From NCBI RefSeq assembly GCF_002000985.1, contig NZ_CP018822.1:266001-330000 (forward strand): a stretch of 64,000 nucleotides of DNA, written 5' to 3'. This DNA is from Streptococcus gallolyticus subsp. gallolyticus DSM 16831. GTDB taxonomy: Bacteria > Bacillota > Bacilli > Lactobacillales > Streptococcaceae. Under the pieces are notes generated by a model. That model had not been told where the DNA came from. It made no database searches and saw only the letters and a list, made by a program, of their open reading frames with translations. Shown here in pieces: positions 1 to 64,000 of this stretch (position 1 is its first letter; each line of letters begins with the position of its first letter). A program made the translations under genes and the position numbers.

Positions 1-317
1 GCCAAGCAAAGGAGAAGCAGAAAGACTAATGATGATTGAGCCACACCAGAAGTAGCTCCTGTAAAGCCTCGCCAAATGGATTGAGCTCCATTGAAGACAT
101 ATTGCTTGTAAGTATCGTAAAGATGGACATTTTCTAAAATCCGAATCATCAAGGAGAAGAAACCAACAATGAGGTTAAGGAGGAAAAAGGGGAAGTTGAC
201 AAAGATTTCGTTGAACATCACCCAGATTCCGCTAATATCCAAAAATCCAGTTTGTACTGTATAAGATTTTAAAGAAAAAATATCCATGCCCTTTAATTTT
301 TCAAATGCTTCTTGCAC
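1..317 (-). CDS. Orf15/VirB6-like conjugation membrane protein, N-terminal part
   Basis: The reading frame is open from a GTG start at 317 to the window edge, so only about 105 residues of the N-terminus are seen. A strong AAGGAGG lies 7 bases before the GTG. The visible part begins MQEAFEKLKGMDIF and has a hydrophobic stretch at about residues 38-58 (FVNFPFFLLNLIVGFFSLMI), then a second starting at the window edge. It follows the VirB4 gene by 12 bases in the same leftward operon. In Tn916-type elements the gene after the VirB4-like ATPase (orf16) is orf15, a polytopic mating-channel protein, and position plus topology fit that. Family assignment is by context; the sequence itself only shows a membrane protein. 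Confidence 0.7.
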   Translation of the reverse strand, partial: MQEAFEKLKGMDIFSLKSYTVQTGFLDISGIWVMFNEIFVNFPFFLLNLIVGFFSLMIRILENVHLYDTYKQYVFNGAQSIWRGFTGATSGVAQSSLVFLLLLCL

Positions 318-329
318 AAGCTCACCTCC

Positions 330-2849
330 TTAAGATGCGTATTTATTTTCAAGATTGGAAGAAACCGTAGCTTTCATTGGTTTTAGAAGCGGGTCAATAC
401 TATCAAAAATGTTATAAATGGAAATCATATTGAGATTGCCATAAACATCTTTATAGAGGCATTGACCTGAAATCATATTCTTTATCCATTCCAGATTTTC
501 TTCATTATCCGTTAGTCCAACGTGTTCTAAAATGTCGGAAAGTTCATTATCTTCTCTAAAGGCAAAGAGTGTCCCAAATCCTGTAGTATCATCATCTCCT
601 TCAGCGTCATGGACGGATTGCGTAATCAGGCAGAGGACATTATTAAAGAAACGTCCAACACGGCGCATGGATTGAATAACGGCTCGTCCTTCTGCCGACT
701 TCATCAGTACCCACGCTTCATCAAAGAATTCAATAGTATCTTCATAACGATTGAGTTCTCCAAAGCGTGTACAAAAAGCTCCCAAAGCAAACATCAGCGC
801 TGTAGAATTGATTTCTTTATCTTCTGGGGTGACATCTTGTTGAGTGTCTTTATCTGGTAAGGATAAGTCCGCTACTTCTAAAACAGTCACCCGTTTATCA
901 TAGGACAATCCTTCTACATTGCCGTCTGAAAAAGCCAATTCCAAAATAGAATTTTCAACAATAGATGTTAGATAGTCTCCCACTTCAAAGATAGCACTAT
1001 CTGGATTATTGGTGAGCTCTTGGAGGACGTGTTTTAACCCAACCGTTTCTCCCGCTTGTCTTTGAGCCACCACTTTGTTAATTGCTCTAGAAATAGCGGT
1101 CATTTGCTTCATGGTGACCTTAATTCGCTTGTTAGAGAAAATGAGGTAATTGAGCATATTCTTTGAAACCGAAACAGCGTCATCTTTATCGAGCATGACA
1201 ATTGGGTCAAGAGCTCCATGATTGGATTTCACCTTACTATCTAAGGTGACAAAGTTTATCTGTTTGATATGTTTAGCCAGAAGCGGGAACCGTTTTTCAA
1301 AGTCTGGGTGGTGGGCAATTGCTTCAAAGTGTTTTCGGATAGAGCGTTTCGGGTCAACATACAAGCATTTTACATCTTGAAGAGAGGTGAGGAGAAAGAT
1401 AAGTTCTGCCAAAAAGGATTTTCCTTCACCCGTTGCGCCAGTAATCAGGATATGTGGGTTCTTCGTGAGCTTCCCTGCAATCCCTTCTTTATTTCCAACG
1501 GTCGCATTAAAGAGCACCATATTTTTAGACGCTTCTTGTGCTTTTTCAATACTTTCCCACCGTCCTGTCCAATTATCCACCCGTCCGATATGCCAGCCAA
1601 TATGGTTTCCTGAAGCTGTATTGGTAAAGGGCATTAACTCCGCAAAACCTCTTGGAGTGACATAATGTGTCCACGTTCTGGTCTTATTTTCAAGTGGTCG
1701 ACCATAGAGGAGAGACTGGAAGAGGTAAGGCGTATCATGGCTAGCTTCACTGACCTCTACGTGCATATCCTCAAAGTAACTTAAGACCACCTGACGGCGA
1801 CGTCGTAATTGGGACAGGTTAGACGCAGCAATAATGAGATAAGCTCCGTATTCAATGACTTCTTCTTTCCCACCAACTTTTTTCATCAAGTCTTTGAGAG
1901 ACATTGCCCCCAGAATGATTTCATCTTGTTGGACGGTATCGGTACTTTCTGCCTCATTCATAATGTTGCGGTAGCGAATATTAGAACGTGCCATTCGCCC
2001 TTTTAAAGAGTTCTTTTCGATAAATTCTGCCTTTATCCGTAGTTCTACAGGGAAATTAAAGCGTTGAGTAAATTCTCCCAGATGAAAGCCATTAAAAATA
2101 ATGGGTGTTTTAGCAATCGGAAGAATGGTGAGAAAAGAAGAACCATAGGGGCTATCTAATTTCATAAAGCCACCCGTCAGTGGTCTTAAGACAGTGTCTG
2201 TCACATTAAAGAGTGCCCGATTGGCTGTGACTTCTTGCTTTAGATGAGGAATATAGCGCAAGTATTGCATGCGTTGATAGTAAAAGAGCTCTTCATTGGT
2301 CAAACGTTGTGCCCGAAGAGCAGAAAGGGTTTGATAGATGGTCATTTCACTCATCAGATACTCTTGTGCCCAATCTTCAGGAATCTCATATTGAAAGCCC
2401 ACGCTATTGGCAATCATTTCAGAGACTTCAGAGAAGCGCTCAACCGCCATATCCTGAACGGTGGTGTTTTGGTCATCTTTTAAAAGATTGACGCCAATCA
2501 ACCAGTCAAATTGATAAGGAATTTCCATTTCTTGTGTCAATTTGTCTGTCGAATACTGCAACAGTTCTTCCCCCAATGCTTGACTATCAAAAGACAAGGC
2601 ATGAGAAAAGTCTTTCATCTTTTCTTCTAGCAAATAGTCCTTTGGAATCAAGGAGACTTCAAAGGACTTGTTTTTAACTAGTTTTTTTATCAGTTGAGCA
2701 GTAGTCAACTTGTGTTTTAGTTTCTTGGCTTTATCGGTAATGGTGATGGGAGTATTGGGAATACGATAAAAACTCATCGCCATTTTATCTGTCGTTAAAG
2801 CTATATTATCCTGTGTTTTAAGAATCGGATAGACCAGTTTTAAAACCAT
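330..2849 (-). CDS. VirB4-type conjugation ATPase (Tn916 Orf16-like)
   Basis: A cytoplasmic or membrane-peripheral ATPase that energises the type IV secretion-like mating channel. It shows a Walker A motif GATGEGKS near residue 470 and a Walker B-type segment FFDEAWVL near residue 710, followed by an arginine-containing SMRRVGRF stretch, as in VirB4/TraE ATPases. Length from the chosen start is 839 aa, near the usual ~815 for Orf16. The frame is open further upstream to 2897, but the ATG at 2849 has an AAAGGAGG five bases before it and avoids overlap with tcpE, so I prefer it. It lies between the TcpE-like and Orf15-like genes, the same order as in Tn916 and ICESt3. Confidence 0.92.
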   Translation of the reverse strand: MVLKLVYPILKTQDNIALTTDKMAMSFYRIPNTPITITDKAKKLKHKLTTAQLIKKLVKNKSFEVSLIPKDYLLEEKMKDFSHALSFDSQALGEELLQYSTDKLTQEMEIPYQFDWLIGVNLLKDDQNTTVQDMAVERFSEVSEMIANSVGFQYEIPEDWAQEYLMSEMTIYQTLSALRAQRLTNEELFYYQRMQYLRYIPHLKQEVTANRALFNVTDTVLRPLTGGFMKLDSPYGSSFLTILPIAKTPIIFNGFHLGEFTQRFNFPVELRIKAEFIEKNSLKGRMARSNIRYRNIMNEAESTDTVQQDEIILGAMSLKDLMKKVGGKEEVIEYGAYLIIAASNLSQLRRRRQVVLSYFEDMHVEVSEASHDTPYLFQSLLYGRPLENKTRTWTHYVTPRGFAELMPFTNTASGNHIGWHIGRVDNWTGRWESIEKAQEASKNMVLFNATVGNKEGIAGKLTKNPHILITGATGEGKSFLAELIFLLTSLQDVKCLYVDPKRSIRKHFEAIAHHPDFEKRFPLLAKHIKQINFVTLDSKVKSNHGALDPIVMLDKDDAVSVSKNMLNYLIFSNKRIKVTMKQMTAISRAINKVVAQRQAGETVGLKHVLQELTNNPDSAIFEVGDYLTSIVENSILELAFSDGNVEGLSYDKRVTVLEVADLSLPDKDTQQDVTPEDKEINSTALMFALGAFCTRFGELNRYEDTIEFFDEAWVLMKSAEGRAVIQSMRRVGRFFNNVLCLITQSVHDAEGDDDTTGFGTLFAFREDNELSDILEHVGLTDNEENLEWIKNMISGQCLYKDVYGNLNMISIYNIFDSIDPLLKPMKATVSSNLENKYAS

Positions 2850-2859
2850 TAGACCTCCT

Positions 2860-3276
2860 TTATAAATCTGTTTTTTCAAAGACGATTTCTTCTTCATCCA
2901 TCGTTTTCATTCTATCTTCATGATAAATCGCTTTACGATTGAGGCGAAAATCCATAAGATAGCAGAGATAATCCCATAAGAAAACGTGCATTTTCTTTCC
3001 CTGTGGTTCATACTCTGTATAGAACTTAGCGAGTTTATAAGGGATATACCAATAAAGATAACATGAAATGGAATGCGTTAATTTGTTCAACGGAAGAAGA
3101 AGTGAGCTAAACACCGTCAACATTAAAATCAAGACGAGGGCAAAGACCACAAAAAAGGAAAGTTGCATGGGTGTTGCAAAATACCAAATGCGTTTTCCTT
3201 TTTGTGTTTTAACTTCTTGAATCCAGTAGGGAGCGTTTATCCCTCTAGCGTAATCATACAATCGTTCTTCTTCCAT
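2860..3276 (-). CDS. TcpE family conjugation protein (Orf17-like)
   Basis: A small membrane protein of the mating apparatus; TcpE of pCW3 and Orf17 of Tn916 are the named relatives. From the ATG at 3276 it has 138 aa: a soluble N-terminal YARGINAPYWIQ segment, two adjacent hydrophobic helices at about residues 37-80, and a charged C-terminus ending EEEIVFEKTDL. The longer open frame from 3327 would overlap the previous gene by 50 bases; the ATG at 3276 sits one base after that gene's TGA, so translational coupling is likely. Its place directly before virB4 supports the call. Confidence 0.85.
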   Translation of the reverse strand: MEEERLYDYARGINAPYWIQEVKTQKGKRIWYFATPMQLSFFVVFALVLILMLTVFSSLLLPLNKLTHSISCYLYWYIPYKLAKFYTEYEPQGKKMHVFLWDYLCYLMDFRLNRKAIYHEDRMKTMDEEEIVFEKTDL

Positions 3277-3277
3277 A

Positions 3278-3505
3278 TCACAACCCCGTTTCAATTCCAA
3301 AGAGACGGAGGAACCAGCCGACAACATGAAGTAATTGTCGTCCGCCTCCTGTTAAAGAGGCAATCACTGCGTAGAAAACAAGCGTGGTAAATAGTCGCCC
3401 CCAAGAGCTGTTTCTCCAAGCTAAAATAATCAGGATAATCGCTCCAAAGGTAATAAACCAGAAACCATCTCCTTGTAACCATGTTTGTAAATTAGATGAA
3501 CTCAT
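3278..3505 (-). CDS. TcpD family small membrane protein
   Basis: A 75-aa protein with two hydrophobic helices (about residues 16-32 and 37-52) and a short amphipathic C-terminus. This is the profile of the TcpD-family proteins annotated between TcpC and TcpE in Tn916-type conjugation modules, where they are thought to belong to the membrane mating complex. It starts 17 bases after tcpC and its stop is coupled to the tcpE start. A competing 63-aa frame in the same stretch is a shadow. The call rests on size, topology and gene order. Confidence 0.75.
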   Translation of the reverse strand: MSSSNLQTWLQGDGFWFITFGAIILIILAWRNSSWGRLFTTLVFYAVIASLTGGGRQLLHVVGWFLRLFGIETGL

Positions 3506-3521
3506 CGATTAAACTCTCCTT

Positions 3522-4523
3522 TTATTCTTTTGTATCTGCGTAATTAGCAGGGATTGTATGGCTGACTTTCTCCACATAATAAGACTTCCCTTTTTCTGAT
3601 AAGGTCAAGGTGAAGTTTTCAGCATGTGTCGAGCCTGCAACTTCAAATGTTACTTGAACATAGGCCATAACTGCTTTATCAGTTGCTTTGTAGTAACTAA
3701 AATCCAAGGTTTTAAAAGTGGAATTTTTTACAATTGTTACATTGTGAGCTACTAAGTCCAAGTTATCTTGGTCAGTCGTATAGTTAGTAAAGAAAACATT
3801 GAGAAATTTATCCAGTTTCTTCTTTGTTTTCTCTGAAAGCCTATCAGACTGATTGAGTTTGACTTCTGTATCGGTGTTTTTCTTATTTGCTTGGCTAGTA
3901 GACAAACCAGAAAACCAAGGTAAGCCGGTAACGTAGTAGCCTGTTTTTGTTTTGGCATAGGGGATATTAAACCCCGTCACCAATTCTTTTTCTTCTGTCT
4001 TATCCCCATTTTTTACCGTTTGCTTATAATGCACCTCATACGTTGCCACATTATCCGTAACCGTTAGTAGGCGTGACCAGCTCAATTGACTAGGATTTTT
4101 GACTTGACCTTGTGCTTGAATATCAGGATCTGAACCGTAGAAGCTCGTTAATTGCTTAGCTTGTTTGGTTTGACCGTCTGAATCATTAGGAACGGTAAAA
4201 TAGCAATTAACAAAGTCATTCAGATAATACTGCAAGCGATTATCAATTGTTGTTGTAGCAGAAGAAGTAGAAGAAGTAGAAGAAGTGGCTTGTTTAGAAG
4301 CCATCAGTTTTTCAAGATTGGTGACTTTACTAGACATTGTCATAGCACGAATACCCCCTAATAGCCCTACAAGTAAAATAAAAGCCAATCCTGACAGAAC
4401 GGCAAGATTGGCTGTTTTTTTGTTGGCAAGGGTTAATGTTGGTTTTCCTTTCTTTTTAGGGTGCTTAGAAAAACGTCCTAAATAAGCTTTTACTTGATGT
4501 AAAATAAGTTTCAATTTATCCAT
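3522..4523 (-). CDS. TcpC-like bitopic conjugation protein (Orf13/VirB8-like)
   Basis: A 333-aa inner-membrane protein predicted to join the mating channel core as VirB8-like TcpC does. It has a positively charged cytoplasmic N-terminus (~35 aa), one transmembrane helix at about residues 42-60, a Ser/Thr linker (residues ~79-90, encoded by a short 9-bp microsatellite) and a large extracellular part with two NTF2-like halves, as in the TcpC family. It starts with ATG 10 bases after the preceding gene. The fold is known family knowledge; only the membrane anchor and overall layout are visible here. Confidence 0.85.
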   Translation of the reverse strand: MDKLKLILHQVKAYLGRFSKHPKKKGKPTLTLANKKTANLAVLSGLAFILLVGLLGGIRAMTMSSKVTNLEKLMASKQATSSTSSTSSATTTIDNRLQYYLNDFVNCYFTVPNDSDGQTKQAKQLTSFYGSDPDIQAQGQVKNPSQLSWSRLLTVTDNVATYEVHYKQTVKNGDKTEEKELVTGFNIPYAKTKTGYYVTGLPWFSGLSTSQANKKNTDTEVKLNQSDRLSEKTKKKLDKFLNVFFTNYTTDQDNLDLVAHNVTIVKNSTFKTLDFSYYKATDKAVMAYVQVTFEVAGSTHAENFTLTLSEKGKSYYVEKVSHTIPANYADTKE

Positions 4524-4532
4524 GATTTCTCC

Positions 4533-5087
4533 TTATTGATTGGCTAGTTCAATCAATTTATTTCCTTTGGCATAAAGTTGTTTATGAAGTTTATTGAGTT
4601 CCCCATTGACATAATAATAACCACGCAGTTCAGAGCGGAGGCTTTCGACCAGCGCTTCTGGTATTTGCTTAGCTTCTTCTTTTTTGAGGAGACTGTTTAA
4701 TTCCCCTGCTTTTGTCCAAGCTTCTTTGTTATTGTGGGCTTTCATCAATTCTCCTAGCTCCAATGAGACCGCTCTAACTTTCTTTTCGAGTGTATTTTGT
4801 GTTGCCATTATCAGTTCCTCCCTAAATTTTGTTTGATTTTCTAAGATAACTTGTCTAAAAAGATGAATAAGTTGTGTCGTCATGTGTTGATTGAAGTCTA
4901 ACACTTTACCATCCAATGTGAAATAAGCGTGTTGGTAGTGGGTAGGGGAATCAAGGTCAGGGTTTTTCCGTGCAAAAGCGTCTAAGAAGTAATCTGTTTC
5001 TTTCATTAAAACAATGTAGAGATTCCAGAATTCGTTTTTATCAGGAAAACAAGTAATGCCTTCATATAATTTTTTAACAAGTATCAT
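4533..5087 (-). CDS. Conserved ICE hypothetical protein, 184 aa
   Basis: Not a family I recognise. It is a soluble, charged protein with a likely helical C-terminal half (LEKKVRAVSLELGELMKAHN and onward, rich in Lys/Glu/Leu with coiled-coil character) and no membrane segment or enzyme motif. It lies inside the conjugation operon between the LPD11-type gene and tcpC, 17 bases after the former and 10 before the latter, so it is co-transcribed. The start region has only a weak ribosome binding site, which fits translation coupled to upstream genes. Confidence 0.6.
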   Translation of the reverse strand: MILVKKLYEGITCFPDKNEFWNLYIVLMKETDYFLDAFARKNPDLDSPTHYQHAYFTLDGKVLDFNQHMTTQLIHLFRQVILENQTKFREELIMATQNTLEKKVRAVSLELGELMKAHNNKEAWTKAGELNSLLKKEEAKQIPEALVESLRSELRGYYYVNGELNKLHKQLYAKGNKLIELANQ

Positions 5088-5104
5088 TTTTAAAGCCCTA
5101 TATA

Positions 5105-5542
5105 TTATAATTCATCATTTTTCATTTTCTTCTCATAGTCAAGAATCTGTTCCCAAGTCAGCCATTCTGGTTTCTCTTGCTCAGGAAAACTTTGCCAGAG
5201 CTTTTTCATCTCTGCAATTTGTCCCTCTACACTGCCAGCCCATAATTGCGGTTCATAACGACCGCCATATCCTAAGAAATAATCACAATCTTGTTGGAGA
5301 CGACCCAACATCATGTAATTAAAGTGATAAGGATTTTGTTGGTTTATGTAACTTTGAAGAAAGTCTTTTAGCTCATAGAAAGATAAATAGCCATCTAAAC
5401 CATAACCAAAAGTATCTATACCTTCTATAAACATTACTCCTTCAAAGGTTTCATCAATACCAATTTTCGATAGAGAGCTCAGTGTAAATGGTAATGGGAA
5501 TTGAGCCCTTTGTCTCGTCTTAGTATTAGTAATAGTTATCAA
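5105..5542 (-). CDS. LPD11-like accessory protein of the ICE, TTG start
   Basis: A 145-aa protein whose central part (QDCDYFLGYGGRYEPQLWAG then QIAEMKKLWQ and PEWLTWEQI) resembles the large polyvalent protein-associated domain 11 found in conjugative elements and phages. Its biochemical role is not established. The start is a TTG at 5542 with an AAGGAGG ten bases upstream; no in-frame ATG gives a comparable site. It is part of the leftward operon, 14 bases from the next gene upstream. Confidence 0.6.
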   Translation of the reverse strand: MITITNTKTRQRAQFPLPFTLSSLSKIGIDETFEGVMFIEGIDTFGYGLDGYLSFYELKDFLQSYINQQNPYHFNYMMLGRLQQDCDYFLGYGGRYEPQLWAGSVEGQIAEMKKLWQSFPEQEKPEWLTWEQILDYEKKMKNDEL

Positions 5543-5556
5543 TTATTAGTTCCTCC

Positions 5557-5943
5557 TTATAGCACCAATTGAGCATAGCCCGTCTGTATGAACATCTCTG
5601 CCACCCAGAGAGCGTTTTTGCTCATCTTTTTTAATGGCTTTGTTTTTAACTCCTCAAAAAAAGCCTGTCTAGCTTCTTGTCTAGTCGCTTTCTTTATCGC
5701 ATTTTGTCGGTGGTTTTCATCTTTAAAGGGTTGCTTTCTAATTTGTTCCGCATATTTCAATTCAGAATCTTTCTTAGGTGGATAATATAAGAGCCCCCAG
5801 TAATCAATCAAATCTTTGACCAATTCAAAATCGTAAAACGATAGGTAGAGTTCCTCATAACCAACTGGAAAGGTTTTTATTTGAAGAGGGCGATTGAATT
5901 TATCGGGAACATTGAGTGGTTTATATCTGTCCGACAATGACAT
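5557..5943 (-). CDS. Hypothetical protein after the relaxase
   Basis: A 128-aa protein of unknown function, rich in aromatic residues at its start (YEELYLSFYDFELVKDLIDY) and basic in its middle (NAIKKATRQEARQAFFEEL). The open frame extends to 5967, but the ATG at 5943 lies in the last codons of the relaxase gene and gives a compact overlap of 23 bases, typical of translational coupling. It has no signal peptide or membrane helix. Conserved position after a MobT-type relaxase suggests an accessory role in transfer, which is inference. Confidence 0.55.
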   Translation of the reverse strand: MSLSDRYKPLNVPDKFNRPLQIKTFPVGYEELYLSFYDFELVKDLIDYWGLLYYPPKKDSELKYAEQIRKQPFKDENHRQNAIKKATRQEARQAFFEELKTKPLKKMSKNALWVAEMFIQTGYAQLVL

Positions 5944-7150
5944 TAAAATCAACTCCATTTCGTTCACAAATTTCTTCTGCTAGTTTTGTATGATTGTTAC
6001 TCAGATAGGCTTCAGAAATGATTTCTGAAAGCTCATCTGTCTGATAGACCATATCAACGATTTTCAACAATTTCAAAGCACTAGAGACTTGTTTTGTGAC
6101 CCAATGTTTTGTCCTTGCATAGTTAATTTGACGGGGACGTGTGACAAATTTAAAACCCGCTTGTGTTCCAAGCAGGTTATCCCATTCACTATCATAGTTA
6201 CCATTCCAATCTTTCACTTCAAAATAGTTATTTAAAATCCGAGCTCCTATTTTGGTCAAGTCTGCTTCCAACGTATACCATTCTTTCAAAATATCAAACG
6301 CCTTGGTATCATGTAGTTCAATCTCATAGCGGTTTTTGTAATTATAGGCTTCATGGATATAGTCAACAGAAACATCTTTTAAGAGGGCTTGTTCATAATC
6401 CTTTTGATAAAAGCGAATCATGAGGCTGGATTGACGACTGCCAAAGTTTAAGGTCAATCCCTGATTGACAAATCGATTTTCAACTTTTTTCAAGCCCTCA
6501 ATAGCGGTAAAAGTGCGGAGTTTTCGCATGATGATTTTATTGTCAAAAATCCGATTTTTAATATCAAATAAGTCAAGATTCCCTGATTTTTTGTATAATT
6601 CATCAAGGGCAATATCAAAGCGTGGAAAGGCTAAAAAGTCTTCCAAAGGTCTATCTTTTCGTTCTTGTTCCGCAAAGAGAAAGACATCATGAAGAAAAGA
6701 AAACCAATCCCGGTCTTGTTGTTTTAATAACAATTCAAGCTCACGACAACCACTTCCCGTCAAGTCAATCAGCGTTCCAGCTTCTGTCTTCTTTTCAGAA
6801 TGGGAATAAAGCACCCGAATTGAACCATAAGTCACCATATCTGAATAGCTATATAGGCTTTTTCCTTCATGAAAAAAGTCTGCTGGTCTTAATTTTAGAA
6901 CAGAGGTGATGACAGCTTTAAAATCAAGTGTTTTGAAACGAATTTTTAACCAATCCACCGTGCTTTCTAGCTTGGTTTCTGATTTACGATTCAGAAAGTG
7001 AAAGAGTGCTTTTTCAAATTCTTTGGTCATTTTTCGTTGACCCTGTTCAATGTTTCGGTAGTTGTAGTAACTATAACCAATCATGGTCGCCATTTTGCGT
7101 TGGGTAAATCCTAACTCAAGCCTGATACGTTTTAATTCAGCATTTGTCAC
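5921..7150 (-). CDS. mobT: MobT-family relaxase / rolling-circle initiator (Orf20-like)
   Basis: Relaxase that nicks the ICE origin of transfer and starts rolling-circle processing; Tn916 Orf20 and ICESt3 MobT are the relatives. Residues 1-55 form an XRE-like helix-turn-helix (LGFTQRKMATMIGYSYYNYRNIEQGQ), and the remaining ~350 residues match the Rep_trans type of replication initiator, including the long YEIELHDTKAFD region. The length of 409 aa is normal. It is encoded downstream of the YefM/YoeB pair and the GC-rich putative oriT, and overlaps the next gene. The catalytic tyrosine cannot be assigned with confidence by eye. Confidence 0.88.
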   Translation of the reverse strand: MTNAELKRIRLELGFTQRKMATMIGYSYYNYRNIEQGQRKMTKEFEKALFHFLNRKSETKLESTVDWLKIRFKTLDFKAVITSVLKLRPADFFHEGKSLYSYSDMVTYGSIRVLYSHSEKKTEAGTLIDLTGSGCRELELLLKQQDRDWFSFLHDVFLFAEQERKDRPLEDFLAFPRFDIALDELYKKSGNLDLFDIKNRIFDNKIIMRKLRTFTAIEGLKKVENRFVNQGLTLNFGSRQSSLMIRFYQKDYEQALLKDVSVDYIHEAYNYKNRYEIELHDTKAFDILKEWYTLEADLTKIGARILNNYFEVKDWNGNYDSEWDNLLGTQAGFKFVTRPRQINYARTKHWVTKQVSSALKLLKIVDMVYQTDELSEIISEAYLSNNHTKLAEEICERNGVDFNVIVGQI

Positions 7151-7207
7151 AATTTACTTTTCCTCCTTTTAACAATAAAAATAGCAGCCAATGGATAATG
7201 ACTGCTT

Positions 7208-7462
7208 TTATTTATAATGGTCTCGAAAGGATAAGAAATAAATTTCATCTTCTTCCACCATATAGACTAATCGGTGTTCATCTGTAATTCTACGAGACCA
7301 AGCACCAGAATAACGGTATTTTAAGGGTTCAGGCTTTCCAATCCCTTCAAAAGGATTTCGTTTGATATCCTCAATTAAACGATTGATACGTTTAAGTATC
7401 TTTTTATCTTCTTGTTGCCAAGAAACATAATCTTTCCAAGCTTGTTCTGTAAAGTTAAACAT
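7208..7462 (-). CDS. yoeB: YoeB-type mRNA interferase toxin
   Basis: An 84-aa toxin of the Txe/YoeB family, a RelE-fold ribosome-dependent endoribonuclease. The sequence is near the family consensus: WKDYVSWQQEDKKILKRIN at the N-terminus, the NPFEGIGKPEPLK turn, SRRITDEHRLVY and the C-terminal FRDHY that supplies catalytic His/Tyr. It overlaps the antitoxin gene by 8 bases, so the two are translated together. Placement between relaxase and oriT makes it an ICE maintenance module. Confidence 0.93.
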   Translation of the reverse strand: MFNFTEQAWKDYVSWQQEDKKILKRINRLIEDIKRNPFEGIGKPEPLKYRYSGAWSRRITDEHRLVYMVEEDEIYFLSFRDHYK

Positions 7463-7721
7463 CTTTCACCTCTAATAATGGGCGTTGAATGACTTTCTTT
7501 TGCTTGACTTGTTCCATTCCTGATAGAACCTTGTCTGAAAGATAATCGTTATTCATTAGGCGGATAGTTTCTTGAATACTATCCCAGTTTTCCTTAGATA
7601 AGACCACAATATTTTCATCAGGATTTTTATTGACAACCATTAGAGGTTCATATTCATCGTTGACTTTTTTCATGTAATTCTTTAAATTGTTTCTAAAATT
7701 TGAATAGACGACAGCTTCCAT
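7455..7721 (-). CDS. yefM: YefM/Phd-type antitoxin
   Basis: An 88-aa antitoxin and autorepressor that pairs with YoeB. The N-terminal Phd/YefM DNA-binding part is plain (YSNFRNNLKNYMKKVNDEYEPLMVVNK followed by VVLSKENWDSIQET); the C-terminus from about residue 60 would bind and neutralise the toxin. A consensus promoter and a TGTACA-type operator lie 30-60 bases upstream. The start ATG has GTGAGGTG 9 bases before it. Confidence 0.92.
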   Translation of the reverse strand: MEAVVYSNFRNNLKNYMKKVNDEYEPLMVVNKNPDENIVVLSKENWDSIQETIRLMNNDYLSDKVLSGMEQVKQKKVIQRPLLEVKDV

Positions 7722-7751
7722 TTTATATCACCTCACTTTAAGACTATTCTT

Positions 7752-7780
7752 ATTATAACACTTGACAGGAAATTGTACAA
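7752..7780 (-). promoter_or_regulatory. yefM-yoeB promoter and operator
   Basis: On the minus strand TTGTAC (7780-7775) and TATAAT (7757-7752) are separated by exactly 17 bases. The -35 box is embedded in the palindrome TTGTACAA at 7773-7780. In E. coli, YefM is known to bind palindromes with a TGTACA core, so this is a likely autoregulatory operator. Confidence 0.8.
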
Positions 7781-7799
7781 GTATTTATTTTTTGTGTTC

Positions 7800-7983
7800 A
7801 TGCTAGCTAGGCTAGTCATTAGGATAAGAACAGCCTTTTAAAAGCTTGTGTTAGTTTTAAGCCCCTATTAGTATCGGGAGGTTAAGCCCTTTTGGGGCGT
7901 GCCTAGGGCACACCCCAAAACGCCCGCTTGTCAGCTCGGTCGGGCAGGTCGGACGGGCGTAGCCCTGACCTTGACCTTCGTGC
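7800..7983. other. Candidate oriT: GC-rich hairpin region between tcpA and yefM
   Basis: No gene is seen here. The stretch is much richer in G+C than its surroundings. It holds a nearly perfect inverted repeat with 14-bp arms (TTTTGGGGCGTGCC at 7890-7903 against 7907-7920, one mismatch) and a second pair, CGCCCG at 7921-7926 with CGGGCG at about 7953-7958. In Tn916 and ICESt3 the oriT lies between the TcpA and relaxase genes, the same position. I cannot place the nick from sequence alone. Confidence 0.55.
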
Positions 7984-9642
7984 CTACGCTGGCTCAGGAG
8001 GTGTTTCAAAGTGTTGAAGGACAACTTGCTTATAGGGCAAGTCAGCCTGTTCTTTCTCTGTCACAATTTCCTCCAACAAAGCCCTATCTGCTTCATCTAG
8101 CAGAATACGGTTGTCCTCTCTTCTGAATGTATAGTCCTGTTCTTCTATGTATTTCACAAGGTTTCGTAAGGTTGAAATGGGCACATCAAATTCTTTGGCA
8201 AAGTCATTCAGAGGAAGGAGGGGAGATTCTGCTTGTTCAACGGACAAGTCAGATGATGACGTTTGAGTAGTTTTTGTTGTTTCTAATAGTGGGTCATCTA
8301 AGACGGGTAGTTTCTTGTATTCCTCAAAGAAAGAAAAGCCTTCCTCAAAGGGAACAACAGGTGAATAAAATTCTCTAGCTACCTCTCCACCGTTTGCAAT
8401 ATAACCACGACCGAAAATCTCCTCTCCGTCAATTTCATCAATCTTTTTAAAGACTTTATTCGCATTAGCGTCTCCAAACATCATTTTATTCCCAACATCT
8501 TCTAAGTGCCCAACAGAAATCCGTTTCATAAATTGGTCACGTAGAGACGTTTTGAGGTATTCTCCGTCAGGGCGTTGCATAGCAACAATCATGATGACTC
8601 CAGATTGGCGACCTTTTAAAATCAATTCTGTTAGGTATTCGATAAAGTCTCCAGATGACTGGTAATCCCGTTCTAGTTTAGCCGCTAAGGCTGCCAATTC
8701 ATCAATGACAATAAAGCGAGGCTTCAGTCCGTAAGCATAATACTTTTTCCCTGCCTGATAGTCAGGGTGACTAGTCATGTAATCATAACGTTTATCCATT
8801 TCCTGCTCAGCACGCTTTAAACAAGCTAACATTTCTTGTTTATCCCAGTAAACCCGCCCTTTAAAGACAGGAATCTGTTTCAATCCGACAAAATCAGAGC
8901 GCTTCGGGTCAAGAATTTCCACATAACCAATTTGTGCCAAGACCCAAATCAAAATCATCAAGAGAACCGTTTTACCGCCACCCGTTCCACCACCAATCAG
9001 CAAGTGTGGGTGTTTATTGAAATCCCAATAGACATCTTTCATTAGATAAATGCCTTTTTCAGTCATCTTAACATCAAAGATAGATAAGCGACCTGAAAAT
9101 TGGTCAATGGCAATGGTGTAGGACACGTAGCCTTTGGTAAATTGCTTATTCATAAAGTCTCCGTCAAACATAATTTCAAGAGGCTTTTCAAGAGCAATAA
9201 AACGGTCTTGGAATCGGCTACCTTGAAGGTGGAGTGAAACGGTGATACTAAAACGGTCACGCTTCAAATACACTTTGGGTAATAGAATTCGCTCCCTTGT
9301 GTGATGATTTGATTTAACTTTCTTAACCTTATACAAGTTATTATCTAGCAAAAAGTGGGAAAGAATCCGTAAACTATCTAAACGGCTAAAGAAAAGAAAT
9401 TTTCGGTAACAAATTACTTGCACTAAACCATCTAATAGTAACAATCCTAATAAACTTCCAGCAAAAAGAATCCCGTAGGTTAGCGGGTCACGTTGAAACT
9501 GATTTTGAAGCTGGTCTTGGTGCAGGTAAGCTAAAAGGCCACCTTCAAGGAGAAAGGGCAGCAGAAAAAGGGCAAAGGTTAGCTGTTTGATTTTTTCATG
9601 AAACTTCCGAACACGAATTCCCCGATAGGTGAACAGCTTCAT
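7984..9642 (-). CDS. tcpA: TcpA/FtsK-type coupling ATPase (Orf21-like)
   Basis: Coupling protein that hands the relaxase-DNA complex to the mating channel and pumps DNA. It shows two N-terminal membrane helices (about residues 21-40 and 57-78), a Walker A motif GGGTGGGKT near residue 220, and a Walker B motif FIVIDELAAL near residue 310, followed by the GVIMIVAMQRPD segment typical of FtsK-like ATPases. The C-terminal ~90 residues contain a winged-helix-like segment (FDVPISTLRNLVKYIEEQ). The length of 552 aa is slightly more than Tn916 Orf21. It starts 6 bases after the YdcP-like gene. Confidence 0.93.
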   Translation of the reverse strand: MKLFTYRGIRVRKFHEKIKQLTFALFLLPFLLEGGLLAYLHQDQLQNQFQRDPLTYGILFAGSLLGLLLLDGLVQVICYRKFLFFSRLDSLRILSHFLLDNNLYKVKKVKSNHHTRERILLPKVYLKRDRFSITVSLHLQGSRFQDRFIALEKPLEIMFDGDFMNKQFTKGYVSYTIAIDQFSGRLSIFDVKMTEKGIYLMKDVYWDFNKHPHLLIGGGTGGGKTVLLMILIWVLAQIGYVEILDPKRSDFVGLKQIPVFKGRVYWDKQEMLACLKRAEQEMDKRYDYMTSHPDYQAGKKYYAYGLKPRFIVIDELAALAAKLERDYQSSGDFIEYLTELILKGRQSGVIMIVAMQRPDGEYLKTSLRDQFMKRISVGHLEDVGNKMMFGDANANKVFKKIDEIDGEEIFGRGYIANGGEVAREFYSPVVPFEEGFSFFEEYKKLPVLDDPLLETTKTTQTSSSDLSVEQAESPLLPLNDFAKEFDVPISTLRNLVKYIEEQDYTFRREDNRILLDEADRALLEEIVTEKEQADLPYKQVVLQHFETPPEPA

Positions 9643-9648
9643 AGGCGA

Positions 9649-10059
9649 TTATCCTTCCTTTTTAGGTTCAGGCTTCCCCACTAACACCACATCTTTAGCC
9701 CGTAGTTTAACCCCACTTGTCAGGACACGGCGATTGTTAATAGTTTCTGAATTTGACCAGAAGCGAGCCGTAGGAGCTACCAGTGTTACTTCCTCATTGT
9801 AGTTCTTTTCCGCAGTCATTTGAGCCACTTTGGCTTCAGGAGGAACAGTTACAGTAATGTCCCCGTTTACAGCAGAAGAGTAGAGCTTCACATCTACATA
9901 GTCCACTTCGTCTGTTTCACGACGTTTTTCTTCACCTGTTCCTTCTTCAAGGTAATCTTCCCATTTCATACTAGGAAGAGCTTCAAGAAAATTAAGTGTT
10001 CCCAGCGTTTTTGCAGTATCAAAAGTTTCAATCACATCAGCAGCAAATTTTACAGTCAT
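9649..10059 (-). CDS. YdcP/DUF961 family protein (Orf22-like)
   Basis: A 136-aa protein of the DUF961 family that occurs, usually as a pair, at the head of Tn916 and ICEBs1-type conjugation operons (Orf22/Orf23, YdcP). The function is not firmly known. Visible traits are a beta-rich centre (DITVTVPPEAKVAQM) and a conserved C-terminal turn (SGVKLRAKDVVLV). It has a good ribosome binding site (AGGAG) and follows its smaller paralogue by 22 bases. Confidence 0.85.
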   Translation of the reverse strand: MTVKFAADVIETFDTAKTLGTLNFLEALPSMKWEDYLEEGTGEEKRRETDEVDYVDVKLYSSAVNGDITVTVPPEAKVAQMTAEKNYNEEVTLVAPTARFWSNSETINNRRVLTSGVKLRAKDVVLVGKPEPKKEG

Positions 10060-10081
10060 AGTATTTCTCCTATTCTATTTC

Positions 10082-10396
10082 TTATTTAGACTTTACCGTA
10101 CGCATTTCTTCCGCAACAATAACATTTTCATGTTTACGTTTGCCTCCAAAACGGAAGTTACGGCGTTCAATGGCAATTCCACGAGGGAAGACGACTTTTT
10201 GACGCCCTTCAGGGACATCCGACATTTTAAACCCTTCTACAATAAGAAAGGCAGAGGGCTCTTTTCGACTTGAAATTTCAAAGATACGATAAGAGACAGG
10301 GTTATAATCGTTGGCACGGACTTCTTCCATACCTGAGACAAAGACCTCATTTCCTAAGACTTGGTTTTGGTCAACGAATACTTTTGTAATTTCCAT
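10082..10396 (-). CDS. YdcP/DUF961 family protein (Orf23-like)
   Basis: A 104-aa DUF961-type protein, the paired partner of the downstream gene. It has the family's pattern of a short beta-rich core (YNPVSYRIFEIS, FLIVEGF) and a basic segment (IERRNFRFGGKRKHENV). In ICE operons these two genes come first in the transfer region. The role, perhaps in processing or regulation at oriT, is unproven. Confidence 0.82.
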   Translation of the reverse strand: MEITKVFVDQNQVLGNEVFVSGMEEVRANDYNPVSYRIFEISSRKEPSAFLIVEGFKMSDVPEGRQKVVFPRGIAIERRNFRFGGKRKHENVIVAEEMRTVKSK

Positions 10397-10510
10397 TAGG
10401 TTTACCTCAATTTCTAGTTTGTTTAGACCGTTTTATGACTTGTCTAGGTCAAAAAATAAACTTATCTCTTCTAATATGCAGGTGCTCTTACTCTGGTCAT
10501 ACTATTCTCC

Positions 10511-10738
10511 TTACATTCCAAAATAAGCTTTTTTGATTTTAAACTGAAAAGCCTTTTTACAATTCAAAAGCTCTTTAGCAAATTTGTCATGGGTATCATG
10601 GCGTAAAAAAAGACTGTCCATTTCGTTTAGACAGTCTCGGTAGCACGTTTCACAGTGTGTAGGATTCGTGTGATAAATTTTAAGGGAGAAAAGAAACTTC
10701 TCATAGATTTGTTGGAATCGTTTTTCAAAATAATTCAT
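10511..10738 (-). CDS. Small ICE protein, paralogue of its upstream neighbour
   Basis: A 75-aa protein of unknown function. Its N-terminus (FEKRFQQIYEKFLFSLKIY) closely matches that of the preceding gene (YEQSFRRLYENFVFSLKIY), so the two arose by tandem duplication. Four cysteines (in CETCYRDCLNEMD and NCKKAF) could bind metal, but the partner lacks this pattern. The ATG overlaps the upstream stop codon (ATGA), and GGAGGT precedes it, so the pair is coupled. Confidence 0.6.
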   Translation of the reverse strand: MNYFEKRFQQIYEKFLFSLKIYHTNPTHCETCYRDCLNEMDSLFLRHDTHDKFAKELLNCKKAFQFKIKKAYFGM

Positions 10739-10971
10739 GTTGTACCTCCATTCATGATGAAATCATGTTGAACTTTAAATTTGTAGTGATTTTTCCATTG
10801 GACTAATGGAACCGTTGGCAAGCCTAGTTTTTGGTAATCGTGAAACAACTTATCCATTTTTTCTAGCACTTGATAACATAAGACCTTTTGATAATGTTTA
10901 TCCGGATAGATTTTCAAAGAAAAAACAAAGTTCTCATAAAGACGGCGAAAACTTTGTTCATAATCATTCAT
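10735..10971 (-). CDS. Small ICE protein, first of a duplicated pair
   Basis: A 78-aa protein from the ATG at 10971; the open frame runs to 11031, but the upstream part is low-complexity basic sequence and the ATG at 10971 has GAGG upstream. It has no recognised domain, only an amphipathic helical N-terminus shared with the next gene. Placement upstream of the DUF961 pair and behind a toxin-antitoxin unit suggests an early operon position. Confidence 0.55.
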   Translation of the reverse strand: MNDYEQSFRRLYENFVFSLKIYPDKHYQKVLCYQVLEKMDKLFHDYQKLGLPTVPLVQWKNHYKFKVQHDFIMNGGTT

Positions 10972-11099
10972 CTTTTTTCCTCGCTTTCCTTTAGAATGGC
11001 AATTTTTTGAACTGTCCGTTTGAAAGGACATGGATAGGCTAATGATTCATCAGCTTAAAGGAGTAGAAAACAAAAAAGACAGCTCACAAAGAACTATCT

Positions 11100-11378
11100 T
11101 CACATCTTAAACAAATCCGCATGACTGCCTGTATCGGCTAACGTTAGGGTCAAAATATCCTCTTCAATCAGATAAATCAAAAGCCAATCTGGTTTAATAT
11201 GACATTCCCTAAAGCCAACAAAGTTTCCTTTGAGTTCATGGTCACGGTATTTTTCTTCTAGTGTCTGACCTAAACGAAGTTTTTCAATCACTTCATCTAA
11301 GAGTGCCATCTCTAAGCCTCGCTTTTTAATTCGTTTATAGCTCTTTTTAAAAGCAGAGGTAAACTTAACTTGGTACAT
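11100..11378 (-). CDS. yafQ: YafQ-family mRNA interferase toxin
   Basis: A 92-aa RelE-superfamily toxin of the YafQ type. Characteristic pieces are the N-terminal FTSAFKKSYKRIKKRG, the LEEKYRDHELKGNFVGFRE segment, IKPDWLLIY and the C-terminal GSHADLF with the catalytic His region. It abuts the antitoxin gene with no gap (stop of one next to start of the other). This is the second toxin-antitoxin unit of the conjugation module. Confidence 0.9.
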   Translation of the reverse strand: MYQVKFTSAFKKSYKRIKKRGLEMALLDEVIEKLRLGQTLEEKYRDHELKGNFVGFRECHIKPDWLLIYLIEEDILTLTLADTGSHADLFKM

Positions 11379-11651
11379 CTAAGCGTCCAGAGCCTTCTTT
11401 AAATCTGCTAGATTGTCATAAGAAGCGACCGTTTCATCACGAGAAATACGCTTAGCTTCTGCCAGAGCTTCTAAGGTCTTTTGACTATAATTGGGGACTT
11501 CAACCGTGAAAGGAAGTCCACCACGCAATAGACATTGACGAAGAAAAATATTGACTGCACTAGACATATCCATCCCCAAGTCATTAAATAATGAAGTTGC
11601 TTGGGCTTTTACAGTTTCATCAATCCGAATTTGAGTTGGTACAGTTGCCAT
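11379..11651 (-). CDS. dinJ: RelB/DinJ-family antitoxin
   Basis: A 90-aa antitoxin with an N-terminal ribbon-helix-helix (TQIRIDETVKAQATSLFNDL then MDMSSAVNIFLRQCL), which binds the operator, and a C-terminal toxin-binding tail. The frame is open four codons further to a GTG, but the ATG at 11651 has AAAGGTGG seven bases upstream and is preferred. A consensus promoter and palindrome lie just upstream. Confidence 0.88.
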   Translation of the reverse strand: MATVPTQIRIDETVKAQATSLFNDLGMDMSSAVNIFLRQCLLRGGLPFTVEVPNYSQKTLEALAEAKRISRDETVASYDNLADLKKALDA

Positions 11652-11675
11652 AAACGCCACCACCTTTCATTATTT

Positions 11676-11704
11676 ATTGTAAACCATATAGTTTACGTTG
11701 TCAA
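11676..11704 (-). promoter_or_regulatory. dinJ-yafQ promoter with palindromic operator
   Basis: Minus-strand TTGACA (11704-11699) and TACAAT (11681-11676) are 17 bases apart. Between and partly over the -10 box lies the palindrome GTAAAC-catata-GTTTAC (11679-11696). A ribbon-helix-helix antitoxin would be expected to bind such a site and repress its own operon. Confidence 0.78.
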
Positions 11705-12230
11705 TCATTTGTATTTGTTTTAGTGTTTTCTACTCGTCTAAACAGATGAATTAATTATCTGTTTAAGGCGTGCTCATATCGTCGCACACTCATTGTTATT
11801 ATCACCGTCCTATAGCTGTACTTGACTAATCTCTGTTATTATAGTCATCTCACTTCACTATAGCCACGATTAACCGCCTATGCTTACCCCAGCAGAACGT
11901 ATCTTACCTGTCAGCATTTCCGACGCCACCAGCGCCAGCAGTTCCCCTTTGTTATTCGGTCAAGAGGGGCAAAAAGCCGAGTGCGTGAGATAACTCCAAA
12001 AAATTTTTGTGTTCATCTGCTCCAACCTCCTTGACTTTTTGCGATAAAACCTGTACAATAATAATTGCTAAATGATTATTGTGTGTTGGTCAGCTAAGCT
12101 TGAGTGAGGTTGTCTGACGCACTTTTTTATTCAATTTTCAAGGGACAAATTCAACTATTTTGCTAAATTGCCTTGTCTATTCTTTATTGAAGGTAATTTC
12201 ACTTTTTAAGGAAATCTAGCAAAACCATTT
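11705..12230. other. Long non-coding stretch between the TA unit and the ICE regulator
   Basis: About 525 bases without a supportable gene. It has an inverted repeat TAAACAGAT/ATCTGTTTA (11739-11747 and 11757-11765). The part at about 11880-12000 is less AT-rich than its surroundings. If the leftward promoter at 12281 drives the conjugation genes, this would be a long leader. No tRNA or known riboswitch fold was recognised. Confidence 0.4.
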
Positions 12231-12281
12231 TATAGCTAACAGCTATATTTATATAATATACCCTTTGGCTATATTTGTCAA
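12231..12281. promoter_or_regulatory. Divergent promoters and operator of the ICE switch
   Basis: Leftward: TTGACA (12281-12276), 17 bases, TATTAT (12258-12253). Rightward: TTTATA (12229-12234), 17 bases, TATAAT (12252-12257). The two -10 regions overlap, so the promoters exclude one another. A palindrome TATAGCT-aac-AGCTATA (12231-12247) covers the rightward -35 edge, and GCTATATTT is repeated at 12242-12250 and 12268-12276. This is a plausible operator set for the adjacent XRE repressor. Confidence 0.7.
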
Positions 12282-12324
12282 GAGTTTTTTGTAAAAAAAT
12301 TAAAAATTTTTAAAGAGGTACAAA

Positions 12325-12687
12325 ATGTTTCCCGAACGCTTAAAAGCTCTGCGTTTAGAAGCTAATCTAACGCAAAATGATGTTTCGCGACAATTTGGAG
12401 TATCACAACCCACTTATTCAAATTGGGAAAAAGGCGAAAAAAAACCAACTCCAGATAAATATCCTAAGATTGCAGAGTTTTATAATGTTTCTACGGATTA
12501 TCTTTTAGGTAAATCTGACTACAAAAATTCAGATGAAATTGACTTATCAACGTTTGAAGTTCTGTATCGGAAAACTTCTAAAAATTTATCTGATGAGGAG
12601 AAGAAAATACTAGAAGAAGATTTGAGAGAATTTCTGTTAGAGAGAGAAAAAGCCATTAAGGCTATGAATAAAGAAAAGAAAGACTGA
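12325..12687 (+). CDS. immR: XRE-family repressor (ImmR-like)
   Basis: A 120-aa regulator with a clear N-terminal Cro/CI helix-turn-helix (LTQNDVSRQFGVSQPTYSNWEKGEKKP, residues ~15-42), then a short C-terminal part rich in Glu/Lys. AAAGAGGT precedes the ATG. It is followed after 6 bases by an ImmA-type metallopeptidase, the arrangement seen in ICEBs1 and ICESt3, where the repressor holds conjugation genes silent until cleaved. The divergent promoter region with palindromes upstream supports this role. Confidence 0.85.
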   Translation: MFPERLKALRLEANLTQNDVSRQFGVSQPTYSNWEKGEKKPTPDKYPKIAEFYNVSTDYLLGKSDYKNSDEIDLSTFEVLYRKTSKNLSDEEKKILEEDLREFLLEREKAIKAMNKEKKD

Positions 12688-12693
12688 TGATTC

Positions 12694-13545
12694 GTGCAAA
12701 GAATTTACTTTAATGTTTGGAATCGTGTCAAACAAACACTTTATCCATTCATGAAATTAAATAAAGTCCATCCTCTTTATTATACTTTTCAGGATTACTT
12801 CAATTATGAAGTCAACAAGAAAAAAATACTGGTTATTCCTCACCATATCCGAATAGATATAGCAGGTTTTAATATCAATGATGATGTTTTAACGATTTCC
12901 TATCAAGATAGCGATTCTATCAATCGTCAAAATTTCACAAAATGTCATGAATTAGGACACATCTTATTAAATCACAGTGGGCGAGTATTCACTGATTTTC
13001 ATGATGATTCTTTACAAGAAAGGGAAGCCAATTTTTACTCAGCTTTTCTCTTAATGTCTGATATTGTTTTATTAACTAAGATTTTTTACCAAAATAAAAC
13101 ATTTCAGGAAATAGAAGAAGAATTACAGGTATCAGGTCAAGCACTCAAAACTCGGTTAACTGATTTTCTTAACTTTGAATTGGAGCTTAATAGAATATCA
13201 GCCAATCAGATTGTCGAAGATTTCATTACTAGGAAAAATCTTCACATTTTAGGTTATTTTGACCAAGTTAAAGATTATATCATCTCTGATTACAACGAAT
13301 TTGAGCCTAGCACATTAGAAAAGTTTAATCATTTAATGAATCAAGTAAACTTTATTTCAGATATTGATTTACCAGAGTTAGCAGATACTCAATTCATCTC
13401 TTTGGTAAAACAATGTTATCCAAAATTCAAAATTTGGGGATTGTATGACAAGGGACAATCTATTAGCTATGCTTGGAATCCTAAACAATTGACAGAAGTA
13501 GAAGCTAAACGCCATGCGAAACTCCTTTTAATAACAAGAAAATGA
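12694..13545 (+). CDS. immA: ImmA/IrrE-type metallopeptidase (anti-repressor)
   Basis: A 283-aa protein with the zinc-protease motif HELGH at about residues 88-92 (CHELGHILLNHSG) and a downstream Glu-rich ALREANF-like segment (QEREANFYSAFLLM), as in ImmA/IrrE. In ICEBs1, ImmA cleaves ImmR to induce the element. The protein is longer than B. subtilis ImmA, with an extra C-terminal ~120 aa of unknown role. The likely start is a GTG at 12694; the nearby ATG at 12686 is in another frame that stops at once. A terminator hairpin follows directly. Confidence 0.82.
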   Translation: MQRIYFNVWNRVKQTLYPFMKLNKVHPLYYTFQDYFNYEVNKKKILVIPHHIRIDIAGFNINDDVLTISYQDSDSINRQNFTKCHELGHILLNHSGRVFTDFHDDSLQEREANFYSAFLLMSDIVLLTKIFYQNKTFQEIEEELQVSGQALKTRLTDFLNFELELNRISANQIVEDFITRKNLHILGYFDQVKDYIISDYNEFEPSTLEKFNHLMNQVNFISDIDLPELADTQFISLVKQCYPKFKIWGLYDKGQSISYAWNPKQLTEVEAKRHAKLLLITRK

Positions 13546-13572
13546 CCTAGAGAAAGTCTCTAAGTCATTTTT
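13541..13572. terminator. Hairpin terminator after immA (may serve both strands)
   Basis: Arms of 13 bp (13541-13553 with 13556-13568, one mismatch) are followed by a run of seven T. The facing lipoprotein gene also ends inside this structure, so the hairpin may stop both transcripts. Confidence 0.8.
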
Positions 13573-13918
13573 TTATATTTTTCTTATAGGCTTCACTATC
13601 TTTTTTATAAACTGTTTGTTTATTTCCTCCTGTTAGGAAGTTTCCTGTATCAAATGTTAAAGTCCCATCTTTTTTAATATCATAGGTTGCAACATATTCT
13701 CTTCCAGAAGCTGAAAAACTAAATGTTTTATTTTGAGAATCTACATTAGTTATCGGATGATTGTGATTTTCATGATATGTTCCTTGATTTCCTTTAATTT
13801 CAAGTACTAGATAATCATATTGGTTATAATATTTTCCGTCAAGAGTATTTTGCTTGGAACAAGATATTAGAAATATAGTAGCAATTCCTAAAAGTAATAA
13901 GCTAAGTAATTTTTTCAT
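13565..13918 (-). CDS. Small lipoprotein
   Basis: A 117-aa exported lipoprotein. The signal peptide MKKLLSLLLLGIATIFLISC ends in a lipobox (LISC), giving a lipidated Cys at position 20. The mature part is a ~95-aa beta-rich domain (GKYYNQYDYLVLEI, KTFSFSASGREYVATYDI, KDGTLTFDTGNF) with no named family that I recognise. The start at 13918 is chosen for the signal peptide and the AAAGGAGG 9 bases before it; the open frame upstream is spurious. The 5' end of a second such gene is seen at 15572. Confidence 0.75.
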   Translation of the reverse strand: MKKLLSLLLLGIATIFLISCSKQNTLDGKYYNQYDYLVLEIKGNQGTYHENHNHPITNVDSQNKTFSFSASGREYVATYDIKKDGTLTFDTGNFLTGGNKQTVYKKDSEAYKKNIKK

Positions 13919-14020
13919 TTTCCAAACCTCCTTTATAATATTATACTCGAAAAATATTACAATTATGTAATACAAAAATAGACAAACAAAAAATATTGAT
14001 TAATAATTATTCAATTTCTA

Positions 14021-14049
14021 TTGAAAAAACTAAAAAGAAGTTGTATAAT
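14021..14049 (+). promoter_or_regulatory. Promoter of the small membrane-protein operon
   Basis: TTGAAA (14021-14026), 17-base spacer, TATAAT (14044-14049). The transcript would have a ~110-base leader holding a perfect hairpin, AATAAGATG (14129-14137) with CATCTTATT (14143-14151), just before the ribosome binding site. Confidence 0.7.
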
Positions 14050-14166
14050 GATTGCGAAAATATAGTAAAGGAATAATAAATAAGACATCAGAGCTAATTT
14101 TAATATAATAGTTAATTAAGCAAGGTAAAATAAGATGTTTTTCATCTTATTATGAGGGGGCATATT

Positions 14167-14698
14167 ATGTCAAAAAAAAATAAGAATTTTTAATTTGATA
14201 ATTACAGCAGGGTTTATTTTATTAGCCATTATTTGTACTTATACTCATATTGACTATTTGATAAGTCTAGTTGGATTAGGAGGCCTGTTAATTATACTTG
14301 CTTTAGGAAATTATTATTATAGATATTGGGATAAAAAGAGACACAATAATAAACGTAAACAAAATAGAAGTATTAATATTCCATTAATTTTATTTTTCAC
14401 TTTTCTTATTTGTGAACTGATTATAATGGGTATAATGCTTAGCTTGGATGGTGATGTTTCGCTTAAAACCCAAAAGATACTAGCTTGTTTACTATGTGTT
14501 TCAATATTTTGCATGTTGGTTGCTGGATATAAATTTGAAAATAACAAATTCCAAGATTCTAAAAATTTTTCAGAAGTTAGATACCTTGGTATAGCTATAA
14601 ATCCCAAACATCCAATAGGTCGTATAATCTATATTAGTGCCTTTATCCTAATATTTATTATATTTTGTTTACTATTAATTTTAGGTCCCACACATTAA
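14167..14698 (+). pseudogene. Four-helix membrane protein, frame broken in an A9 tract
   Basis: An ATG at 14167 with a GAGGGGG ribosome binding site opens a frame that stops after eight codons because of a run of nine A (14172-14180). With eight A the frame would read MSKKIRIFNLIITAG and continue into the open frame that otherwise starts at a TTG at 14195. The full product would be ~176 aa with hydrophobic segments at about the N-terminus, residues 30-45, 70-90, 105-120 and 155-172, and a basic loop (YWDKKRHNNKRKQNRS). The family is unknown. The break could be phase variation, decay or a sequencing error; alternatively TTG at 14195 is used. Confidence 0.55.
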
Positions 14699-14724
14699 CT
14701 CATATAATTGAAGGAGGTAACATT

Positions 14725-14982
14725 ATGAGTAATAAACGTATTTTTGGTGATTCTTTAAGAGATATGGATAAACAGTCTAAATTTAGTTTAGATGTCCCAA
14801 CGGATATCGCAGCCTCATTGACTTTTGATAACCTATCCGAGCAAAATCTTCTAGCTCCATATGATTTTATAGAAAATGAAAGAATTCATTATGGTATGTC
14901 TAAGGATGATGTCTATTTACTGAAACCAACCGTAGAATATAGTAAAGGATGGTTTTATACCGTATCTTGTGAGACTGCTTAA
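14725..14982 (+). CDS. Unknown 85-aa protein next to an IS junction
   Basis: It starts at an ATG with GGAGGT upstream, 26 bases after the membrane-protein gene, so the two form an operon. The product is soluble and acidic, with a KFSLDVP motif near residue 18 and a C-terminus KPTVEYSKGWFYTVSCETA. It ends at the edge of an IS982-type remnant, so the native C-terminus may be missing. The short FxLD-like motif recalls class I lanthipeptide leaders, but no modification genes are visible and I do not claim this. Confidence 0.5.
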   Translation: MSNKRIFGDSLRDMDKQSKFSLDVPTDIAASLTFDNLSEQNLLAPYDFIENERIHYGMSKDDVYLLKPTVEYSKGWFYTVSCETA

Positions 14983-15467
14983 GCCTTCCAGCAACTCATC
15001 GACTGCTTTGCTATCATGAACAGAAGCTGGCGTGACAATATAATTCAGAATATAGCCAGATAAGGTAACTAGCATGTGAACTTTGAAACCATAAAACCAT
15101 GAGTGTTTAGACGCGTTGTAACCAATATTTGCCGACTCTTTAAAACTGCTTGCCCTATATGGTTACGAACAGGGTGACAAAGTGCTAACGGAAAACTATC
15201 TATGATGACGATGCTATCAGGTGATATCTCTTTATTCATAGCTTGACGAATCAGTTGCATCAACCAAATTAACTGTCTAGACCGACGATTAAAGCGACTT
15301 CGTTCTAGCAATCTTCCGCAAGGAAATAGTTGACAGATACGATAGAAATGACGTTGTTTCAGTGAGTCAGGACAATAATCACGATAAAGTTGATGACAAA
15401 TTTTTGATAATTGTCGCATATTCCATTGTAAATGATGAGATTTAGCAGTATACTGTAAGTGGCTCAT
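14979..15467 (-). pseudogene. IS982-type transposase, frameshifted and truncated
   Basis: From 15467 the frame encodes about 120 residues including SPDSIVIIDSFPLALCHPVR, which matches the first catalytic region of IS982 transposases. The match then continues in another frame (KHSWFYGFKVHMLVT, SVHDSKAVDELLEG) up to 14979, so a frameshift lies near 15110. The C-terminal third is absent. It is a non-functional remnant. Confidence 0.75.
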
Positions 15468-15554
15468 TGGGATGACCTCCTGTTTGTTTCGTCACTTACA
15501 GTATAGTCCTTTTGGGCTTTTTCTTGTTTTTTGAGTTTAACTAGCACCACGGGT
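14979..15554 (-). mobile_element. IS982-family remnant
   Basis: One end looks preserved: ACCCGTGGTGCTAGTT read leftward from 15554. The other end is lost, with the transposase breaking off at ~14979. The element appears to have landed in two neighbouring genes: the 85-aa gene ends at one side and a lipoprotein 5' end (from 15572) is cut at the other. Confidence 0.65.
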
Positions 15555-15572
15555 ACTCACTATCTTTTTCAT
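15555..15572 (-). pseudogene. 5' stub of a second lipoprotein-like gene
   Basis: An ATG at 15572 with GGAGG 8 bases upstream reads MKKIVS before running into the IS982 end. The start and the ~75 bases upstream (15573-15650) resemble the start and upstream region of the lipoprotein gene at 13918-13985, including the GACCTCC/AACCTCC and GTAATAC patterns. It was probably a paralogue destroyed by the IS. Confidence 0.4.
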
Positions 15573-15975
15573 TGTAAAGACCTCCTTTTTGAAATTTGAA
15601 AAAATTGTATCAGAAAAATGTTATAATTGTAATACATAAATGAAGAATGGAAATTTAAAAATATATTCTCTTTGTTATCTCATTCATTGCTTTTTAAATC
15701 CTTTAGAGATATAATATAAGCGGATGAAGGCGATTTTATTACAATGAATTGTAGAAGAAAATGCTATTCTTGAGAAGGATACACTGTTAACTAATATCAA
15801 CATCTATTCCCATCAATAATAAATTTGAGTGATTGAATAACATATGCAAAAATCTATATTCATTTATATTTTTTAAACATATAATCCCTTTAGTTTAGTT
15901 ATAATACAACAATGAAAAATATAACACTTTGAATTTTTGTATACTGTAATTTAAATGAAAGGAGCAAATTGTAAT
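15573..15975. other. AT-rich intergenic stretch
   Basis: About 400 bases with no gene that I can support. The left part is the duplicated upstream region of the broken lipoprotein gene. The right part contains AT-rich promoter-like sequence for the small membrane protein that follows. Confidence 0.4.
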
Positions 15976-16149
15976 ATGAAGAACTTAGGTTTATTTATCT
16001 CTGTTGTCTTTTTATTGGGGAGTATACTTTTATCATACTGTGGTTTTAAAAACGGAAATATTTTTTTAGTACTTTCTGGCATATTAGGGGTTGTTGTTTT
16101 TTTAACGAGTATAGTAAAATTAGTAAGAAAGTACGATTATGAAAATTAA
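15976..16149 (+). CDS. Small two-helix membrane protein
   Basis: A 57-aa peptide from the ATG at 15976, consisting of two hydrophobic helices (residues ~3-20 and 26-45) joined by a short GFKNGN turn and ending in a basic/charged tail VRKYDYEN. GAAAGGAG lies about 11 bases upstream, inside a slightly longer open frame that starts at 15955. No family was recognised; such proteins often accompany immunity or stress genes, but nothing here shows that. Confidence 0.5.
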   Translation: MKNLGLFISVVFLLGSILLSYCGFKNGNIFLVLSGILGVVVFLTSIVKLVRKYDYEN

Positions 16150-16241
16150 AGACTAGTGGTAAAAAGTCAAGCTATGAATTGTTAAAGCTTATGCTTGAAT
16201 AATTTCATAAATATAATATATATATTACGAGGAGGAAACAA

Positions 16242-16814
16242 ATGACAAAAGTTAGTATTTTTGGTGGTAAGGGAAATATGGGTTCAGCTATCGCGGAAGT
16301 TTTTAAGCGTTCTGGCAATGAAGTAGATGTCATTGGGCGTGATTATCACGGGCAAAAGCTAGGTGACATTGTTGTTTTGGCAGTAAAATATACTGATCTA
16401 AATGCACTAGTTGAGGCCCAGGCAGAATACTTGGCGGGTAAAATTATTATTGACATTAGTAATCCTATCAGCTTTACCAATTTAAGTGAATTGCAGGTGC
16501 CTAAGGGGACCTCAGTTGCTGAAATTATAGCTAAAAAATTACCAAATAGTCAGGTGGTAAAAGGCTTTAATATTAATTTCTCGGATTCACTGGCAACTTG
16601 CCAAGTCAAGGGTAAGCCAGCTAGTCTGCTTTTTGCTAGTGATAGTGCAGAGGCAAAACAAACTATCTTTACTGCCCTAGAAAAAAGCGGAGCTAAATTG
16701 GTAGATGCAGGCCCATTAAGTCGAGCAAGAGAATTAGAAAGTGTAGGCTTATTACTTATTAGCCTAGCAGTTAATCAACAAATTGGGCGCGATGGAGGAT
16801 TGGTAATTCTGTAA
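16242..16814 (+). CDS. F420/NADP-type dinucleotide-binding oxidoreductase
   Basis: A 190-aa Rossmann protein. The N-terminal VSIFGGKGNMGSAIAEVF has the GxGxxG-like dinucleotide loop, followed by LGDIVVLAVKY and IIIDISNPISF, the pattern of the NADP-dependent F420 reductase/pyrroline-carboxylate-reductase-like family. Streptococci lack F420, so it probably uses NADP(H) on another substrate. It has a strong ribosome binding site (GGAGG) and stands alone. Compared with relatives of ~200-220 aa it is slightly short at the C-terminus. Confidence 0.8.
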   Translation: MTKVSIFGGKGNMGSAIAEVFKRSGNEVDVIGRDYHGQKLGDIVVLAVKYTDLNALVEAQAEYLAGKIIIDISNPISFTNLSELQVPKGTSVAEIIAKKLPNSQVVKGFNINFSDSLATCQVKGKPASLLFASDSAEAKQTIFTALEKSGAKLVDAGPLSRARELESVGLLLISLAVNQQIGRDGGLVIL

Positions 16815-17164
16815 ACGATAAAAAGAAAATCAAAACATGTCAAGTCCAAGTTAAAACGGATAGTTAAAAAGTATGTTTAGTCAGTAGAAGGTGTGATTCT
16901 AGAGTTGATAGGAGTCATACCTTTTAGTTTTTCCATAGTATGCTATAGTTGATGCAGTCTTTGATTTGGCTGATAAGACTCTCTTTATTTTGTGCTGGAA
17001 ATAGCCTTAAGGATTCACTTTCGAGATGGGAGAAAAAATTCTCACAAGAAGCATTGTCATGATGAGTTTATTATCATTAAAATTCTGACAAAGTATATGC
17101 CAAAAAGAGTTGTATGACACTCAGGAACATCTTTCATTGTTTGTGTAATAGGCATGATTAACAT
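16815..17164 (-). pseudogene. IS3-family transposase C-terminal remnant
   Basis: On the minus strand near 17065-16930 a broken frame encodes HDNASCENFFSHLESES and onward to a QNKESLISQIKD-like stretch, which matches the DDE-domain end of IS3-family OrfB proteins. Frames are interrupted and both ends of the element are missing. Nothing else coding is seen in the interval. Confidence 0.55.
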
Positions 17165-17420
17165 CAGTCACTAACCTTTGGGAAAGACGTCTTGGCTAAT
17201 ATTCAGAGGATCCAGCAGTTATAAGAATGTAATTGACAGGTCGCTTTCAAGAAATGACTTGCCGATTTGTCTTATCTAAGTAACGGCGATTAGTAATTTT
17301 CCAAACATGAACATGTTATACTTAAGAGGACAATAAACATTTATGAATAGCAATCTAGCAACAGGTAAACTACAGTAGCAAGTCGAGGACGGTTGTCAGG
17401 TTTCAAGTTTTTGACTTAGA
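17165..17420. repeat. ~250-bp dispersed repeat, copy A
   Basis: This stretch (from about CACTAACCTTTGGGAAAG to the AAGTTTTTGACTTAGAA region) is recognisably the same as 27860-28110, by eye roughly 80-85% alike with small indels. It carries shared blocks such as TTATACTTAAGAG and ATGAATAGCAAT. It lies in IS-rich DNA and may be a remnant of an IS end or of an older repeated element. Confidence 0.7.
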
Positions 17421-18190
17421 ATTTCAACCTTGCTGAACCCATAGTAGTGTTGAAGCTTCTGTAATGGAAGTGGAGCGAAGGGGTGAACCAATAACTGAAG
17501 TGATGTTCCGCTTCGCCTGTACCTGTAACGTCGGTCTGGTAGGTAGAGAAAATTAACTCATATAGTTGATGGGAACCTACGGTGTCTCGCAGGTAACAAA
17601 ACAAGAAAGGAATGACACGCCTGTCTCAACTATTTGCACAAATTCTATCCAAAGAAAATATGATGATTGCTTTCATGAAAGTGCCAATAAAGGTTCAGCT
17701 GGGGTAGATGGCATTACCGTAACTGATATTGGGTTGTATCTCAATGAGAATTGGCGAACCATTAAGGGCCAAATATTGGTGAGAAAATATAAACCATAGC
17801 CCGTCTTACGGGTAAAAATTCCCAGACCGCAGGGAGGGAAGAGGAGTCTAGGAATACCAACAGTGGTTGACAGGATTATCCAACAAGCGATAGTTCAAGT
17901 TATCACACCACTCTGTGAGCCAAACTTCCAAGAAACGAGCTATGGCTTTCGGCCTAACCGCTCTTGTGAAATGGTTATTCTCAAGCTGTTGGATTATTTC
18001 AATGACGGATACACATGGATTATGGATATAGACTTAGAGAAAATTCTTTGACACTGTTCCACAAGACCGCCTAAGGTCTTATGTTCACACTATTCTTAAT
18101 GAATTGGATAAGGAACTTGAAAAAACGAGGACTACGTTTTGTTCGTTACGCAGATGACTGTGTTATCACCGTTGGAAGTGAGGCGGGCCA
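17421..18190 (+). pseudogene. ltrA: Decayed group II intron with reverse transcriptase fragments
   Basis: From about 17640 the plus strand encodes group II intron maturase pieces: NKGSAGVDGITVTDI, then after an in-frame TAG (17797) PRPQGGKRSLGIPTVVDRII and SYGFRPNRSCEMVI, then a frameshift near 18045 in the DLEKFFDTVPQD region, and finally a jump to RFVRYADDCVI. The RT core with its YADD motif is therefore present but broken and internally deleted. The 200 bases before it have the structured look of an intron 5' part. It is not functional. Confidence 0.8.
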
Positions 18191-18199
18191 TATCAAAAC

Positions 18200-19163
18200 C
18201 AGTCCCATACATATAATTGTTGCTTGGCGTTTCCCAACGTCTGTAATCTAAACAAGCCTTTATCTGCCCAAAGACAGGTTCCACATCAACTGCCTTCTTC
18301 AGATAAAAGCGCCTGGCTTTCTTGGTGTTTTAACTCTTGATACCTTTCATTGACATAAAGAGCTTTTTGAGGGATGACATCTGGTTGTGGACTGCGATAC
18401 ACTTTGATTTTTTGTTCAAAACCTGTCTCAGTTTTCCTAGTTTGGGTATGTGAAAATGGATACACCCAACCATCAGGATGATGATAGGTCATTGTGCTTT
18501 TATCATAAGTCTAGATGTTCAGATGGTTTGATGACTGTTTGGAAGACCATTTTTGTTCGTTGTCAAATCGTCCATGTTTGATGAAATGCTTAATCCCTTG
18601 TTCATTCAACTTTACCAAATTTTCTTCACTGCTATAGCCTGCATCAGCGACAACCCTTTTTAAGGCATGAGGATAAGTTTCTAAAAATAGTGTTTTAGTG
18701 TCGGTTGGATTTGGGAAAACAGCATAATAAAGCACAAACTGATTTTCTGTGGCAATTTGAAAATTGTAGCCTGCTTTGAGTTGCCCATTTTTCATGTGGT
18801 CTTCTTCCATTCTCTTAGTGACACGGAAACGATTGGTGGTTCGATAATTGACAACAAGTTGACCAGTCAGATAGTGCATGGCTAGATTTTCAATCATGGA
18901 TTTCTCGATTTTTCGCCCTGAAAAATGCCTTGAGAATAGGCAAATAAAAGAGCTGATAATAACAGTTTAGGATGGTAGGAAGGACGACCAAAATCATGAT
19001 TAAAAGCAGTGAAAAAGTCTTCTTCCAAATCATTAACCACTTGTTCAACGGTAAAGACGATATGATCTTGTGGCAAGCAAGATCTGATTTCTAGTGGCAA
19101 GGTGGTTTGATTTATGTTATAGTGAATGTACATGAGATGGTCTTTCAAATATTTTCGAATCAA
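18200..19163 (-). pseudogene. IS1182-family transposase, fragmented
   Basis: Three minus-strand frames line up as parts of one transposase: 19163-18894 (PSYHPKLLLSALLFAYSQGI, the IS1182/DUF772 N-terminus), 18897-18511 (core with GYNFQIATENQF and VVADAGYSSEENL) and a C-terminal piece near 18290-18210 (KKAVDVEPVFGQIKA). Internal deletion after the N-terminal part and frameshifts make it inactive. Confidence 0.8.
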
Positions 19164-19399
19164 CTATATGTTATCAAGACTATCAAGGTTCTTGATGAAA
19201 AATATTTTTTAAAATAGTAGTCATTGATAGACTATTGTCTTATTTATGGTACTGTACCGGCTTCAAAAAGGTACACGCAAACACCACTTTGTCTGGTATT
19301 TTTTAAAACAAGGTGCTACAATGAAGAGCATAAGTGGCTTTAGTGATTTTGGGTAGAACGATAATCGTAAAGCTTGTTATGCGTTATGAGGTAATACAT

Positions 19400-20520
19400 T
19401 GTCCGAATGAGACGATGTACAGAGGCAATCGTATGTGGCTTAGTTGGATTTTTTCGTTTCTCATACAAGTCTGTGATATGACAGGGATTAGTATGATTAG
19501 CAGAGGCTATGTTGTGAATGCATTTGAAAAGAATCTTTCGAGCATACGATACGGATTCCCATGTTTGGTGATGTGTTCCTGAGCCAGATAGTTTCCAGAT
19601 TCATAGTGTCTAAGATCAATGCCAATAAAGGCGTTGATCTGATTAGCAGACTGAAACCGACGAATATCACCAAGTTCGCCAATAATGCTTGTCGCAGTAG
19701 TTTCTGCGATTCCAGAAATAGAGAGCAAAATCTCATATTCTGGTAACGGTTGAGCTAGTCCTACCATTTGATCAAGAACAGCTTGTCTCTGTTCAGAAAG
19801 TCTAAGCAATTTTTTTGCATAGTAACGACCCTCTTCCATCAGGGGAGAGGTTTTCTTAACCGCACAATAAGACTGTTTAGCTAGTTCTGTAAGCTTATCT
19901 AAGTCATTCACACGCTTGTCAGCGATGCGTTTTGACGTAGACTGACGGATGATAGCTGATAATGCGTAGTCATCCACCCGTACAAAGCTATTACATGGAA
20001 AAGTCATGACCAAGTTCCAATATTGTTCACCAGTTGGCGCTGACAAGAGTGTCTCCAACTCTGGGAAAGTGACTTGTAAAACCTTGTGAAGTCGATTCTT
20101 CGCCTCCGTTAAATTTTGATGGAAACGACTTAAATCACGAAGTTCCTGATAAATCTCCTCCTGGACATAAGAGGTTTACGGTTGAGAATGAACTGAGACC
20201 GTGCTAACTTTTCTGCATCGCTTTTGTCAGTTTTGCAAACACGCAAGCTGTCAAGTTACTTCTTAGCCTCTAATGGGTTGAGCCGAGTATAAGCGTAACC
20301 ATAATTCTCAAGGAATGCCTGAAGACGACGAGAATAGATTCCAGTTGCCTCAAAGATAATCTCAGGGTGATGAACGCTCTTCAAATTACCCAGTAGGCGA
20401 GAGAATCCGATAACGTCATTAGGTATGGTATAACCATGAATTTTATCATCATTGACTAAATAGCCACTTCTGAGCCGGCTTTACTCACATCAATTCCAAA
20501 TACTGTACGTATGATAGTTA
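19400..20520 (-). pseudogene. IS110-family transposase, fragmented
   Basis: The start of the protein is near 20520 (VFGIDVSKAGSEVAI, the DEDD-domain opening), and the C-terminal Transposase_20 domain is in the frame 20058-19507 (YEILLSISGIAETTATSIIG, INAFIGIDLRHYESG, KHGNPYRMLERF). The middle is spread over other frames. This is a different IS110 type from the intact copy at 48031. Confidence 0.78.
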
Positions 20521-20687
20521 CCTCTTTGTCTTGAGAATGATACCTTAGTTTTAGCGATATCGTTTTCAATACTCGATGTCTTATGTCCCACATACTTTGA
20601 TAACATTCTACTAAAACAGGTGTCTTGTCAGTTTTAGTTACGACGTCTAGCACCAAAGGGCTCAGCGACTTAACAAGAACCTCTACT

Positions 20688-22036
20688 TTAACATAACGAA
20701 AAAGTAGTGAATACTCTCTGCTCTCTCCCGTCGGAGTTTTCCCAACTACTAATCTTAGTATGTTTTAATTTCGTTTTGATTTGTTTGTTATTGTCATAAT
20801 CAATGTAATCAATAATGGCTTGTTTAAGTTCATCAAGTGACTTAAAGGTTTTCTCAAAACCATAAAACATTTCTGATTCGAGGATGCCAAAGAAAGCTTC
20901 CATCATGCCATTGTCGGAGCTGTTTCTCTTGCGTGATATGGAGGGGCAAATCCCCTTGGATGCCAAGAAGTTATGATAAGACTGGTGCTGATATTGCCAC
21001 CCTTGGTCGCTGTGAAGAATGGTGCCTTTGTAAGACTCAGCTAGAAATATTTTTTAAGCATGGTTTGAACCTGTTTTAAATCAAGTGAGCGTGACAAGGA
21101 TCTCACTATTATACCCATCAAAAACAGGTGATAAATAGAGTTTCTTATTAGTGTTTGGTAAAGCAAATTCCGTCACATCTGTATAACACTCCTTACAAAG
21201 TTTAGAACCTTTGAAGTGACGTTTAATCAGTTCTTGCCAACCTCACCCTTGTGAGAGGAATACTGACGTTTCCGACGAATACAAGTAGCCAACCCCATTA
21301 ATGTCATCAAGCGTTGTACCTTCTTGTGGTTGATAACCACCCCACGATTTCGCAATTCCAAGTGAGCCCGACGATAACCATAATTCCCTTTATGCTCGTC
21401 ATAAATAGCTTTAAGCTCCTTATATCCTTATTACCTTTATAAAGTTGTTTCAAGTGATAATAATAGGTTGAACGAGGTAAGCCTAAAACGTCAAGTAACA
21501 TCGCTAGTGGAATCTCACCACTTAACTCTTGGATGATTTTTGTTGCTCTTCGAGCTTTACCTCGTCCTTCAAGCGGTATTCTCTCAACTTTTTTAGCACA
21601 GCATTCTCCGCTCTAAGATAGTCCAATTCTTTTTGAAGACACTCTAATTCTGTCATCTCCTCAGTCTTCTTTTTAGGCTTGCGTCCCATTGTTGGTCTCT
21701 CTCGTTGTTTCTCAACAATAGTATATCCGTTTTTCTTGTATTGTGCTAGCCAATTTGGAAGCATACCACGATTTGGTAAAGCGTAATCTAAGGAAACCAG
21801 GTCTTGTGATTGACCGTCAATCAGAACTTTTTCTATCATTTCTTGCTTTAATTCGAGAGAGTAATATCTGTTTTTACCTTTTCTAACAACCTCAACTCCA
21901 TACCACTCCATGAGTTTAACTATGTACCGGAGATTAGATGGATTGATATCATATGTTTGACCTAAGCCGAGGCCATGACAATCCTTGTTTTCTTAAGTTA
22001 TAAATCGTTACTTTATCTTTATAAGTTAATTTCATT
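20688..22036 (-). pseudogene. IS3-family (IS150 group) element, OrfA and OrfB broken
   Basis: OrfA starts near 22036 ([18 protein letters not shown]), is frameshifted near 21965 and continues in 21911-21522 ([20 protein letters not shown], leucine-zipper-like [18 protein letters not shown]). OrfB pieces are 21501-21307 (VLGLPRSTYYYHLKQ) and 20966-20688 (KRNSSDNGMMEAFFGILESE), with the middle disrupted. OrfA/OrfB order and motifs fit IS150-like elements. Confidence 0.8.
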
Positions 22037-22181
22037 CAAAAAGCACCTCAATCGTTAAATTTCATGTCTAACTTTTGGGATGCAGTTCATCAAACCATTA
22101 TTTTTTGTTTTAGTCGGAGGGACTTTTGTCTTTAATCTGAAACTGAGTAAACCTCGGTTTCTATTTTTTTCAAAAAATAGC

Positions 22182-22242
22182 TTGAAAAAATAAAAACTCA
22201 GGAGTATAATTGCAAATATAAAAAAGAGTGAGTATTCACTCA
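22182..22242 (+). promoter_or_regulatory. Promoter and TetR-type operator of the GT8 operon
   Basis: TTGAAA (22182-22187), 17 bases, TATAAT (22205-22210). Sixteen bases downstream lies the palindrome GAGTGA-gtat-TCACTC (22226-22241), also readable as TGAGT-attc-ACTCA. Such sites are typical of TetR/AcrR repressors; the operon's last gene encodes one, so autoregulation by roadblock is likely. Confidence 0.75.
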
Positions 22243-22277
22243 TTTTTTAAAAACAAGATTTACTGAAGGAGCTTCAC

Positions 22278-23108
22278 ATGCAACACATCTTATATTGTGG
22301 GGACAGTCAGATGATTGACGGCTTGATTTTATCAAGTTTATCGCTAGCTAAGAATACCAATGAAGCATTAGATATTAGGATTTTGACCGCAAGAATTGAG
22401 AGCGCTGAGAAAACTTATCACCCCTTGACAGAAGATTCGGCAGTTAAACTGGAAAAAATCTTGCAGGCCTATGACGAGCGTCATTGTGTGACTATTATTG
22501 ATATCAGCGACTTACTCTTGTCAGAATTTCCAGTGGCTAATCAAGAGACGATTTTCACGCCAAATTGCATGTTGCGCTTATTTGCGGACAAGTTGTCTGA
22601 TTTGCCAGAGCGCTTTCTTTATCTGGACACGGATGTGATTTGCTGTCGTGATTTTTCTGAGTTTTATCATCAGGAGTTGAATGATGTTGAGTTCGTTGGG
22701 GTCTTAGATTACTATGGTAAATGGTTTTTCCATCACCAATGGAGAACCTTTGACTACATCAACTCAGGAGTTCTACTGTTTAACACCGCTGAAATCCAAA
22801 AAACTAATTTGCTCGGACGCTGTCGAAAATTATGTCAAGAAAAGACTTTTTTTATGCCAGATCAGTCTGCGCTCAATACGCTTGCTAAGAAGAAAAAGAT
22901 TACCAATCGCAAGTTTAATGACCAGCGTCGTTACCATAAAAACACCGTTTTTCAACATTTTACAACCAGTTTTCGCTTTTTCCCATGGGTACATACGCTA
23001 ACCGTCAAGCCTTGGGAGATTGACAAGATGCACGACGTCCTGAAATTGCATGTCCACGATGACCTAATTGACCAATACTTGGCCTACAAAGAAGATTTTT
23101 TATATTAA
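22278..23108 (+). CDS. GT8-family glycosyltransferase 1
   Basis: A 276-aa retaining glycosyltransferase. It shows the GT8 signature: an N-terminal nucleotide-binding YCGDSQMIDGLILSSLSL, the metal-binding DxD in FLYLDTDVICCRDF (residues ~114-127), NSGVLLFN (residues ~171-178), and a DQSALNTL motif, with a C-terminal LHVHDD. The donor and acceptor are unknown. It is first in an operon with a second GT8, an acyltransferase and a TetR regulator; GGAGC precedes the ATG. The neighbours suggest glycolipid assembly or remodelling. Confidence 0.85.
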   Translation: MQHILYCGDSQMIDGLILSSLSLAKNTNEALDIRILTARIESAEKTYHPLTEDSAVKLEKILQAYDERHCVTIIDISDLLLSEFPVANQETIFTPNCMLRLFADKLSDLPERFLYLDTDVICCRDFSEFYHQELNDVEFVGVLDYYGKWFFHHQWRTFDYINSGVLLFNTAEIQKTNLLGRCRKLCQEKTFFMPDQSALNTLAKKKKITNRKFNDQRRYHKNTVFQHFTTSFRFFPWVHTLTVKPWEIDKMHDVLKLHVHDDLIDQYLAYKEDFLY

Positions 23109-23118
23109 GGAGAAGACA

Positions 23119-24090
23119 ATGACAACTAAAACGATTCCCGTTTTTTTCGCGACTGATGACCGTTACGCTAAATACTTGCATGTTAGTCTGGTATCGCTGA
23201 TTGCCCACACGTCGCCACTTCATAGCTATCACATTCATATTCTCAACCAAGGGCTGACCGACCAGCACCAAGCTAACTTCAAGAAACTTGAGACTGACAA
23301 TGTGACTGTTGATTTGGTGGATATGGGTGAGCACTTTGCACAGGTCATGACTGGGGACACGTCAACTCTTCGTGGCGATTACAGCACCATGACCATTTAC
23401 TTCCGTCTTTTCATCGCGGAGATGTTTCCTGCTTATGACAAGGCGATTTATCTGGACGCGGATACGATTCTTTTAAGGGATATTGCAGAGCTTTTTGAGA
23501 CAGACTTATCTGGTAATCTTGTGGCAGCTGCTTTTGATAGTTTTGCCTCAGAAGTACCTATCACCAAGCGTTACGTGGAAGAGATTTTAGGGCTTGAGGC
23601 GACAGATTATCTCAACTCAGGTGTCTTGGTCATGAATTTGAAAGCCATGCGTGCGGTGAATTTCTGTCAACATTTTGTCAATCTCAGAACAGCTTACAAT
23701 TTTGATTTGCTTGCTGGTGACCAAGATTATCTGAATGTCATGACTGACGGCGCTAAGGTCAAATTATCCTCTGATTGGAATGTCTTACCACAAATCCGTA
23801 TAGATAGTCCAAAACTCATTCATTATAATCTCTTTGATAAACCTTGGCATTACGAAGGATTGGCTTATGAAGAATACTTCTGGGAGTATGCAAAGAAAAC
23901 ACCTTATTATCAAGATTTATTAGATGAACGCGCAGCTTTTTCTAAAGGGGGAAAAGAAAAAGACCAAGAAAGTTTGGCAGCACTACTTAAGCACGCCAAC
24001 GAGATTGTAGGTGACAGCATAGCCAAGACCTTGAAGAAAGTGAGGGAAGAAGGACATGATGATTGGTGGCTCAAAGCGAGCGGTTATTGA
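23119..24090 (+). CDS. GT8-family glycosyltransferase 2
   Basis: A 323-aa GT8 enzyme, starting at the ATG at 23119 with AAGGAGAAG upstream (the open frame reaches back to 23068 inside the previous gene). Motifs are FFATDDRYAKYLHVSLVSL, the DxD in AIYLDADTILLRDI, YLNSGVLVMN, GDQDYLNVM and a C-terminal IHYNLFDKPWHY, all classical for GT8. It is related to but clearly different from the preceding GT8. The stop overlaps the next gene by 35 bases. Confidence 0.88.
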   Translation: MTTKTIPVFFATDDRYAKYLHVSLVSLIAHTSPLHSYHIHILNQGLTDQHQANFKKLETDNVTVDLVDMGEHFAQVMTGDTSTLRGDYSTMTIYFRLFIAEMFPAYDKAIYLDADTILLRDIAELFETDLSGNLVAAAFDSFASEVPITKRYVEEILGLEATDYLNSGVLVMNLKAMRAVNFCQHFVNLRTAYNFDLLAGDQDYLNVMTDGAKVKLSSDWNVLPQIRIDSPKLIHYNLFDKPWHYEGLAYEEYFWEYAKKTPYYQDLLDERAAFSKGGKEKDQESLAALLKHANEIVGDSIAKTLKKVREEGHDDWWLKASGY

Positions 24091-24973
24091 AAATATGAAG
24101 CAGGCGTTGTTGGCAAGTGACCAGCATGCCAAGGTAGAGCTCGGCGACCCTGATTTGACGGCGTATGAGCGCCAGCAGTTGGTGGATGATTTTTTTGCCA
24201 ATCAGAATAAGCCTTTGTTTAAGTTACAGCGCAGTTTGACGCGCTGGGCTGCGAATCTTTTGTCCCGTAGTTTAAATAACAAGACTAAATTTATTGGGCT
24301 CGACAATCTTGCAACAGTCAAAGGTGGTGCGATTGTGACCAGCAATCACTTTAATCCGCTGGAAAATACGGCCATCCGAACGGCGGCTCTCAAGACTGGG
24401 CACAAGCATTTGTATATCGTCAGTCAGGAGATAAACCTGATTGAGACGGGCTTTTTGGGCAGTTTAGTGCGCCACTATGACTTGCTTCCAGTCATGATAA
24501 ATGGAAACAACCCGACTTATATGGCGCATACCTTTCCTGAAAAATTGGCTGATGTACTCGGTCAAAATGAGCTGGTTTTGATTTATCCTGAGCAGGAGAT
24601 GTGGTATAACTACCGCAAACCACGCTTCCTACAACGCGGAGCCTATTTCTACGCGGCTAAAAATCAGGTGCCAATCGTTCCCTGCTTTGTAGAAATACGG
24701 GACTATGATAAAATAGAAAATGACGAATTTCTTGCAATCCAATTTGTAGTACATATCATGCCAGCGATTTATCCAACTCCTGACAAGTCGGTGAGAGAGA
24801 ATTCTCAGATACTCATGCAGGCGGATTACGAAGCTAAAAAAGCTGCCTACGAGCGGGCTTATCAGAAGCCTCTGACTTATGACTTTGAAGTTGGTGACAT
24901 TGCAGGTTGGCGGGATGAAACGATTTATCAGAAAGAAAGTGAAAATTATGGAGCAAAAGCAAACCCTATTTGA
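24056..24973 (+). CDS. PlsC-like lysophospholipid acyltransferase
   Basis: A 305-aa member of the glycerophospholipid acyltransferase superfamily. The catalytic block I is seen as SNHFNPLENTAI near residues 96-107 (an NHx4E variant where NHx4D is usual), and the later YPEQEMWYNYRKPR corresponds to the substrate-binding EGTR-type block, followed by VPIVPCFVEI. No clear membrane helix is seen, only an amphipathic N-terminus. It overlaps the second GT8 and the TetR gene, so it is strictly co-translated. Acylation of a glycolipid is a reasonable inference. Confidence 0.82.
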   Translation: MMIGGSKRAVIENMKQALLASDQHAKVELGDPDLTAYERQQLVDDFFANQNKPLFKLQRSLTRWAANLLSRSLNNKTKFIGLDNLATVKGGAIVTSNHFNPLENTAIRTAALKTGHKHLYIVSQEINLIETGFLGSLVRHYDLLPVMINGNNPTYMAHTFPEKLADVLGQNELVLIYPEQEMWYNYRKPRFLQRGAYFYAAKNQVPIVPCFVEIRDYDKIENDEFLAIQFVVHIMPAIYPTPDKSVRENSQILMQADYEAKKAAYERAYQKPLTYDFEVGDIAGWRDETIYQKESENYGAKANPI

Positions 24974-25595
24974 GCAGGCTTTGAAGTCTTACAATCTGCC
25001 CAAAAAGCAGGAGGCGGTGCTCTTAGCTAGTTTGCATCTGTTTGCGGAGCAAGGCTATGAAGCGACCAGCAGTAGCCAGATTGCGGCACGAGCGCAGGTG
25101 GCTGAGGGCAGTGTTTACAGACATTTCAAGACCAAACGTGGGATTTTAGAGGTCATTTTGAGCTCTATCACGGATGAGCTTCTCCCTCGCATGTCTGAAG
25201 AGTTTATCACTGAGCTTAAAGGTCAAACTGGACTTGATTTTCAGGATTTTTTGACATACCTTGTCCACAATCGCTTGGAGTTTCTGGTTGAAAATCAGCT
25301 TCAAATCAAGATTTTACTGCAGGAGACGGGTAGCAATCCTCAATATCTCAAGGTCTTGGTGGATAAATTTCATGACGTCATTGACACCTCTATTTGGCAT
25401 ATTTTTGATCATTATAAAAAGCAGGGCAGACTGGTGGATTGGGATGTCATGCGGATATTCACTTATGTGGCATGGGCGATTTTATCCGCAGCCCTTCCCT
25501 ACATTTACTTACCAGCGCAGCCGTTTGACATAGACCAAAAAACCAAAGAAATCAGTGAATTTCTAGTAAAAGGACTAACACCAGGTAAACTTTAA
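24948..25595 (+). CDS. TetR-family regulator of the GT8 operon
   Basis: A 215-aa TetR/AcrR regulator from the ATG at 24948. The DNA-binding domain is plain: AVLLASLHLFAEQGYEATSSSQIAARAQVAEGSVYRHFKTKRGIL (here cited as positions ~20-65). The C-terminal ligand domain is about 150 aa with several hydrophobic helices. The frame overlaps the end of the acyltransferase gene. The palindrome at 22226-22242 ahead of the operon is its probable site, with a lipid-like ligand inferred from the operon. Confidence 0.87.
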   Translation: MEQKQTLFEQALKSYNLPKKQEAVLLASLHLFAEQGYEATSSSQIAARAQVAEGSVYRHFKTKRGILEVILSSITDELLPRMSEEFITELKGQTGLDFQDFLTYLVHNRLEFLVENQLQIKILLQETGSNPQYLKVLVDKFHDVIDTSIWHIFDHYKKQGRLVDWDVMRIFTYVAWAILSAALPYIYLPAQPFDIDQKTKEISEFLVKGLTPGKL

Positions 25596-25637
25596 ATTTC
25601 TAGTAAAAGGACTAACACCAGGTAAACTTTAAATTTC
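25558..25637. repeat. Tandem 37-bp duplication over the tetR stop
   Basis: A 37-bp unit, beginning in the last 13 codons of the TetR gene and including its TAA, is repeated immediately (25558-25594 and 25595-25631, the match running on to ~25634). The second copy is out of the coding sequence. It looks like a recent slippage or repair event. Confidence 0.85.
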
Positions 25638-25639
25638 AT

Positions 25640-25993
25640 AATGTAGAAAAGCAAACTAAGGCTATTAGTTCTTATCAGTGTGCTTTATGAATCCTACAAA
25701 AGTCAGTAGGAAAAGTAAAGATGTTCATGACAGTATGATTGAAAGAGTAAGCTGAATCTTGAAACAAATTATCAGATTAGTTAAATGTCAATTTTAATTG
25801 CGCTAGCTTTTCAAGGTATTGGTAATAGCTGTCAGCACATGTGGAGGCAGTAGGACTGTTGGTGAAAATTGAGTCATTGGGATAGTGTGAAAAGCCTTGA
25901 AATTAAGGCTTTTGTCATATGAAGATTAGTATTAGAGTAAGAATTGTAGTTGAGAAAATAGGTTTGATAGCTTGGCAAAAGGAGGTGAGACAC
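25640..25993. other. Non-coding stretch with a hairpin
   Basis: No gene is supported. A terminator-like hairpin AAAGCCTT-gaaatt-AAGGCTTT lies at 25891-25912 on the plus strand, followed by only a short T-run. The rest looks like decayed sequence. Confidence 0.4.
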
Positions 25994-26488
25994 ATGGTGA
26001 AGATTGACACGAGTGAGTGGAAATTTTTCGCTTTGTCTGAATTAGGTTTTGAAAACTTCCATGAAGAACATCTGAATAAATAAAAAACTTGAGGGAAGTA
26101 TTCCCTTTGTGACTACTGGGAAAGATAATTGAGGTGTTACCCACAATATATCGGAAATAATAGAACTCTCTATACAAAGCCAGTTACAGTTGATATGCTT
26201 GGCAATTGTTTTTATCATCTATATGATTATGCTGGAGATGATAATATTTATTTCTTTGTTAATAATGATTTATCAGAAAATAAAAAGTTATTTATCTCTG
26301 TTTCAATAAATTCACAAACTTCAAAAAGTATGCTTATATTGACCAATTTAGGCAAGGAAATGCAGATGAATTGGGAGTATAACTTCCCTGTCGATCCCCA
26401 AGGGCAGTCTGATTGGTATTATATGGAAAATTATATGCCTGAGGTTTTTGCTGATGTCAAGATGTCTTTAAACTATCTACAAGCATAA
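25994..26488 (+). pseudogene. hsdS: Restriction-type specificity subunit (HsdS-like) remnant
   Basis: From an ATG at 25994 with AAAGGAGG upstream the frame reads KIDTSEWKFFALSELGFE, then stops after 29 codons. Later frames encode TVDMLGNCFYHLYDYAGDDN, SENKKLFISVSIN, KYAYIDQFRQGNADELGV (another frame) and DWYYMENYMPEVFADVKMSL. These are typical of target-recognition domains of type I or IIG specificity proteins. At least three frameshifts are needed, so it is dead. No methylase or nuclease gene is nearby. Confidence 0.7.
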
Positions 26489-26811
26489 TAAAAGGGGCGA
26501 GCCCACTGAAAAAGTCATCGTCTAAAAAATAATATGAACAATGTAATTTAGACATTGTTCAAATAACTAAAAGACGAAAGATATTGGTCCTTCTTAAGTA
26601 AGAGCGCTATATATCATTCATTTTTTCTCTATTAGATTTTTCTAGTTTTTACTTTTCAGTGGCTTCAAAGGGGCAACTGCCTTTTTGAGTTGTTGGAGCC
26701 AAGTTTTGGCTCTTTTTACTTGTCTAGAAAGAATAGGTATTTTAAACTAAACATGACATACTGTTGGCATGGTTAGTGTGATATTATAATAGATGTAAAG
26801 GTGACAGTCAT
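26489..26811. other. Intergenic with two hairpins
   Basis: No gene. A stem GAACAATGT/ACATTGTTC (26536-26544 and 26552-26560) is nested in a CGTCT/AGACG pair. A clear plus-strand terminator GAGCCAA-gtt-TTGGCTC (26696-26712) followed by five T is present, which would end transcription from the left. Confidence 0.5.
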
Positions 26812-26960
26812 ATGAAAATAGATAGGTTAATAGGGGCTCTTTCTGTTCTGCTACAGGGAAGGTAAAGTGCCAGCATCAAAGTTAGCAGAGAAATTGAAGT
26901 GTCAAGAAGGACAGTTAACAGAAATATGAACCATCTTTGTAATGCAGGTTGGTATCCCTA
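26812..26960 (+). pseudogene. WYL-type regulator 5' stub
   Basis: The N-terminus MKIDRLIGALSVLLQ followed in other frames by KLAEKLKVSRRTVNRNMNHL-like pieces (EVSRRTVNRNMNHLCNAG in one frame) matches the DeoR-like helix-turn-helix of WYL-domain regulators. Two frameshifts and a stop break it, and the WYL domain is absent. Confidence 0.55.
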
Positions 26961-27828
26961 AAGCAAGTGGCAGTGATTGTGGCACAAAAAAGGAATCACT
27001 GGCAACAAGGAAAAATACAGTATTTCTGCCATGTGTCATCTTTGGAAAATACCACGTTTTAGCTATTATTACAAAGCCATTAAACCACTTTGGAAATAAA
27101 ACTAGAGTCAAAAGTGAAAAGCTACCTTCCTGGAAAATGGAAAACAAAGCGAGATATGATGCTAGAAAAATTAAATGACTTTTTGCAATTAAAGGTATTC
27201 ACCTCTCACGTCGTCGCATCATGAAACGTTTAAACCACCTCGTTTATTGTAGTATCAGAAGGTTGACTTCAAACCGCATTCTTAAAGGAAAAAATGAAGC
27301 CTGTGTCCAAACACTTAGATAGATAATTTGACCATCGAAAGCCGTTAGAAGTTCTGGTAACTGATTTGACCTATGTTAGAATGGGGAATACGCTGGGCAT
27401 ATGGTTGCTTCATTATTGACCTCTACAACCGGAAAAATCATCGGATTATCCTTTGTTTGGCACAAGACCGCAGACTTGGTGAAGGGAACCATTCAGAGCA
27501 TCAACCCTTGGTCTTAACAAAAGCGACTATTTTTCATCATCCGACAGAGGAAAAGAGTTTGGCAATAGCGAGTAATTAATGCCTTTAACATCACACGTTC
27601 ATTGAGTCAAGTCAAGCCGGCTATGCCATTATGCCATATCAGAGAGTATCTATCGTGCCTTCAAAATTGAGTTTACCAACCAAGAGAGGCTTTCATTTCC
27701 TAGAAAAATTAACTAATAAGACAAGAATTTATGCCCATTGGTGGAATTACCATCGTATACATGACAGCCTCAAGTATCAAACACCTATGATCATCCGATT
27801 AATCGCTTACCAAAAATACGCTTTATAA
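26961..27828 (+). pseudogene. IS3-family transposase (OrfB) remnant
   Basis: Pieces in several plus-strand frames match an IS3-type OrfB: KGIHLSRRRIMKRLNHL near 27195, VTDLTYVRMGNTLGIW near 27358 (expected DLTYV catalytic segment), and KTRIYAHWWNYHRIHDSLKY with TPMIIRL near 27720-27800, the usual C-terminus. Many stops and frameshifts. It ends just before repeat copy B. Confidence 0.65.
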
Positions 27829-27859
27829 ATTTTTTTACAAAAACGGTTGTATTTTCAAT

Positions 27860-28110
27860 CGGTCACTAACCTTTGGGAAGGACATCTCTGCTAATGTTCA
27901 GAATGCAATCGGCAAGTCACTTTTAAGGAATGGCTTGCCGATTATCTTATCTGAGTAATGGCGATTAGTGTAATGGCGATTAGTAGTTTTCCAAACATGG
28001 GCATGTTATACTTAAGAGAACAATAAACAGCTTATGAATAGCAATTTAGCAACAGATAATCGTGCAGCAGTAGTAAACTGAGGGCGGTTTCTAAGTTTTA
28101 AGTTCTTAAT
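27860..28110. repeat. ~250-bp dispersed repeat, copy B
   Basis: Second copy of the sequence at 17165-17420, same orientation. It includes a short internal duplication of TAATGGCGATTAGT near 27956-27985. The two copies bracket a 10.7-kb block of IS remnants and the GT8 operon. Confidence 0.7.
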
Positions 28111-28168
28111 TCAGAATCCCAACTTGAAATGAGCTTATCGTTTTTTAGTGATTAAGAATGATGGTCGT

Positions 28169-28792
28169 CTACTTTTTCTTTCTCATAGAACTGATAGTAT
28201 TTTTCAAGAAAACACCATAGCTTGCACCGGAGGATTTTACCGCAATAGCTTGTGCTACGATAAGTGGTACAAATAGGTTAAGCAAACCAAGGCTGACATT
28301 TGCCCATGAAAAAAGCCCTTCCTGATTCATCACGTAGAAGCCCCAGATGGAACACAGTGGTAAAATCGTGTAGGCTGTCGCCATACCTGCATTGTAAATA
28401 CCATGAATAAGTCCCTTATTATTCTTTTTCATACGAATGGCTGCGGTATGGGCTAATACCTCTACGAATCCAAGAATAAGAATGGACGTTGCTAGCCAAA
28501 TTTGATTTGTAAAAAATAATGGTACAATCCCTACATAGACTGTGAGCAATAAGAGCATGATATAGCCAATACCACTATCTACCTTTGCATTACTGTCCAT
28601 ATTGGTTTCGTTCAATTCTTCGAAGCCAAATAGTTTTTCTTCCCAAGTATGGATAGATACACAAATAAACAGGATAGATGTGACTCGTTGCAAGGCTGGA
28701 ATCTCTCCCCAGTTAAAGACTAGATAAATGCCAACGCAGATAGCAAGAACGGAAATAATAGCAAGACTATTTTTTTGAATTTTTTCAATCAT
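28169..28792 (-). CDS. HXXEE-domain membrane protein 1
   Basis: A 207-aa polytopic membrane protein with six or so hydrophobic segments. The family hallmark HTWEE is at about residues 48-52, at the end of the second helix, and further conserved-looking His residues occur in VEVLAHTAAIRMK and LIHGIYNAGM. HXXEE proteins have no established activity; the paired His/Glu residues within the membrane suggest metal binding or catalysis. AAAGGAG precedes the ATG. It diverges from a broken TetR gene. Two more HXXEE proteins occur in this window. Confidence 0.78.
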   Translation of the reverse strand: MIEKIQKNSLAIISVLAICVGIYLVFNWGEIPALQRVTSILFICVSIHTWEEKLFGFEELNETNMDSNAKVDSGIGYIMLLLLTVYVGIVPLFFTNQIWLATSILILGFVEVLAHTAAIRMKKNNKGLIHGIYNAGMATAYTILPLCSIWGFYVMNQEGLFSWANVSLGLLNLFVPLIVAQAIAVKSSGASYGVFLKNTISSMRKKK

Positions 28793-28942
28793 GAGATGGA
28801 CTCCTTTATGTTTGATGAGCTTATTATAGACTTAGTCTGGCCACTTAAACAAGACACAATTTTTGCAAAAATGTCGCTTTTTCAAAAATAAAGGTATAAA
28901 CTATACTATATTAATTACGATTATGGTGAGGAAAAGGAAACT

Positions 28943-29442
28943 AATGAATGCAAAAGAACGTATCCAAAAAGCTTTTTGGCACTATTACCAAGAAAAACCA
29001 ATTGACCAAATACGTATTAGAGAATTGACTGAAAAGCGGCCTGTAATCGTGGGACATTCTATAAATATTACATTGATATCCACGATTTATTAGAGCAAGA
29101 AGAAAACCAGCTTGTTGAAGATTTCAAAAATGGGATGCTAACCTTGTCTCAAGAAAAAATCCTCGAATCTTGGAAACTATCGTGTTACTCTACCAAACTT
29201 ACGCTTTTAAACTTTCAGCTTTTTTAAAAGCAGGGAATCGCACCATTATCTATCGCCTGAGAGATTTGACTTTAGACATGTACCAAGAAAAGAGGGAATC
29301 ACCTCTTTCAAAAGAAGAACGATTGACTATGGAATACTATTTTCATGGGCTAATCATGGCCTTTGACTATTGGTATAATCATGTTTCTGATATGACTATT
29401 GAAGAATTTCTAGCTATCTTAGGGAATATCAGAAAGATTTAG
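28943..29442 (+). pseudogene. TetR-family regulator with two single-base breaks
   Basis: The N-terminus MNAKERIQKAFWHYYQEKPI is followed, after a missing A near 29036, by ACNRGTFYKYYIDIHDLL in another frame, completing a TetR helix-turn-helix. A second one-base loss in the A-run near 29157 shifts to the frame ending at 29442 (LETIVLLYQTYAFKL to EEFLAILGNIRKI). Both breaks are in A-runs. It would have regulated the divergent HXXEE gene and/or the hydrolase. Confidence 0.75.
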
Positions 29443-29515
29443 CTTTAACTGCCATAATAGAATGAGGTCAGTTTATGAGGGTAATTTTCGATGACAATGA
29501 ATAGAGGGGAGAAAG

Positions 29516-30292
29516 ATGTCTCAATTATTTATTGAAGAGAGAGGGCAAGAGCACCATCAGACGATTATTTTCTTGCATGCGACTGGTGCTAGTGGCCATA
29601 TGTGGCACCATCATTTAGCAGTACTAGAAAGATATTTTCACTGTCTAGCGATTGATTTGCCAGGGCATGGTAGAAGCCGTGAGATAGAATGGACGAATTT
29701 TGAGGATATTACCGAGAACATAGTGGATATCATTAACAAAAAATCCCACGGGAAACCTCATCTAGTGGGACTTTCCTTGGGTGGCTCCCTCATCTTAAAG
29801 TTACTAGAAAGCCACAGTCATTTGGTGGACAAGGTCATCATTGATGGCGCCAGCCACCAGCCCATCAAGGGTTATCGGATAATGGTCATAATGGTGGGGC
29901 TGATGTCCCTGCTTAAAAACACAGCTTTCATCGAAAAGCTGCTAACAAAGATGATGGAAAAAGATGGCGTATCTAGCCAAGAAATCCAGTCCTTTTTGGC
30001 GGATATGCGAGCCGCATCCAGCAAATTTTTTCGCCGTGCCATGACTCAGGCGAATCTCTTAAGAGCTAAGCCTATCTTTCAAAGCCCTGCTCTCTTTCTT
30101 TCAGGAGGCAAGGAATCCCCCTCTATTCACGCATCACATCAGACCTTAGCTAAAGAAAATCCAGATAGCGAATGCGCCTACTATCCCGACAAAGGGCATG
30201 CCTGGCTATTCAGTGACGCCCCTACCCATATCGAGGCTGTCCAATATTTTTTACAGGGGAAGACCTTCCCAGAAAAATTAAAAGGCTTCTGA
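29516..30292 (+). CDS. Alpha/beta hydrolase
   Basis: A 258-aa alpha/beta-fold hydrolase. The oxyanion region IIFLHATGASGHMWHHH is at residues ~18-34, AIDLPGHGRS at ~46-55, the nucleophile elbow GLSLGG around residues 84-89 (Ser about 86), and the catalytic His in DKGHAW near residue 228. The substrate is unknown; relatives include esterases and lactonases. It follows the broken TetR gene by 73 bases with its own GGGAGAAAG site, and sits in the first HXXEE locus. Confidence 0.85.
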   Translation: MSQLFIEERGQEHHQTIIFLHATGASGHMWHHHLAVLERYFHCLAIDLPGHGRSREIEWTNFEDITENIVDIINKKSHGKPHLVGLSLGGSLILKLLESHSHLVDKVIIDGASHQPIKGYRIMVIMVGLMSLLKNTAFIEKLLTKMMEKDGVSSQEIQSFLADMRAASSKFFRRAMTQANLLRAKPIFQSPALFLSGGKESPSIHASHQTLAKENPDSECAYYPDKGHAWLFSDAPTHIEAVQYFLQGKTFPEKLKGF

Positions 30293-30390
30293 CGCCGCTT
30301 TTTTTTGGATGAATCCTATTAACTGTATCAAACCTTGTATAGCATAATATCATTGAATGTGCGGAACAGAATGAGTATCAGAGCTTATAA

Positions 30391-30427
30391 AATAACCAGC
30401 AATCGCGAGATTACTGGTTATTTTTTC
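30391..30427 (+). terminator. Terminator after the alpha/beta hydrolase
   Basis: Stem of 14 bp (30391-30404 with 30409-30422, one mismatch) followed by T-rich sequence. It lies ~100 bases after the hydrolase stop. Confidence 0.75.
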
Positions 30428-30582
30428 ACAAAAATTTATTTCGTTAATGCGGCATTTTCAAAAATAGATGATTCACTTACTGGGGTACCTCTTTCTCTTC
30501 TAGCTTTAATTGCTTGGTCCAACGCTCTAATCTCTGAATATGCGGCAGTTCTACAATCTTCATTTTCAGGGCAAAGTGATTT

Positions 30583-31170
30583 CTACTTCTTGTTTAGAGT
30601 ACTGTCTTCCTTCCCCTCCCCAGTTACCTCTGGCCAGTACCACAAAGTAAACAGCCTCCGAGTAATTCCTAAAAGTTCTTCGTCACTGATACTTTTCGGA
30701 TTTTTTACCTGTGCTGCCAATGCCGAAAAAATCCCTGTCAGATAAATATTCATGACTATCTTATTCTTAGGCGTATCTGCAATCGTACTGTTCATCCGGT
30801 GTAGCGTTTTTTCCTGAATTCTTCGAATAAAATGAGCTCGGTTTTGATCACTTAAAAGAACATGAAGCCGATCCTTATATTCCCTGAATTTAGATAAATA
30901 AATACGAAAGAAGTCATCATTTAGTGCATTGCTCTCCCCCAACAACGGCAAAATAGAATCCAATAGATCGTTGATGAATTCATCCTCTGCGTATTCGATT
31001 AATGCAAAGATATCTTGGAAATAACGGTAAAAAGTTGTACGGTTATATCCTGCCAAATCTGTAATTTCCCGAATCGTAATACTGTAAATGTTCTTAACTT
31101 CTGCCAGTTGGAAGCATGTAGTAATAAATACTTCCCTTGTGGCATCTGTAATCTTCGGCTGCTTTTTCAT
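30583..31170 (-). CDS. TetR-family regulator, divergent from the SDR gene
   Basis: A 195-aa regulator with an N-terminal TetR helix-turn-helix (SITIREITDLAGYNRTTFYRYF, residues ~30-51) and a mostly helical ligand domain. It diverges from the SDR-HXXEE-nitroreductase operon, and two CGACA-type palindromes lie between the genes. AGGAGAAACG precedes the ATG. Its role is most likely repression of that operon and itself in response to a small molecule. Confidence 0.87.
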   Translation of the reverse strand: MKKQPKITDATREVFITTCFQLAEVKNIYSITIREITDLAGYNRTTFYRYFQDIFALIEYAEDEFINDLLDSILPLLGESNALNDDFFRIYLSKFREYKDRLHVLLSDQNRAHFIRRIQEKTLHRMNSTIADTPKNKIVMNIYLTGIFSALAAQVKNPKSISDEELLGITRRLFTLWYWPEVTGEGKEDSTLNKK

Positions 31171-31200
31171 CGTTTCTCCTTGTCATCTACTCTTATCATG

Positions 31201-31274
31201 CGACACTTGTCTGATATTGTTGCTTGATGATTCCCATGCTAAAAAGCTATACTGTAATTGTACGACATCTGTCG
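31201..31274 (+). promoter_or_regulatory. SDR-operon promoter with two operators
   Basis: TTGATG (31224-31229), 18 bases, TATACT (31248-31253). Two related sites flank it: CGACActTGTCtG (31201-31213) and the perfect CGACA-tc-TGTCG (31263-31274). The repeat of one motif on both sides of the promoter fits binding by the divergent TetR protein. Confidence 0.78.
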
Positions 31275-31322
31275 CACGATTTCAAGTGAGTAGGCTTCAA
31301 ATATAAAGGAGGTACTTATATT

Positions 31323-32099
31323 ATGAACATCAAAGAAAATACTGTACTCATCACTGGCGGGGCGTCTGGCATTGGATATGCTCTTGCGGAAAGATTTATC
31401 AAGGAAGGAAATGAGGTGATCATCTGTGGACGAAGCATGGATAAATTGGAAGCCGCCAAAAAAAAGCTCCCAGAACTTCATATCAAGCAATGTGACATTT
31501 CCGTAGAAGCGCAACGAATTGCGCTGTTCGAGGAAGTTACAAAAGAATTTCCTGAAATCAATGTCATCGTAAACAATGCAGGTCTGCAGGTTCAAAGAGA
31601 TTTGACACAGGATGTCGACTGGAGCAGCTGTGCCAAAGAAATTGCCACAAACATGGAAGCGCCGATTCATCTGTGCACGCTGTTTGTTCCCGTACTCAAA
31701 GGAAAAGAAAATGCAACGATTATCAATGTCACTAGCGGACTCGCCTTCCTTCCAGCACCTTATGTTCCAATCTACACAGCAACAAAGGCTGGGATGCATA
31801 ACTTCACCTTCTGTCTGCGTCAGCATGTAGCAGAGTGTGGCATTGATGTTGTTGAAGTTATCCCCCCTCCAGTAAATACAAACCTTGGTGGCGCTGGCGT
31901 TCACGCAAATATCGGTGCTGATCTGAACGTATATGCAGATAGTGTCATGGACGGATTAAAAGCAGGTGACAAAGAGTTGACCTTCGGTTTCAGCACGCAA
32001 AATCATGCCAAGTCCAGAAAAGAACTAGAAGCCATGGCTGCAGCCACATGGGCAAATCGCGGTAAGATGACTCCCCCCAGTCTAAAAGAACAGAGGTAA
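31323..32099 (+). CDS. SDR-family oxidoreductase (DltE-like)
   Basis: A 258-aa short-chain dehydrogenase. The NAD(P) loop TGGASGIG is at residues ~11-18, NNAG near 88, the catalytic Ser in NVTSG near 138 and the YxxxK pair (YTATK) near 151-155. Overall similarity is to DltE-type SDRs. The substrate is unknown. An AAAGGAGG lies 8 bases before the start. It heads the TetR-controlled operon with an HXXEE protein and a nitroreductase-fold protein. Confidence 0.86.
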   Translation: MNIKENTVLITGGASGIGYALAERFIKEGNEVIICGRSMDKLEAAKKKLPELHIKQCDISVEAQRIALFEEVTKEFPEINVIVNNAGLQVQRDLTQDVDWSSCAKEIATNMEAPIHLCTLFVPVLKGKENATIINVTSGLAFLPAPYVPIYTATKAGMHNFTFCLRQHVAECGIDVVEVIPPPVNTNLGGAGVHANIGADLNVYADSVMDGLKAGDKELTFGFSTQNHAKSRKELEAMAAATWANRGKMTPPSLKEQR

Positions 32100-32104
32100 A
32101 GTAA

Positions 32105-32281
32105 GTGGCAAATATAGCACTGACAAATTTAAAAACACAACATTTTGTAAGAAGTGGCTGTGACAGAAAAACTGAACAAGAAAAACTAGACGCTCTCCTA
32201 GGTTTCGGTGATGGTTCAGTTTCCTTCACTAAAGAAAGAAAAAAGACGATAGTCGTATCGTCTGGGTGGAATAATGTATAA
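32105..32281 (+). CDS. Possible 58-aa protein between SDR and HXXEE genes
   Basis: A GTG-started frame with AGAGG upstream runs to a TAA that overlaps the next gene's ATG by 8 bases. The product (central KTEQEKLDALLGFGDGSVSF) is hydrophilic with no family that I recognise. The spacing would fit translational coupling, but this could equally be a chance frame in a 174-base gap. Confidence 0.3.
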   Translation: MANIALTNLKTQHFVRSGCDRKTEQEKLDALLGFGDGSVSFTKERKKTIVVSSGWNNV

Positions 32282-32942
32282 AAATTTTTTCAGTAAATGG
32301 TGTGATCAGATCTGGCTGTATCTTGTATACTTCCTGGGAATCCTGATGACCTGCTGTCTCATCTGGAACTGGGATACATGGGAACTAACTCGAAAACTTG
32401 CCTGCATGCTGACGATTGCGGTGACTTTACATATTTTTGAAGAAAATACATTTCCTGCCGGATTTTATTATATGAACAATTTAGGGTTTAAATCGAAAGA
32501 GCCGATGGTTTATCCTCAAAATCGCTGTACAAACATGGTCACAAATCTTGGCGCAACGATTGTACTGATGTTAGTGACATTCTACGTACAGAAAATTGAA
32601 ACGAGTGCTATGGTTCTGATTGTATTCTTCGCACTTGGTGAAACCGTTAATCATACCCTCAGTGGAATTAAAATGCAGGCTCGTTATCAAGATAAAGGGA
32701 AAAAGACAATCTACGCTCCCGGTTTGATGACTTCTTGGTTCATTCTGATTCCATTGGCAACTTCAGCACTAAAATGGCTAGTGACAAATGGTGCCAGTTT
32801 ACTTCAAATCCTAGGCGGAATCGGTATTTTTGTTGGAATCGCCGTTTTTCTCATTCTAGTACCTTTTGCCATCTCCACTCGAGTAAAAAGTAAAGAGTTT
32901 GCTTTTCGTGACAAAGGTTATTTTGAGAAATATGAAAAATAA
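32274..32942 (+). CDS. HXXEE-domain membrane protein 2
   Basis: A 222-aa membrane protein with about six helices. The HXXEE motif is HIFEE at residues ~50-54 (VTLHIFEENTFPAGFYY), and a second conserved-type His appears in ALGETVNHTLSG. It is collinear with the SDR and nitroreductase genes under the 31224 promoter. Its function is unknown; the setting with redox enzymes suggests work on a hydrophobic small molecule at the membrane. Confidence 0.78.
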   Translation: MYKNFFSKWCDQIWLYLVYFLGILMTCCLIWNWDTWELTRKLACMLTIAVTLHIFEENTFPAGFYYMNNLGFKSKEPMVYPQNRCTNMVTNLGATIVLMLVTFYVQKIETSAMVLIVFFALGETVNHTLSGIKMQARYQDKGKKTIYAPGLMTSWFILIPLATSALKWLVTNGASLLQILGGIGIFVGIAVFLILVPFAISTRVKSKEFAFRDKGYFEKYEK

Positions 32943-33071
32943 TGAAGGGAGGTTACCCCTGAAAATTCAATTATGGATGGATGACAATACCGAACGGTAG
33001 GTTGATGTCATCGCCAATGCAAGGTGTCCTCAGATAACAATACATTCAAACATAGAAAAGGAGATGTCCAC

Positions 33072-33599
33072 ATGAACGAAACCATTAAAACCCTCACAAG
33101 TCGTAAAAGTTGCCAGGCCTTCAAACCGGAACACATTTCCCGCGAAGTGCTTGACGAAATCATCGTCGCAGGATTAAACGCACCTTCCGGTATGAATTCA
33201 CAGGGAGCATTACTTCTAGCTGTTCAGGATGACGAGACGGTCGCGGAACTAGCTGCTCTAAATGCCAAAGTCGCAAGAGCTATGCTGTTAAAAATGAATC
33301 CTGAGATGGCTGCTAAGTTTCCGGACGCCCCTTTCCATGGCGCAAAAGATCTGGTTGCAGTCGTTGTCAAGAAAGGACCTACTGCCACCTATGACGGCAG
33401 CCTCGTAATCGGAAATATGCTGAATGCTGCTTGGAGTCTGGGCATTGACAGCCGTTGGGTTCATCGCGGAAAGGAAGTGTTCGCTACAGACGAAGGCAAA
33501 GCCATCCTAGCGAAAGCAGGTATCACGGAGGAAGTCGAAGGAATTGGCTTCTGCATTCTCGGCCATGCGGCACAGGAAAAGCCTAAAACAGAGATTTAA
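33072..33599 (+). CDS. Nitroreductase-family protein
   Basis: A 175-aa FMN-type nitroreductase-fold protein. LTSRKSCQAFKPEHISREVL (residues ~7-26) carries the Arg/Ser FMN-phosphate region, NAPSGMNSQ near 39 is the second FMN segment, and GIGFCILGHAA lies at the C-terminus. It uses NAD(P)H to reduce nitro or enone-like compounds in known relatives. The ATG at 33072 has AAAGGAGATG upstream, so I shorten the open frame that begins at 33024. Last gene of the SDR operon, followed by a terminator. Confidence 0.85.
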   Translation: MNETIKTLTSRKSCQAFKPEHISREVLDEIIVAGLNAPSGMNSQGALLLAVQDDETVAELAALNAKVARAMLLKMNPEMAAKFPDAPFHGAKDLVAVVVKKGPTATYDGSLVIGNMLNAAWSLGIDSRWVHRGKEVFATDEGKAILAKAGITEEVEGIGFCILGHAAQEKPKTEI

Positions 33600-33632
33600 G
33601 CCAACCGTACTTTTTATATCTAACCTATGTAT

Positions 33633-33664
33633 GATGCAGAGTCGATTTGATTCTGCATCTTTTT
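33633..33664 (+). terminator. Terminator of the SDR-HXXEE-nitroreductase operon
   Basis: An 11-bp stem (33633-33643 with 33649-33659, one mismatch) followed by five T. Confidence 0.82.
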
Positions 33665-33920
33665 ATTGGGTTTGTTTCTTGCTTTACTCCATCAAAAGTC
33701 AGGAATGGTAAATCATTCTTGCATAATCAAGCCTAGCATATATCTGCCAGAAGTATTATAATGTGAACTTTACATGGATAAAATTTTATCACCTTTTTTT
33801 ACAATATTGATATTCTCCCTATCTTTAAGAGAAAGATACTGGTAATATTGTAGCCTAAACCATATGCAGTTAATCATGCTATCCTCTGATAACCCCCGTG
33901 TGTCCTGCTAATATTATGAT
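33665..33920. other. AT-rich intergenic stretch
   Basis: No gene seen. It separates the SDR operon from the response regulator, and a partner histidine kinase gene is not found here. Confidence 0.4.
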
Positions 33921-34691
33921 TCATCTCTTGTAAAAGGATTTTGTTGCGACACCAGTCCATCCATATTTCCCTTTCATCTCACAACACAGAATCCCCTCCT
34001 GTATACTAGCTATTTTCTCTACTAAAATTCCCTCGTAGGTAGTTGTCAATAGTATAGTATTTTTACCTATTTTTATAAGACTATCTTTTACTCTACTGAT
34101 AGTCTCATTCAGCGTATTCTCTTCTACAAAGAGTTCATTATCCCAAATTTCTGATAATAATTTTTCACGAGTAATGATATTCGGGTGATGATTGAACAGA
34201 AGCTCTATCAATATCGCCTCATTTTTGGACAAATCAATTTGATTATTTTTGCACTTTATTGTAAATCTGTGCTTGTTAAAGGTACAATCTCCGCAATCAA
34301 TTTCTGTTTCACTGCGGGCATATTCACCATAAGCTCTTCGAAGTTGAGAATTGATTTTTGCAAGCAATAACTCATGTGAAAATGGTTTTATTACATAATC
34401 ATCCCCACCACTCACAATAGCTCTGATTTGATCCGCATCTTCCGCTCTTGCAGACGTAAATATAATAGGGACATTCGTTATTTTTCTAATTTCATTGCAC
34501 CAATAAAAACCATCATAGTATGGAATATTGATATCCAGTAAAATTAAGTTAGGATTATAGTCTTCAACAAAGAGGTCTATCGTCTTGAAATCTTTACAAA
34601 TACACACCTCAAAATCGTACCTGACAAGATACTCTTTTACAATAGCTGCTAAATCTGAATCATCTTCTATGATGCCTATTTTAAATGTCAT
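33921..34691 (-). CDS. Orphan OmpR-type response regulator with extended C-terminus
   Basis: A 256-aa two-component response regulator. The receiver has the acidic pair in IIEDDSDL, the phospho-acceptor Asp in LILLDINIP near residue 52, the Thr/Ser in IIFTSAR and Lys in YVIKPF. The winged-helix DNA-binding domain follows (LSKNEAILIELLFNHH, TLNETISRVKDSL) and would normally end at about TTYEGILVEKI. A further ~27 residues with two adjacent Cys follow and are unusual. No histidine kinase is adjacent. It diverges from the adhesin gene. Confidence 0.85.
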   Translation of the reverse strand: MTFKIGIIEDDSDLAAIVKEYLVRYDFEVCICKDFKTIDLFVEDYNPNLILLDINIPYYDGFYWCNEIRKITNVPIIFTSARAEDADQIRAIVSGGDDYVIKPFSHELLLAKINSQLRRAYGEYARSETEIDCGDCTFNKHRFTIKCKNNQIDLSKNEAILIELLFNHHPNIITREKLLSEIWDNELFVEENTLNETISRVKDSLIKIGKNTILLTTTYEGILVEKIASIQEGILCCEMKGKYGWTGVATKSFYKR

Positions 34692-35063
34692 ATATATCTC
34701 CTGAATCAAACAGAGTCACAATTATTTACAGAAATAAAAGTTTTCTCCTTGTAGAATATTCCACTATTCTCATTAAATTTAGTTTTACCACTATAAAATA
34801 GCCATAGTGAAGATTGTTCTTTTTGGAACAAACAACTAGGAAGACTGTACTGAAACCCATTAATACTAAAAACTCTTTTTATTATAATGGTAGTATTATA
34901 TCAAAATAACATTACAAATAGAAATACAAGGTATAATGAGAAAATATGGTGGATTGAATAATAGACATAAAAGTTACGTTAACCCCTTGAAACTACTTGA
35001 TTTTTCTAGTAGAATGGTAACGGTATATTTAAATACCTAATAGTAAAAAATGGAGTTTTTGAT
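34692..35063 (+). promoter_or_regulatory. Region upstream of the adhesin with its promoter
   Basis: A 370-base intergenic region. The adhesin promoter is TTGAAA (34987-34992), 17 bases, TAGAAT (35010-35015), about 50 bases before the start codon, where GGAG precedes the ATG. The rest is AT-rich and could hold sites for the divergent response regulator, but I see no clear repeat. Confidence 0.65.
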
Positions 35064-38000
35064 ATGAGAAAAATTAGAGATTATTTCCTATTGTTACTTA
35101 CTCCCATAATTGTGTTTATGGGAGTATTGACAACGACAACAGGACAGATTGTTCATGCTGCTAGTGGGAATGAATTAACCAATGTTATTACAGATATTTC
35201 ATTATGGGATGTTAACAATGGACAAACACTTCAACCAAACAGCTCAGGGACTTATAATTTAGTTAAAGATAATAGTTATCGGTATGAAACTACTTTTGAT
35301 TTATCTAAATATGATGGAAAGCTGAATGACGGGGATTATTTTATATTTACTGTTCCAGCTCCAATTACAGTTGAAAATACTAGTTTTGATTTGGAAGACA
35401 AAGAAACAGGCGTAGCTATGGGAACAGCTGTTGTTACGTCAAGTGGAGACAGCAAAGGAGGAACGGTTAATGTTACTCTGAAAAATTTAAAAGATTATCT
35501 TGCTAAAAAAGGTGGAAGTCAAGTTCAAGGTGTCAAAGGAACCTTTTATACTGACTTTAAAATCACGAAGGTCACCAAAAGCGAAACACTGACATATTCA
35601 ACGAACCAAACAACCAAAGAAATAACACATACCATTTCTGTAACAGAACGAGGAACGTCAGATTATACAGATACAATTGGTAAGGAAAATTTTGCCAAAA
35701 TTGGTGGTGTTATGAAAAAAGAATCTTGGAGTTCGGAGATTTTAAATAAGAGTGGAGAATATATTCATAATTGGTATCTACGTGTAAACACTAACCAATC
35801 CACTTATGATTCTATTAGTCTTAAAGATGCTATTCCAAGCGATTCGGCACCTATGCAATATATTCCTGAAAAGCTAAAGATTTATGCAGGCTATTATAAT
35901 ACTAGTCTTGAGCTAACTGATATACAGTTGATGAAAAAAGGTGAAGACTATACCATTGAATATAATAGCGCCTATACTAGTTTTAATTTAAAAATCCTAA
36001 ACACTGCTACTCGCTTAGCAACAAATGGAAAGCCAGCAACATATTCAATTTCTTATTCGACAACCTCTCCAGCAAACGGAACAGATGTTGTAAATGAATT
36101 ATCAATGACTGGTGGAGAGCAAGAAATAACAACGCGTACAGATAGAACAACAACGATTAATCGTGTGACACGTTCTACAAAAATAACAACAGGTGGGACT
36201 ATTCAGTTAGAAACTGGTTATCGTATTACGCTATATAAACAAGACGCAGAAACAGGTAATTTGCTGAATGGGGCAGAATTTGAAATTACATCTCCAAGTG
36301 GTGACAAAGAAACTGTCAAAATTGAAAAAGACGGTGTAGCACAATCTAAAGTTTATTCAGCTGAGGAAGCTAAAAAAGGAAAATTTACAATTGTAGAAAT
36401 AAAGGCACCAAAAGGATATGTTTTAGATCAGACCCCAATTGAAGTAAGTTTAGGAGAAAACGGTATTATTCGTACAATCAAGAATAGCAAGGAAAAATTG
36501 TCTATTCCTGTGACAAAACAGTGGAATGATAACAATAACCAAGATGGTAAACGCCCAGAAGATATAACTGTTCAACTTTATGCTAATGGTCAAGTAGTTG
36601 ATGGTCAAACTATGACATTGAACAATGAGAATAATTGGACGGCCCAATTTGAAAATTTAGCAAAAATAGATGATGATGGCAAAGAAATTGCCTATACAGT
36701 GAAAGAAATTAGTGTAGATGGTTATACTTCCAACATTTCAGGAGATACTGAAAATGGCTATACTATTACAAATACTTATTCACCAGGAAAAGTAGAAATT
36801 TCCGGAACTAAGACATGGAGTGATAATAACAACCAAGACGGTAAACGCCCAGATAGTATCACGATTAACCTTTTAGCTGATGGTGAAAAAGTAGATAGTC
36901 AAACTGTCACTGCTAATAACAACTGGGCTTACAACTTTACCGATTTAGCTAAATACAAAGATGGCAAAGAGGTTGTCTATACAGTAACGGAAGACCCAGT
37001 CTCAGATTATACGACAACTATTAATGGTTACAATATTACCAATTCTTATACCCCAGCAACAACCTCTATTTCTGGAACTAAGACATGGAGTGATAATGAT
37101 AACCAAGACGGTAAACGTCCAGATAGTATCACGATTAACCTTTTAGCCAATGGTAAAAAAGTAGATAGTCAAAAAGTATCAGCAGCCACTAATTGGGCTT
37201 ATCATTTTGGCAATTTACCACAGTATGAAAATGGTCAAGTGATTACTTATACAGTAAATGAAGATGCTGTTGATAGTTACAGTACAAGTATTAATGGTTA
37301 TAATATAACTAATTCTTATACTCCTGAAACGGTTGATGTGAAAGCAACAAAAAATTGGGACGACAACGATAACCAAGATGGTAAGCGTCCAACTTCAATT
37401 ACGGTCAATCTTTTAGCTGATGGTGAGAAGATAAATAGTCAAAAAGTAGTTGCTGCAGCTGATGGCACATGGACAGCTTCCTTTACTAATTTGCCAAAAT
37501 ATAAAGACGGTAAAGAAATTAAATACACCGTTACTGAAGAAGCAGTTGAAGAATATGAGACCATCATTAATGATTTCACCATTACAAATAAGTATATTCC
37601 AAAAGCTATTGAATATAAGGTAACAAAAGTTTGGAAAGATAATAATAACCAAGATGGTAAGCGTCCAAGTGCTATTACAGTTCAATTATATAAATCTGTT
37701 GGCGAGGCAAAACCGACACCAATAGCTGGCAAAACCTTAACTTTAACAGCCGATAATCAAACGAATGACAACACATGGGAAGCTTCCTTTACAAATCTCC
37801 CACAATTTGAAAAAGGACAAGAAATTGCTTACTCTGTGCAAGAAGTAGATACTCCAGAAGGTTATACTGCGTCAGTTGAGGGGCAAACTATCACGAATAG
37901 TCATGACCCAGAAACAATCATCATCTCAGGACAAAAGAAATGGGATGATAACGATAACCAAGATGGTAAGCGAACAACAACTGTCAAAGTTCAAATCTTG

Positions 38001-38933
38001 AAAGGTGAAGAGGTTGTTGATGAAATTGAAGTTAGTGAAGCAAGTAACTGGGCATTTACATCTAAAGCTTTGCCTAAATACGAGAATGGAAAAGAAATTA
38101 CTTATACGGTGAAAGAAGTTGCAGTGACCGCTTATGAAACCAAAATTGAAAAAGATGATGACGGTCAATATACCATTACGAATACTCATACACCTGAAAA
38201 GATTAATTTGTCAGGGCAAAAAGTTTGGAATGACAATAACAACCAAGACGGTATTCGTCCAGAGAACATTACAGTTGAGCTTTTAGCCAATGGTGAAGCA
38301 ACGGGTCAAACCGCAACAGCCAGTGAAGCAACTGCCTGGCAGTATAGTTTTGAAAATCTTGACCGTTATAAAGATAGTAAGGAAGTTAGTTATTCTGTCA
38401 AAGAAGTGAACATTCCAGAAGGCTATAAAGCTGAAGTGGACGGTATGAACGTAACAAATAACCACGTTCCAGAAACAATCACCCTAACTGGTCAGAAAAC
38501 ATGGGATGATAATAATGACCAAGATGGTATTCGACCACAATCCATCACGCTTCACCTTTTAGCCAATGGTGTTGATACGGGCTTAACTACGACAGCGACA
38601 GCTGATACTAACTGGACTTACAGCTTTAAAGATATTGCTAAATATCAAAATGGTAAGGAAGTTACTTATACAGTAAGTGAAGATACTGTTGGTGGCTATA
38701 CTTCAGTAGTTGATGGTATGAATGTTACGAATACACATACGCCAACCACACCAACGACTCCTAAATCAGATAAACCAAATTCGCCATCAAGCAATCAAAA
38801 AAATAAACCGAAACAGTCATCTCTACTTCCAGCAACTGGAGATAAAGGTGACTTGACATTAACTATTTTAGGTGTTTTTCTTATTGTAGCTATTATCTCT
38901 GGCATGATTTATTATAAAATAAGAAAAATGTAA
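35064..38933 (+). CDS. LPXTG-anchored adhesin with eight Cna_B repeats
   Basis: A 1289-aa surface protein. Residues 1-33 are a signal peptide ending near VHAA. About 34-390 form an MSCRAMM-like N-terminal ligand-binding region, followed by a SpaA/prealbumin-like domain (GYRITLYKQDAETGNLLNGA, ~391-475). Then come eight Cna_B domains starting near residues 479, 576, 667, 756, 849, 952, 1047 and 1139, each with a W-x-D-N-x-x-Q-D-G core that is expected to form stabilising isopeptide bonds. After a TTPTTPKSDK linker comes LPATG near 1255, a hydrophobic helix and KIRKM, so a sortase anchors it to the wall. The ligand is unknown; collagen binding is only a family association. Confidence 0.93.
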   Translation: MRKIRDYFLLLLTPIIVFMGVLTTTTGQIVHAASGNELTNVITDISLWDVNNGQTLQPNSSGTYNLVKDNSYRYETTFDLSKYDGKLNDGDYFIFTVPAPITVENTSFDLEDKETGVAMGTAVVTSSGDSKGGTVNVTLKNLKDYLAKKGGSQVQGVKGTFYTDFKITKVTKSETLTYSTNQTTKEITHTISVTERGTSDYTDTIGKENFAKIGGVMKKESWSSEILNKSGEYIHNWYLRVNTNQSTYDSISLKDAIPSDSAPMQYIPEKLKIYAGYYNTSLELTDIQLMKKGEDYTIEYNSAYTSFNLKILNTATRLATNGKPATYSISYSTTSPANGTDVVNELSMTGGEQEITTRTDRTTTINRVTRSTKITTGGTIQLETGYRITLYKQDAETGNLLNGAEFEITSPSGDKETVKIEKDGVAQSKVYSAEEAKKGKFTIVEIKAPKGYVLDQTPIEVSLGENGIIRTIKNSKEKLSIPVTKQWNDNNNQDGKRPEDITVQLYANGQVVDGQTMTLNNENNWTAQFENLAKIDDDGKEIAYTVKEISVDGYTSNISGDTENGYTITNTYSPGKVEISGTKTWSDNNNQDGKRPDSITINLLADGEKVDSQTVTANNNWAYNFTDLAKYKDGKEVVYTVTEDPVSDYTTTINGYNITNSYTPATTSISGTKTWSDNDNQDGKRPDSITINLLANGKKVDSQKVSAATNWAYHFGNLPQYENGQVITYTVNEDAVDSYSTSINGYNITNSYTPETVDVKATKNWDDNDNQDGKRPTSITVNLLADGEKINSQKVVAAADGTWTASFTNLPKYKDGKEIKYTVTEEAVEEYETIINDFTITNKYIPKAIEYKVTKVWKDNNNQDGKRPSAITVQLYKSVGEAKPTPIAGKTLTLTADNQTNDNTWEASFTNLPQFEKGQEIAYSVQEVDTPEGYTASVEGQTITNSHDPETIIISGQKKWDDNDNQDGKRTTTVKVQILKGEEVVDEIEVSEASNWAFTSKALPKYENGKEITYTVKEVAVTAYETKIEKDDDGQYTITNTHTPEKINLSGQKVWNDNNNQDGIRPENITVELLANGEATGQTATASEATAWQYSFENLDRYKDSKEVSYSVKEVNIPEGYKAEVDGMNVTNNHVPETITLTGQKTWDDNNDQDGIRPQSITLHLLANGVDTGLTTTATADTNWTYSFKDIAKYQNGKEVTYTVSEDTVGGYTSVVDGMNVTNTHTPTTPTTPKSDKPNSPSSNQKNKPKQSSLLPATGDKGDLTLTILGVFLIVAIISGMIYYKIRKM
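36498..38745 (+). repeat. Eight tandem Cna_B-coding repeats
   Basis: Units of 267-309 bp. Repeats 2 and 3 are the most alike in their first 100 bases (36815-36880 against 37082-37147), sharing SGTKTWSDN and KRPDSITINLLA at the nucleotide level too, which implies recent duplication. The others have diverged, with 2 of 8 reading GIRP in place of GKRP and one GKRT. Confidence 0.9.
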
Positions 38934-39088
38934 AATTCATGGTTAATTTAAAAATTATTAAGTCCTTATTGACTAATTAAGGTTTATCTTAAGTAATTAC
39001 CTTAGTATAATGTCATTTCTGTTTCTAAGTATTTATTCTGAGGTAAATTATTTTCAATCAAAGAAAACGAGCAAATCTGTAGATGAAC

Positions 39089-40513
39089 AGCTCCCTGTCA
39101 AGTGGATAATGAAATAATAAAAGATTTTAAGCAGCCTGATTCCTGAATTCTAAAGGAGTCAGGTTGTTTTTTTGTACTCTGATATCGCTCAGAGTTATAA
39201 AAGTAGTTATCTACTGCTTCCGCCAAACTTTCGTAAGTCGGAAAGAAATGGTAGTCATAAGCCTCTGTTTTAAAGTGACCATAGAATGATTCAATCGGCG
39301 TATTATCAATGCATTTCCCTACACGAGACATAAAACGTGTCATATTGGCCTGTGTTGTGACATGACGATACTCTTTTAAAGGTGTATTGACTTCCTCTAT
39401 CGCTATGAATCAAAGGATGTGCTTCTGGATTAGCTTTTAAGGCCTTTCTCAGGGTTTCCGTCATTATAGTGACGCGACAATAGAGCCATGTATAGGTCTT
39501 TTATAGCGCTCAAATAAGTCTTTTTTCCGTCTCCATATTGTAGGAAGGTCACATCTGTACACCATTTCTGATTGGGAGCTTCAGCTGTAAAGTCTCGATT
39601 TAAGATGTTATTTTCAATATTGACATAGCTTGTTCTTGTACATCAATGACGTTTTCTGCGAATAACAGATGAGATCCCTAATATTCTCATCAAGCGATGA
39701 AACCGCTTCGGATTGTAATGAGTCTGATTGAAACGATTGAGAAAAGATCGTCATACGACGATAACCAAGAATACCGTTAAAAATCTGATGTAAAAGATAG
39801 GAGTTGCTCCATTAGCTTCTTATTCGTCTCCTCAGACTTCGTTTCGGATTTGTAGTAGCCCGCCGGGCTACGAGAAACGTTTAGAAGCTGGCAGAGAGCT
39901 TGAATGGAGAACTCAGGCTCTTCTTGGTGTAAGTCGTGGATTGTTTGGTAATCGTCTAGCTTTCTCCCCAATCTCGATGACGGTTTTGTCTCTTGATTTC
40001 TTCTAACTTTTTTAGGAGTTTAACCTCCATTTCAAGGTAACGATTGCGTTCTTCAAAGCTTGTTTTACGCCCTTGTTTCATCTTACTTAATCCTTTACTA
40101 GTGGTTGTTAGTTCTTTATCACTAGTATAGCGTTTTATCCACTTTCTGAGAACTGAATCACTTGAAATTTGATATTTATTACAAATATCTGGTAGGGAAA
40201 TTTTCTGTGGAAGATAATCTTCAACAGCCTGTATTTTTAGAGCTTCAGGATAATTTCGCCATGTCCTACTTTCTACTAAGCCACCTACTCCCTACTCCCT
40301 CGTTCTGATACTTTCTAATCCATCTCATAACAGTAGATTTACCCACTTGATACCTATTTGCCAATTGGCTTATTGAGTCTTCATGATTAAGATAAGACTG
40401 TACACATTGTAATTTTTCTTCTACTGATTTTGGACTACGTTTAGACATACGAAAACTCCCCTTATAGTTTCTAGTGAATTTTTGTTTTTCACTGTCCACT
40501 ATAAGGGGGGAGT
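39089..40513 (-). mobile_element. IS3-family element, decayed
   Basis: Imperfect terminal repeats are visible: CTCCC...AGTGGATAATGAAA at 39091-39114 and the inverse CTCCCCCC...AGTGGACAGTGAAA at about 40511-40487. Between them lie OrfA and OrfB pieces on the minus strand. It sits ~155 bases after the adhesin stop. Confidence 0.7.
39098..40464 (-). pseudogene. IS3-family OrfA/OrfB with frameshifts
   Basis: OrfA begins near 40446 (MSKRSPKSVEEKLQCVQSYL) with a helix-turn-helix ANRYQVGKSTVMRWIRKY, then loses its frame. OrfB pieces are 39971-39777 (LDDYQTIHDLHQEEPEFSIQ, LLNVSRSPAGYYK) and 39343-39098 (SRVGKCIDNTPIESFYGHFK, the catalytic Glu region). The middle of OrfB is in other frames, so the transposase is inactive. 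Confidence 0.78.
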
Positions 40514-40605
40514 ATATCAAGAGATACTCGTTTTTTCTTTATATTAATAAAGATTAAAGGAGGTTTTTACCAAAATTATGAATATATTCGTTCACTAAGA
40601 TATGA

Positions 40606-40762
40606 TTCTAGACTTTTTATGAAGACTAGGCAACAGGAGGTGAAAGAAACAACCATGAGTTCATTCCATGACTCTATTGTTCTGGAAAACTTTGCAGTAG
40701 TCAAGTTATAAGAATTGTTAACACTTGGGATTGAAAACTCCCCATAAACTTATTTTACGAGG
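40606..40762. repeat. ~150-bp repeat, copy 1 (leader without gene)
   Basis: This matches 49478-49635 closely, from TGAAGaCTAgGCAACA through TTCCATGACTCTATTGTTCTGG to CTTATTTTACGAGGAG. In the other copy the sequence is the leader and ribosome binding site of HXXEE gene 3. Here the match ends right at the GAGGAG and no HXXEE gene follows, so it is a leader orphaned by deletion or recombination. Confidence 0.82.
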
Positions 40763-40933
40763 AGGGGAAGAGAAGCCAGAACCCTGATTTATCCCATCCT
40801 CTGTTAAAGTAAATTTTTTCATCTTTCACTTCTCCTTAACCCCGAGTATCTTAGCTAAAAATGCTTGTAGCTTAATATTGATAATGAGAAGATATAGCAA
40901 CTTAAACGCTCTTAATCACTTGGACTTACCAAT
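40763..40933. other. Short gap after the orphan leader
   Basis: No gene is supported. A 34-codon minus-strand frame (40822-40718) has a ribosome binding site but runs into the repeated leader, so it is probably accidental. An inverted repeat CTCTTAA/TTAAGAG overlaps the end of the next gene. Confidence 0.35.
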
Positions 40934-41602
40934 TTAAGAGTGTTTAATAGTATCACATACGTATATTATTAAAAACATAATTGGTAGTAATGCTAAAAGT
41001 AAAGCATGACGTAGCATTAATTTTTGAAAATATTGTGAAGTAAGTGCACCTATTACAAAAGAGAAAACAACTTTTGTAAATAATAATGCTAATCCCTTTT
41101 TGTTATCATCTTTAGTGAGTATAAAATCTGACCAATATAACACCATCTTTTTAATATTTCCTGTTGTAAATGCATCATTATAAGGTTGTCCATCAACTTT
41201 ATCAAAACTAACGACGGTTAAAGCTAAACCAAATGACAAAGGAAATAGTGCAAGCGGGTCGCTAACTCTATCAATCAAAAAATAGCTACATATGATAGAT
41301 GCTAAAAATAGAAATAGTAAATAAAATTCCAAGAAAATAAGTTGAACTTTTTGGGCAAGATATCTTGAAACAGTAATTCCTAAAATGAAACCGAGCAACG
41401 TGGAAAGTTTAATAGAAACTCCAGACCAATCTTTTAAAATGAAATCACTTGTCAGCAAAACCATATTTCCTGACTGTGTGAGTGGCAATGTATGATTGAA
41501 ATTACTATAAGCATAACTATCAATAAAACCTCCCGTAAAAGTCAGGAACATAGCTATGGTGGCACGTTGATTGATAGACGTAATTTTTTTTGAAGTCTTC
41601 AT
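40934..41602 (-). CDS. YoaK/DUF1275-family membrane protein
   Basis: A 222-aa integral membrane protein of the YoaK (DUF1275) family, which is widespread and of unknown function. Family marks are TFTGGFIDSYAYSNFNHTLPL-type start (residues ~19-40), TQSGNMVLL and a second-half TTGNIKKM at ~144, reflecting two related halves. About six helices are visible. It is downstream of the OxdC operon on the same strand but separated by a terminator, so it is likely transcribed separately. AAAGGTAAGC precedes the ATG. Confidence 0.82.
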   Translation of the reverse strand: MKTSKKITSINQRATIAMFLTFTGGFIDSYAYSNFNHTLPLTQSGNMVLLTSDFILKDWSGVSIKLSTLLGFILGITVSRYLAQKVQLIFLEFYLLFLFLASIICSYFLIDRVSDPLALFPLSFGLALTVVSFDKVDGQPYNDAFTTGNIKKMVLYWSDFILTKDDNKKGLALLFTKVVFSFVIGALTSQYFQKLMLRHALLLALLPIMFLIIYVCDTIKHS

Positions 41603-41621
41603 TGCTTACCTTTCTAAAAAA

Positions 41622-41655
41622 GGAATTCATCATCAAAAGTGAATTCCTCTTTTAT
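41622..41655 (-). terminator. Terminator of the oxdC operon
   Basis: GGAATTCA (41622-41629) pairs with TGAATTCC (41640-41647). Read leftward, a run of six T follows; read rightward, TCTTTT follows. Confidence 0.72.
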
Positions 41656-41657
41656 TG

Positions 41658-43022
41658 TTACGTCCAAATACCATACAAATCAGTCGCTATTGAAGGGTAA
41701 GCAAAGATGATATTTTGGACATCTTGCATACTAGCTCCCAAGTTAATGAGCAAGGCTAAATAATTTATCAGAATATCCGCAGTATCACTTAAGATTTCCG
41801 CACCAACAACTTGTTGATTTGAAGTATCAATGACAAGTTTTAACTGTGCTAGATCATCTCTAACACGCCTATAATTTTGCCAATGGCTCATATCAATATC
41901 TTTAATGTTATAGTGGTTAGGTGAAGTTTTTGCCTGACTAACAGGTATACCAACCTGACCTAACTTAGGGATACTAAAAACAGTTACAGCAGGAGCTTTA
42001 GGGTACGAAATTTTGTCATTTCGATGACCGAATAGTAAGTTTGCTAGGTATTTCGCCTGATAATCTCCATAGCTTGTTAATTTAGGAACAGGAGTATCGC
42101 AGCAATCTCCTAAAGCATAAATCCATTTTTTAGAAGTTTGCAAATAGTCATTGACTTTAATACCTTTGGAATTATAACTAATGCCTGCCTTCTCTAAATC
42201 TAGCTGTTGAATATAAGGAACACGTCCAGCAGCATCATAAATACCATTAACAATTAAGGATGTGCCAGTTGATAGTAATACGGAGTAAAATCCATTATCT
42301 TCTTTACAAACCCTTATTGGTTCTGCATTTAAATGAAATTCAGCCCCTTTTGATTGTAATCGTGTGACTAAGGTATCAACAAGCTCTCTATCAAAGCCCC
42401 TAAGAACGCCCTTGTTGTGCTGAATAACATGAACCTTGACACCAGCTTCGGTAAAGCTTGAAATGAGAGAGAGAGCAATAACACCAGCCCCAATAATAGC
42501 AATCTCTTTAGGTTTCCTATGTTGTCGTAACAAGTTACCGCTATCATCTACAAATTGAGCTCCTTCAAACGTTAACTCTCGAGGTTTAGAACCTGTTGCG
42601 ATTACAATCGTATCGGCTGAAAGAACCTGTCCATCAACGATAACATGGTGATCATCTAGAAATCTTGCTTGTCCTTCAAAGGTATAAACACCAGAAGAAA
42701 TAGCCCGTTCTTTTGCTCTAGCTCGCTGATCTTCAACTAACCAATCACGATGGCTAATCATATCTTCCCAGTTAATATCAGGAATGCTATCAAAGCCTTT
42801 TCCGTGAAATGCTTCAATTTTATGATGTAATTCACTTAACGCTAAGATAGCCTTTTTTGCCGTTGCACCACGGTTAATACTTGTTCCACCCCAATCCCTA
42901 GATTCGATTAGGGCAACTTTCTTCCCTTCAATCGCTAAATTACTTGAAACAGTTAATCCCGTAATACCTCCACCAATGACTAAAAAATCAAAGGCCTTTG
43001 TTTTCTTTTCAGAATTAGTCAT
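41658..43022 (-). CDS. FAD/NAD oxidoreductase lacking the redox disulfide
   Basis: A 454-aa flavoprotein of the pyridine nucleotide-disulfide oxidoreductase superfamily. FAD loop VIGGGITGLTVSSNLA is at residues ~15-30, the NAD(P) loop IIGAGVIALSLISSF around 174-188, and IYALGDCCDTP near 303. The usual GGTCxNxGCxPxK active site reads GGTSINRGATAKK: both cysteines are replaced (Ser48, Ala53). The C-terminal His-Pro...Glu base region reads FAYPSIATDL, so the base is missing too. It therefore is not a classical disulfide reductase. It directly follows oxdC with a 1-base overlap and must work with it or be co-regulated. Confidence 0.82.
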   Translation of the reverse strand: MTNSEKKTKAFDFLVIGGGITGLTVSSNLAIEGKKVALIESRDWGGTSINRGATAKKAILALSELHHKIEAFHGKGFDSIPDINWEDMISHRDWLVEDQRARAKERAISSGVYTFEGQARFLDDHHVIVDGQVLSADTIVIATGSKPRELTFEGAQFVDDSGNLLRQHRKPKEIAIIGAGVIALSLISSFTEAGVKVHVIQHNKGVLRGFDRELVDTLVTRLQSKGAEFHLNAEPIRVCKEDNGFYSVLLSTGTSLIVNGIYDAAGRVPYIQQLDLEKAGISYNSKGIKVNDYLQTSKKWIYALGDCCDTPVPKLTSYGDYQAKYLANLLFGHRNDKISYPKAPAVTVFSIPKLGQVGIPVSQAKTSPNHYNIKDIDMSHWQNYRRVRDDLAQLKLVIDTSNQQVVGAEILSDTADILINYLALLINLGASMQDVQNIIFAYPSIATDLYGIWT

Positions 43023-44215
43023 TAAAAAGGCTTTTTTTCAGATTTATTAAACTGAATCTTTTCAGGGTCAAACCAGACAACGGGTTGAGCTTCTTGTGGG
43101 AAACGTTCTACAATGTCTTCTGATAGATTTAAGTGTTCTGCAACTGTCTTTGTAGGTACAGATGCCAGCCATTTGTTAAGGGAAATATCCGAATAATCAG
43201 GATTTGGAAAGACCTCAACAAAAACGAGTTTTTCTGTTCCTGTATTTTGAACATAGTGACCAGCGACATTTGGCACATAACCAACATCACCAGCTTTAAA
43301 ATCAAATGTACGAGCTAAACCATTAGAATTAAAAACTCCCATTCTTGCCTGACCAGAAATGTAGTATTGCCATTCTGATGATTTAGGGTGCCAGTGAAGT
43401 TCACGCATACCACCTGGTTCAACTTCAACAATCGCACCTGCAATGCTTTTAGCCGCTGGAAAGACAGACTGATCAATAATCCAAACACGACCAGCTTCCG
43501 TTTCAATAGGATCAATATCGTCCAAGTGGAAGGTTAGTGGGTGAACGGTATCTCCTTTTGAGTTAGGACGTTTTTCTTCTTCAATGGATTGAGGTAGTGT
43601 TCCGTTAAAGATGTATTTTTCCTTTTTAGGAAGAGGTGCAAGAATTTCTTCACTTTGCTTGAAGTTAGCTTGAATAACTTCTTCTGGTGTATGTGCGAGC
43701 CAATCGCTTAGGAGGAGTGTCTGATTTTCTGAGAAATTTGCGTCATTAAAGACAAGTAGAAACTCACATCCTTCATCTAAAGCTTGAATAGAATGAGCTA
43801 CTCCTGATTCAAAATTCCACAAATCACCAGTTTTAACATCATCAATAAAGGTTTGACCATGTTCATCAATACCTGTTACCCGTGCGTTACCATAAAGCAT
43901 TAGTCCCCATTCGGCTTCTTTATGCCAGTGCATTTCTCGGTAAGCCCCAGGTGCTAAAGCCATATTGACACCAGCAAGTTCATCTGAAATTGGTAATTCA
44001 CGGATTGTTACTTCACGAGCCCAACCCCCTTCTTCCATACGATTGTGGGCATCAGAGTAACTAAAGCGCATATTCGATAAGGTTCCATGGTCTGTAGCAG
44101 GAGGAACTAGAATATCCGGATTTTCACGATCACGTTCAATGTTACGAGGTCCAAAGTCTAACCACCCTTTATTATCTTTTTCACGAGTTGGTTGAGGAAT
44201 ATTTGTGTTAGTCAT
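43022..44215 (-). CDS. oxdC: Oxalate decarboxylase (bicupin)
   Basis: A 397-aa bicupin that would convert oxalate to formate and CO2 with manganese, consuming a proton. The first cupin has H96, H98, E102 and H141 as Mn ligands with Arg93 before them; the second has RELHWHPKSSEW and GHYVQ. The active-site lid reads S162-E163-N164-Q165, where B. subtilis OxdC has SENS at 161-164; the catalytic Glu is retained, which favours decarboxylase over oxidase activity. No signal peptide is seen, so it is cytoplasmic. GGAG precedes the ATG. First gene of a two-gene operon. Confidence 0.9.
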   Translation of the reverse strand: MTNTNIPQPTREKDNKGWLDFGPRNIERDRENPDILVPPATDHGTLSNMRFSYSDAHNRMEEGGWAREVTIRELPISDELAGVNMALAPGAYREMHWHKEAEWGLMLYGNARVTGIDEHGQTFIDDVKTGDLWNFESGVAHSIQALDEGCEFLLVFNDANFSENQTLLLSDWLAHTPEEVIQANFKQSEEILAPLPKKEKYIFNGTLPQSIEEEKRPNSKGDTVHPLTFHLDDIDPIETEAGRVWIIDQSVFPAAKSIAGAIVEVEPGGMRELHWHPKSSEWQYYISGQARMGVFNSNGLARTFDFKAGDVGYVPNVAGHYVQNTGTEKLVFVEVFPNPDYSDISLNKWLASVPTKTVAEHLNLSEDIVERFPQEAQPVVWFDPEKIQFNKSEKKPF

Positions 44216-44275
44216 ATGAATTCTCCTTTTATTTTATTAAAAATGCAAATTGAAATTAAGAAATAGAAGATTATC

Positions 44276-44884
44276 TTAACTTTGAAATTTTTCTCTAATA
44301 TCAGATTTTAACTTATCAAACTTTTCACGACGAGCTTCTTTTTTGTCAGCAATTAAGCGTGCTTTAGCTTGATGTGCTAGATCTTGTTGAATTTCTAGGG
44401 CTGACTCTATTTCCGCTGCAACAGTAGCGACATCCCACCTAGCAATGTGAACCTGATACTTTTCAAAAATAGCATTTAAGACAGATTCATCACTTTCTTG
44501 AACAAGCGCAATAATTGCCACTTCACCATTAATAAGATTTTCGCTAACAGTTGTGATTAAGGTTGAATTAGCTAGCTCTTTATCTGCACCAATAGAAGCA
44601 CCGATAGTCCCTCCTGCGGTAAAACCAAGTAGGATACCAAGTGGACCGCCTAAAATACCAACTAAGCCGCCAATCACTCCACCTTTGAAATAATCACTCC
44701 CTAAAGAATCTGTTAAATCAAAGCTATCCTTAACCTTAATAATTCCATTTTCAGACTTTACAATTGAAACCTGAGCTAATTTTGTTTTTTCAGTTTGACC
44801 AAATTGTTTTAGCTCTGAAAATGCTTGAAAAGCTTCACTTTCAATACGGAAAATTGAGACAATAATATTTTCCATAGACGACAC
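44276..44884 (-). CDS. Glycine-zipper (DUF1269-like) stress protein
   Basis: A 202-aa protein with an N-terminal alpha/beta part (IIVSIFRIESEAFQAFSELK), a glycine-rich hydrophobic segment at ~68-97 (GGVIGGLVGILGGPLGILLG) that probably inserts in the membrane, and a basic C-terminal helix (ARLIADKKEARREKFDKLKS). It resembles DUF1269-type proteins often linked to general stress. It lies 60 bases upstream of oxdC on the same strand and diverges from the XRE gene across a perfect palindrome. Confidence 0.7.
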   Translation of the reverse strand: MSSMENIIVSIFRIESEAFQAFSELKQFGQTEKTKLAQVSIVKSENGIIKVKDSFDLTDSLGSDYFKGGVIGGLVGILGGPLGILLGFTAGGTIGASIGADKELANSTLITTVSENLINGEVAIIALVQESDESVLNAIFEKYQVHIARWDVATVAAEIESALEIQQDLAHQAKARLIADKKEARREKFDKLKSDIREKFQS

Positions 44885-44951
44885 TCCTTTTATTTTTATA
44901 GATAGACGGTATAGGGTTACTATACACAGTAGATTATAGCACTTTTGGGTA

Positions 44952-44980
44952 TTTTATATAATACAAAGTATTATATAAAA
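44952..44980. promoter_or_regulatory. Perfect 13-bp palindrome, operator candidate
   Basis: TTTTATATAATAC (44952-44964), three A, GTATTATATAAAA (44968-44980). Each arm contains a TATAAT-like -10 element in opposite directions, so the site lies on the divergent promoters of the glycine-zipper and XRE genes. Confidence 0.75.
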
Positions 44981-45017
44981 GGTTAAAACTTTGTTACAAA
45001 ACCTGTATCCTATAGTT

Positions 45018-45356
45018 ATGGTAAAAGATAATTATTTACAGCGATACATTGCTAAAAAAGTTAAGTGCTATAGAAAAAATAAGCAACTCAGTCAGGAAGA
45101 ATTGTCAGAAAAAGCTGGTTTAGGCTTAAAATACATTAATCAAATTGAAAATCAAAATATTAACATAAGTATTCAAACTCTTGAAAAAGTTATTACTGCT
45201 TTAGATTTAACGGTAGAGGAATTTTTTAATTTTAACTCTGAACCACTATCTGACCTTACTTTTAGACGATTTGAAATGAAAATAAAGCAACTTCCCAAAG
45301 AGAAACAAGCATCCCTCATTGAGATTTTTGAAAAAATACTTGATCAATTTGATTAA
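45018..45356 (+). CDS. XRE-family regulator
   Basis: A 112-aa regulator with a Cro/CI helix-turn-helix (LSQEELSEKAGLGLKYINQIE, residues ~24-44) and a short C-terminal helical part. I take the ATG at 45018 over the upstream TTG because the HTH then begins at the usual distance. It diverges from the glycine-zipper gene and precedes a LysR gene in the same direction. The palindrome at 44952-44980 is its likely operator. Confidence 0.82.
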   Translation: MVKDNYLQRYIAKKVKCYRKNKQLSQEELSEKAGLGLKYINQIENQNINISIQTLEKVITALDLTVEEFFNFNSEPLSDLTFRRFEMKIKQLPKEKQASLIEIFEKILDQFD

Positions 45357-45413
45357 ATCAAAATAGTGAACTACCACATTACATTATATTGATTTATAGA
45401 AGTTACTTTATGA

Positions 45414-45440
45414 TTGACATTATAGAAAAAAGAATATAAC
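45414..45440 (+). promoter_or_regulatory. Promoter of the LysR gene
   Basis: TTGACA at 45414-45419 with an AT-rich -10 region (TATAAC/TAACAT) 15-17 bases later, about 50 bases ahead of the start codon. Confidence 0.55.
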
Positions 45441-45490
45441 ATAGTCAAACAGAGCACTCCCTATAAAAATCTTCTATATGAGGTGATGAA

Positions 45491-46390
45491 ATGAAACTTC
45501 GTCAATTGGAATACTTTAATGCTTTATGTACTTTAAAAACGTACTCAAAAGTAGCAGATAAATTTAATGTTAGTCAACCAACTGTTAGTTATGCTATTAA
45601 ATCACTTGAAGAAAGTCTAAAGGCTTCACTTATTATTAGAGACCAATCACACTCAGAAATTTCTTTAACAAGAGAGGGAGAAATTTTTAGAAACTATTCA
45701 GAAAATGCAATACAACAATTAGATATGGGGAAAGCTGCTTTAAAATCTTTAAAGAGTAAGCGAATTAAATTTGGTATATCAGCAAACTTATCACGTTTCT
45801 ATGCTCTTACTGATCATCTTACAAATATTGAAAACATTCTTCAAAATGAGGTAAGTTTAATTGAGGATGGCTCAAAAGAGATAACGAGTAAAATAGCATC
45901 TAATGAATTGGATATTGCACTATTTGCGTCATGTAAAGAGCTTTATAGTGATCACCTTGATTTAATGAAACTAGCCTCTTTACCATTTAAACTAGCAGTA
46001 TCAAAAAAACATGAATTTTCTAATTCACATACAATTAGCCTGATAAACTGTAGTAACGAAGAGTTTGTTATATTTAATGAACATTTTGTACACAATGAAG
46101 TTTTCTGGAAATATGTTAATGATTCAAAGTTTATTCCAAATATTTTAGCAGAAGTTAGTGATGTAGGCAGCTTTAAAAACTTGATTGAAAGGAAAAACTC
46201 AATAGGACTATTGGTGGATTTAGGAAACTTTCAAGATATAAATTTAGTTGAACTAAATAATTCCTTTCAGTTAAATTTCAACCTTTACCTGGGTAAGCAA
46301 AAAGAATCGAAAATTAATAATACTTCTTTCAAAAAAATAGAGCGGTATCTCATTGAAGAGTTAAACAACATGTCAAAGTATGATAAATAA
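45491..46390 (+). CDS. LysR-family transcriptional regulator
   Basis: A 299-aa LysR-type regulator. The N-terminal winged helix is typical: MKLRQLEYFNALCTLKTYSK then FNVSQPTVSYAIKSLEESLK. The effector domain (~90-299) has the periplasmic-binding-like pattern. GAGGTG precedes the ATG. Possible targets are the oxdC operon or the adjacent genes; LysR proteins are often induced by a pathway substrate such as a small carboxylate, but nothing here proves it. Confidence 0.87.
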   Translation: MKLRQLEYFNALCTLKTYSKVADKFNVSQPTVSYAIKSLEESLKASLIIRDQSHSEISLTREGEIFRNYSENAIQQLDMGKAALKSLKSKRIKFGISANLSRFYALTDHLTNIENILQNEVSLIEDGSKEITSKIASNELDIALFASCKELYSDHLDLMKLASLPFKLAVSKKHEFSNSHTISLINCSNEEFVIFNEHFVHNEVFWKYVNDSKFIPNILAEVSDVGSFKNLIERKNSIGLLVDLGNFQDINLVELNNSFQLNFNLYLGKQKESKINNTSFKKIERYLIEELNNMSKYDK

Positions 46391-46392
46391 GC

Positions 46393-46441
46393 TGAACTAT
46401 CTAGAAAGTAACTTTGATTACTTTCTAGATAGTTCAATTTT
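46393..46441 (+). terminator. Strong terminator after the LysR gene
   Basis: Perfect 19-bp arms (46393-46411 and 46418-46436) with a six-base loop, followed by a T-rich tail. Confidence 0.88.
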
Positions 46442-46504
46442 CTTTGCTTGGATGTAAAGTAGAAAGCGACTGAAAAGTTTTCGGCTAACCTGCAAAAACA
46501 TTGC

Positions 46505-46662
46505 GTGAGTATTTTCAAGAAGAACTCCCTCTAGTTCATCAAGCTATTGATCAAGCTTAGCTTGAAATTTTCAAATATATTGAAACCTATTATAATCCTA
46601 AACGTCTCCATCCTACTTTAGGATATCAATTACCTATGAAATTTGAAGAAAATAGTTTCTAA
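46505..46662 (+). pseudogene. IS3-family OrfB C-terminal fragment
   Basis: The plus strand encodes EELPLVHQAIDQA, a TAG, then LEIFKYIETYYNPKRLHPTL and GYQLPMKFEENSF, the usual C-terminal end of IS3-type OrfB proteins. Only ~50 codons remain. Confidence 0.65.
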
Positions 46663-46771
46663 TTACCTTAACTTTGTGTACACTTTTTCTTGACTTGTCC
46701 AAACCCCTTAACTAAATTAATTGTTCAACTTTTTTGATGTTTTTCATCTCAAATCCAATCAAGGCTACACG

Positions 46772-47344
46772 TCACCTTCTGTCCCACATACCTGATATCC
46801 CATTTTCCATTAATTTGAACATCAATGTCACGACTTCAAAAATATCTTTATCTGAATCATTTTGATACCAGTAGCTTAAGGTTTGCAGAATAGCCGATAT
46901 GTAGAATTCGAAAATATATATTACTTCTTGATTTTCTTCTACATCATAAAGTTCTTTTAGCCGTTCTTTAATTAGATTTTTCATCTTGATTTCGTACATG
47001 CTAGACCGTTTCTCCCTTATAAGCAAAAAAACTTGTAAGGCATTTTCTTCATAAAATTTTGCGATAGCTATTAAAAGATCAAGTGAATCAATAGTTTTTT
47101 CCATTTCTTCGGAAACCTTTTGCCATTTAGCTACCAGTCTATTTTCTTCTTGTTCTAAAAGATCATACAAATCTAAAAAATGTAGGTAAAAGGTTGAGCG
47201 GTAGACGCCGGCCTTGTCTGTTATTTGCTTAATACGGATTTTATCAAAATCCCTTTCTATCATTAAATCCCAAAAAGCATCAATTAAGTCTTTTTTGGTC
47301 TGCTGTGATTTAATTTCAAATTTATTCATTTTCGGATTAGCCAT
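46772..47344 (-). CDS. TetR-family regulator, divergent from the SCP2 gene
   Basis: A 190-aa TetR regulator: DFDKIRIKQITDKAGVYRSTFYLHFLDLYDLL (residues ~31-63) is the helix-turn-helix, and the C-terminal part is helical with IYIFEFYISAILQTLSYWYQ. It diverges from the SCP2-like gene with an ACGAC-n5-GTCGT palindrome between them. It resembles the broken TetR at 28943 in sequence style (FYxHYxDIHDLLEQEEN against FYLHFLDLYDLLEQEEN), suggesting paralogy within this accessory region. Confidence 0.85.
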   Translation of the reverse strand: MANPKMNKFEIKSQQTKKDLIDAFWDLMIERDFDKIRIKQITDKAGVYRSTFYLHFLDLYDLLEQEENRLVAKWQKVSEEMEKTIDSLDLLIAIAKFYEENALQVFLLIREKRSSMYEIKMKNLIKERLKELYDVEENQEVIYIFEFYISAILQTLSYWYQNDSDKDIFEVVTLMFKLMENGISGMWDRR

Positions 47345-47423
47345 TCTGAGTTGTCTCCCTAGTTCGATTGTGTTTCGTGTTGGATTTTAGGTAAAAGGCA
47401 CAACATTTTCAGAAAATTGTCCA

Positions 47424-47474
47424 TTGATTTTCCAAAAAATCCTTATATAATATAATCTTACGACAGCTAGTCGT
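47424..47474 (+). promoter_or_regulatory. SCP2-gene promoter and TetR operator
   Basis: TTGATT (47424-47429), 16 bases, TATAAT (47446-47451), then the palindrome ACGAC-agcta-GTCGT (47460-47474) just downstream where a bound repressor would block transcription. Confidence 0.75.
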
Positions 47475-47504
47475 GTCATTAAATTTTATCATAAGGAGGT
47501 TATT

Positions 47505-47852
47505 ATGACAAAAGAATCTATTCCTAGCGCTGAAAATTTCTTTCAGGAGTACTGGAAGGATGCTAAAACCAAAGAAGATGGACTAGCAGAAGAGCTTTGT
47601 GGAACATTGCAATTTGATTTTCGACCAAGTGAGGATGGGGTTTTCGTTATTCGTGTGGAAAATGGAAAGCTCTTACCTTTAGAACGGACAGCAGTTCCAA
47701 ATCCTACCATGTCTATTCGTGTAGGATTCCCTGATTTTTATAAGGTAAAAATTGGCGAAGAAAAATTTTGGAAGTTATTACTTTTCCGTAAAGTCAAGAT
47801 TTCAGGCGACAAATCTTTTACGAAAAATTTTGCTGCTGCTGGTATTAACTAG
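47505..47852 (+). CDS. SCP2-like lipid-binding protein
   Basis: A 115-aa single-domain protein of the SCP2 sterol-carrier fold. The pattern LCGTLQFDFRP, VFVIRVENGKLLPL, PNPTMSIRVGFPDFYKVKIG and VKISGDKSF follows the family's strand-and-pocket layout (the DxVxxxxxGD motif is seen as KVKISGD). Such proteins bind hydrophobic ligands, including fatty acyl chains. GGAGG lies six bases before the ATG. It is TetR-controlled and was probably in one unit with HXXEE gene 3 before the IS110 insertion. Confidence 0.8.
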   Translation: MTKESIPSAENFFQEYWKDAKTKEDGLAEELCGTLQFDFRPSEDGVFVIRVENGKLLPLERTAVPNPTMSIRVGFPDFYKVKIGEEKFWKLLLFRKVKISGDKSFTKNFAAAGIN

Positions 47853-48030
47853 TTTTCATATCGAGAAACTCGACTCACACAAAAAAATCACAATAATTTA
47901 AAGTCTAGTGGTAAAAAGTCAATAGAAAGTTGATTAATTTTTAGTTGATTTTCTAGAAAAAAGGGTGCACTAAAAATACCTAGCAAAAAACGCTTTTTTC
48001 ACTAGCTTAACCAAGGACTTGTGCCGATAA

Positions 48031-49284
48031 TCACTTATCTTCCATAGGCCTCCTTGGTGGCGTATAGAGTTGGCGGTTACGTAGTAGCGCATCCACCAGA
48101 CGCACAAATTTTCTAGCGGTTAAGACGATGGCTCGTTTGTGTTGATGTTTAGGAACTTCTTGATACTTCTTCTTGTAAAAGGCTTGATACTCGCTATCAT
48201 GTCGTCTGACAGAGTTGGCGGCTTCAACTAAGTAATAACGGAGATAGCGATTGCCACGTTTGACAAGGTCAGTATTTTGAGAATTAGCGTTCCCAGATTG
48301 ATTCTGTTTCCAATTCAATCCCGCATATTTAGCGACTTGAGGATGGTCTTTAAAGCGTTCAATCTGCCCAATCTCAGCGATAATCCCTGCAGCGTAAACT
48401 TTACCAACACCAGGAACAGAAGTTAAGCACTGGTATTCAGGGATGACTTCTACCATGTCTTCAATAGCTTTATCAATATCTTTAATCATTTGTTCCAGAT
48501 TTCTGATTTCTCGAGCTAATAGCCCGAGAACAACATTGACGGAATCTTGTTGGAGTTTAGAGAGACGATAAGAGCCATTGATAGCTGCTTGAATAGCTTT
48601 AGCTAGCTTTTCAGGAGCTTTGAATCGTCCTCTCCCTAATTTTTGGATAAAGTCCGCTAGGTCTTTGAGAGGAACAGTCGCTAATTCGTCTAGAGTATAG
48701 TCTTCGGTCATTAGGGAAATGATAGCGCTAGACCAAAGAGAGGTCGTTAGATTCTCATTCTTGATTTCAGTTGATAAGGTATTGCACTTATAATAAATAT
48801 TTTCGATAAAGTGTTGTTTTGTTCTTGTCAACTGTTCAATGAGTTGAAGCCTTGTTCTCGTTAGGTGTTGGAGAGCCATATACTTTTCTTCTTTGAGAAA
48901 AGCAGGTGAAAATCGCTCAATACGGAAATAATCGGCTATGTAGAAGGCATCAATGGTATCATTTTTACTTTCTTCAAAGGCATCTCGATATTTCTTAATC
49001 TTATTGGGTTGTTCCACCATGACTTCAACGTTTAAAGCTTTTAAGTTACTATCTTCATGAAAGAACATAGCAGGATGAAAACTATAGAGGCTAGTGGCTT
49101 CCATGCCAATGACGATACGTTCAAATGAATAGGTGTCATTGAGTTCAAGAATTTGGTTCTTGATTGCTTGAGCACCGATTAAGTTATTAGGAAGAGAAGA
49201 TACAAAGGGAGTTGTTGTATCACTAAGCATGATACAGACATCTAATTTGGTAGAGCTAACGTCTAAACCGACAAAACATTTCAT
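48031..49284 (-). CDS. IS110-family transposase, intact
   Basis: A 417-aa DEDD recombinase of the IS110 family, apparently full length. The RuvC-like part opens with CFVGLDVSSTKLDVCIM (Asp7), has IGMEATSLYS with the conserved Glu near 60, and KNDTIDAFYIADY with two Asp near 108-117. The C-terminal Transposase_20 domain has LTSVPGVGKVYAAGIIAEIG and the NQSGNAN segment holding the catalytic Ser. AAAGGAG precedes the ATG. It has inserted between the SCP2 and HXXEE genes. The non-coding stretch upstream of it likely encodes a bridge RNA. Confidence 0.9.
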   Translation of the reverse strand: MKCFVGLDVSSTKLDVCIMLSDTTTPFVSSLPNNLIGAQAIKNQILELNDTYSFERIVIGMEATSLYSFHPAMFFHEDSNLKALNVEVMVEQPNKIKKYRDAFEESKNDTIDAFYIADYFRIERFSPAFLKEEKYMALQHLTRTRLQLIEQLTRTKQHFIENIYYKCNTLSTEIKNENLTTSLWSSAIISLMTEDYTLDELATVPLKDLADFIQKLGRGRFKAPEKLAKAIQAAINGSYRLSKLQQDSVNVVLGLLAREIRNLEQMIKDIDKAIEDMVEVIPEYQCLTSVPGVGKVYAAGIIAEIGQIERFKDHPQVAKYAGLNWKQNQSGNANSQNTDLVKRGNRYLRYYLVEAANSVRRHDSEYQAFYKKKYQEVPKHQHKRAIVLTARKFVRLVDALLRNRQLYTPPRRPMEDK

Positions 49285-49480
49285 TTGGAAGGTCTCCTTT
49301 CATTTGTATTTGGAAAGTTTCTTGACTACTGTAAGGTTCCCCAGAAACACGTTGAACCAACAGCCTCGCCTAAGAGAATTCTAATCACTAGCTCACCTGC
49401 CGCCTGTACGCTACTACGCACAGAAGTGAGCGTAGTGGAAACAGCTAGTGTGTTGGAAGTAGGAACAACGCTTGGGTAAC
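49285..49480 (-). ncRNA. Candidate bridge RNA of the IS110 element
   Basis: The ~195 bases before the transposase start have no gene but are structured, for example TACGC (49407-area) pairing with GCGTA some 20 bases on, in TACGCTACTACGCAC...GAGCGTAG. In IS110-group elements (IS621 is the characterised case) this upstream position encodes a bridge RNA with target- and donor-binding loops. The loop assignments here cannot be made by eye. Confidence 0.5.
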
Positions 49481-49635
49481 AGACTTAAAAATGAAGTCTA
49501 AGCAACAAGGAGAAAAAGAAACAACCATGAGTCCATTCCATGACTCTATTGTTCTGGAAAACCTTGCAATAGTCAAGTTATAAAAAATTGTTAACACTTG
49601 GGATTGAAAAATCCCCATAAACTTATTTTACGAGG
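49478..49635 (+). repeat. ~150-bp repeat, copy 2 (leader of HXXEE gene 3)
   Basis: The full-length partner of 40606-40762. It contains a possible hairpin AGACTT-n7-AAGTCT near 49481-49500, an 18-codon frame starting ATGAGTCCATTC, and the GAGGAG used by the HXXEE gene. Similarity starts at about 49478, which bounds the IS110 element on this side. Confidence 0.8.
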
Positions 49636-49644
49636 AGAAAATTT

Positions 49645-50352
49645 ATGTCATCAACTAATTGGATTTATCAAGTATGGCCTTGGACAGGGCTTGGCTTTGC
49701 ACTTTCTATTTTGATTTTACTTCTGTGCACTGATTTCTTCCGCCAAGATTTTTCAAAATCACGTTGGCGTGACACAGCTTGGCTGGCCTGGTTAGGTACT
49801 TTCTGCTATCTTTTCCACAATGTAGAAGAATATGGGGTGGATATGTTTGGTAACTTCTTTCCCTTCCCAGATACGATGGAAGCGATGGTTGGATTTGCCC
49901 CACCACTTATTTTTTATATGGCAGTTAACATTTCTATGTTTTGGTTTGCTTCGCCCATTGCTGCAAAAATGGCACGCAAGTATCCTCTGATGGGGATGGG
50001 AATGTTCGGAGAACTATTTATTAATGCCATATCTCACCTTATTCCAATTGTAACAGGGACAGGGTACACGGCAGGAACACTTACAGCTGTTGTCATCTTC
50101 TTGCCAGCATCATTTTGGGCTTTCTATGTTGGATTTGGCAAAGGAGAAGGTAAATTTACGTGGAAAGCTTTTGCAACGATTATCCTTATTGCAATTGTCA
50201 ATCATTTGGTCATGTTTGTGGGTCTCACCCTCTTCCAAAATGGACTATATGGTACAACAGGGCTTGTTATCTTCGAAATCTTGAATGCGACGTCTGCCCT
50301 TGCCATGTGGTACGCAGCTGACCATTTCTTAGGAAGGAGAAGAGGAGTCTAA
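49645..50352 (+). CDS. HXXEE-domain membrane protein 3
   Basis: A 235-aa polytopic membrane protein. The motif HNVEE is at residues ~58-62 (CYLFHNVEEYGVDMFG); a second His-rich part is FINAISHLIPIV near 130 and VNHLVMF near 190. About seven helices. It starts with a GAGGAG six bases upstream. It is the largest of three HXXEE proteins in the window and lies with TetR, oleate hydratase and SCP2 genes, the strongest sign that this family acts on fatty acids or related lipids here. Confidence 0.8.
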   Translation: MSSTNWIYQVWPWTGLGFALSILILLLCTDFFRQDFSKSRWRDTAWLAWLGTFCYLFHNVEEYGVDMFGNFFPFPDTMEAMVGFAPPLIFYMAVNISMFWFASPIAAKMARKYPLMGMGMFGELFINAISHLIPIVTGTGYTAGTLTAVVIFLPASFWAFYVGFGKGEGKFTWKAFATIILIAIVNHLVMFVGLTLFQNGLYGTTGLVIFEILNATSALAMWYAADHFLGRRRGV

Positions 50353-50521
50353 ATTTTGAGTTACAAACTCTTTCTTAAACTATTTAAAAGCAGTTAGATT
50401 TTCCAATAAGTTTACGTAGAGATAGATCAACTTTGGCATACAAGTAATGAAAAAATGGTTTGAATATGTTAAGATGAGGATGAGCTTTCATCAAATATTG
50501 TACAGGATGGGAATTCTAAAC

Positions 50522-51100
50522 ATGAAAAATGAACAAATTTCTTTAAATACCAAACGGAGACTTGCTCAAGGGCTCAAACATTTCTTGGATAGTAAGCAGT
50601 TTGATAATATAACAGTCAAGGAAATTATTGACTATGCAGAAGTCGCTAGACCAACTTTCTATTACCACTTTGAAGATATCTATAGTCTCATGGTCTGGAT
50701 GTTTGAAGATGAATTGGTTGAACTTCTCAAAAAAAGTAAGGATTTATTTACTTGGGATGAGGGAATTTTACTAGTTTTAAACTATCTGGATGATCATCGA
50801 CAAATGTGTTTGTCTGTCTATCAGACGATTGGACGAGATGAATTATATAGACTTTTTCATTCAAGTATTAGTCAAATTATGCAGGCATTTATTGATTATT
50901 TGCGGCTAGATATCCCAGATATTAAGGAAGAGTATGTTGATTTTATTAGAGATTTTTATACCATCGCTTTTGCTGGTACCTTGATTGAATGGCTGAAAAA
51001 AACTGATAGAAAAAGTCCTGAAGAGATGATTAACTTATTAGAAGTAACTATCCAAGGCAGTATCAAAAATGCCCTTGAATCAAGTGCCAATCAATTTTAA
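50522..51100 (+). CDS. TetR-family regulator upstream of the oleate hydratase genes
   Basis: A 192-aa regulator from the ATG at 50522 (the open frame starts at 50447 but adds non-conserved residues). The helix-turn-helix is FDNITVKEIIDYAEVARPTFYYHFEDIYSL (residues ~25-54). The C-terminal domain includes a TetR_C-type DFIRDFYTIAFAGTLIEWLKK. It is collinear with HXXEE gene 3 and followed by a large hairpin, then the oleate hydratase pair. It likely controls one or both units. Confidence 0.84.
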   Translation: MKNEQISLNTKRRLAQGLKHFLDSKQFDNITVKEIIDYAEVARPTFYYHFEDIYSLMVWMFEDELVELLKKSKDLFTWDEGILLVLNYLDDHRQMCLSVYQTIGRDELYRLFHSSISQIMQAFIDYLRLDIPDIKEEYVDFIRDFYTIAFAGTLIEWLKKTDRKSPEEMINLLEVTIQGSIKNALESSANQF

Positions 51101-51133
51101 TAAAAAAATTTTTCTAAAAAAGAATAAAATACT

Positions 51134-51195
51134 ATACAAAGTAGCTACCTATGTAAGACATCTTACACAAGCAGCTACTTTGTATCTTTTTTTTT
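51134..51195 (+). terminator. Nested hairpin before the oleate hydratase operon
   Basis: Outer arms ATACAAAGTAGCT (51134-51146) and AGCTACTTTGTAT (51173-51185), inner palindrome TGTAAGA-ca-TCTTACA (51152-51167), then a long T-run. It should terminate the tetR transcript; the inner palindrome may also be a TetR operator for the next promoter. Confidence 0.8.
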
Positions 51196-51246
51196 GCCAT
51201 CAAGTAGGGGTATACTAAAACCATCAAAAGAAAGGAGCCAGACAAA

Positions 51247-51540
51247 ATGATTGATGGCAACTATAATGTAATATTGAAAACTCCTATGGGAGCCAAGAAG
51301 GGTGAGCTTCACTTGGAAGCCACTAATGATGTTTTGACAGGGAATATCACAGTTGGTGGCAAGGGGACAGCACTTGAAAATGGAACAGTTTCGGGTGACA
51401 ACTTCTCCTTCTCGGGTTCTTTGAAATCAGCTCTAGGGAACATCACCTATGATTGCTCAGGAACAGTCGAAGAGAATGCGCTTGTAGCAACCGTAAAAAC
51501 GAAAAAAGGCAATTTCCAATTAAAAGGAAACCGGAAATAA
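51247..51540 (+). CDS. Small beta-rich protein paired with oleate hydratase
   Basis: A 97-aa protein made of repeating short beta-strand and Gly-turn units (KTPMGAKKGELHLEATNDVLTG, NFSFSGSLKSALGNITYDCS, VATVKTKKGNFQLKGNR). Proteins of this type occur next to flavin-dependent oxidoreductases in Firmicutes; the function is unknown, but the fold resembles a small ligand-binding barrel. It is 17 bases upstream of the oleate hydratase start with AAAGGAG before its own ATG. A role in binding the lipid substrate is a guess from context. Confidence 0.65.
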   Translation: MIDGNYNVILKTPMGAKKGELHLEATNDVLTGNITVGGKGTALENGTVSGDNFSFSGSLKSALGNITYDCSGTVEENALVATVKTKKGNFQLKGNRK

Positions 51541-51557
51541 GAAAGGATGTAAACATT

Positions 51558-53156
51558 ATGCTAGGAAATTATAAGAGAACAGATGATGGACAATTTTACT
51601 TTATCGGTGGTGGTATAGGTAGTTTAACTGGTGCAGCTTATCTCCTTCGTGACTGTGGTTTTGATGGAAAAAATATTCATATCATTGAAACATTGCCAAT
51701 TATGGGTGGTTCCAATGATGCGAAAGGAAATCCTGAGGATGGATGGATTATGCGTGGTGAACGGATGCTCAACCGCCAAACCTATGAGAATTTTTGGGAT
51801 ATTTATAGTAGCATTCCCTCTCTTGTTAAGGAGGGGATGTCTGTAACCGACGAAATTTTCGAACATTCAGAAATTCATAAAAGCATTGCAAAGGCTCGTT
51901 TCTTTGATGAAAATGGTGAAATTATGGATACATCAAGCTATGGTTTGAATAAGGCGCACCTAATGCAACTGATTAACCTATGGAAATCTACAGAAGTTGA
52001 TTTAGACGATATCACCATTGAAGACTGGTTTGATGAAGCTTTCTTTGACACCATCTTCTGGTATGCCTATGAGGCAACTTTTGCCTTCCAACCTTGGTCT
52101 TCTGTTATGGAGTTCCGCCGTTATACCCTGCGTTTCTGGCATTTGATCCTCAAACTCATTACTTGTGAAGGAGTATCCTTGACACCTAACAGCCAATACG
52201 AGACTCTGATTGAACCTGTTATGGCAGTCCTTGAGGAAGCTGGTGTTGACTTCATCTACAACACTTCTGTTATTGATATGGATTTTGCTGAGGGGGATGG
52301 TATCACTGTTACTGGTTTGAAAACTGTATCAGATGGTCAAGAAGGCTATATTCCTATTCGAGAAAACGATAACGTGATCACAACTCTTGGCTGTATGACT
52401 GACAATGCTACATTTGGTAGTAAAGATACTCCTGCTACTCTTGATACTTCCTACCCGGTCAGTGCAACCCTTTGGAAAAATATTTCTAAGAAAAAAGCGG
52501 GACTTGGTAATCCAGATAAATTCTTCTCGCACCCAGATAAGTCAGCTTGGATGAGTTTTAACTGTACCTTTAAAGGACATACCTTTACAGAGTGGCTAGA
52601 GAAATATACTCATAATAAGACAGGAGAAGGGCTTACTAGTACCTTTGTTAAATCGCCTTGGGTAATGGAGTTACGACTTCAGGTTCCTGGATTCTTTAAA
52701 AACCAACCCGAAGACTATGATTTTGTTTGGATGTGTGCCTTTAATTCTTATGCCAAAGGGGAACATTATGGCAAGTCTGAATTCGACTGTACTGGTATGG
52801 AAATTTTGGATGAAATTCTTTTAAGCCTACCTATGGATGAAGAAACACGTCAAAAATGTCGTGATGAAGTTGTTGCAGCTATCCCAGTAGCCATGCCTTA
52901 CATTGATGCTCAATTTCTACCGCGTTCTTTAGGGGATCGTCCTGATGTCGTTCCTGCTGGTTCAACTAACCTTGGCTTTACAGGACAATTCTGTGAAGTG
53001 CCTGAAGATGTGGTCTTTACAGAAGAATACTCAGTCCGTGCCAGTCGTATGGCAGTCTACCAGTTAACAGGAAGCAGACGTGAAGTGGCTCCAGTCAAAC
53101 CAATCCGTTATGATGCTCGCATGATATTGGGTGCTGCTGTTCAATTTTTAAAATGA
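51558..53156 (+). CDS. ohyA: Oleate hydratase (short form)
   Basis: FAD-containing hydratase (formerly 67-kDa myosin-cross-reactive antigen) that adds water to the cis-9 bond of oleic and similar host fatty acids, giving 10-hydroxy acids. The FAD motif FYFIGGGIGSLTGAAYLLRD is at residues ~13-32, followed by IIETLPIMGGSNDAKG, the MRGERMLNR segment, FAFQPWSSVMEFRRY, and a C-terminal STNLGFTGQFCEVPEDVVFT. The ATG at 51558 gives 532 aa, shorter by ~55 at the N-terminus than the common 590-aa enzyme; the upstream open frame is the shadow of the previous gene. It detoxifies antimicrobial unsaturated fatty acids in known relatives. Confidence 0.9.
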   Translation: MLGNYKRTDDGQFYFIGGGIGSLTGAAYLLRDCGFDGKNIHIIETLPIMGGSNDAKGNPEDGWIMRGERMLNRQTYENFWDIYSSIPSLVKEGMSVTDEIFEHSEIHKSIAKARFFDENGEIMDTSSYGLNKAHLMQLINLWKSTEVDLDDITIEDWFDEAFFDTIFWYAYEATFAFQPWSSVMEFRRYTLRFWHLILKLITCEGVSLTPNSQYETLIEPVMAVLEEAGVDFIYNTSVIDMDFAEGDGITVTGLKTVSDGQEGYIPIRENDNVITTLGCMTDNATFGSKDTPATLDTSYPVSATLWKNISKKKAGLGNPDKFFSHPDKSAWMSFNCTFKGHTFTEWLEKYTHNKTGEGLTSTFVKSPWVMELRLQVPGFFKNQPEDYDFVWMCAFNSYAKGEHYGKSEFDCTGMEILDEILLSLPMDEETRQKCRDEVVAAIPVAMPYIDAQFLPRSLGDRPDVVPAGSTNLGFTGQFCEVPEDVVFTEEYSVRASRMAVYQLTGSRREVAPVKPIRYDARMILGAAVQFLK

Positions 53157-53328
53157 GATAAAAGCATAGCGACCTAGTTGAAGCGTTTTGTCCCTAAGAA
53201 ACACGCTATTAGAAGATAACCCCATCTTCTTAGTTGACCTCATCAAAATAGACCTATCAGCTTGATTTGGCTCCAAAGGATAACCACTCTTGCTGATAAG
53301 CCTATTTTGATATTTTTTATTATTTAAT
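53157..53328. other. Gap between ohyA and the glycosyltransferase
   Basis: Two convergent genes face each other across ~170 bases. No perfect terminator hairpin was found. A 76-codon open frame on the minus strand has no support and is rejected. Confidence 0.4.
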
Positions 53329-54504
53329 CTAGCGACAATTATCCAAAATAATTTCCATTGCTTTTGCCACTCCACCACTAGCTTTAAAGTCCTGAGAGAT
53401 TTTAATCGTTTGCTCTTTGTAAGTTGATTCTGTTAGTAATCTGTTTATACCTTGTGCGATAGTATCGGATTCAATATTATCAAGTTTTACCCCCGCACCT
53501 AATTGTAATACTTGATCCGCTACTATACTTTGTTCATCAGTTTGAGGGAAAAGTAACAGGGGAACTTGATAATAAAGGGCTTCACTGGTACTGTTCAAAC
53601 CACAATGGGTCAAAAAAACGTCGGCTATTTTAAGAACGGCAATTTGATCAACTTGATGAACCACTTGGAAATTATCTGGAATATAACCCAAGGTTTCAAT
53701 GTCTGTTTTATTTCCAACCGATAAAATGACAGTGACATTTTTATTGGCTAAAGCTTTGAAGCACTGTTGATAGAATTTTTCTGCTTGATTATTAACTGTT
53801 CCTAATGAAATATAAATGAGAGGGCGATTCCCTTTTTCTAGAACAGTCTGGCTTTCTCGAATAATTGGACCAACAAAATGAACATTTTGTCCAAATGTAT
53901 TTCCAGCAGGTTGAAAATTTTTAGAAGTGGTAACAATAACTGGGCAATCACCTCTAGTAAAAGCGAGATCAGTTAGTTTTTTGGTAGGATAGCCTGATTT
54001 TTTGATTTTCTCATAATTTCTTAACAGTTCAGGTAATTCTAGAAGAGTCTTGAAATTGACTGAGCTATTCATCATACTAGGGGTGTGTTCATTAAAAGCA
54101 AAGTGAGTATTTGATGTTACGTAAGGAATTTCCAAGCGCTTAGCTATTACGGGTGCCCAGAAAGCAAGTGAATCCCCTACAATGACATCGGGTTGATAGT
54201 TACGAACGTCTTCCAAATAAGTGTTTATGACGTCATCCATAGCTTCTGAAATCAAAGATAATAAGCTGGTTAAGTGGTTTTTTTGATTATGAACTGGTTG
54301 ATTGACGTGTTCAACTGTGAAATAATCAAGCTTATCATTGTAACAAATAACTTCTGCTCCAATATGTTCTAGAGTTTTTCGAAAATTGGAGACGCTGTAA
54401 TAACGCACTTGATGTCCGTTATTGATCAATTCTTTAACAAGAAGAAGTGTTGGGTTTGTGTGCCCAAAGGCAGGAACTCCCATAAAAATAATACGTTTAC
54501 CCAT
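53329..54504 (-). CDS. MGT-type UDP-glycosyltransferase
   Basis: A 391-aa inverting GT-B (GT1) glycosyltransferase of the macrolide/UGT type. N-terminal IIFMGVPAFGHTNPTLLLVKEL, PDVIVGDSLAFWAPVIAK, central RPLIYISLGTV and the nucleotide-sugar motif FLTHCGLNSTSEALYYQVPLLLFPQTDEQ (here residues ~295-323) are all seen. Such enzymes glucosylate small hydrophobic molecules, usually to inactivate them. It diverges from a TetR gene across an operator palindrome. Hydroxy fatty acids from OhyA are a conceivable acceptor, but that is speculation. Confidence 0.88.
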   Translation of the reverse strand: MGKRIIFMGVPAFGHTNPTLLLVKELINNGHQVRYYSVSNFRKTLEHIGAEVICYNDKLDYFTVEHVNQPVHNQKNHLTSLLSLISEAMDDVINTYLEDVRNYQPDVIVGDSLAFWAPVIAKRLEIPYVTSNTHFAFNEHTPSMMNSSVNFKTLLELPELLRNYEKIKKSGYPTKKLTDLAFTRGDCPVIVTTSKNFQPAGNTFGQNVHFVGPIIRESQTVLEKGNRPLIYISLGTVNNQAEKFYQQCFKALANKNVTVILSVGNKTDIETLGYIPDNFQVVHQVDQIAVLKIADVFLTHCGLNSTSEALYYQVPLLLFPQTDEQSIVADQVLQLGAGVKLDNIESDTIAQGINRLLTESTYKEQTIKISQDFKASGGVAKAMEIILDNCR

Positions 54505-54567
54505 AAGTTTATCCGTCCTTTCTTTATGGTTAGTTAATAGTTTATCGAATCGTTAACAGGAAAACAA

Positions 54568-54607
54568 TGGGCAAAAAACGATATTTGTTGTATAATCAAC
54601 ACATATC
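54568..54607 (+). promoter_or_regulatory. TetR promoter centred on an 11-bp palindrome
   Basis: GATATtTGTTG-TATAAT-CAACAcATATC at 54580-54607, arms matching at 10 of 11 positions. The spacer is the -10 box TATAAT (54591-54596); a weak -35 TGGGCA (54568-54573) lies 17 bases upstream. It is a likely operator for both divergent genes. Confidence 0.75.
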
Positions 54608-54635
54608 TCATATTGACTAGAAAGTGTTTTAAGTT

Positions 54636-55184
54636 ATGACGAAGCAAGACCGTCGTTTTAAGAGAACCCAAAAGGCTATTTATACGTCTTTTGTCACTCT
54701 ATTTTTAGAGAAGGATTTTATTGAAATTACGATTAATGAGATTAGCCAATTAGCTGATATCAACCGTTCTACTTTTTATCTGCATTTTGAGGATAAGTAT
54801 GCTCTTTTGGATGACTATTTATTAAGCTTATTACCGATTATCGAGACTAATGGTACAGCTTTATCAAGTCAAGTTCAACTAAGGCAACAGTTAGGACAGA
54901 TGTATGATTATTTGCAAGACAACCTCGCTTTCTTTAAGCGGTTATTCAATGAAACTAATTATCCTTTTGCTATTCGCTCTATTAAAAAAGTTTTAAAAGA
55001 GTTCTTTTATCAGAATGATTCTTTTTTTACTGAACAAGTTGGCAATTCAAGGGAATTTACGACTCATATTAGAATAGCCGGATTAATAGCCATGATTGAA
55101 TGGTTTTTATCGCAAGAAAATTATGGTCGAAATCAGTTTATCAAAGAAACCCAAGATTTGGTAAATTTGCTGGATGGAGTGTAA
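54636..55184 (+). CDS. TetR-family regulator, divergent from MGT
   Basis: A 182-aa TetR protein: DFIEITINEISQLADINRSTFYLHFEDKYALLDDYL (residues ~28-63) is the helix-turn-helix and linker, followed by a TetR_C_7-type helical domain. It diverges from the glycosyltransferase gene. No strong ribosome binding site is visible, so expression may be low. It is the last recognisable cargo gene before the attachment site. Confidence 0.86.
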   Translation: MTKQDRRFKRTQKAIYTSFVTLFLEKDFIEITINEISQLADINRSTFYLHFEDKYALLDDYLLSLLPIIETNGTALSSQVQLRQQLGQMYDYLQDNLAFFKRLFNETNYPFAIRSIKKVLKEFFYQNDSFFTEQVGNSREFTTHIRIAGLIAMIEWFLSQENYGRNQFIKETQDLVNLLDGV

Positions 55185-55254
55185 TAATGACTTTAAGTTT
55201 TAAAGTCTGCTAGTCTTAGAACTCCAATGAAGTATAGCAAGTTTAATAAAAAAA

Positions 55255-55290
55255 CGTGGGATTAGTTACTTTAGAGGAACTAATCCCACG
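55255..55290 (-). terminator. Terminator for leftward transcription
   Basis: Perfect 13-bp arms CGTGGGATTAGTT (55255-55267) and AACTAATCCCACG (55278-55290). Read leftward a run of seven T follows, so it would stop transcription from the integrase side. Confidence 0.82.
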
Positions 55291-55753
55291 GGTATAAATA
55301 TACTCAAATTGTACTTATCCTATAATTGAAGGTGGAAATAATTGAAGGTGGAAAAATTTTGGTCACCCATTTGGTCAACCTTTAAAATTTCAATACTATT
55401 AAGTAAGTGACAAAGCCCTGATAAATCACGGTTCTTGTTTTTCTATTTTGCTAATTTTAATTCAATTTTGACGGCCGCCGGTATAGTTAAAGGTCTTCGA
55501 ACATAATTTGAAGGCTTTTTTCTTTGTTTTGGGCAATTTTATATTCTTTTATTTATTCATTTAATCGAAGTAAAAAGCACCTTGTCTAATAAGATAACCC
55601 CTAGCTCAGTATTTTATTTTTTGGAAGTGTTGCGAAATTTACCTTATTTAAATGAAATTATTTAAAATTATATAACATAAAGTGAAAAGTACATAGTGAT
55701 AAAAGTGCAGTAATAAAGGCTTTTAGTATTTAAAGAGATATAAATTCCACCAA
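55291..55753. other. Non-coding stretch left of the attachment site
   Basis: No gene seen in ~460 bases. AATTGAAGGTGGAAA is repeated in tandem (55324-55338 and 55340-55354), and TTTGGTCA recurs nearby. This may be the terminal region of the left-hand element. Confidence 0.4.
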
Positions 55754-55801
55754 CCAGGTCTTAAGAAAGCTCGTAAAGCTAGCCAATTCTCAAAACGTTA
55801 A
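55754..55801 (+). other. Attachment site: 3' end of rpsI
   Basis: Forty-eight bases encode PGLKKARKASQFSKR and a TAA, the exact C-terminus of streptococcal ribosomal protein S9. The codons before it (YKFHQ) are not S9, so only the 3' end is present. A tyrosine integrase gene lies next to it. This is an att site of elements that insert in rpsI. Confidence 0.85.
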
Positions 55802-55839
55802 GAATCAGCTACAATACAGCAATTACAAACACTTCATGG

Positions 55840-55911
55840 TTCACACCATGGGGTGTTTTTTGCTGATTTTTTAGCAAAATTCACACCACTTTTCACACCA
55901 AATTCACACCA
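55840..55911. repeat. Four TTCACACCA repeats, integrase arm sites
   Basis: TTCACACCA occurs at 55840, 55880, 55892 and 55903 in one orientation, between the rpsI fragment and the integrase stop. Such short direct repeats near an att core are typical arm-type binding sites. A stem CATGGT/ACCATG (55835-55850) overlaps the first. Confidence 0.75.
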
Positions 55912-57129
55912 TTACTTTTTAAGGTTACGGTAGGCGATTTCACCAACAGCCATTGGTATGACATTTGAAGTATTGACATAGGTCTTAGTTGTAAGAGTGT
56001 CGCTATGCGTTAAAGCCTCTGAAATGGCTTCTAGTGATGTGCCAGATTGTTTGGCAAGAGTTGCCCCCGTATGACGTAATTTATGAGGTGTAGCGTGTAT
56101 TAGTTCCTTATGACGGCGTTCGACTGACTTCATCTTATTATTAAGATAATCAGCATGTAAGGGACTATTAACGTTTCCTTTTGTGTCAATATAAGTAAAG
56201 ACATACTGTTCATCAGATTGAATAATATTGAATTTTGCTAATTCCAATTTTTGTTGCTTTTTCCAAGCACGGAGTAAATCAGCTAGCTCAGTAGGAATAT
56301 GGAAAGTCGTCTTTTTATTACCCTTAGTTGATTTTGGATTTTTATACTTATCCAAGGCTTTCACTAACTGAATTTCTTGTTTCTCTAGGTTAATGTGCTT
56401 CCATTGTAAGGCGTAGCTTTCAGATTTTCTATCTCCTAAGAAAAAAGTTGTATAGAATAACACATAATCTTTGAATAGAAGTTTGTCATTTTCTAAATCT
56501 TCTTCAAAAGCTGTGAACCATGCTTGTAGTTCTGATTGTGACAGATACAAATCTTCATCATTTTTAGCCTCTTGTAGTTTGATTTTTTTAGTTGCCTTAA
56601 TACGGCTAATGGTTTTAGAGAGACGATTGGTTTCGATATATTCTAATTCCTCAGCCCAATCAAAAATAGAGTTAACATAACTTCTGATGACTTTGAAGTT
56701 GGCATATTCTTCTGCTTTTTGGGTCAATAGGTTCAAAACAACTTGTTTATTTTGATTGAGAAAATCAATAGAATAATTTCCAAGCAAGGGTAGGATATGT
56801 TTTCTAAAGACAATTTCTGTACCGTCAATAGTAGCTTGTGACGGTGGTTTTGTGGTAGATGTTGTTTGACCTGCTTTGTAAGATTCCCACCAAATATTGT
56901 GATAAAAATCGGAAAAGAGGATTGAACTATTTGTTTCCAATGAGGTTGAATCTCCGCTTAAAATTTTATCAATCCTGTTTTGTAATTCAAGTTCGTATTT
57001 TTTAGCCTCACTCCTTAGTTTGAAACGTTTTTCAATCACTTTTTTATCAATTCCCAATGATGATTTGACTTCTTCTGGGATATAGATACGTAAGCGATAA
57101 GTTCCATTTTTAGTTTTTGTAATTGACAT
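55912..57129 (-). CDS. int: Tyrosine integrase of the rpsI-site element
   Basis: A 405-aa tyrosine recombinase, directed towards the att site. An N-terminal arm-binding domain (SITKTKNGTYRLRIYIPEE, residues ~2-50), a SAM-like core-binding part, and the catalytic domain with Arg in FLGDRKSESYALQW, Lys, HxxR in TPHKLRHTGATLAK and the Tyr in TTKTYVNTS near the end are all seen. It ends only 110 bases from the rpsI fragment. AGGAGAATACT precedes the ATG. It integrates and, with Xis, excises the element. Confidence 0.92.
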   Translation of the reverse strand: MSITKTKNGTYRLRIYIPEEVKSSLGIDKKVIEKRFKLRSEAKKYELELQNRIDKILSGDSTSLETNSSILFSDFYHNIWWESYKAGQTTSTTKPPSQATIDGTEIVFRKHILPLLGNYSIDFLNQNKQVVLNLLTQKAEEYANFKVIRSYVNSIFDWAEELEYIETNRLSKTISRIKATKKIKLQEAKNDEDLYLSQSELQAWFTAFEEDLENDKLLFKDYVLFYTTFFLGDRKSESYALQWKHINLEKQEIQLVKALDKYKNPKSTKGNKKTTFHIPTELADLLRAWKKQQKLELAKFNIIQSDEQYVFTYIDTKGNVNSPLHADYLNNKMKSVERRHKELIHATPHKLRHTGATLAKQSGTSLEAISEALTHSDTLTTKTYVNTSNVIPMAVGEIAYRNLKK

Positions 57130-57200
57130 AGTATTCTCCTTTTCCTGAATTGAGCTAGAAAAATACCGTGGCTTAATTATATCAAACCACGGTTATAATG

Positions 57201-57464
57201 CTACTGATTTTGTAACCAGTGATTGAGTTCAGTTTTATCGAATCGAACAGTTTTTCCAATACGGATAACTGGTAATCCTTTTTTTATCCAAGAATCAAGT
57301 GTGTTATTGGAAATTCCTAGATAGTCACAGGCTTGTTGTTTGTTCAAAAATGGACTTCCGATATTGCTATTATCTAGTCGATTTTCAATTTCTCGTTTGA
57401 TTAAATCAGCAATCAAAAGCTGAATTTGATGAATCTGTTCATCTGGCAGAATGACTTGCATGCT
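57201..57464 (-). CDS. xis: Excisionase-type HTH protein (Xis)
   Basis: An 87-aa protein with a MerR-like excisionase domain at its C-terminus: FLNKQQACDYLGISNNTLDSWIKKGLPVIRIG then VRFDKTELNHWL. The ATG at 57464 has AAGGAGAAA upstream and lies within the end of the rep gene (26-base overlap); an upstream start at 57488 is less likely. Placed between rep and int, it should direct excision. Confidence 0.85.
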   Translation of the reverse strand, partial: SMQVILPDEQIHQIQLLIADLIKREIENRLDNSNIGSPFLNKQQACDYLGISNNTLDSWIKKGLPVIRIGKTVRFDKTELNHWLQNQ

Positions 57465-58038
57465 TTTTCTCCTTGTTATTTTTATCATACCTTCTTGAAT
57501 CTAGATACTTAGCGAAAAAGTAAGTCTTATCCATAATTAAGCTCAGTAATTTTGGGTTTTCTGTCCGTGCATAATGAACTAAGCTGTTAAATTCCAAGAA
57601 GTTGTGCTCTTCGATTGTATCAATTACCAATGTCAAAAAATCATCTGAGTTATTAGTGATTAGAAATTTGTCTAAATCAAAGCCACAACCTGATTCAATA
57701 TCATTGATATCATAGAGAGTTTTTTCAGGGTTTTCAGCGTGAGTGAAATAGTCATACATACCTTTAGGAGACATAATCACTTCCACATGTGCTGGGGTGT
57801 TTAAGTGAGTGGTTACTAATTCCGAAACTTGGGAGTAACTTTTAAGAGAATCAAAGTAGAGAGCACCATGTTTGTGAGCTTTTTTGAATTCGCCAGTCTC
57901 TTTATTAACATCTTTGTCATGCCAAGGACTGAGGACAAAGGGAATGTGCATTTCTTCAAGAATATCTAAATAATTTTCAGGAGCACTTTCTTGGTAGAGT
58001 AAGAAAGCCCACTTGTTGGAGCGTTTTTCTTTTGCCAT
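57439..58038 (-). CDS. rep: Rep_2-type (pMV158 RepB-like) initiator of the IME
   Basis: A 199-aa replication initiator/relaxase of the Rep_2 family. WAFLLYQESAPENYLDILEEM, the metal-binding SPWHDKDVNKETGEFKKAHKHG (residues ~37-58) with its His-x-Asp and later Lys-His cluster, and the ASDLL-like MYDYFTHAENPEK catalytic-Tyr segment near 110 match RepB of pMV158. In IMEs such proteins can serve as both initiator and relaxase. A pMV158-type nick hairpin lies ~100 bases upstream of the gene. GAGGTAACTG precedes the ATG. Confidence 0.85.
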   Translation of the reverse strand: MAKEKRSNKWAFLLYQESAPENYLDILEEMHIPFVLSPWHDKDVNKETGEFKKAHKHGALYFDSLKSYSQVSELVTTHLNTPAHVEVIMSPKGMYDYFTHAENPEKTLYDINDIESGCGFDLDKFLITNNSDDFLTLVIDTIEEHNFLEFNSLVHYARTENPKLLSLIMDKTYFFAKYLDSRRYDKNNKEKKHASHSAR

Positions 58039-58134
58039 AGGCAGTTACCTCGTTTCTATTGGTTTATCTATCAGGAGAATTTTTAGGTGATTTTGGTAGT
58101 TTTTTTCAAAAATCGTGATTACTGATTATTGGTA

Positions 58135-58160
58135 TCATGGGGGTCGTAGTAACCCCATGA
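58135..58160 (-). other. Double-strand origin/nick hairpin of pMV158 type
   Basis: An 8-bp stem TCATGGGG/CCCCATGA (58135-58142 and 58153-58160) with a ten-base loop. On the minus strand the loop reads TTACTACGAC, containing TACTACGAC, the nick sequence (TACTACG/AC) of pMV158-family dso. The adjacent gene encodes the matching Rep type. Confidence 0.82.
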
Positions 58161-58234
58161 CATGATTAAATTAGATAGATTGAAAGAGCAGTGCTTCTGG
58201 CTTTCACTTTGTGAGCCAAGCACTGCCTGTTCTT

Positions 58235-58852
58235 TTATCGCCTTGTTCCAATGAACCAGAGTTTATTTCCAGCTCGGTTTGATGAAGAAAAGTAATAATT
58301 AGGATTGCGACTAGCAATCTCTTCTCTAATATGAGTTTCCATATCTCGAAGGAGTTTTTGAGCTTGTTGAGTTTTGGGATATTTAATACAAACTTTTACA
58401 GCTTCTTTACGGACATCTACAGTACTTTTTGATATTGTTCGATTAAATTTTTTTAAAATAGGATTGTATTTTGTTATAGTTGTTTGATTGTCAATCGAAA
58501 TAACTGATTTTGAGTTTTCATCTTGCTTGAGAAATTGTCGCAAGCGAATTGTTTGATAGACGGATTTAAAGTAATTTAAAATAGAATCATTTGTAAAACG
58601 AAAAGCTAATTCTAACATAATAAATAAAGATGCTATCAATATAGAGAGACCTGTAATATTTTTAGTAATATGTTCACAGATAGTTAGCTTACTTTGTACA
58701 ATAATGATTTGATTATATAACTCTGGAATGTTTATATTGTCAATAAGTTTAGTTACCAAGTAGATAATCAGGCTAAAAGTAAAGCTAATCGTTCCCAAAA
58801 ACAGTAAGTTTCTAACAATATTATAGGACTTTTGAAAAAAACTCTTTCTCAT
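58235..58852 (-). CDS. IME membrane protein
   Basis: A 205-aa protein with two membrane helices (residues ~13-34 and 66-84) and a basic C-terminal cytoplasmic part (ISKSTVDVRKEAVKVCIKYP, then MRDMET-like helix and SNRAGNKLWFIGTRR). Its start overlaps the ATPase stop (TAATG), so the two are coupled. No family name is known to me, but similar genes often follow FtsK-like genes in small streptococcal elements. A role in docking the coupling ATPase is inference. Confidence 0.6.
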   Translation of the reverse strand: MRKSFFQKSYNIVRNLLFLGTISFTFSLIIYLVTKLIDNINIPELYNQIIIVQSKLTICEHITKNITGLSILIASLFIMLELAFRFTNDSILNYFKSVYQTIRLRQFLKQDENSKSVISIDNQTTITKYNPILKKFNRTISKSTVDVRKEAVKVCIKYPKTQQAQKLLRDMETHIREEIASRNPNYYFSSSNRAGNKLWFIGTRR

Positions 58853-59928
58853 TATAGGATGCCTTTCTTAGTATAGTAAGTTGGACAAAGAAGTGGGAGT
58901 ACTTGGTAAGGGTGCTCATTGTCAATGATTTGGATAAGTCCCGTCCCCTTACCAACGGGAATGACAATCCCTTCAGGGTCTAAATCAGGAAAGAGAAACT
59001 GTGTAGTCTTCTTATTGATGTTTCCGATTTGGATAAGAACATTTAATTGTTCACGGACAGAGACAGGGATTGTATTGTGGTCAAAGCGCTGGCTTACTAA
59101 AAGAAGATGGACTTTAGTAGCACGACCGAGTAGAGCAATCTGAGATAATAGTGAGAAAAAAGAATCCTTGATTGTCTTATTGACCCCTTCAGAGAGTGCT
59201 AGCACTTCATCAATGACGATAGTCAAATGGTCGAAAACATGGTCTGGATTATCGTAGAGAATTTTTTGCCGTTGCTGGATGAGATTTAGGCAATTGCTAA
59301 GATTTTCATTAATTTCAGATACAAAATCTGACTTTGAACGGTTCTTTTGTGGATGAATGACAGAAATTGAATTTTCACGTGCCCATCGAGACGGGGTATC
59401 GAACTTGGGGTCAACGATAATGAGTTCTGAAAAATTTTTCAATAAACTCAAAAAATAAGTAAGGGAATAGGATTTCCCAGATCCACTGTTACCAGCGATA
59501 GCTAGTGACGTCACTTTATTAAAATCTAAAGTGAGGTTTTTCATAATCGGAAGCTTACCTTTTTTCTGTATTTTTGAAAAATCATCTAAATCCGAAATAA
59601 CAAGACGCTCAGAGACACCTTTTTTCCAAGGAAAGAAGAGACCGCGTTGAACATGAATATCATCTGTGTCAAGTGCCATGAAATAGGCAGAGTTTTGTTT
59701 GAGTAACGTATATCGTGGATATAGTGAAGCATTGGCAATAAGAAAGATTTTTTGATACAAATCGTCATCAATGATATAACTAGCTGGTAAGCGAGGAATA
59801 AACAGAAAGCCATTAGGCATGATTTTAATGTCAAAGCTATTCGTATAGCTAGTTTCTCCTTGCATAAGGGCTCCAAGTCCCATGTTGAGACTCTGGAGTA
59901 GGTACTGAGCTAGTTCTTTATTGGTCAT
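58852..59928 (-). CDS. FtsK/TcpA-like coupling ATPase of the IME
   Basis: A 358-aa FtsK/HerA-type ATPase. Walker A GNSGSGKSYSLTYFL is near residue 149, Walker B LTIVIDEVLALSEGV near 238, and ATKVHLLLVSQRFD follows. No membrane helix is present, in contrast to the 552-aa TcpA of the left element. It would move the IME's nicked DNA to a mating channel supplied by a helper ICE. Start overlaps the preceding stop codon (TAATG), with AAGGAGG upstream. Confidence 0.88.
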   Translation of the reverse strand: MTNKELAQYLLQSLNMGLGALMQGETSYTNSFDIKIMPNGFLFIPRLPASYIIDDDLYQKIFLIANASLYPRYTLLKQNSAYFMALDTDDIHVQRGLFFPWKKGVSERLVISDLDDFSKIQKKGKLPIMKNLTLDFNKVTSLAIAGNSGSGKSYSLTYFLSLLKNFSELIIVDPKFDTPSRWARENSISVIHPQKNRSKSDFVSEINENLSNCLNLIQQRQKILYDNPDHVFDHLTIVIDEVLALSEGVNKTIKDSFFSLLSQIALLGRATKVHLLLVSQRFDHNTIPVSVREQLNVLIQIGNINKKTTQFLFPDLDPEGIVIPVGKGTGLIQIIDNEHPYQVLPLLCPTYYTKKGIL

Positions 59929-60242
59929 TATTTAACCTCCTTAATGTCAGTTGCACGGAAATAGACATTATAGCCAACTTCGCAGGCTTCTAAATTATTA
60001 AATTCAACCATTGCCATATAAGTTGGAAGCGCCACCTCAGATTCAAATTTCACTTGAAAAGGTGGTAGTCCCTTTTGAGAGAACCAAGATTTGTAGGCGA
60101 TAATTTCGCCGGTTGGTTGTCCGTTCTCAAACTTGATTTGGGCTTCCAGTTCAGTGCTTAAGCAGTAGATTGCTTGTTTATTGTCAATATAATTATTAGC
60201 AATGTTAGAAGCATATCCAATTTTGCGATTATTTGTTTTCAT
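59928..60242 (-). CDS. Small IME protein of unknown function
   Basis: A 104-aa soluble protein, with a central beta-rich part (GEIIAYKSWFSQKGLPPFQV, FESEVALPTYMAMVEF). It is the first gene of the leftward IME operon and positionally resembles the DUF961 proteins of ICEs, though sequence similarity is not evident. A terminal GYNVYFRATDIKEV could match a related turn (compare VKLRAKDVVLV in the YdcP-like protein at 9649). Confidence 0.6.
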   Translation of the reverse strand: MKTNNRKIGYASNIANNYIDNKQAIYCLSTELEAQIKFENGQPTGEIIAYKSWFSQKGLPPFQVKFESEVALPTYMAMVEFNNLEACEVGYNVYFRATDIKEVK

Positions 60243-60337
60243 AATTTTTACCTCGTAAATTTTGATTTTTATTAGCTAATAATTCTTATTTTTTGTGTCT
60301 TACGTATCGACATATTAATTATATAATCATTTTTATT

Positions 60338-60394
60338 CCAGAAATTGATGATAATAAATCAAGAATTAGTCATTTTGTGCCAGAAATTGGTCAT
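60338..60394. repeat. Repeated CCAGAAATTG sites ahead of the IME operon
   Basis: CCAGAAATTGATGAT (60338-60352) and CCAGAAATTGGTCAT (60380-60394), with a weaker AGAATTAGTCATT between them. They lie in the 200-base gap before the operon start and could be operator or iteron-like sites. Confidence 0.55.
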
Positions 60395-60409
60395 ATTAAT
60401 GATTAACAA

Positions 60410-60450
60410 AAAAAGCATGAAGCCGTTTAAGACTTCATGCTTTTTAGATT
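60410..60450 (-). terminator. Terminator after the IME regulator gene
   Basis: AAAAAGCATGAAG (60410-60422) pairs with CTTCATGCTTTTT (60433-60445); U-tracts follow in both directions. Confidence 0.85.
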
Positions 60451-60978
60451 TTATAAGCTATTCAAATAATATGCTACCCATTTTATTATCAGATTTTCAA
60501 CTTTATTTGAGTCAAGGTTATCAATATCATCTATTTCTTTTGTTAAATTTTTAAAAGAAAATAGCATATCATTTTTTTTATCAGCAAAAAATTGTTCAAA
60601 TTTTGCTTTTAAATTGATATTAACTAATTGATATTGATTATTAAAATATTCGTCAACATTAATTTTAAATTTTTTAACAATCGAATCATCCTGAAATTTT
60701 TCTTCATGAATCATTATTCTTAACAATTCATATATAAATGTTTCAAGAAAAATATCATTTGGAAAAAAGAAGAGTCGATTGGAATTGATTTTCAAACACT
60801 GTTTTAAATCAAATATGACTGAAGCAGTTAAAAAAGTTTTCCCGTTTTTTCGAACTTTTCCGTGTCTTATTCTTGACATGGTACCCGAATCGAGGGTGAT
60901 ATTTTTTTGTGAAGCTATATAAAATCCTAATTTTTCTCGGAATCTTTGTACAGATTCATCTAAAAAAGTGGTCATTTG
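60451..60978 (-). CDS. Putative IME regulator
   Basis: A 175-aa protein from the ATG at 60978. Residues ~7-40 look like a helix-turn-helix of a phage-repressor type (FREKLGFYIASQKNITLDSGTMSRIRHGKVRKNG, cited by position), followed by KTFLTASVIFDLKQCLKINSN. The rest is helical and acidic. No family was identified. The isolated position, on the minus strand next to a region dense in palindromes, supports a control role. Confidence 0.55.
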   Translation of the reverse strand, partial: QMTTFLDESVQRFREKLGFYIASQKNITLDSGTMSRIRHGKVRKNGKTFLTASVIFDLKQCLKINSNRLFFFPNDIFLETFIYELLRIMIHEEKFQDDSIVKKFKINVDEYFNNQYQLVNINLKAKFEQFFADKKNDMLFSFKNLTKEIDDIDNLDSNKVENLIIKWVAYYLNSL

Positions 60979-61604
60979 ACAAATTCTTTCTTTAATATTT
61001 GTCGCTATTATGAATTTAACATTCAAAATCCACTTTTGATATCTTTTTTATTTCTTCATTTTCAAAACGCATTCTTTGTGCGACATACAAAAAATGAAGT
61101 TTGACCCTCACTTTTTCATTATATATTAAGGATCGTTAATATATAATGTTTGAAATAATATTAATTTCATTTTTACTGCATCTAGATTATTAAAATAATT
61201 TAGAACTGATTTTTACAAATTTCAACAATACATATCACTGTTTTTAAGAAGATATCAAAACTTTAACAGTTATTAATTGTGTTATAAAAAGTTGAAATTG
61301 CTTTTTTTCTTGATAAAGTCTGCGAATGTTGACTTTATCACCTATTTTAAAAATTCCTCCAACAAAATCATTTTGATAAATGATTTTGCACCAATTATGT
61401 CTAAAATATTTTAGACATAATAAAAATATCAAAACTTGAAATCACAGTCAATCGCAAAAAACTATGATAGATTTTTTGAATTTTTCTCGTTTTAAAAGTA
61501 GATATAAAGGCTTTTTAACGTTTCCTATAGGCCTATTAAAAGTAGTAACGTTAGTGGTAGAATAATATATAAGATAAAATTTAGAGAATGAGGTTATTAG
61601 TGTA
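60979..61604. other. IME control region with three perfect inverted repeats
   Basis: No convincing gene in ~625 bases. Three perfect inverted repeats are present: 12-bp arms at 61117-61128/61137-61148 (CATTATATATTA), 10-bp arms at 61311-61320/61331-61340 (TGATAAAGTC), and a 28-bp palindrome without loop at 61394-61421 (ATTATGTCTAAAAT arm). A 62-codon frame over the last two is not supported. Candidates are operators or a single-strand origin. Confidence 0.65.
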
Positions 61605-62381
61605 GTGGATGATGCTAAATGGGGAGTTGAAACAATTCAAGCAGCGGTTGTGTTGAACAATTTTGTTAAGAATGAAGAAGATTCCAATTACGAGTTGTTT
61701 TTATTGGAGTTTCTTAATCGTTCTAAATATTTTCAAGGGAAATCGAAGTATAATTTATATCAAAAGTCAGCCAAGGAAAGTAATGGAGAATGTGATGCCA
61801 TCTCTATTGAGTATAGTATAGATTTTAAGTTATTAGTTTCACCATCTTGTTGTAAAGCGTTGAGATTAACAAGTAATTCAATTAAAAAAACTACAATGGG
61901 TGTTGCTTATGGTAATGCAAGAACAAGAGAAAGTCAGAAAATGACTTGGCTTCATAATTTATTTAGAGATAAGAAATTAAATGATTTACTTTTGATACGT
62001 AACGAAGAAGAAAATATAAGTCCTGAAGATATGCATGACTATGATATTCTTAATACATTGAAAACAATGGAAACCCAAAAGAATTTATTATTATTTTTCC
62101 CATTTCGTTTTTATACTGATGAAGAAATAGCATTTGATAAAATGTTAAAGGTAATTAACAAGAATTTGCAGAATTGGTTTGGAACATTAGCAGAATATAG
62201 AGAATTGGTTGGTACAGATTTTGAGACATATATATTAACTGAATACAGCAATCACTTTTTGTTGTATTTGTTTTCTTCAAGTGGTTTTGAATTGTTAGAA
62301 GTTTTTGATGATTATGAACTACCTACTTATCAAAAGTTATTAGATTATGCGAAGCCACTAAGACATATTCGATTAGATTAA
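61605..62381 (+). CDS. IME cargo protein of unknown function, 258 aa
   Basis: A GTG-started gene (GAGGT 11 bases upstream) transcribed opposite to the other IME genes. The product is soluble, with no motif that I can name; features are EDSNYELFLLEFLNRSKYF near 27-45, a Cys pair in VSPSCCKALRL, an acidic middle (ISPEDMHDYDILNTL) and an aromatic C-terminal half. Divergent, isolated genes at this place in IMEs are often cargo such as defence genes, but I have no direct evidence. A terminator follows it. Confidence 0.6.
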   Translation: MDDAKWGVETIQAAVVLNNFVKNEEDSNYELFLLEFLNRSKYFQGKSKYNLYQKSAKESNGECDAISIEYSIDFKLLVSPSCCKALRLTSNSIKKTTMGVAYGNARTRESQKMTWLHNLFRDKKLNDLLLIRNEEENISPEDMHDYDILNTLKTMETQKNLLLFFPFRFYTDEEIAFDKMLKVINKNLQNWFGTLAEYRELVGTDFETYILTEYSNHFLLYLFSSSGFELLEVFDDYELPTYQKLLDYAKPLRHIRLD

Positions 62382-62438
62382 TGAAGATTGAAAAACAAGT
62401 ACCGAATTACTTTATATGCTTTATCTTTCAAATAAAAA

Positions 62439-62468
62439 GCACCCTAGCATACTGCTAGAGTGCCTTTT
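62439..62468 (+). terminator. Terminator after the cargo gene
   Basis: GCACcCTAGCA-tac-TGCTAGaGTGC (62439-62463), one mismatch, then CTTTTG. Confidence 0.8.
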
Positions 62469-62498
62469 GAATATCCAAATTTCTAATTTTATTTCACA

Positions 62499-62522
62499 AA
62501 AAATGTAGTCAAAAATGTAGTC
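62499..62522. repeat. Tandem AAAAATGTAGTC repeat
   Basis: Two adjacent copies of AAAAATGTAGTC (62499-62510, 62511-62522). Similar short direct repeats occur at the ends of integrase genes and att regions, so this may mark the end of another integrative element. Confidence 0.5.
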
Positions 62523-62650
62523 ATTTGGTTGATTTTCAATGCAATATACTGAAATTCAAAAAATCAATAATCGCATAAAACCAAGGTTTCTACCGCCTAT
62601 TGACGTGTAGTGAATCCCTATTTCACCTCAGCACTTATTAAGTATTATGC
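62523..62650. other. Short gap with no recognised feature
   Basis: Nothing coding seen. It separates the repeat from the decayed Fic-type genes. Confidence 0.4.
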
Positions 62651-63168
62651 TCTATAATTCTTTTAATATTTTATCAAACATTTCTTTCAAAGTCTCCATA
62701 GACTGTTCTGTCCATATAAAGGTTGTAAACTTCCTCATCTTATTCCGCTCAAGCATAGACATTCTGAAATAAATAGTTGTGAATAGCTAAAATATCACTA
62801 ATAGAATTCAATGGTTTTTAAATGCAAGCCTGTAAACCTTCTAGCAACGAATGAGTGCTCATTTCGATAGGCTTCATCAATAATAATACTTATAATATTT
62901 GTTTGTTGATTAAGACTGTAGAATTCGGATAGGTATATTGGTGATTAGGGTCAATGTACTCATAGCCTTCGTATTGATTTTTAACCAATATTCAATTCTT
63001 TTCGTCTATTGATAATATAAGTTTTTAAAACAATCACCTCTTGAACAGTAGGTTCATAATTTTCAATCGTTGATAATCCAATACATACCAGACAATATTA
63101 AAATCTGAAAAGCTATCAAAGGGAATCCCTAAAATTGTTAATCCTTCTTTATTTATATCAAGAGTCAT
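62650..63168 (-). pseudogene. Decayed Fic-type gene with small upstream partner
   Basis: From an ATG at 63168 with AAGGAGA upstream the frame reads MTLDINKEGLTILGIPFDSF and continues in a second frame as STIENYEPTVQEVIVLKTYI; this looks like a small antitoxin-type partner broken by one frameshift. Further on, frames encode YEGYEYIDPNHQYTYPN and SDILAIHNYLFQNVYA, the latter matching the N-terminal Fic-domain helix (IHxYLFxxVYxWAG). Many stops follow, and the HxFx(D/E)GN active site is absent. Confidence 0.55.
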
Positions 63169-63299
63169 AACACATCTCCTTGTATAATGCTATTATACCA
63201 TAAAATCGGTGTTTTCATATAAAGAGATGGGGGACCGTTATTAAAGTATGGATTTATGATAAAATAGGTTTATCATAAAAGAAATGATATAGGTGTAGC
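63169..63299. other. Upstream region of the last gene
   Basis: AT-rich gap between divergent genes; AGGTGTAGC precedes the last start codon. Confidence 0.35.
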
Positions 63300-64000
63300 A
63301 TGGAGTCATATATTACAGAAGAAAGTAGGATATGCAAAATGAGTTTTTTATGTGATTACGAGATAACAACTTTAGCTTCAGCTATTTATTCTATTACTTC
63401 ATGGTTTCCTAATAGAAGGTTTTTGGGAATCGTAGATAAGCTAAATAGAGATTTTATTAATAATGAAAGTAAAATTTTGGGGAAAATTAAAATTGATTCA
63501 TACGGTAAACTACTAGACTTCTATAAAAAAGTAATTGAGAATTATATACCCGAATACCCCAAAGAAAACTTCCCTATTGATACCGGAAGTGTAAGTTTTT
63601 ATTCGAATAATAGGTTCCATAAAGTATTTATAGGTAATGGCAATGAAGATACTTATGAAACTTTATTTATAACGGAATCTTTAGTACATGACTTTGAACA
63701 ATTTAAAGAAATTTGGTATGAAATTCTTAAATATGAAGATTTAATTATTTCATCGCTGAAGTCCTTTAAAAGTGAGTTTACGCAAGAAGAATTTGAATGT
63801 CCATCTGAAAAATATTATAATTTTATGTCTCAAAATTATAATATTTTTTATAATGATAAACTTGCTCAGTATTTTAAGACATTCAAAAGTAGCAATAGTG
63901 AGTTATATTCATTATTTACTCCTATCAATAACTTTCCAATATTTTTGCCGGTGATAAAGGATTGTTTCATAGAGAGAATGGAAAGAGAAATAGAGGAATC
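63300..64000 (+). CDS. Unknown protein, N-terminal 233 residues
   Basis: The frame from the ATG at 63300 is open to the window edge. The visible part starts MESYITEESRICKMSFLCDY and is rich in Phe, Tyr, Asn and Lys, without signal peptide, membrane helix or known motif. A run HDFEQFKEIWYEILKYEDLI near residues 138-157 is helical. Very low G+C suggests recent transfer. I cannot assign a family. Confidence 0.6.
   Translation, partial: MESYITEESRICKMSFLCDYEITTLASAIYSITSWFPNRRFLGIVDKLNRDFINNESKILGKIKIDSYGKLLDFYKKVIENYIPEYPKENFPIDTGSVSFYSNNRFHKVFIGNGNEDTYETLFITESLVHDFEQFKEIWYEILKYEDLIISSLKSFKSEFTQEEFECPSEKYYNFMSQNYNIFYNDKLAQYFKTFKSSNSELYSLFTPINNFPIFLPVIKDCFIERMEREIEE

What the first reader, a model, noticed from the sequence alone, without database searches (positions are those of the whole stretch)
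28169..53156. Three HXXEE-TetR loci with lipid enzymes in one accessory region
Three HXXEE membrane proteins (28169-28792 HTWEE, 32274-32942 HIFEE, 49645-50352 HNVEE) each sit beside TetR genes and a different small-molecule enzyme: alpha/beta hydrolase; SDR and nitroreductase; SCP2 protein and oleate hydratase. HXXEE proteins have no established activity. Repeated pairing with oleate hydratase, SCP2 and redox enzymes suggests membrane enzymes or carriers for fatty acids or related host lipids. The motifs and gene order are seen; the function is inference.
Basis: partly seen in the sequence, partly recalled or inferred. Interest (0 to 1): 0.75.

Follow-up and report, generated by a model that had tools for sequence, protein, structure and literature searches.

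The report
TetR-controlled HXXEE membrane enzyme modules
Three different small membrane proteins of the HXXEE family sit close together in one bacterial genome, each near an intact or decayed TetR repressor gene; a distant relative, MucF, is known to cut the fatty tail off an antibiotic, so these look more like imported detoxification modules than parts of a fatty-acid pathway.

Summary
In detail: the genome's only three PF13787 genes lie within 22 kb. The premise that the family has no established activity is out of date: MucF, an HXXEE protein of Streptococcus mutans, is a membrane deacylase that removes the N-fatty-acyl chain of reutericyclin (PMC10161427), and lies beside TetR genes. Window proteins and MucF share H..EE, a later His and Y..G, but are distant (long versus short type). 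In a hand-picked survey the recurrent partner is TetR, not lipid genes: adjacent in 37 of 95 HXXEE loci (15 of 16 long-type loci of the genus, order and phylum samples; 2 of 17 of the HXXEE3 family), against 10 of 708 genes further away. Oleate hydratase does not track HXXEE (10 of 35 genomes with it, 82 of 212 without). An IS110 copy separates HXXEE3 from SCP2 and its probable TetR; a hairpin separates it from oleate hydratase; HXXEE1 has a frameshifted TetR remnant. Best reading: horizontally acquired, TetR-regulated membrane deacylase modules; regulation is fairly well supported, the chemistry inferred. Side finding: the IS110 right end adjoins a gene start in 23 of 27 copies examined.

The parts
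28169..28792 (-). HXXEE1 (HTWEE), 207 aa, long-type PF13787 membrane protein
   Evidence: Pfam HXXEE 32 bits, cut-off 25; two relatives besides itself, 61% and 45% identity
28944..29440 (+). Decayed TetR gene, divergent from HXXEE1; pieces lie in different frames
   Evidence: Middle piece 65% identical to TetR 46772-47344 over 23 aa; last piece weak TetR_C_8 (E 0.0036); first and middle pieces no Pfam match up to E 1
29516..30292 (+). Alpha/beta hydrolase; DNA relatives (64-71%) in 12 other genomes of the genus among 117 searched
   Evidence: Pfam; DNA search
30583..31170 (-). TetR regulator divergent from the SDR-HXXEE2-nitroreductase genes
   Evidence: TetR_N 25.6 bits, cut-off 24
31262..31275 (.). 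Candidate TetR operator, imperfect inverted repeat ACGACATCTGTCGC, just after a promoter-like -10 site
   Evidence: the motif was defined after seeing these sites
31323..32099 (+). SDR oxidoreductase, first gene of the presumed HXXEE2 unit
   Evidence: adh_short 152 bits
32274..32942 (+). HXXEE2 (HIFEE), 222 aa, long type
   Evidence: Pfam 41.8 bits; 91 database proteins including itself; AF2 model pLDDT 97.4
33024..33599 (+). Nitroreductase-family protein; a terminator-like site follows at 33633
   Evidence: Pfam
46772..47344 (-). TetR regulator; a 44% relative sits divergently 47 bp from the HXXEE3 relative in Lachnospiraceae locus L094
47460..47474 (.). Candidate TetR operator ACGACAGCTAGTCGT, following a promoter-like -10 site
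   Evidence: similar site in L094
47505..47852 (+). SCP2-domain protein, 115 aa, divergent from the TetR
   Evidence: SCP2 25.8 bits, cut-off 21.3
47897..49640 (-). IS110-family element (transposase 48031-49284) between SCP2 and HXXEE3, ending 4 bp before the HXXEE3 start codon
   Evidence: 1744 bp identical to a second copy in the same genome
49645..50352 (+). HXXEE3 (HNVEE), 235 aa, long type
   Evidence: Pfam 40.5 bits; 22 named loci with relatives; AF2 model pLDDT 89.1
50447..51100 (+). TetR regulator downstream of HXXEE3
   Evidence: TetR_C_8 71.8 bits
51126..51193 (.). Terminator-like hairpin (33-nt arms) between this TetR and the oleate hydratase genes
   Evidence: the scan lists it on the minus strand only; the T run on the plus strand is my reading
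51247..51540 (+). 97-aa protein without a Pfam or NCBIfam match at E 0.001
51453..53156 (+). Oleate hydratase (longest ORF; the true start is probably further in), one of two in this genome
   Evidence: NCBIfam NF010584 582.1 bits, cut-off 567; other copy at G000:C1:1839655

Best explanation
Each HXXEE gene is the enzyme of a TetR-controlled detoxification module acquired horizontally. An incoming acylated, membrane-active small molecule (an N-acyl antibiotic such as a reutericyclin-like compound, or a similar acylated natural product) binds the TetR, which leaves its operator in the shared promoter. The HXXEE protein is then made in the membrane, where the conserved H..EE / His / Y..G set hydrolyses the acyl bond and removes the fatty tail. 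Co-located oxidoreductases and hydrolases would change the compound further. HXXEE1 has lost its neighbouring TetR by frameshifts, and HXXEE3 has been cut off from its probable TetR-controlled promoter by an IS110 element. Shown: gene content, residue conservation, TetR adjacency across sampled genomes, the remnant TetR, the IS insertion. Inferred: hydrolytic activity of these three, substrates, TetR ligands, operators, repression.
For: Family activity: MucF35 and 17 homologues tested deacylate reutericyclin, and strains without the biosynthetic cluster carry them (PMC10161427). MucF equivalents located by synteny in two genomes (G213, G127): KS-ACP-TE protein next door (Pfam tested on the G213 one), condensation-domain protein about 5 kb on, TetR divergent at 82 and 81 bp. 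Shared residues: H58, E61, E62, H131, Y141, G144 (HXXEE3 numbering) invariant in 23 of 23 long-type sequences chosen and the equivalent six in 61 of 61; MucF equivalent has HDFEE, H94 and YVPG. HXXEE3-family profile against short-type profile aligns the whole core, E 5e-4, probability 31. TetR immediate neighbour in 37 of 95 loci, 36 of 37 upstream, 31 divergent, versus 10 of 708 genes at offset 4 or more; Pfam TetR_N in 24 of 117 nearest genes and at most 2 of 110 genes five places away. Plasmids: TetR divergent from HXXEE plus a TetR-MFS pair on two Lactiplantibacillus plasmids, HXXEE after ABC and outer-membrane efflux genes in Raoultella.
Against: The window proteins are distant from MucF: a BLAST of the MucF equivalent gives only a 16-residue match to HXXEE2 (E 3.2) and none to the other two at E 10. 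HXXEE2 and short-type profiles align poorly (probability 10, only the Y..G part). 9 of 59 genus proteins called at a PF13787 match have no H..EE at all, so the motif His is not universal. TetR adjoins only 2 of 17 HXXEE3-family loci and 20 of 62 short-type loci. The genome shows no NRPS condensation domain, so no muc cluster. The Lactococcus plasmid context lists no TetR. Active-site geometry could not be measured.
Confidence: 0.5

Rival explanations
1. One reading: the three proteins are enzymes or carriers of a fatty-acid (host lipid) response, working with oleate hydratase and SCP2.
For: SCP2 and HXXEE3 may have been one unit before the IS insertion (44 bp on one side of the IS, 4 bp on the other). 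The oleate hydratase ORF starts 1.1 kb downstream of HXXEE3. A second genome (G196) has oleate hydratase about 7 kb from HXXEE genes. Acyltransferase among 7 of 117 nearest genes.
Against: No co-occurrence of oleate hydratase with HXXEE (10 of 35 versus 82 of 212 genomes); no oleate hydratase or SCP2 match in 22 loci of the HXXEE3 family; terminator-like hairpin between.
Confidence: 0.2
2. In the long subtype, HXXEE proteins are accessory or immunity membrane proteins of efflux systems, not enzymes.
For: Efflux genes near HXXEE on three of four plasmids looked at and in muc, where a DHA2 transporter and a small export protein accompany mucF.
Against: All tested short homologues hydrolyse reutericyclin; the same polar residues are invariant in the long sequences aligned, which suggests catalysis. 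No efflux gene is named beside the window's three.
Confidence: 0.15
3. The clustering is incidental: an accessory, IS- and integrase-bearing region that gathers unrelated TetR-regulated genes; no shared function of the three.
For: No DNA-level match of the three HXXEE genes in the other 116 genomes of two relative searches; IS110 copy, integrase and RepB genes nearby; the three HXXEE fall in different groups.
Against: TetR adjacency is far above background in several lineages (18 of 42 groups at 60% identity); all three genome copies fall in 22 kb.
Confidence: 0.15

Closest known systems
MucF, reutericyclin N-deacylase of Streptococcus mutans (PMC10161427, PMC9112991)
   Same: PF13787 core with H..EE, second His, Y..G; membrane protein; TetR gene beside it, divergent in the syntenic copies found here; in strains without the biosynthetic cluster read by the authors as detoxification
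   Different: MucF is the short type (0.5 kb gene; syntenic copies 167 aa, motif from residue 17); window proteins are long (207-235 aa, motif from residue 48 to 58), without significant BLAST similarity to it, outside any muc cluster, substrate unknown
Lactiplantibacillus plasmid TetR-HXXEE modules
   Same: TetR divergent from HXXEE on accessory DNA
   Different: HXXEE found with a short-type query; MFS transporter nearby instead of oxidoreductases
Oleate hydratase (MCRA, PF06100)
   Same: a family member lies 1.1 kb from HXXEE3
   Different: probably a separate unit; not a recurrent HXXEE partner in 247 genomes

Membership tests
Pfam HXXEE (PF13787) | score above curated cut-off and H-x-x-E-E motif | tested here: met
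   32.0, 41.8, 40.5 bits against 25; HTWEE, HIFEE, HNVEE
MucF-type reutericyclin deacylase | shared polar residues of the core (H..EE, later His, Y..G) | tested here: met
   that these are catalytic is inference
MucF-type reutericyclin deacylase | close relationship to MucF (short gene, clear sequence similarity) | tested here: not met
   long type; the MucF equivalent gives no significant BLAST match to the three
MucF-type reutericyclin deacylase | lies in a muc-like NRPS/PKS cluster (not required of detoxifying homologues) | tested here: not met
   no condensation domain in the genome at E 0.001
MucF-type reutericyclin deacylase | removes the N-acyl chain from reutericyclin | not testable with these tools
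   needs an assay
TetR-HXXEE divergent module | TetR gene immediately upstream and divergent | tested here: inconclusive
   HXXEE1: frameshifted remnant; HXXEE2: TetR divergent from the SDR, one gene upstream; HXXEE3: TetR now separated by SCP2 and IS110, adjacent in relative L094
Known membrane enzyme folds in the PDB | clear structural match | tested here: inconclusive

The most novel reading that the evidence does not exclude
HXXEE proteins form a broad, mobile class of membrane-embedded amidases, of a fold without a clear match among solved structures, often paired with their own TetR sensor, that strip the fatty tail from acylated antibiotics or signals; the long subtype seen here would be a second, uncharacterised arm of the family with other substrates.
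Probability: 0.35. Interest if true: 0.7.

Novelty: new variant of a known kind. Interest (0 to 1): 0.45.

Why it matters
Pfam still describes the family as of unknown function although MucF and 17 homologues have been assayed. If the long subtype uses the same chemistry, gut and oral bacteria carry a little-noticed, inducible way to inactivate acylated antimicrobials, and the adjacent TetR offers a direct handle: its ligand would point to the substrate.

Tried and rejected
Oleate-hydratase link: tested by co-occurrence and distance in 247 genomes and dropped; pairs on different contigs of draft genomes could not be measured, and at least six of the 35 genomes hold only fragments.

A common operator for all TetR-HXXEE pairs: an ACGACA..TGTCGT repeat scores 11 of 12 in three regions only (two window ones and L094) of 32 scored, and 10 of 12 in the glycosyltransferase promoter; it was defined after seeing the first three. 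Viral contigs held no HXXEE2 relative. A phylum search with the HXXEE2 profile matched 3 of 398 genomes including its own, so the neighbourhoods of its clostridial relatives were not seen. Contexts of HXXEE1 relatives were not available (contigs of 1.3 and 2.3 kb). The TetR_N genome search (40 of the 92 HXXEE genomes; 405 matches in all) had a cut-off list and was not used for distances. The condensation-domain search took 80 of the 92.

Limits of the survey: 60 of 118 genus matches, 17 of 18 non-genus matches of the order search, 2 from the phylum search and the 22 HXXEE3-family loci were used; the genus loci were chosen by hand for variety, so the counts are not a random sample. In the TetR count 6 of 101 loci were dropped because no HXXEE gene was called at the expected place (L069, L101, L111, L113, L114, L115). 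L089 and L093, counted as short, are truncated or odd gene calls. Grouped at 60% identity, 18 of 42 groups have an adjacent TetR. The TetR profile was built partly from TetR genes beside HXXEE, which may favour near over far; the independent Pfam tally shows the same contrast. Alignments A5 and A6 are mixtures of unrelated genes, used only as containers for those tallies. Plasmid contexts: 4 of 27 hits were opened, and that collection's gene tables are incomplete.
Full report
What is there. The three reported ORFs are real and are the genome's complete set of PF13787 matches. They fall within 22 kb of a 2.49 Mb genome. In the genus 92 of 247 sampled genomes have at least one such match, and two, this one and G127, have three or more; those of G127 are scattered over the chromosome. 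The three proteins belong to different groups: in a comparison with 59 other HXXEE-region proteins of the genus, HXXEE1 and HXXEE3 group with nothing else and HXXEE2 joins a group of 12. HXXEE2 has 91 database proteins counting itself, from 86% identity down; the five with a name are from Clostridiales, Lachnospiraceae, Oscillospiraceae (two) and an Anaerostipes. HXXEE3's closest named locus is a Lachnospiraceae genome at 59%. At the DNA level the three HXXEE genes had no match in the other 116 genomes of two relative searches, while the alpha/beta hydrolase gene had one in 12 other genomes of the genus. This fits horizontal acquisition.

The family is not without known activity. A full-text search for 'HXXEE' returned five papers, of which I saw passages. 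PMC9112991 (passages) and PMC8757879 (passages) name MucF of Streptococcus mutans as an HXXEE protein and acylase. PMC10161427 (abstract, passages, sections 9 and 20) shows that MucF, a membrane protein, removes the N-1 fatty acyl group of reutericyclin, that 17 homologues did so too, and that most strains with such a gene lack the biosynthetic cluster, which the authors read as detoxification. The gene is 0.5 kb long.

Placing the window proteins relative to MucF. I found muc-like clusters by synteny: in G213 and G127 a 167-aa HXXEE gene lies beside a 911-913-aa protein (KS-ACP-TE by Pfam in G213) and, about 5 kb on, a protein with a condensation domain; in G043 the condensation protein is present at a similar distance but another gene lies next door. 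These MucF equivalents are of the short type (mostly 156-196 aa, motif near residue 17), whereas the window proteins are long (207-235 aa, motif starting at residue 48-58). A BLAST of the MucF equivalent finds nothing significant among the three. The shared core rests on Pfam, on a profile comparison of the HXXEE3 family with the short type that aligns from the H..EE to the Y..G segment (E 5e-4, probability 31), and on residues: H58, E61, E62, H131, Y141 and G144 are invariant in 23 chosen long-type sequences, the equivalent six in 61, and the MucF equivalent has HDFEE, H94 and YVPG. Against this: the comparison of the HXXEE2 family with the short type is weak, and 9 of 59 genus proteins at a PF13787 match have no H..EE, among them those in the arrangement with an acyltransferase neighbour. 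Models of HXXEE2 (pLDDT 97.4) and HXXEE3 (89.1) are bundles of six and seven long helices, without a clear match among solved structures.

Neighbourhood survey. Nearest genes of at least 90 aa (117 genes, both sides, 59 genus loci) were scanned with Pfam: TetR_N in 24, AraC-type HTH in 7, acyltransferase in 7. In the control set of 110 genes five places away TetR_N is not among the 25 families shown, whose smallest count is 2. With a TetR profile made here, 37 of 95 loci have an immediately adjacent TetR. By subset: genus long 10 of 11, order and phylum long 5 of 5, genus short 16 of 48, order short 4 of 14, HXXEE3 family 2 of 17; so 15 of 16 long-type loci outside the HXXEE3 family. In 36 of 37 the TetR lies upstream of HXXEE, in 31 divergently, in 31 of 37 with a gap under 150 bp; the exception in direction is L092, downstream on the same strand. 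Genes at offset 4 or more: 10 of 708. On plasmids, two Lactiplantibacillus contexts show TetR divergent from HXXEE and a TetR-MFS pair nearby, a Raoultella one shows HXXEE after ABC and outer-membrane efflux genes, a Lactococcus one neither.

Oleate hydratase. 35 of 247 genomes have a PF06100 match, some only fragments. HXXEE is present in 10 of these 35 and in 82 of the other 212 (my intersection of the lists). Only this genome and G196 have the two within 10 kb on one contig. None of the 22 loci with HXXEE3 relatives gave a match to the window's oleate hydratase or SCP2 protein (some loci are short). The window's oleate hydratase is 33-36% identical to the six other copies compared, one of them the second copy of this genome, which is itself preceded by a TetR gene. 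Between HXXEE3-TetR and the oleate hydratase lies a hairpin with 33-nt arms; the scan lists it as terminator-like on the minus strand, and a T run also follows it on the plus strand. So oleate hydratase looks like a neighbour with its own control rather than a partner.

Each module as it stands. HXXEE1: upstream and divergent is a TetR gene in pieces. The middle piece is 65% identical over 23 residues to the TetR at 46772, the last piece has a weak TetR_C_8 match (E 0.0036); the other two pieces have no Pfam match by themselves. HXXEE2: TetR 30583 is divergent from the SDR; SDR, HXXEE2 and nitroreductase follow on one strand with gaps of 174 and 81 bp, and a terminator-like site follows at 33633; that they form one transcript is inference. 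HXXEE3: TetR 46772 is divergent from SCP2; an IS110 element of 1744 bp, identical to another copy in the genome, lies between SCP2 and HXXEE3 and ends 4 bp before the HXXEE3 start. In the Lachnospiraceae locus L094 a 44% relative of this TetR is divergent from the HXXEE3 relative at 47 bp, so this TetR is the likely original regulator. An inverted repeat ACGACA..TGTCGT lies after a promoter-like -10 site in the HXXEE2 and HXXEE3 units and also between TetR and HXXEE in L094; it was recognised by eye and then scored, so it is a lead only.

How it most likely works. Shown: TetR adjacency and conserved polar residues. From the literature: MucF chemistry. Inferred: the long HXXEE proteins are membrane hydrolases that remove acyl chains from toxic or signalling molecules, induced through TetR when the molecule is present. 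Confidence 0.5 overall; that TetR regulates the long HXXEE genes outside the HXXEE3 family I would put higher, that these three are hydrolases lower.

A side result. The right end of the IS110 element carries GAGGAG. In 23 of 27 right ends examined (of 37 matches in 237 genomes of the genus; those with a fetched locus that reach the end, the window's own included) a frame open for at least 40 codons starts within 22 nt downstream, 22 of them with ATG at 0-7 nt, against 24% of random positions for any start and 9% for ATG. Copies in one genome or close relatives are not independent. It seems to land at Shine-Dalgarno sequences. A search for papers holding 'IS110' and 'Shine-Dalgarno' listed 7 titles, none on this subject by title (listing only); two narrower searches returned none. 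HXXEE3 is one of the genes whose upstream region now ends in this element.

Noticed in passing
window 47897-49640; copies in L194-L197, L200-L228: IS110-family element whose right end (GAGGAG) adjoins a gene start in 23 of 27 right ends examined: apparent targeting of Shine-Dalgarno sequences. Whether the GAGGAG belongs to the element or to the target was not settled.
   Followed up: partly
window 53329-54504 and 54636-55184: Glycosyltransferase above the NCBIfam cut-off for the macrolide glycosyltransferase family (284.7 bits, cut-off 260), divergent from a TetR that clusters (single linkage) with TetR genes beside MucF-like genes; another possible detoxification module.
   Followed up: partly
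window 28944-29440: TetR gene decayed by frameshifts, divergent from HXXEE1.
   Followed up: partly
window 55912-60242; L046: Integrase, RepB and three further genes; relatives of these five lie next to a short HXXEE gene in genome G239.
   Followed up: no
window 35064-38933: 1289-aa surface protein with Cna_B repeats and an LPXTG anchor match.
   Followed up: no
L070, L073, L076, L079-L081: PF13787 proteins of the short type without an H..EE motif, beside a gene cluster (c7) that by count fits the acyltransferase matches, and in five of the six beside one (c8) that fits the HHH/SLBB matches.
   Followed up: no
L091, L092: Long HXXEE gene after two or three roughly 600-aa beta-lactamase-family proteins, with an alpha/beta hydrolase gene next (L091) or two genes on (L092) (Pfam run on one protein of each kind).
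   Followed up: no
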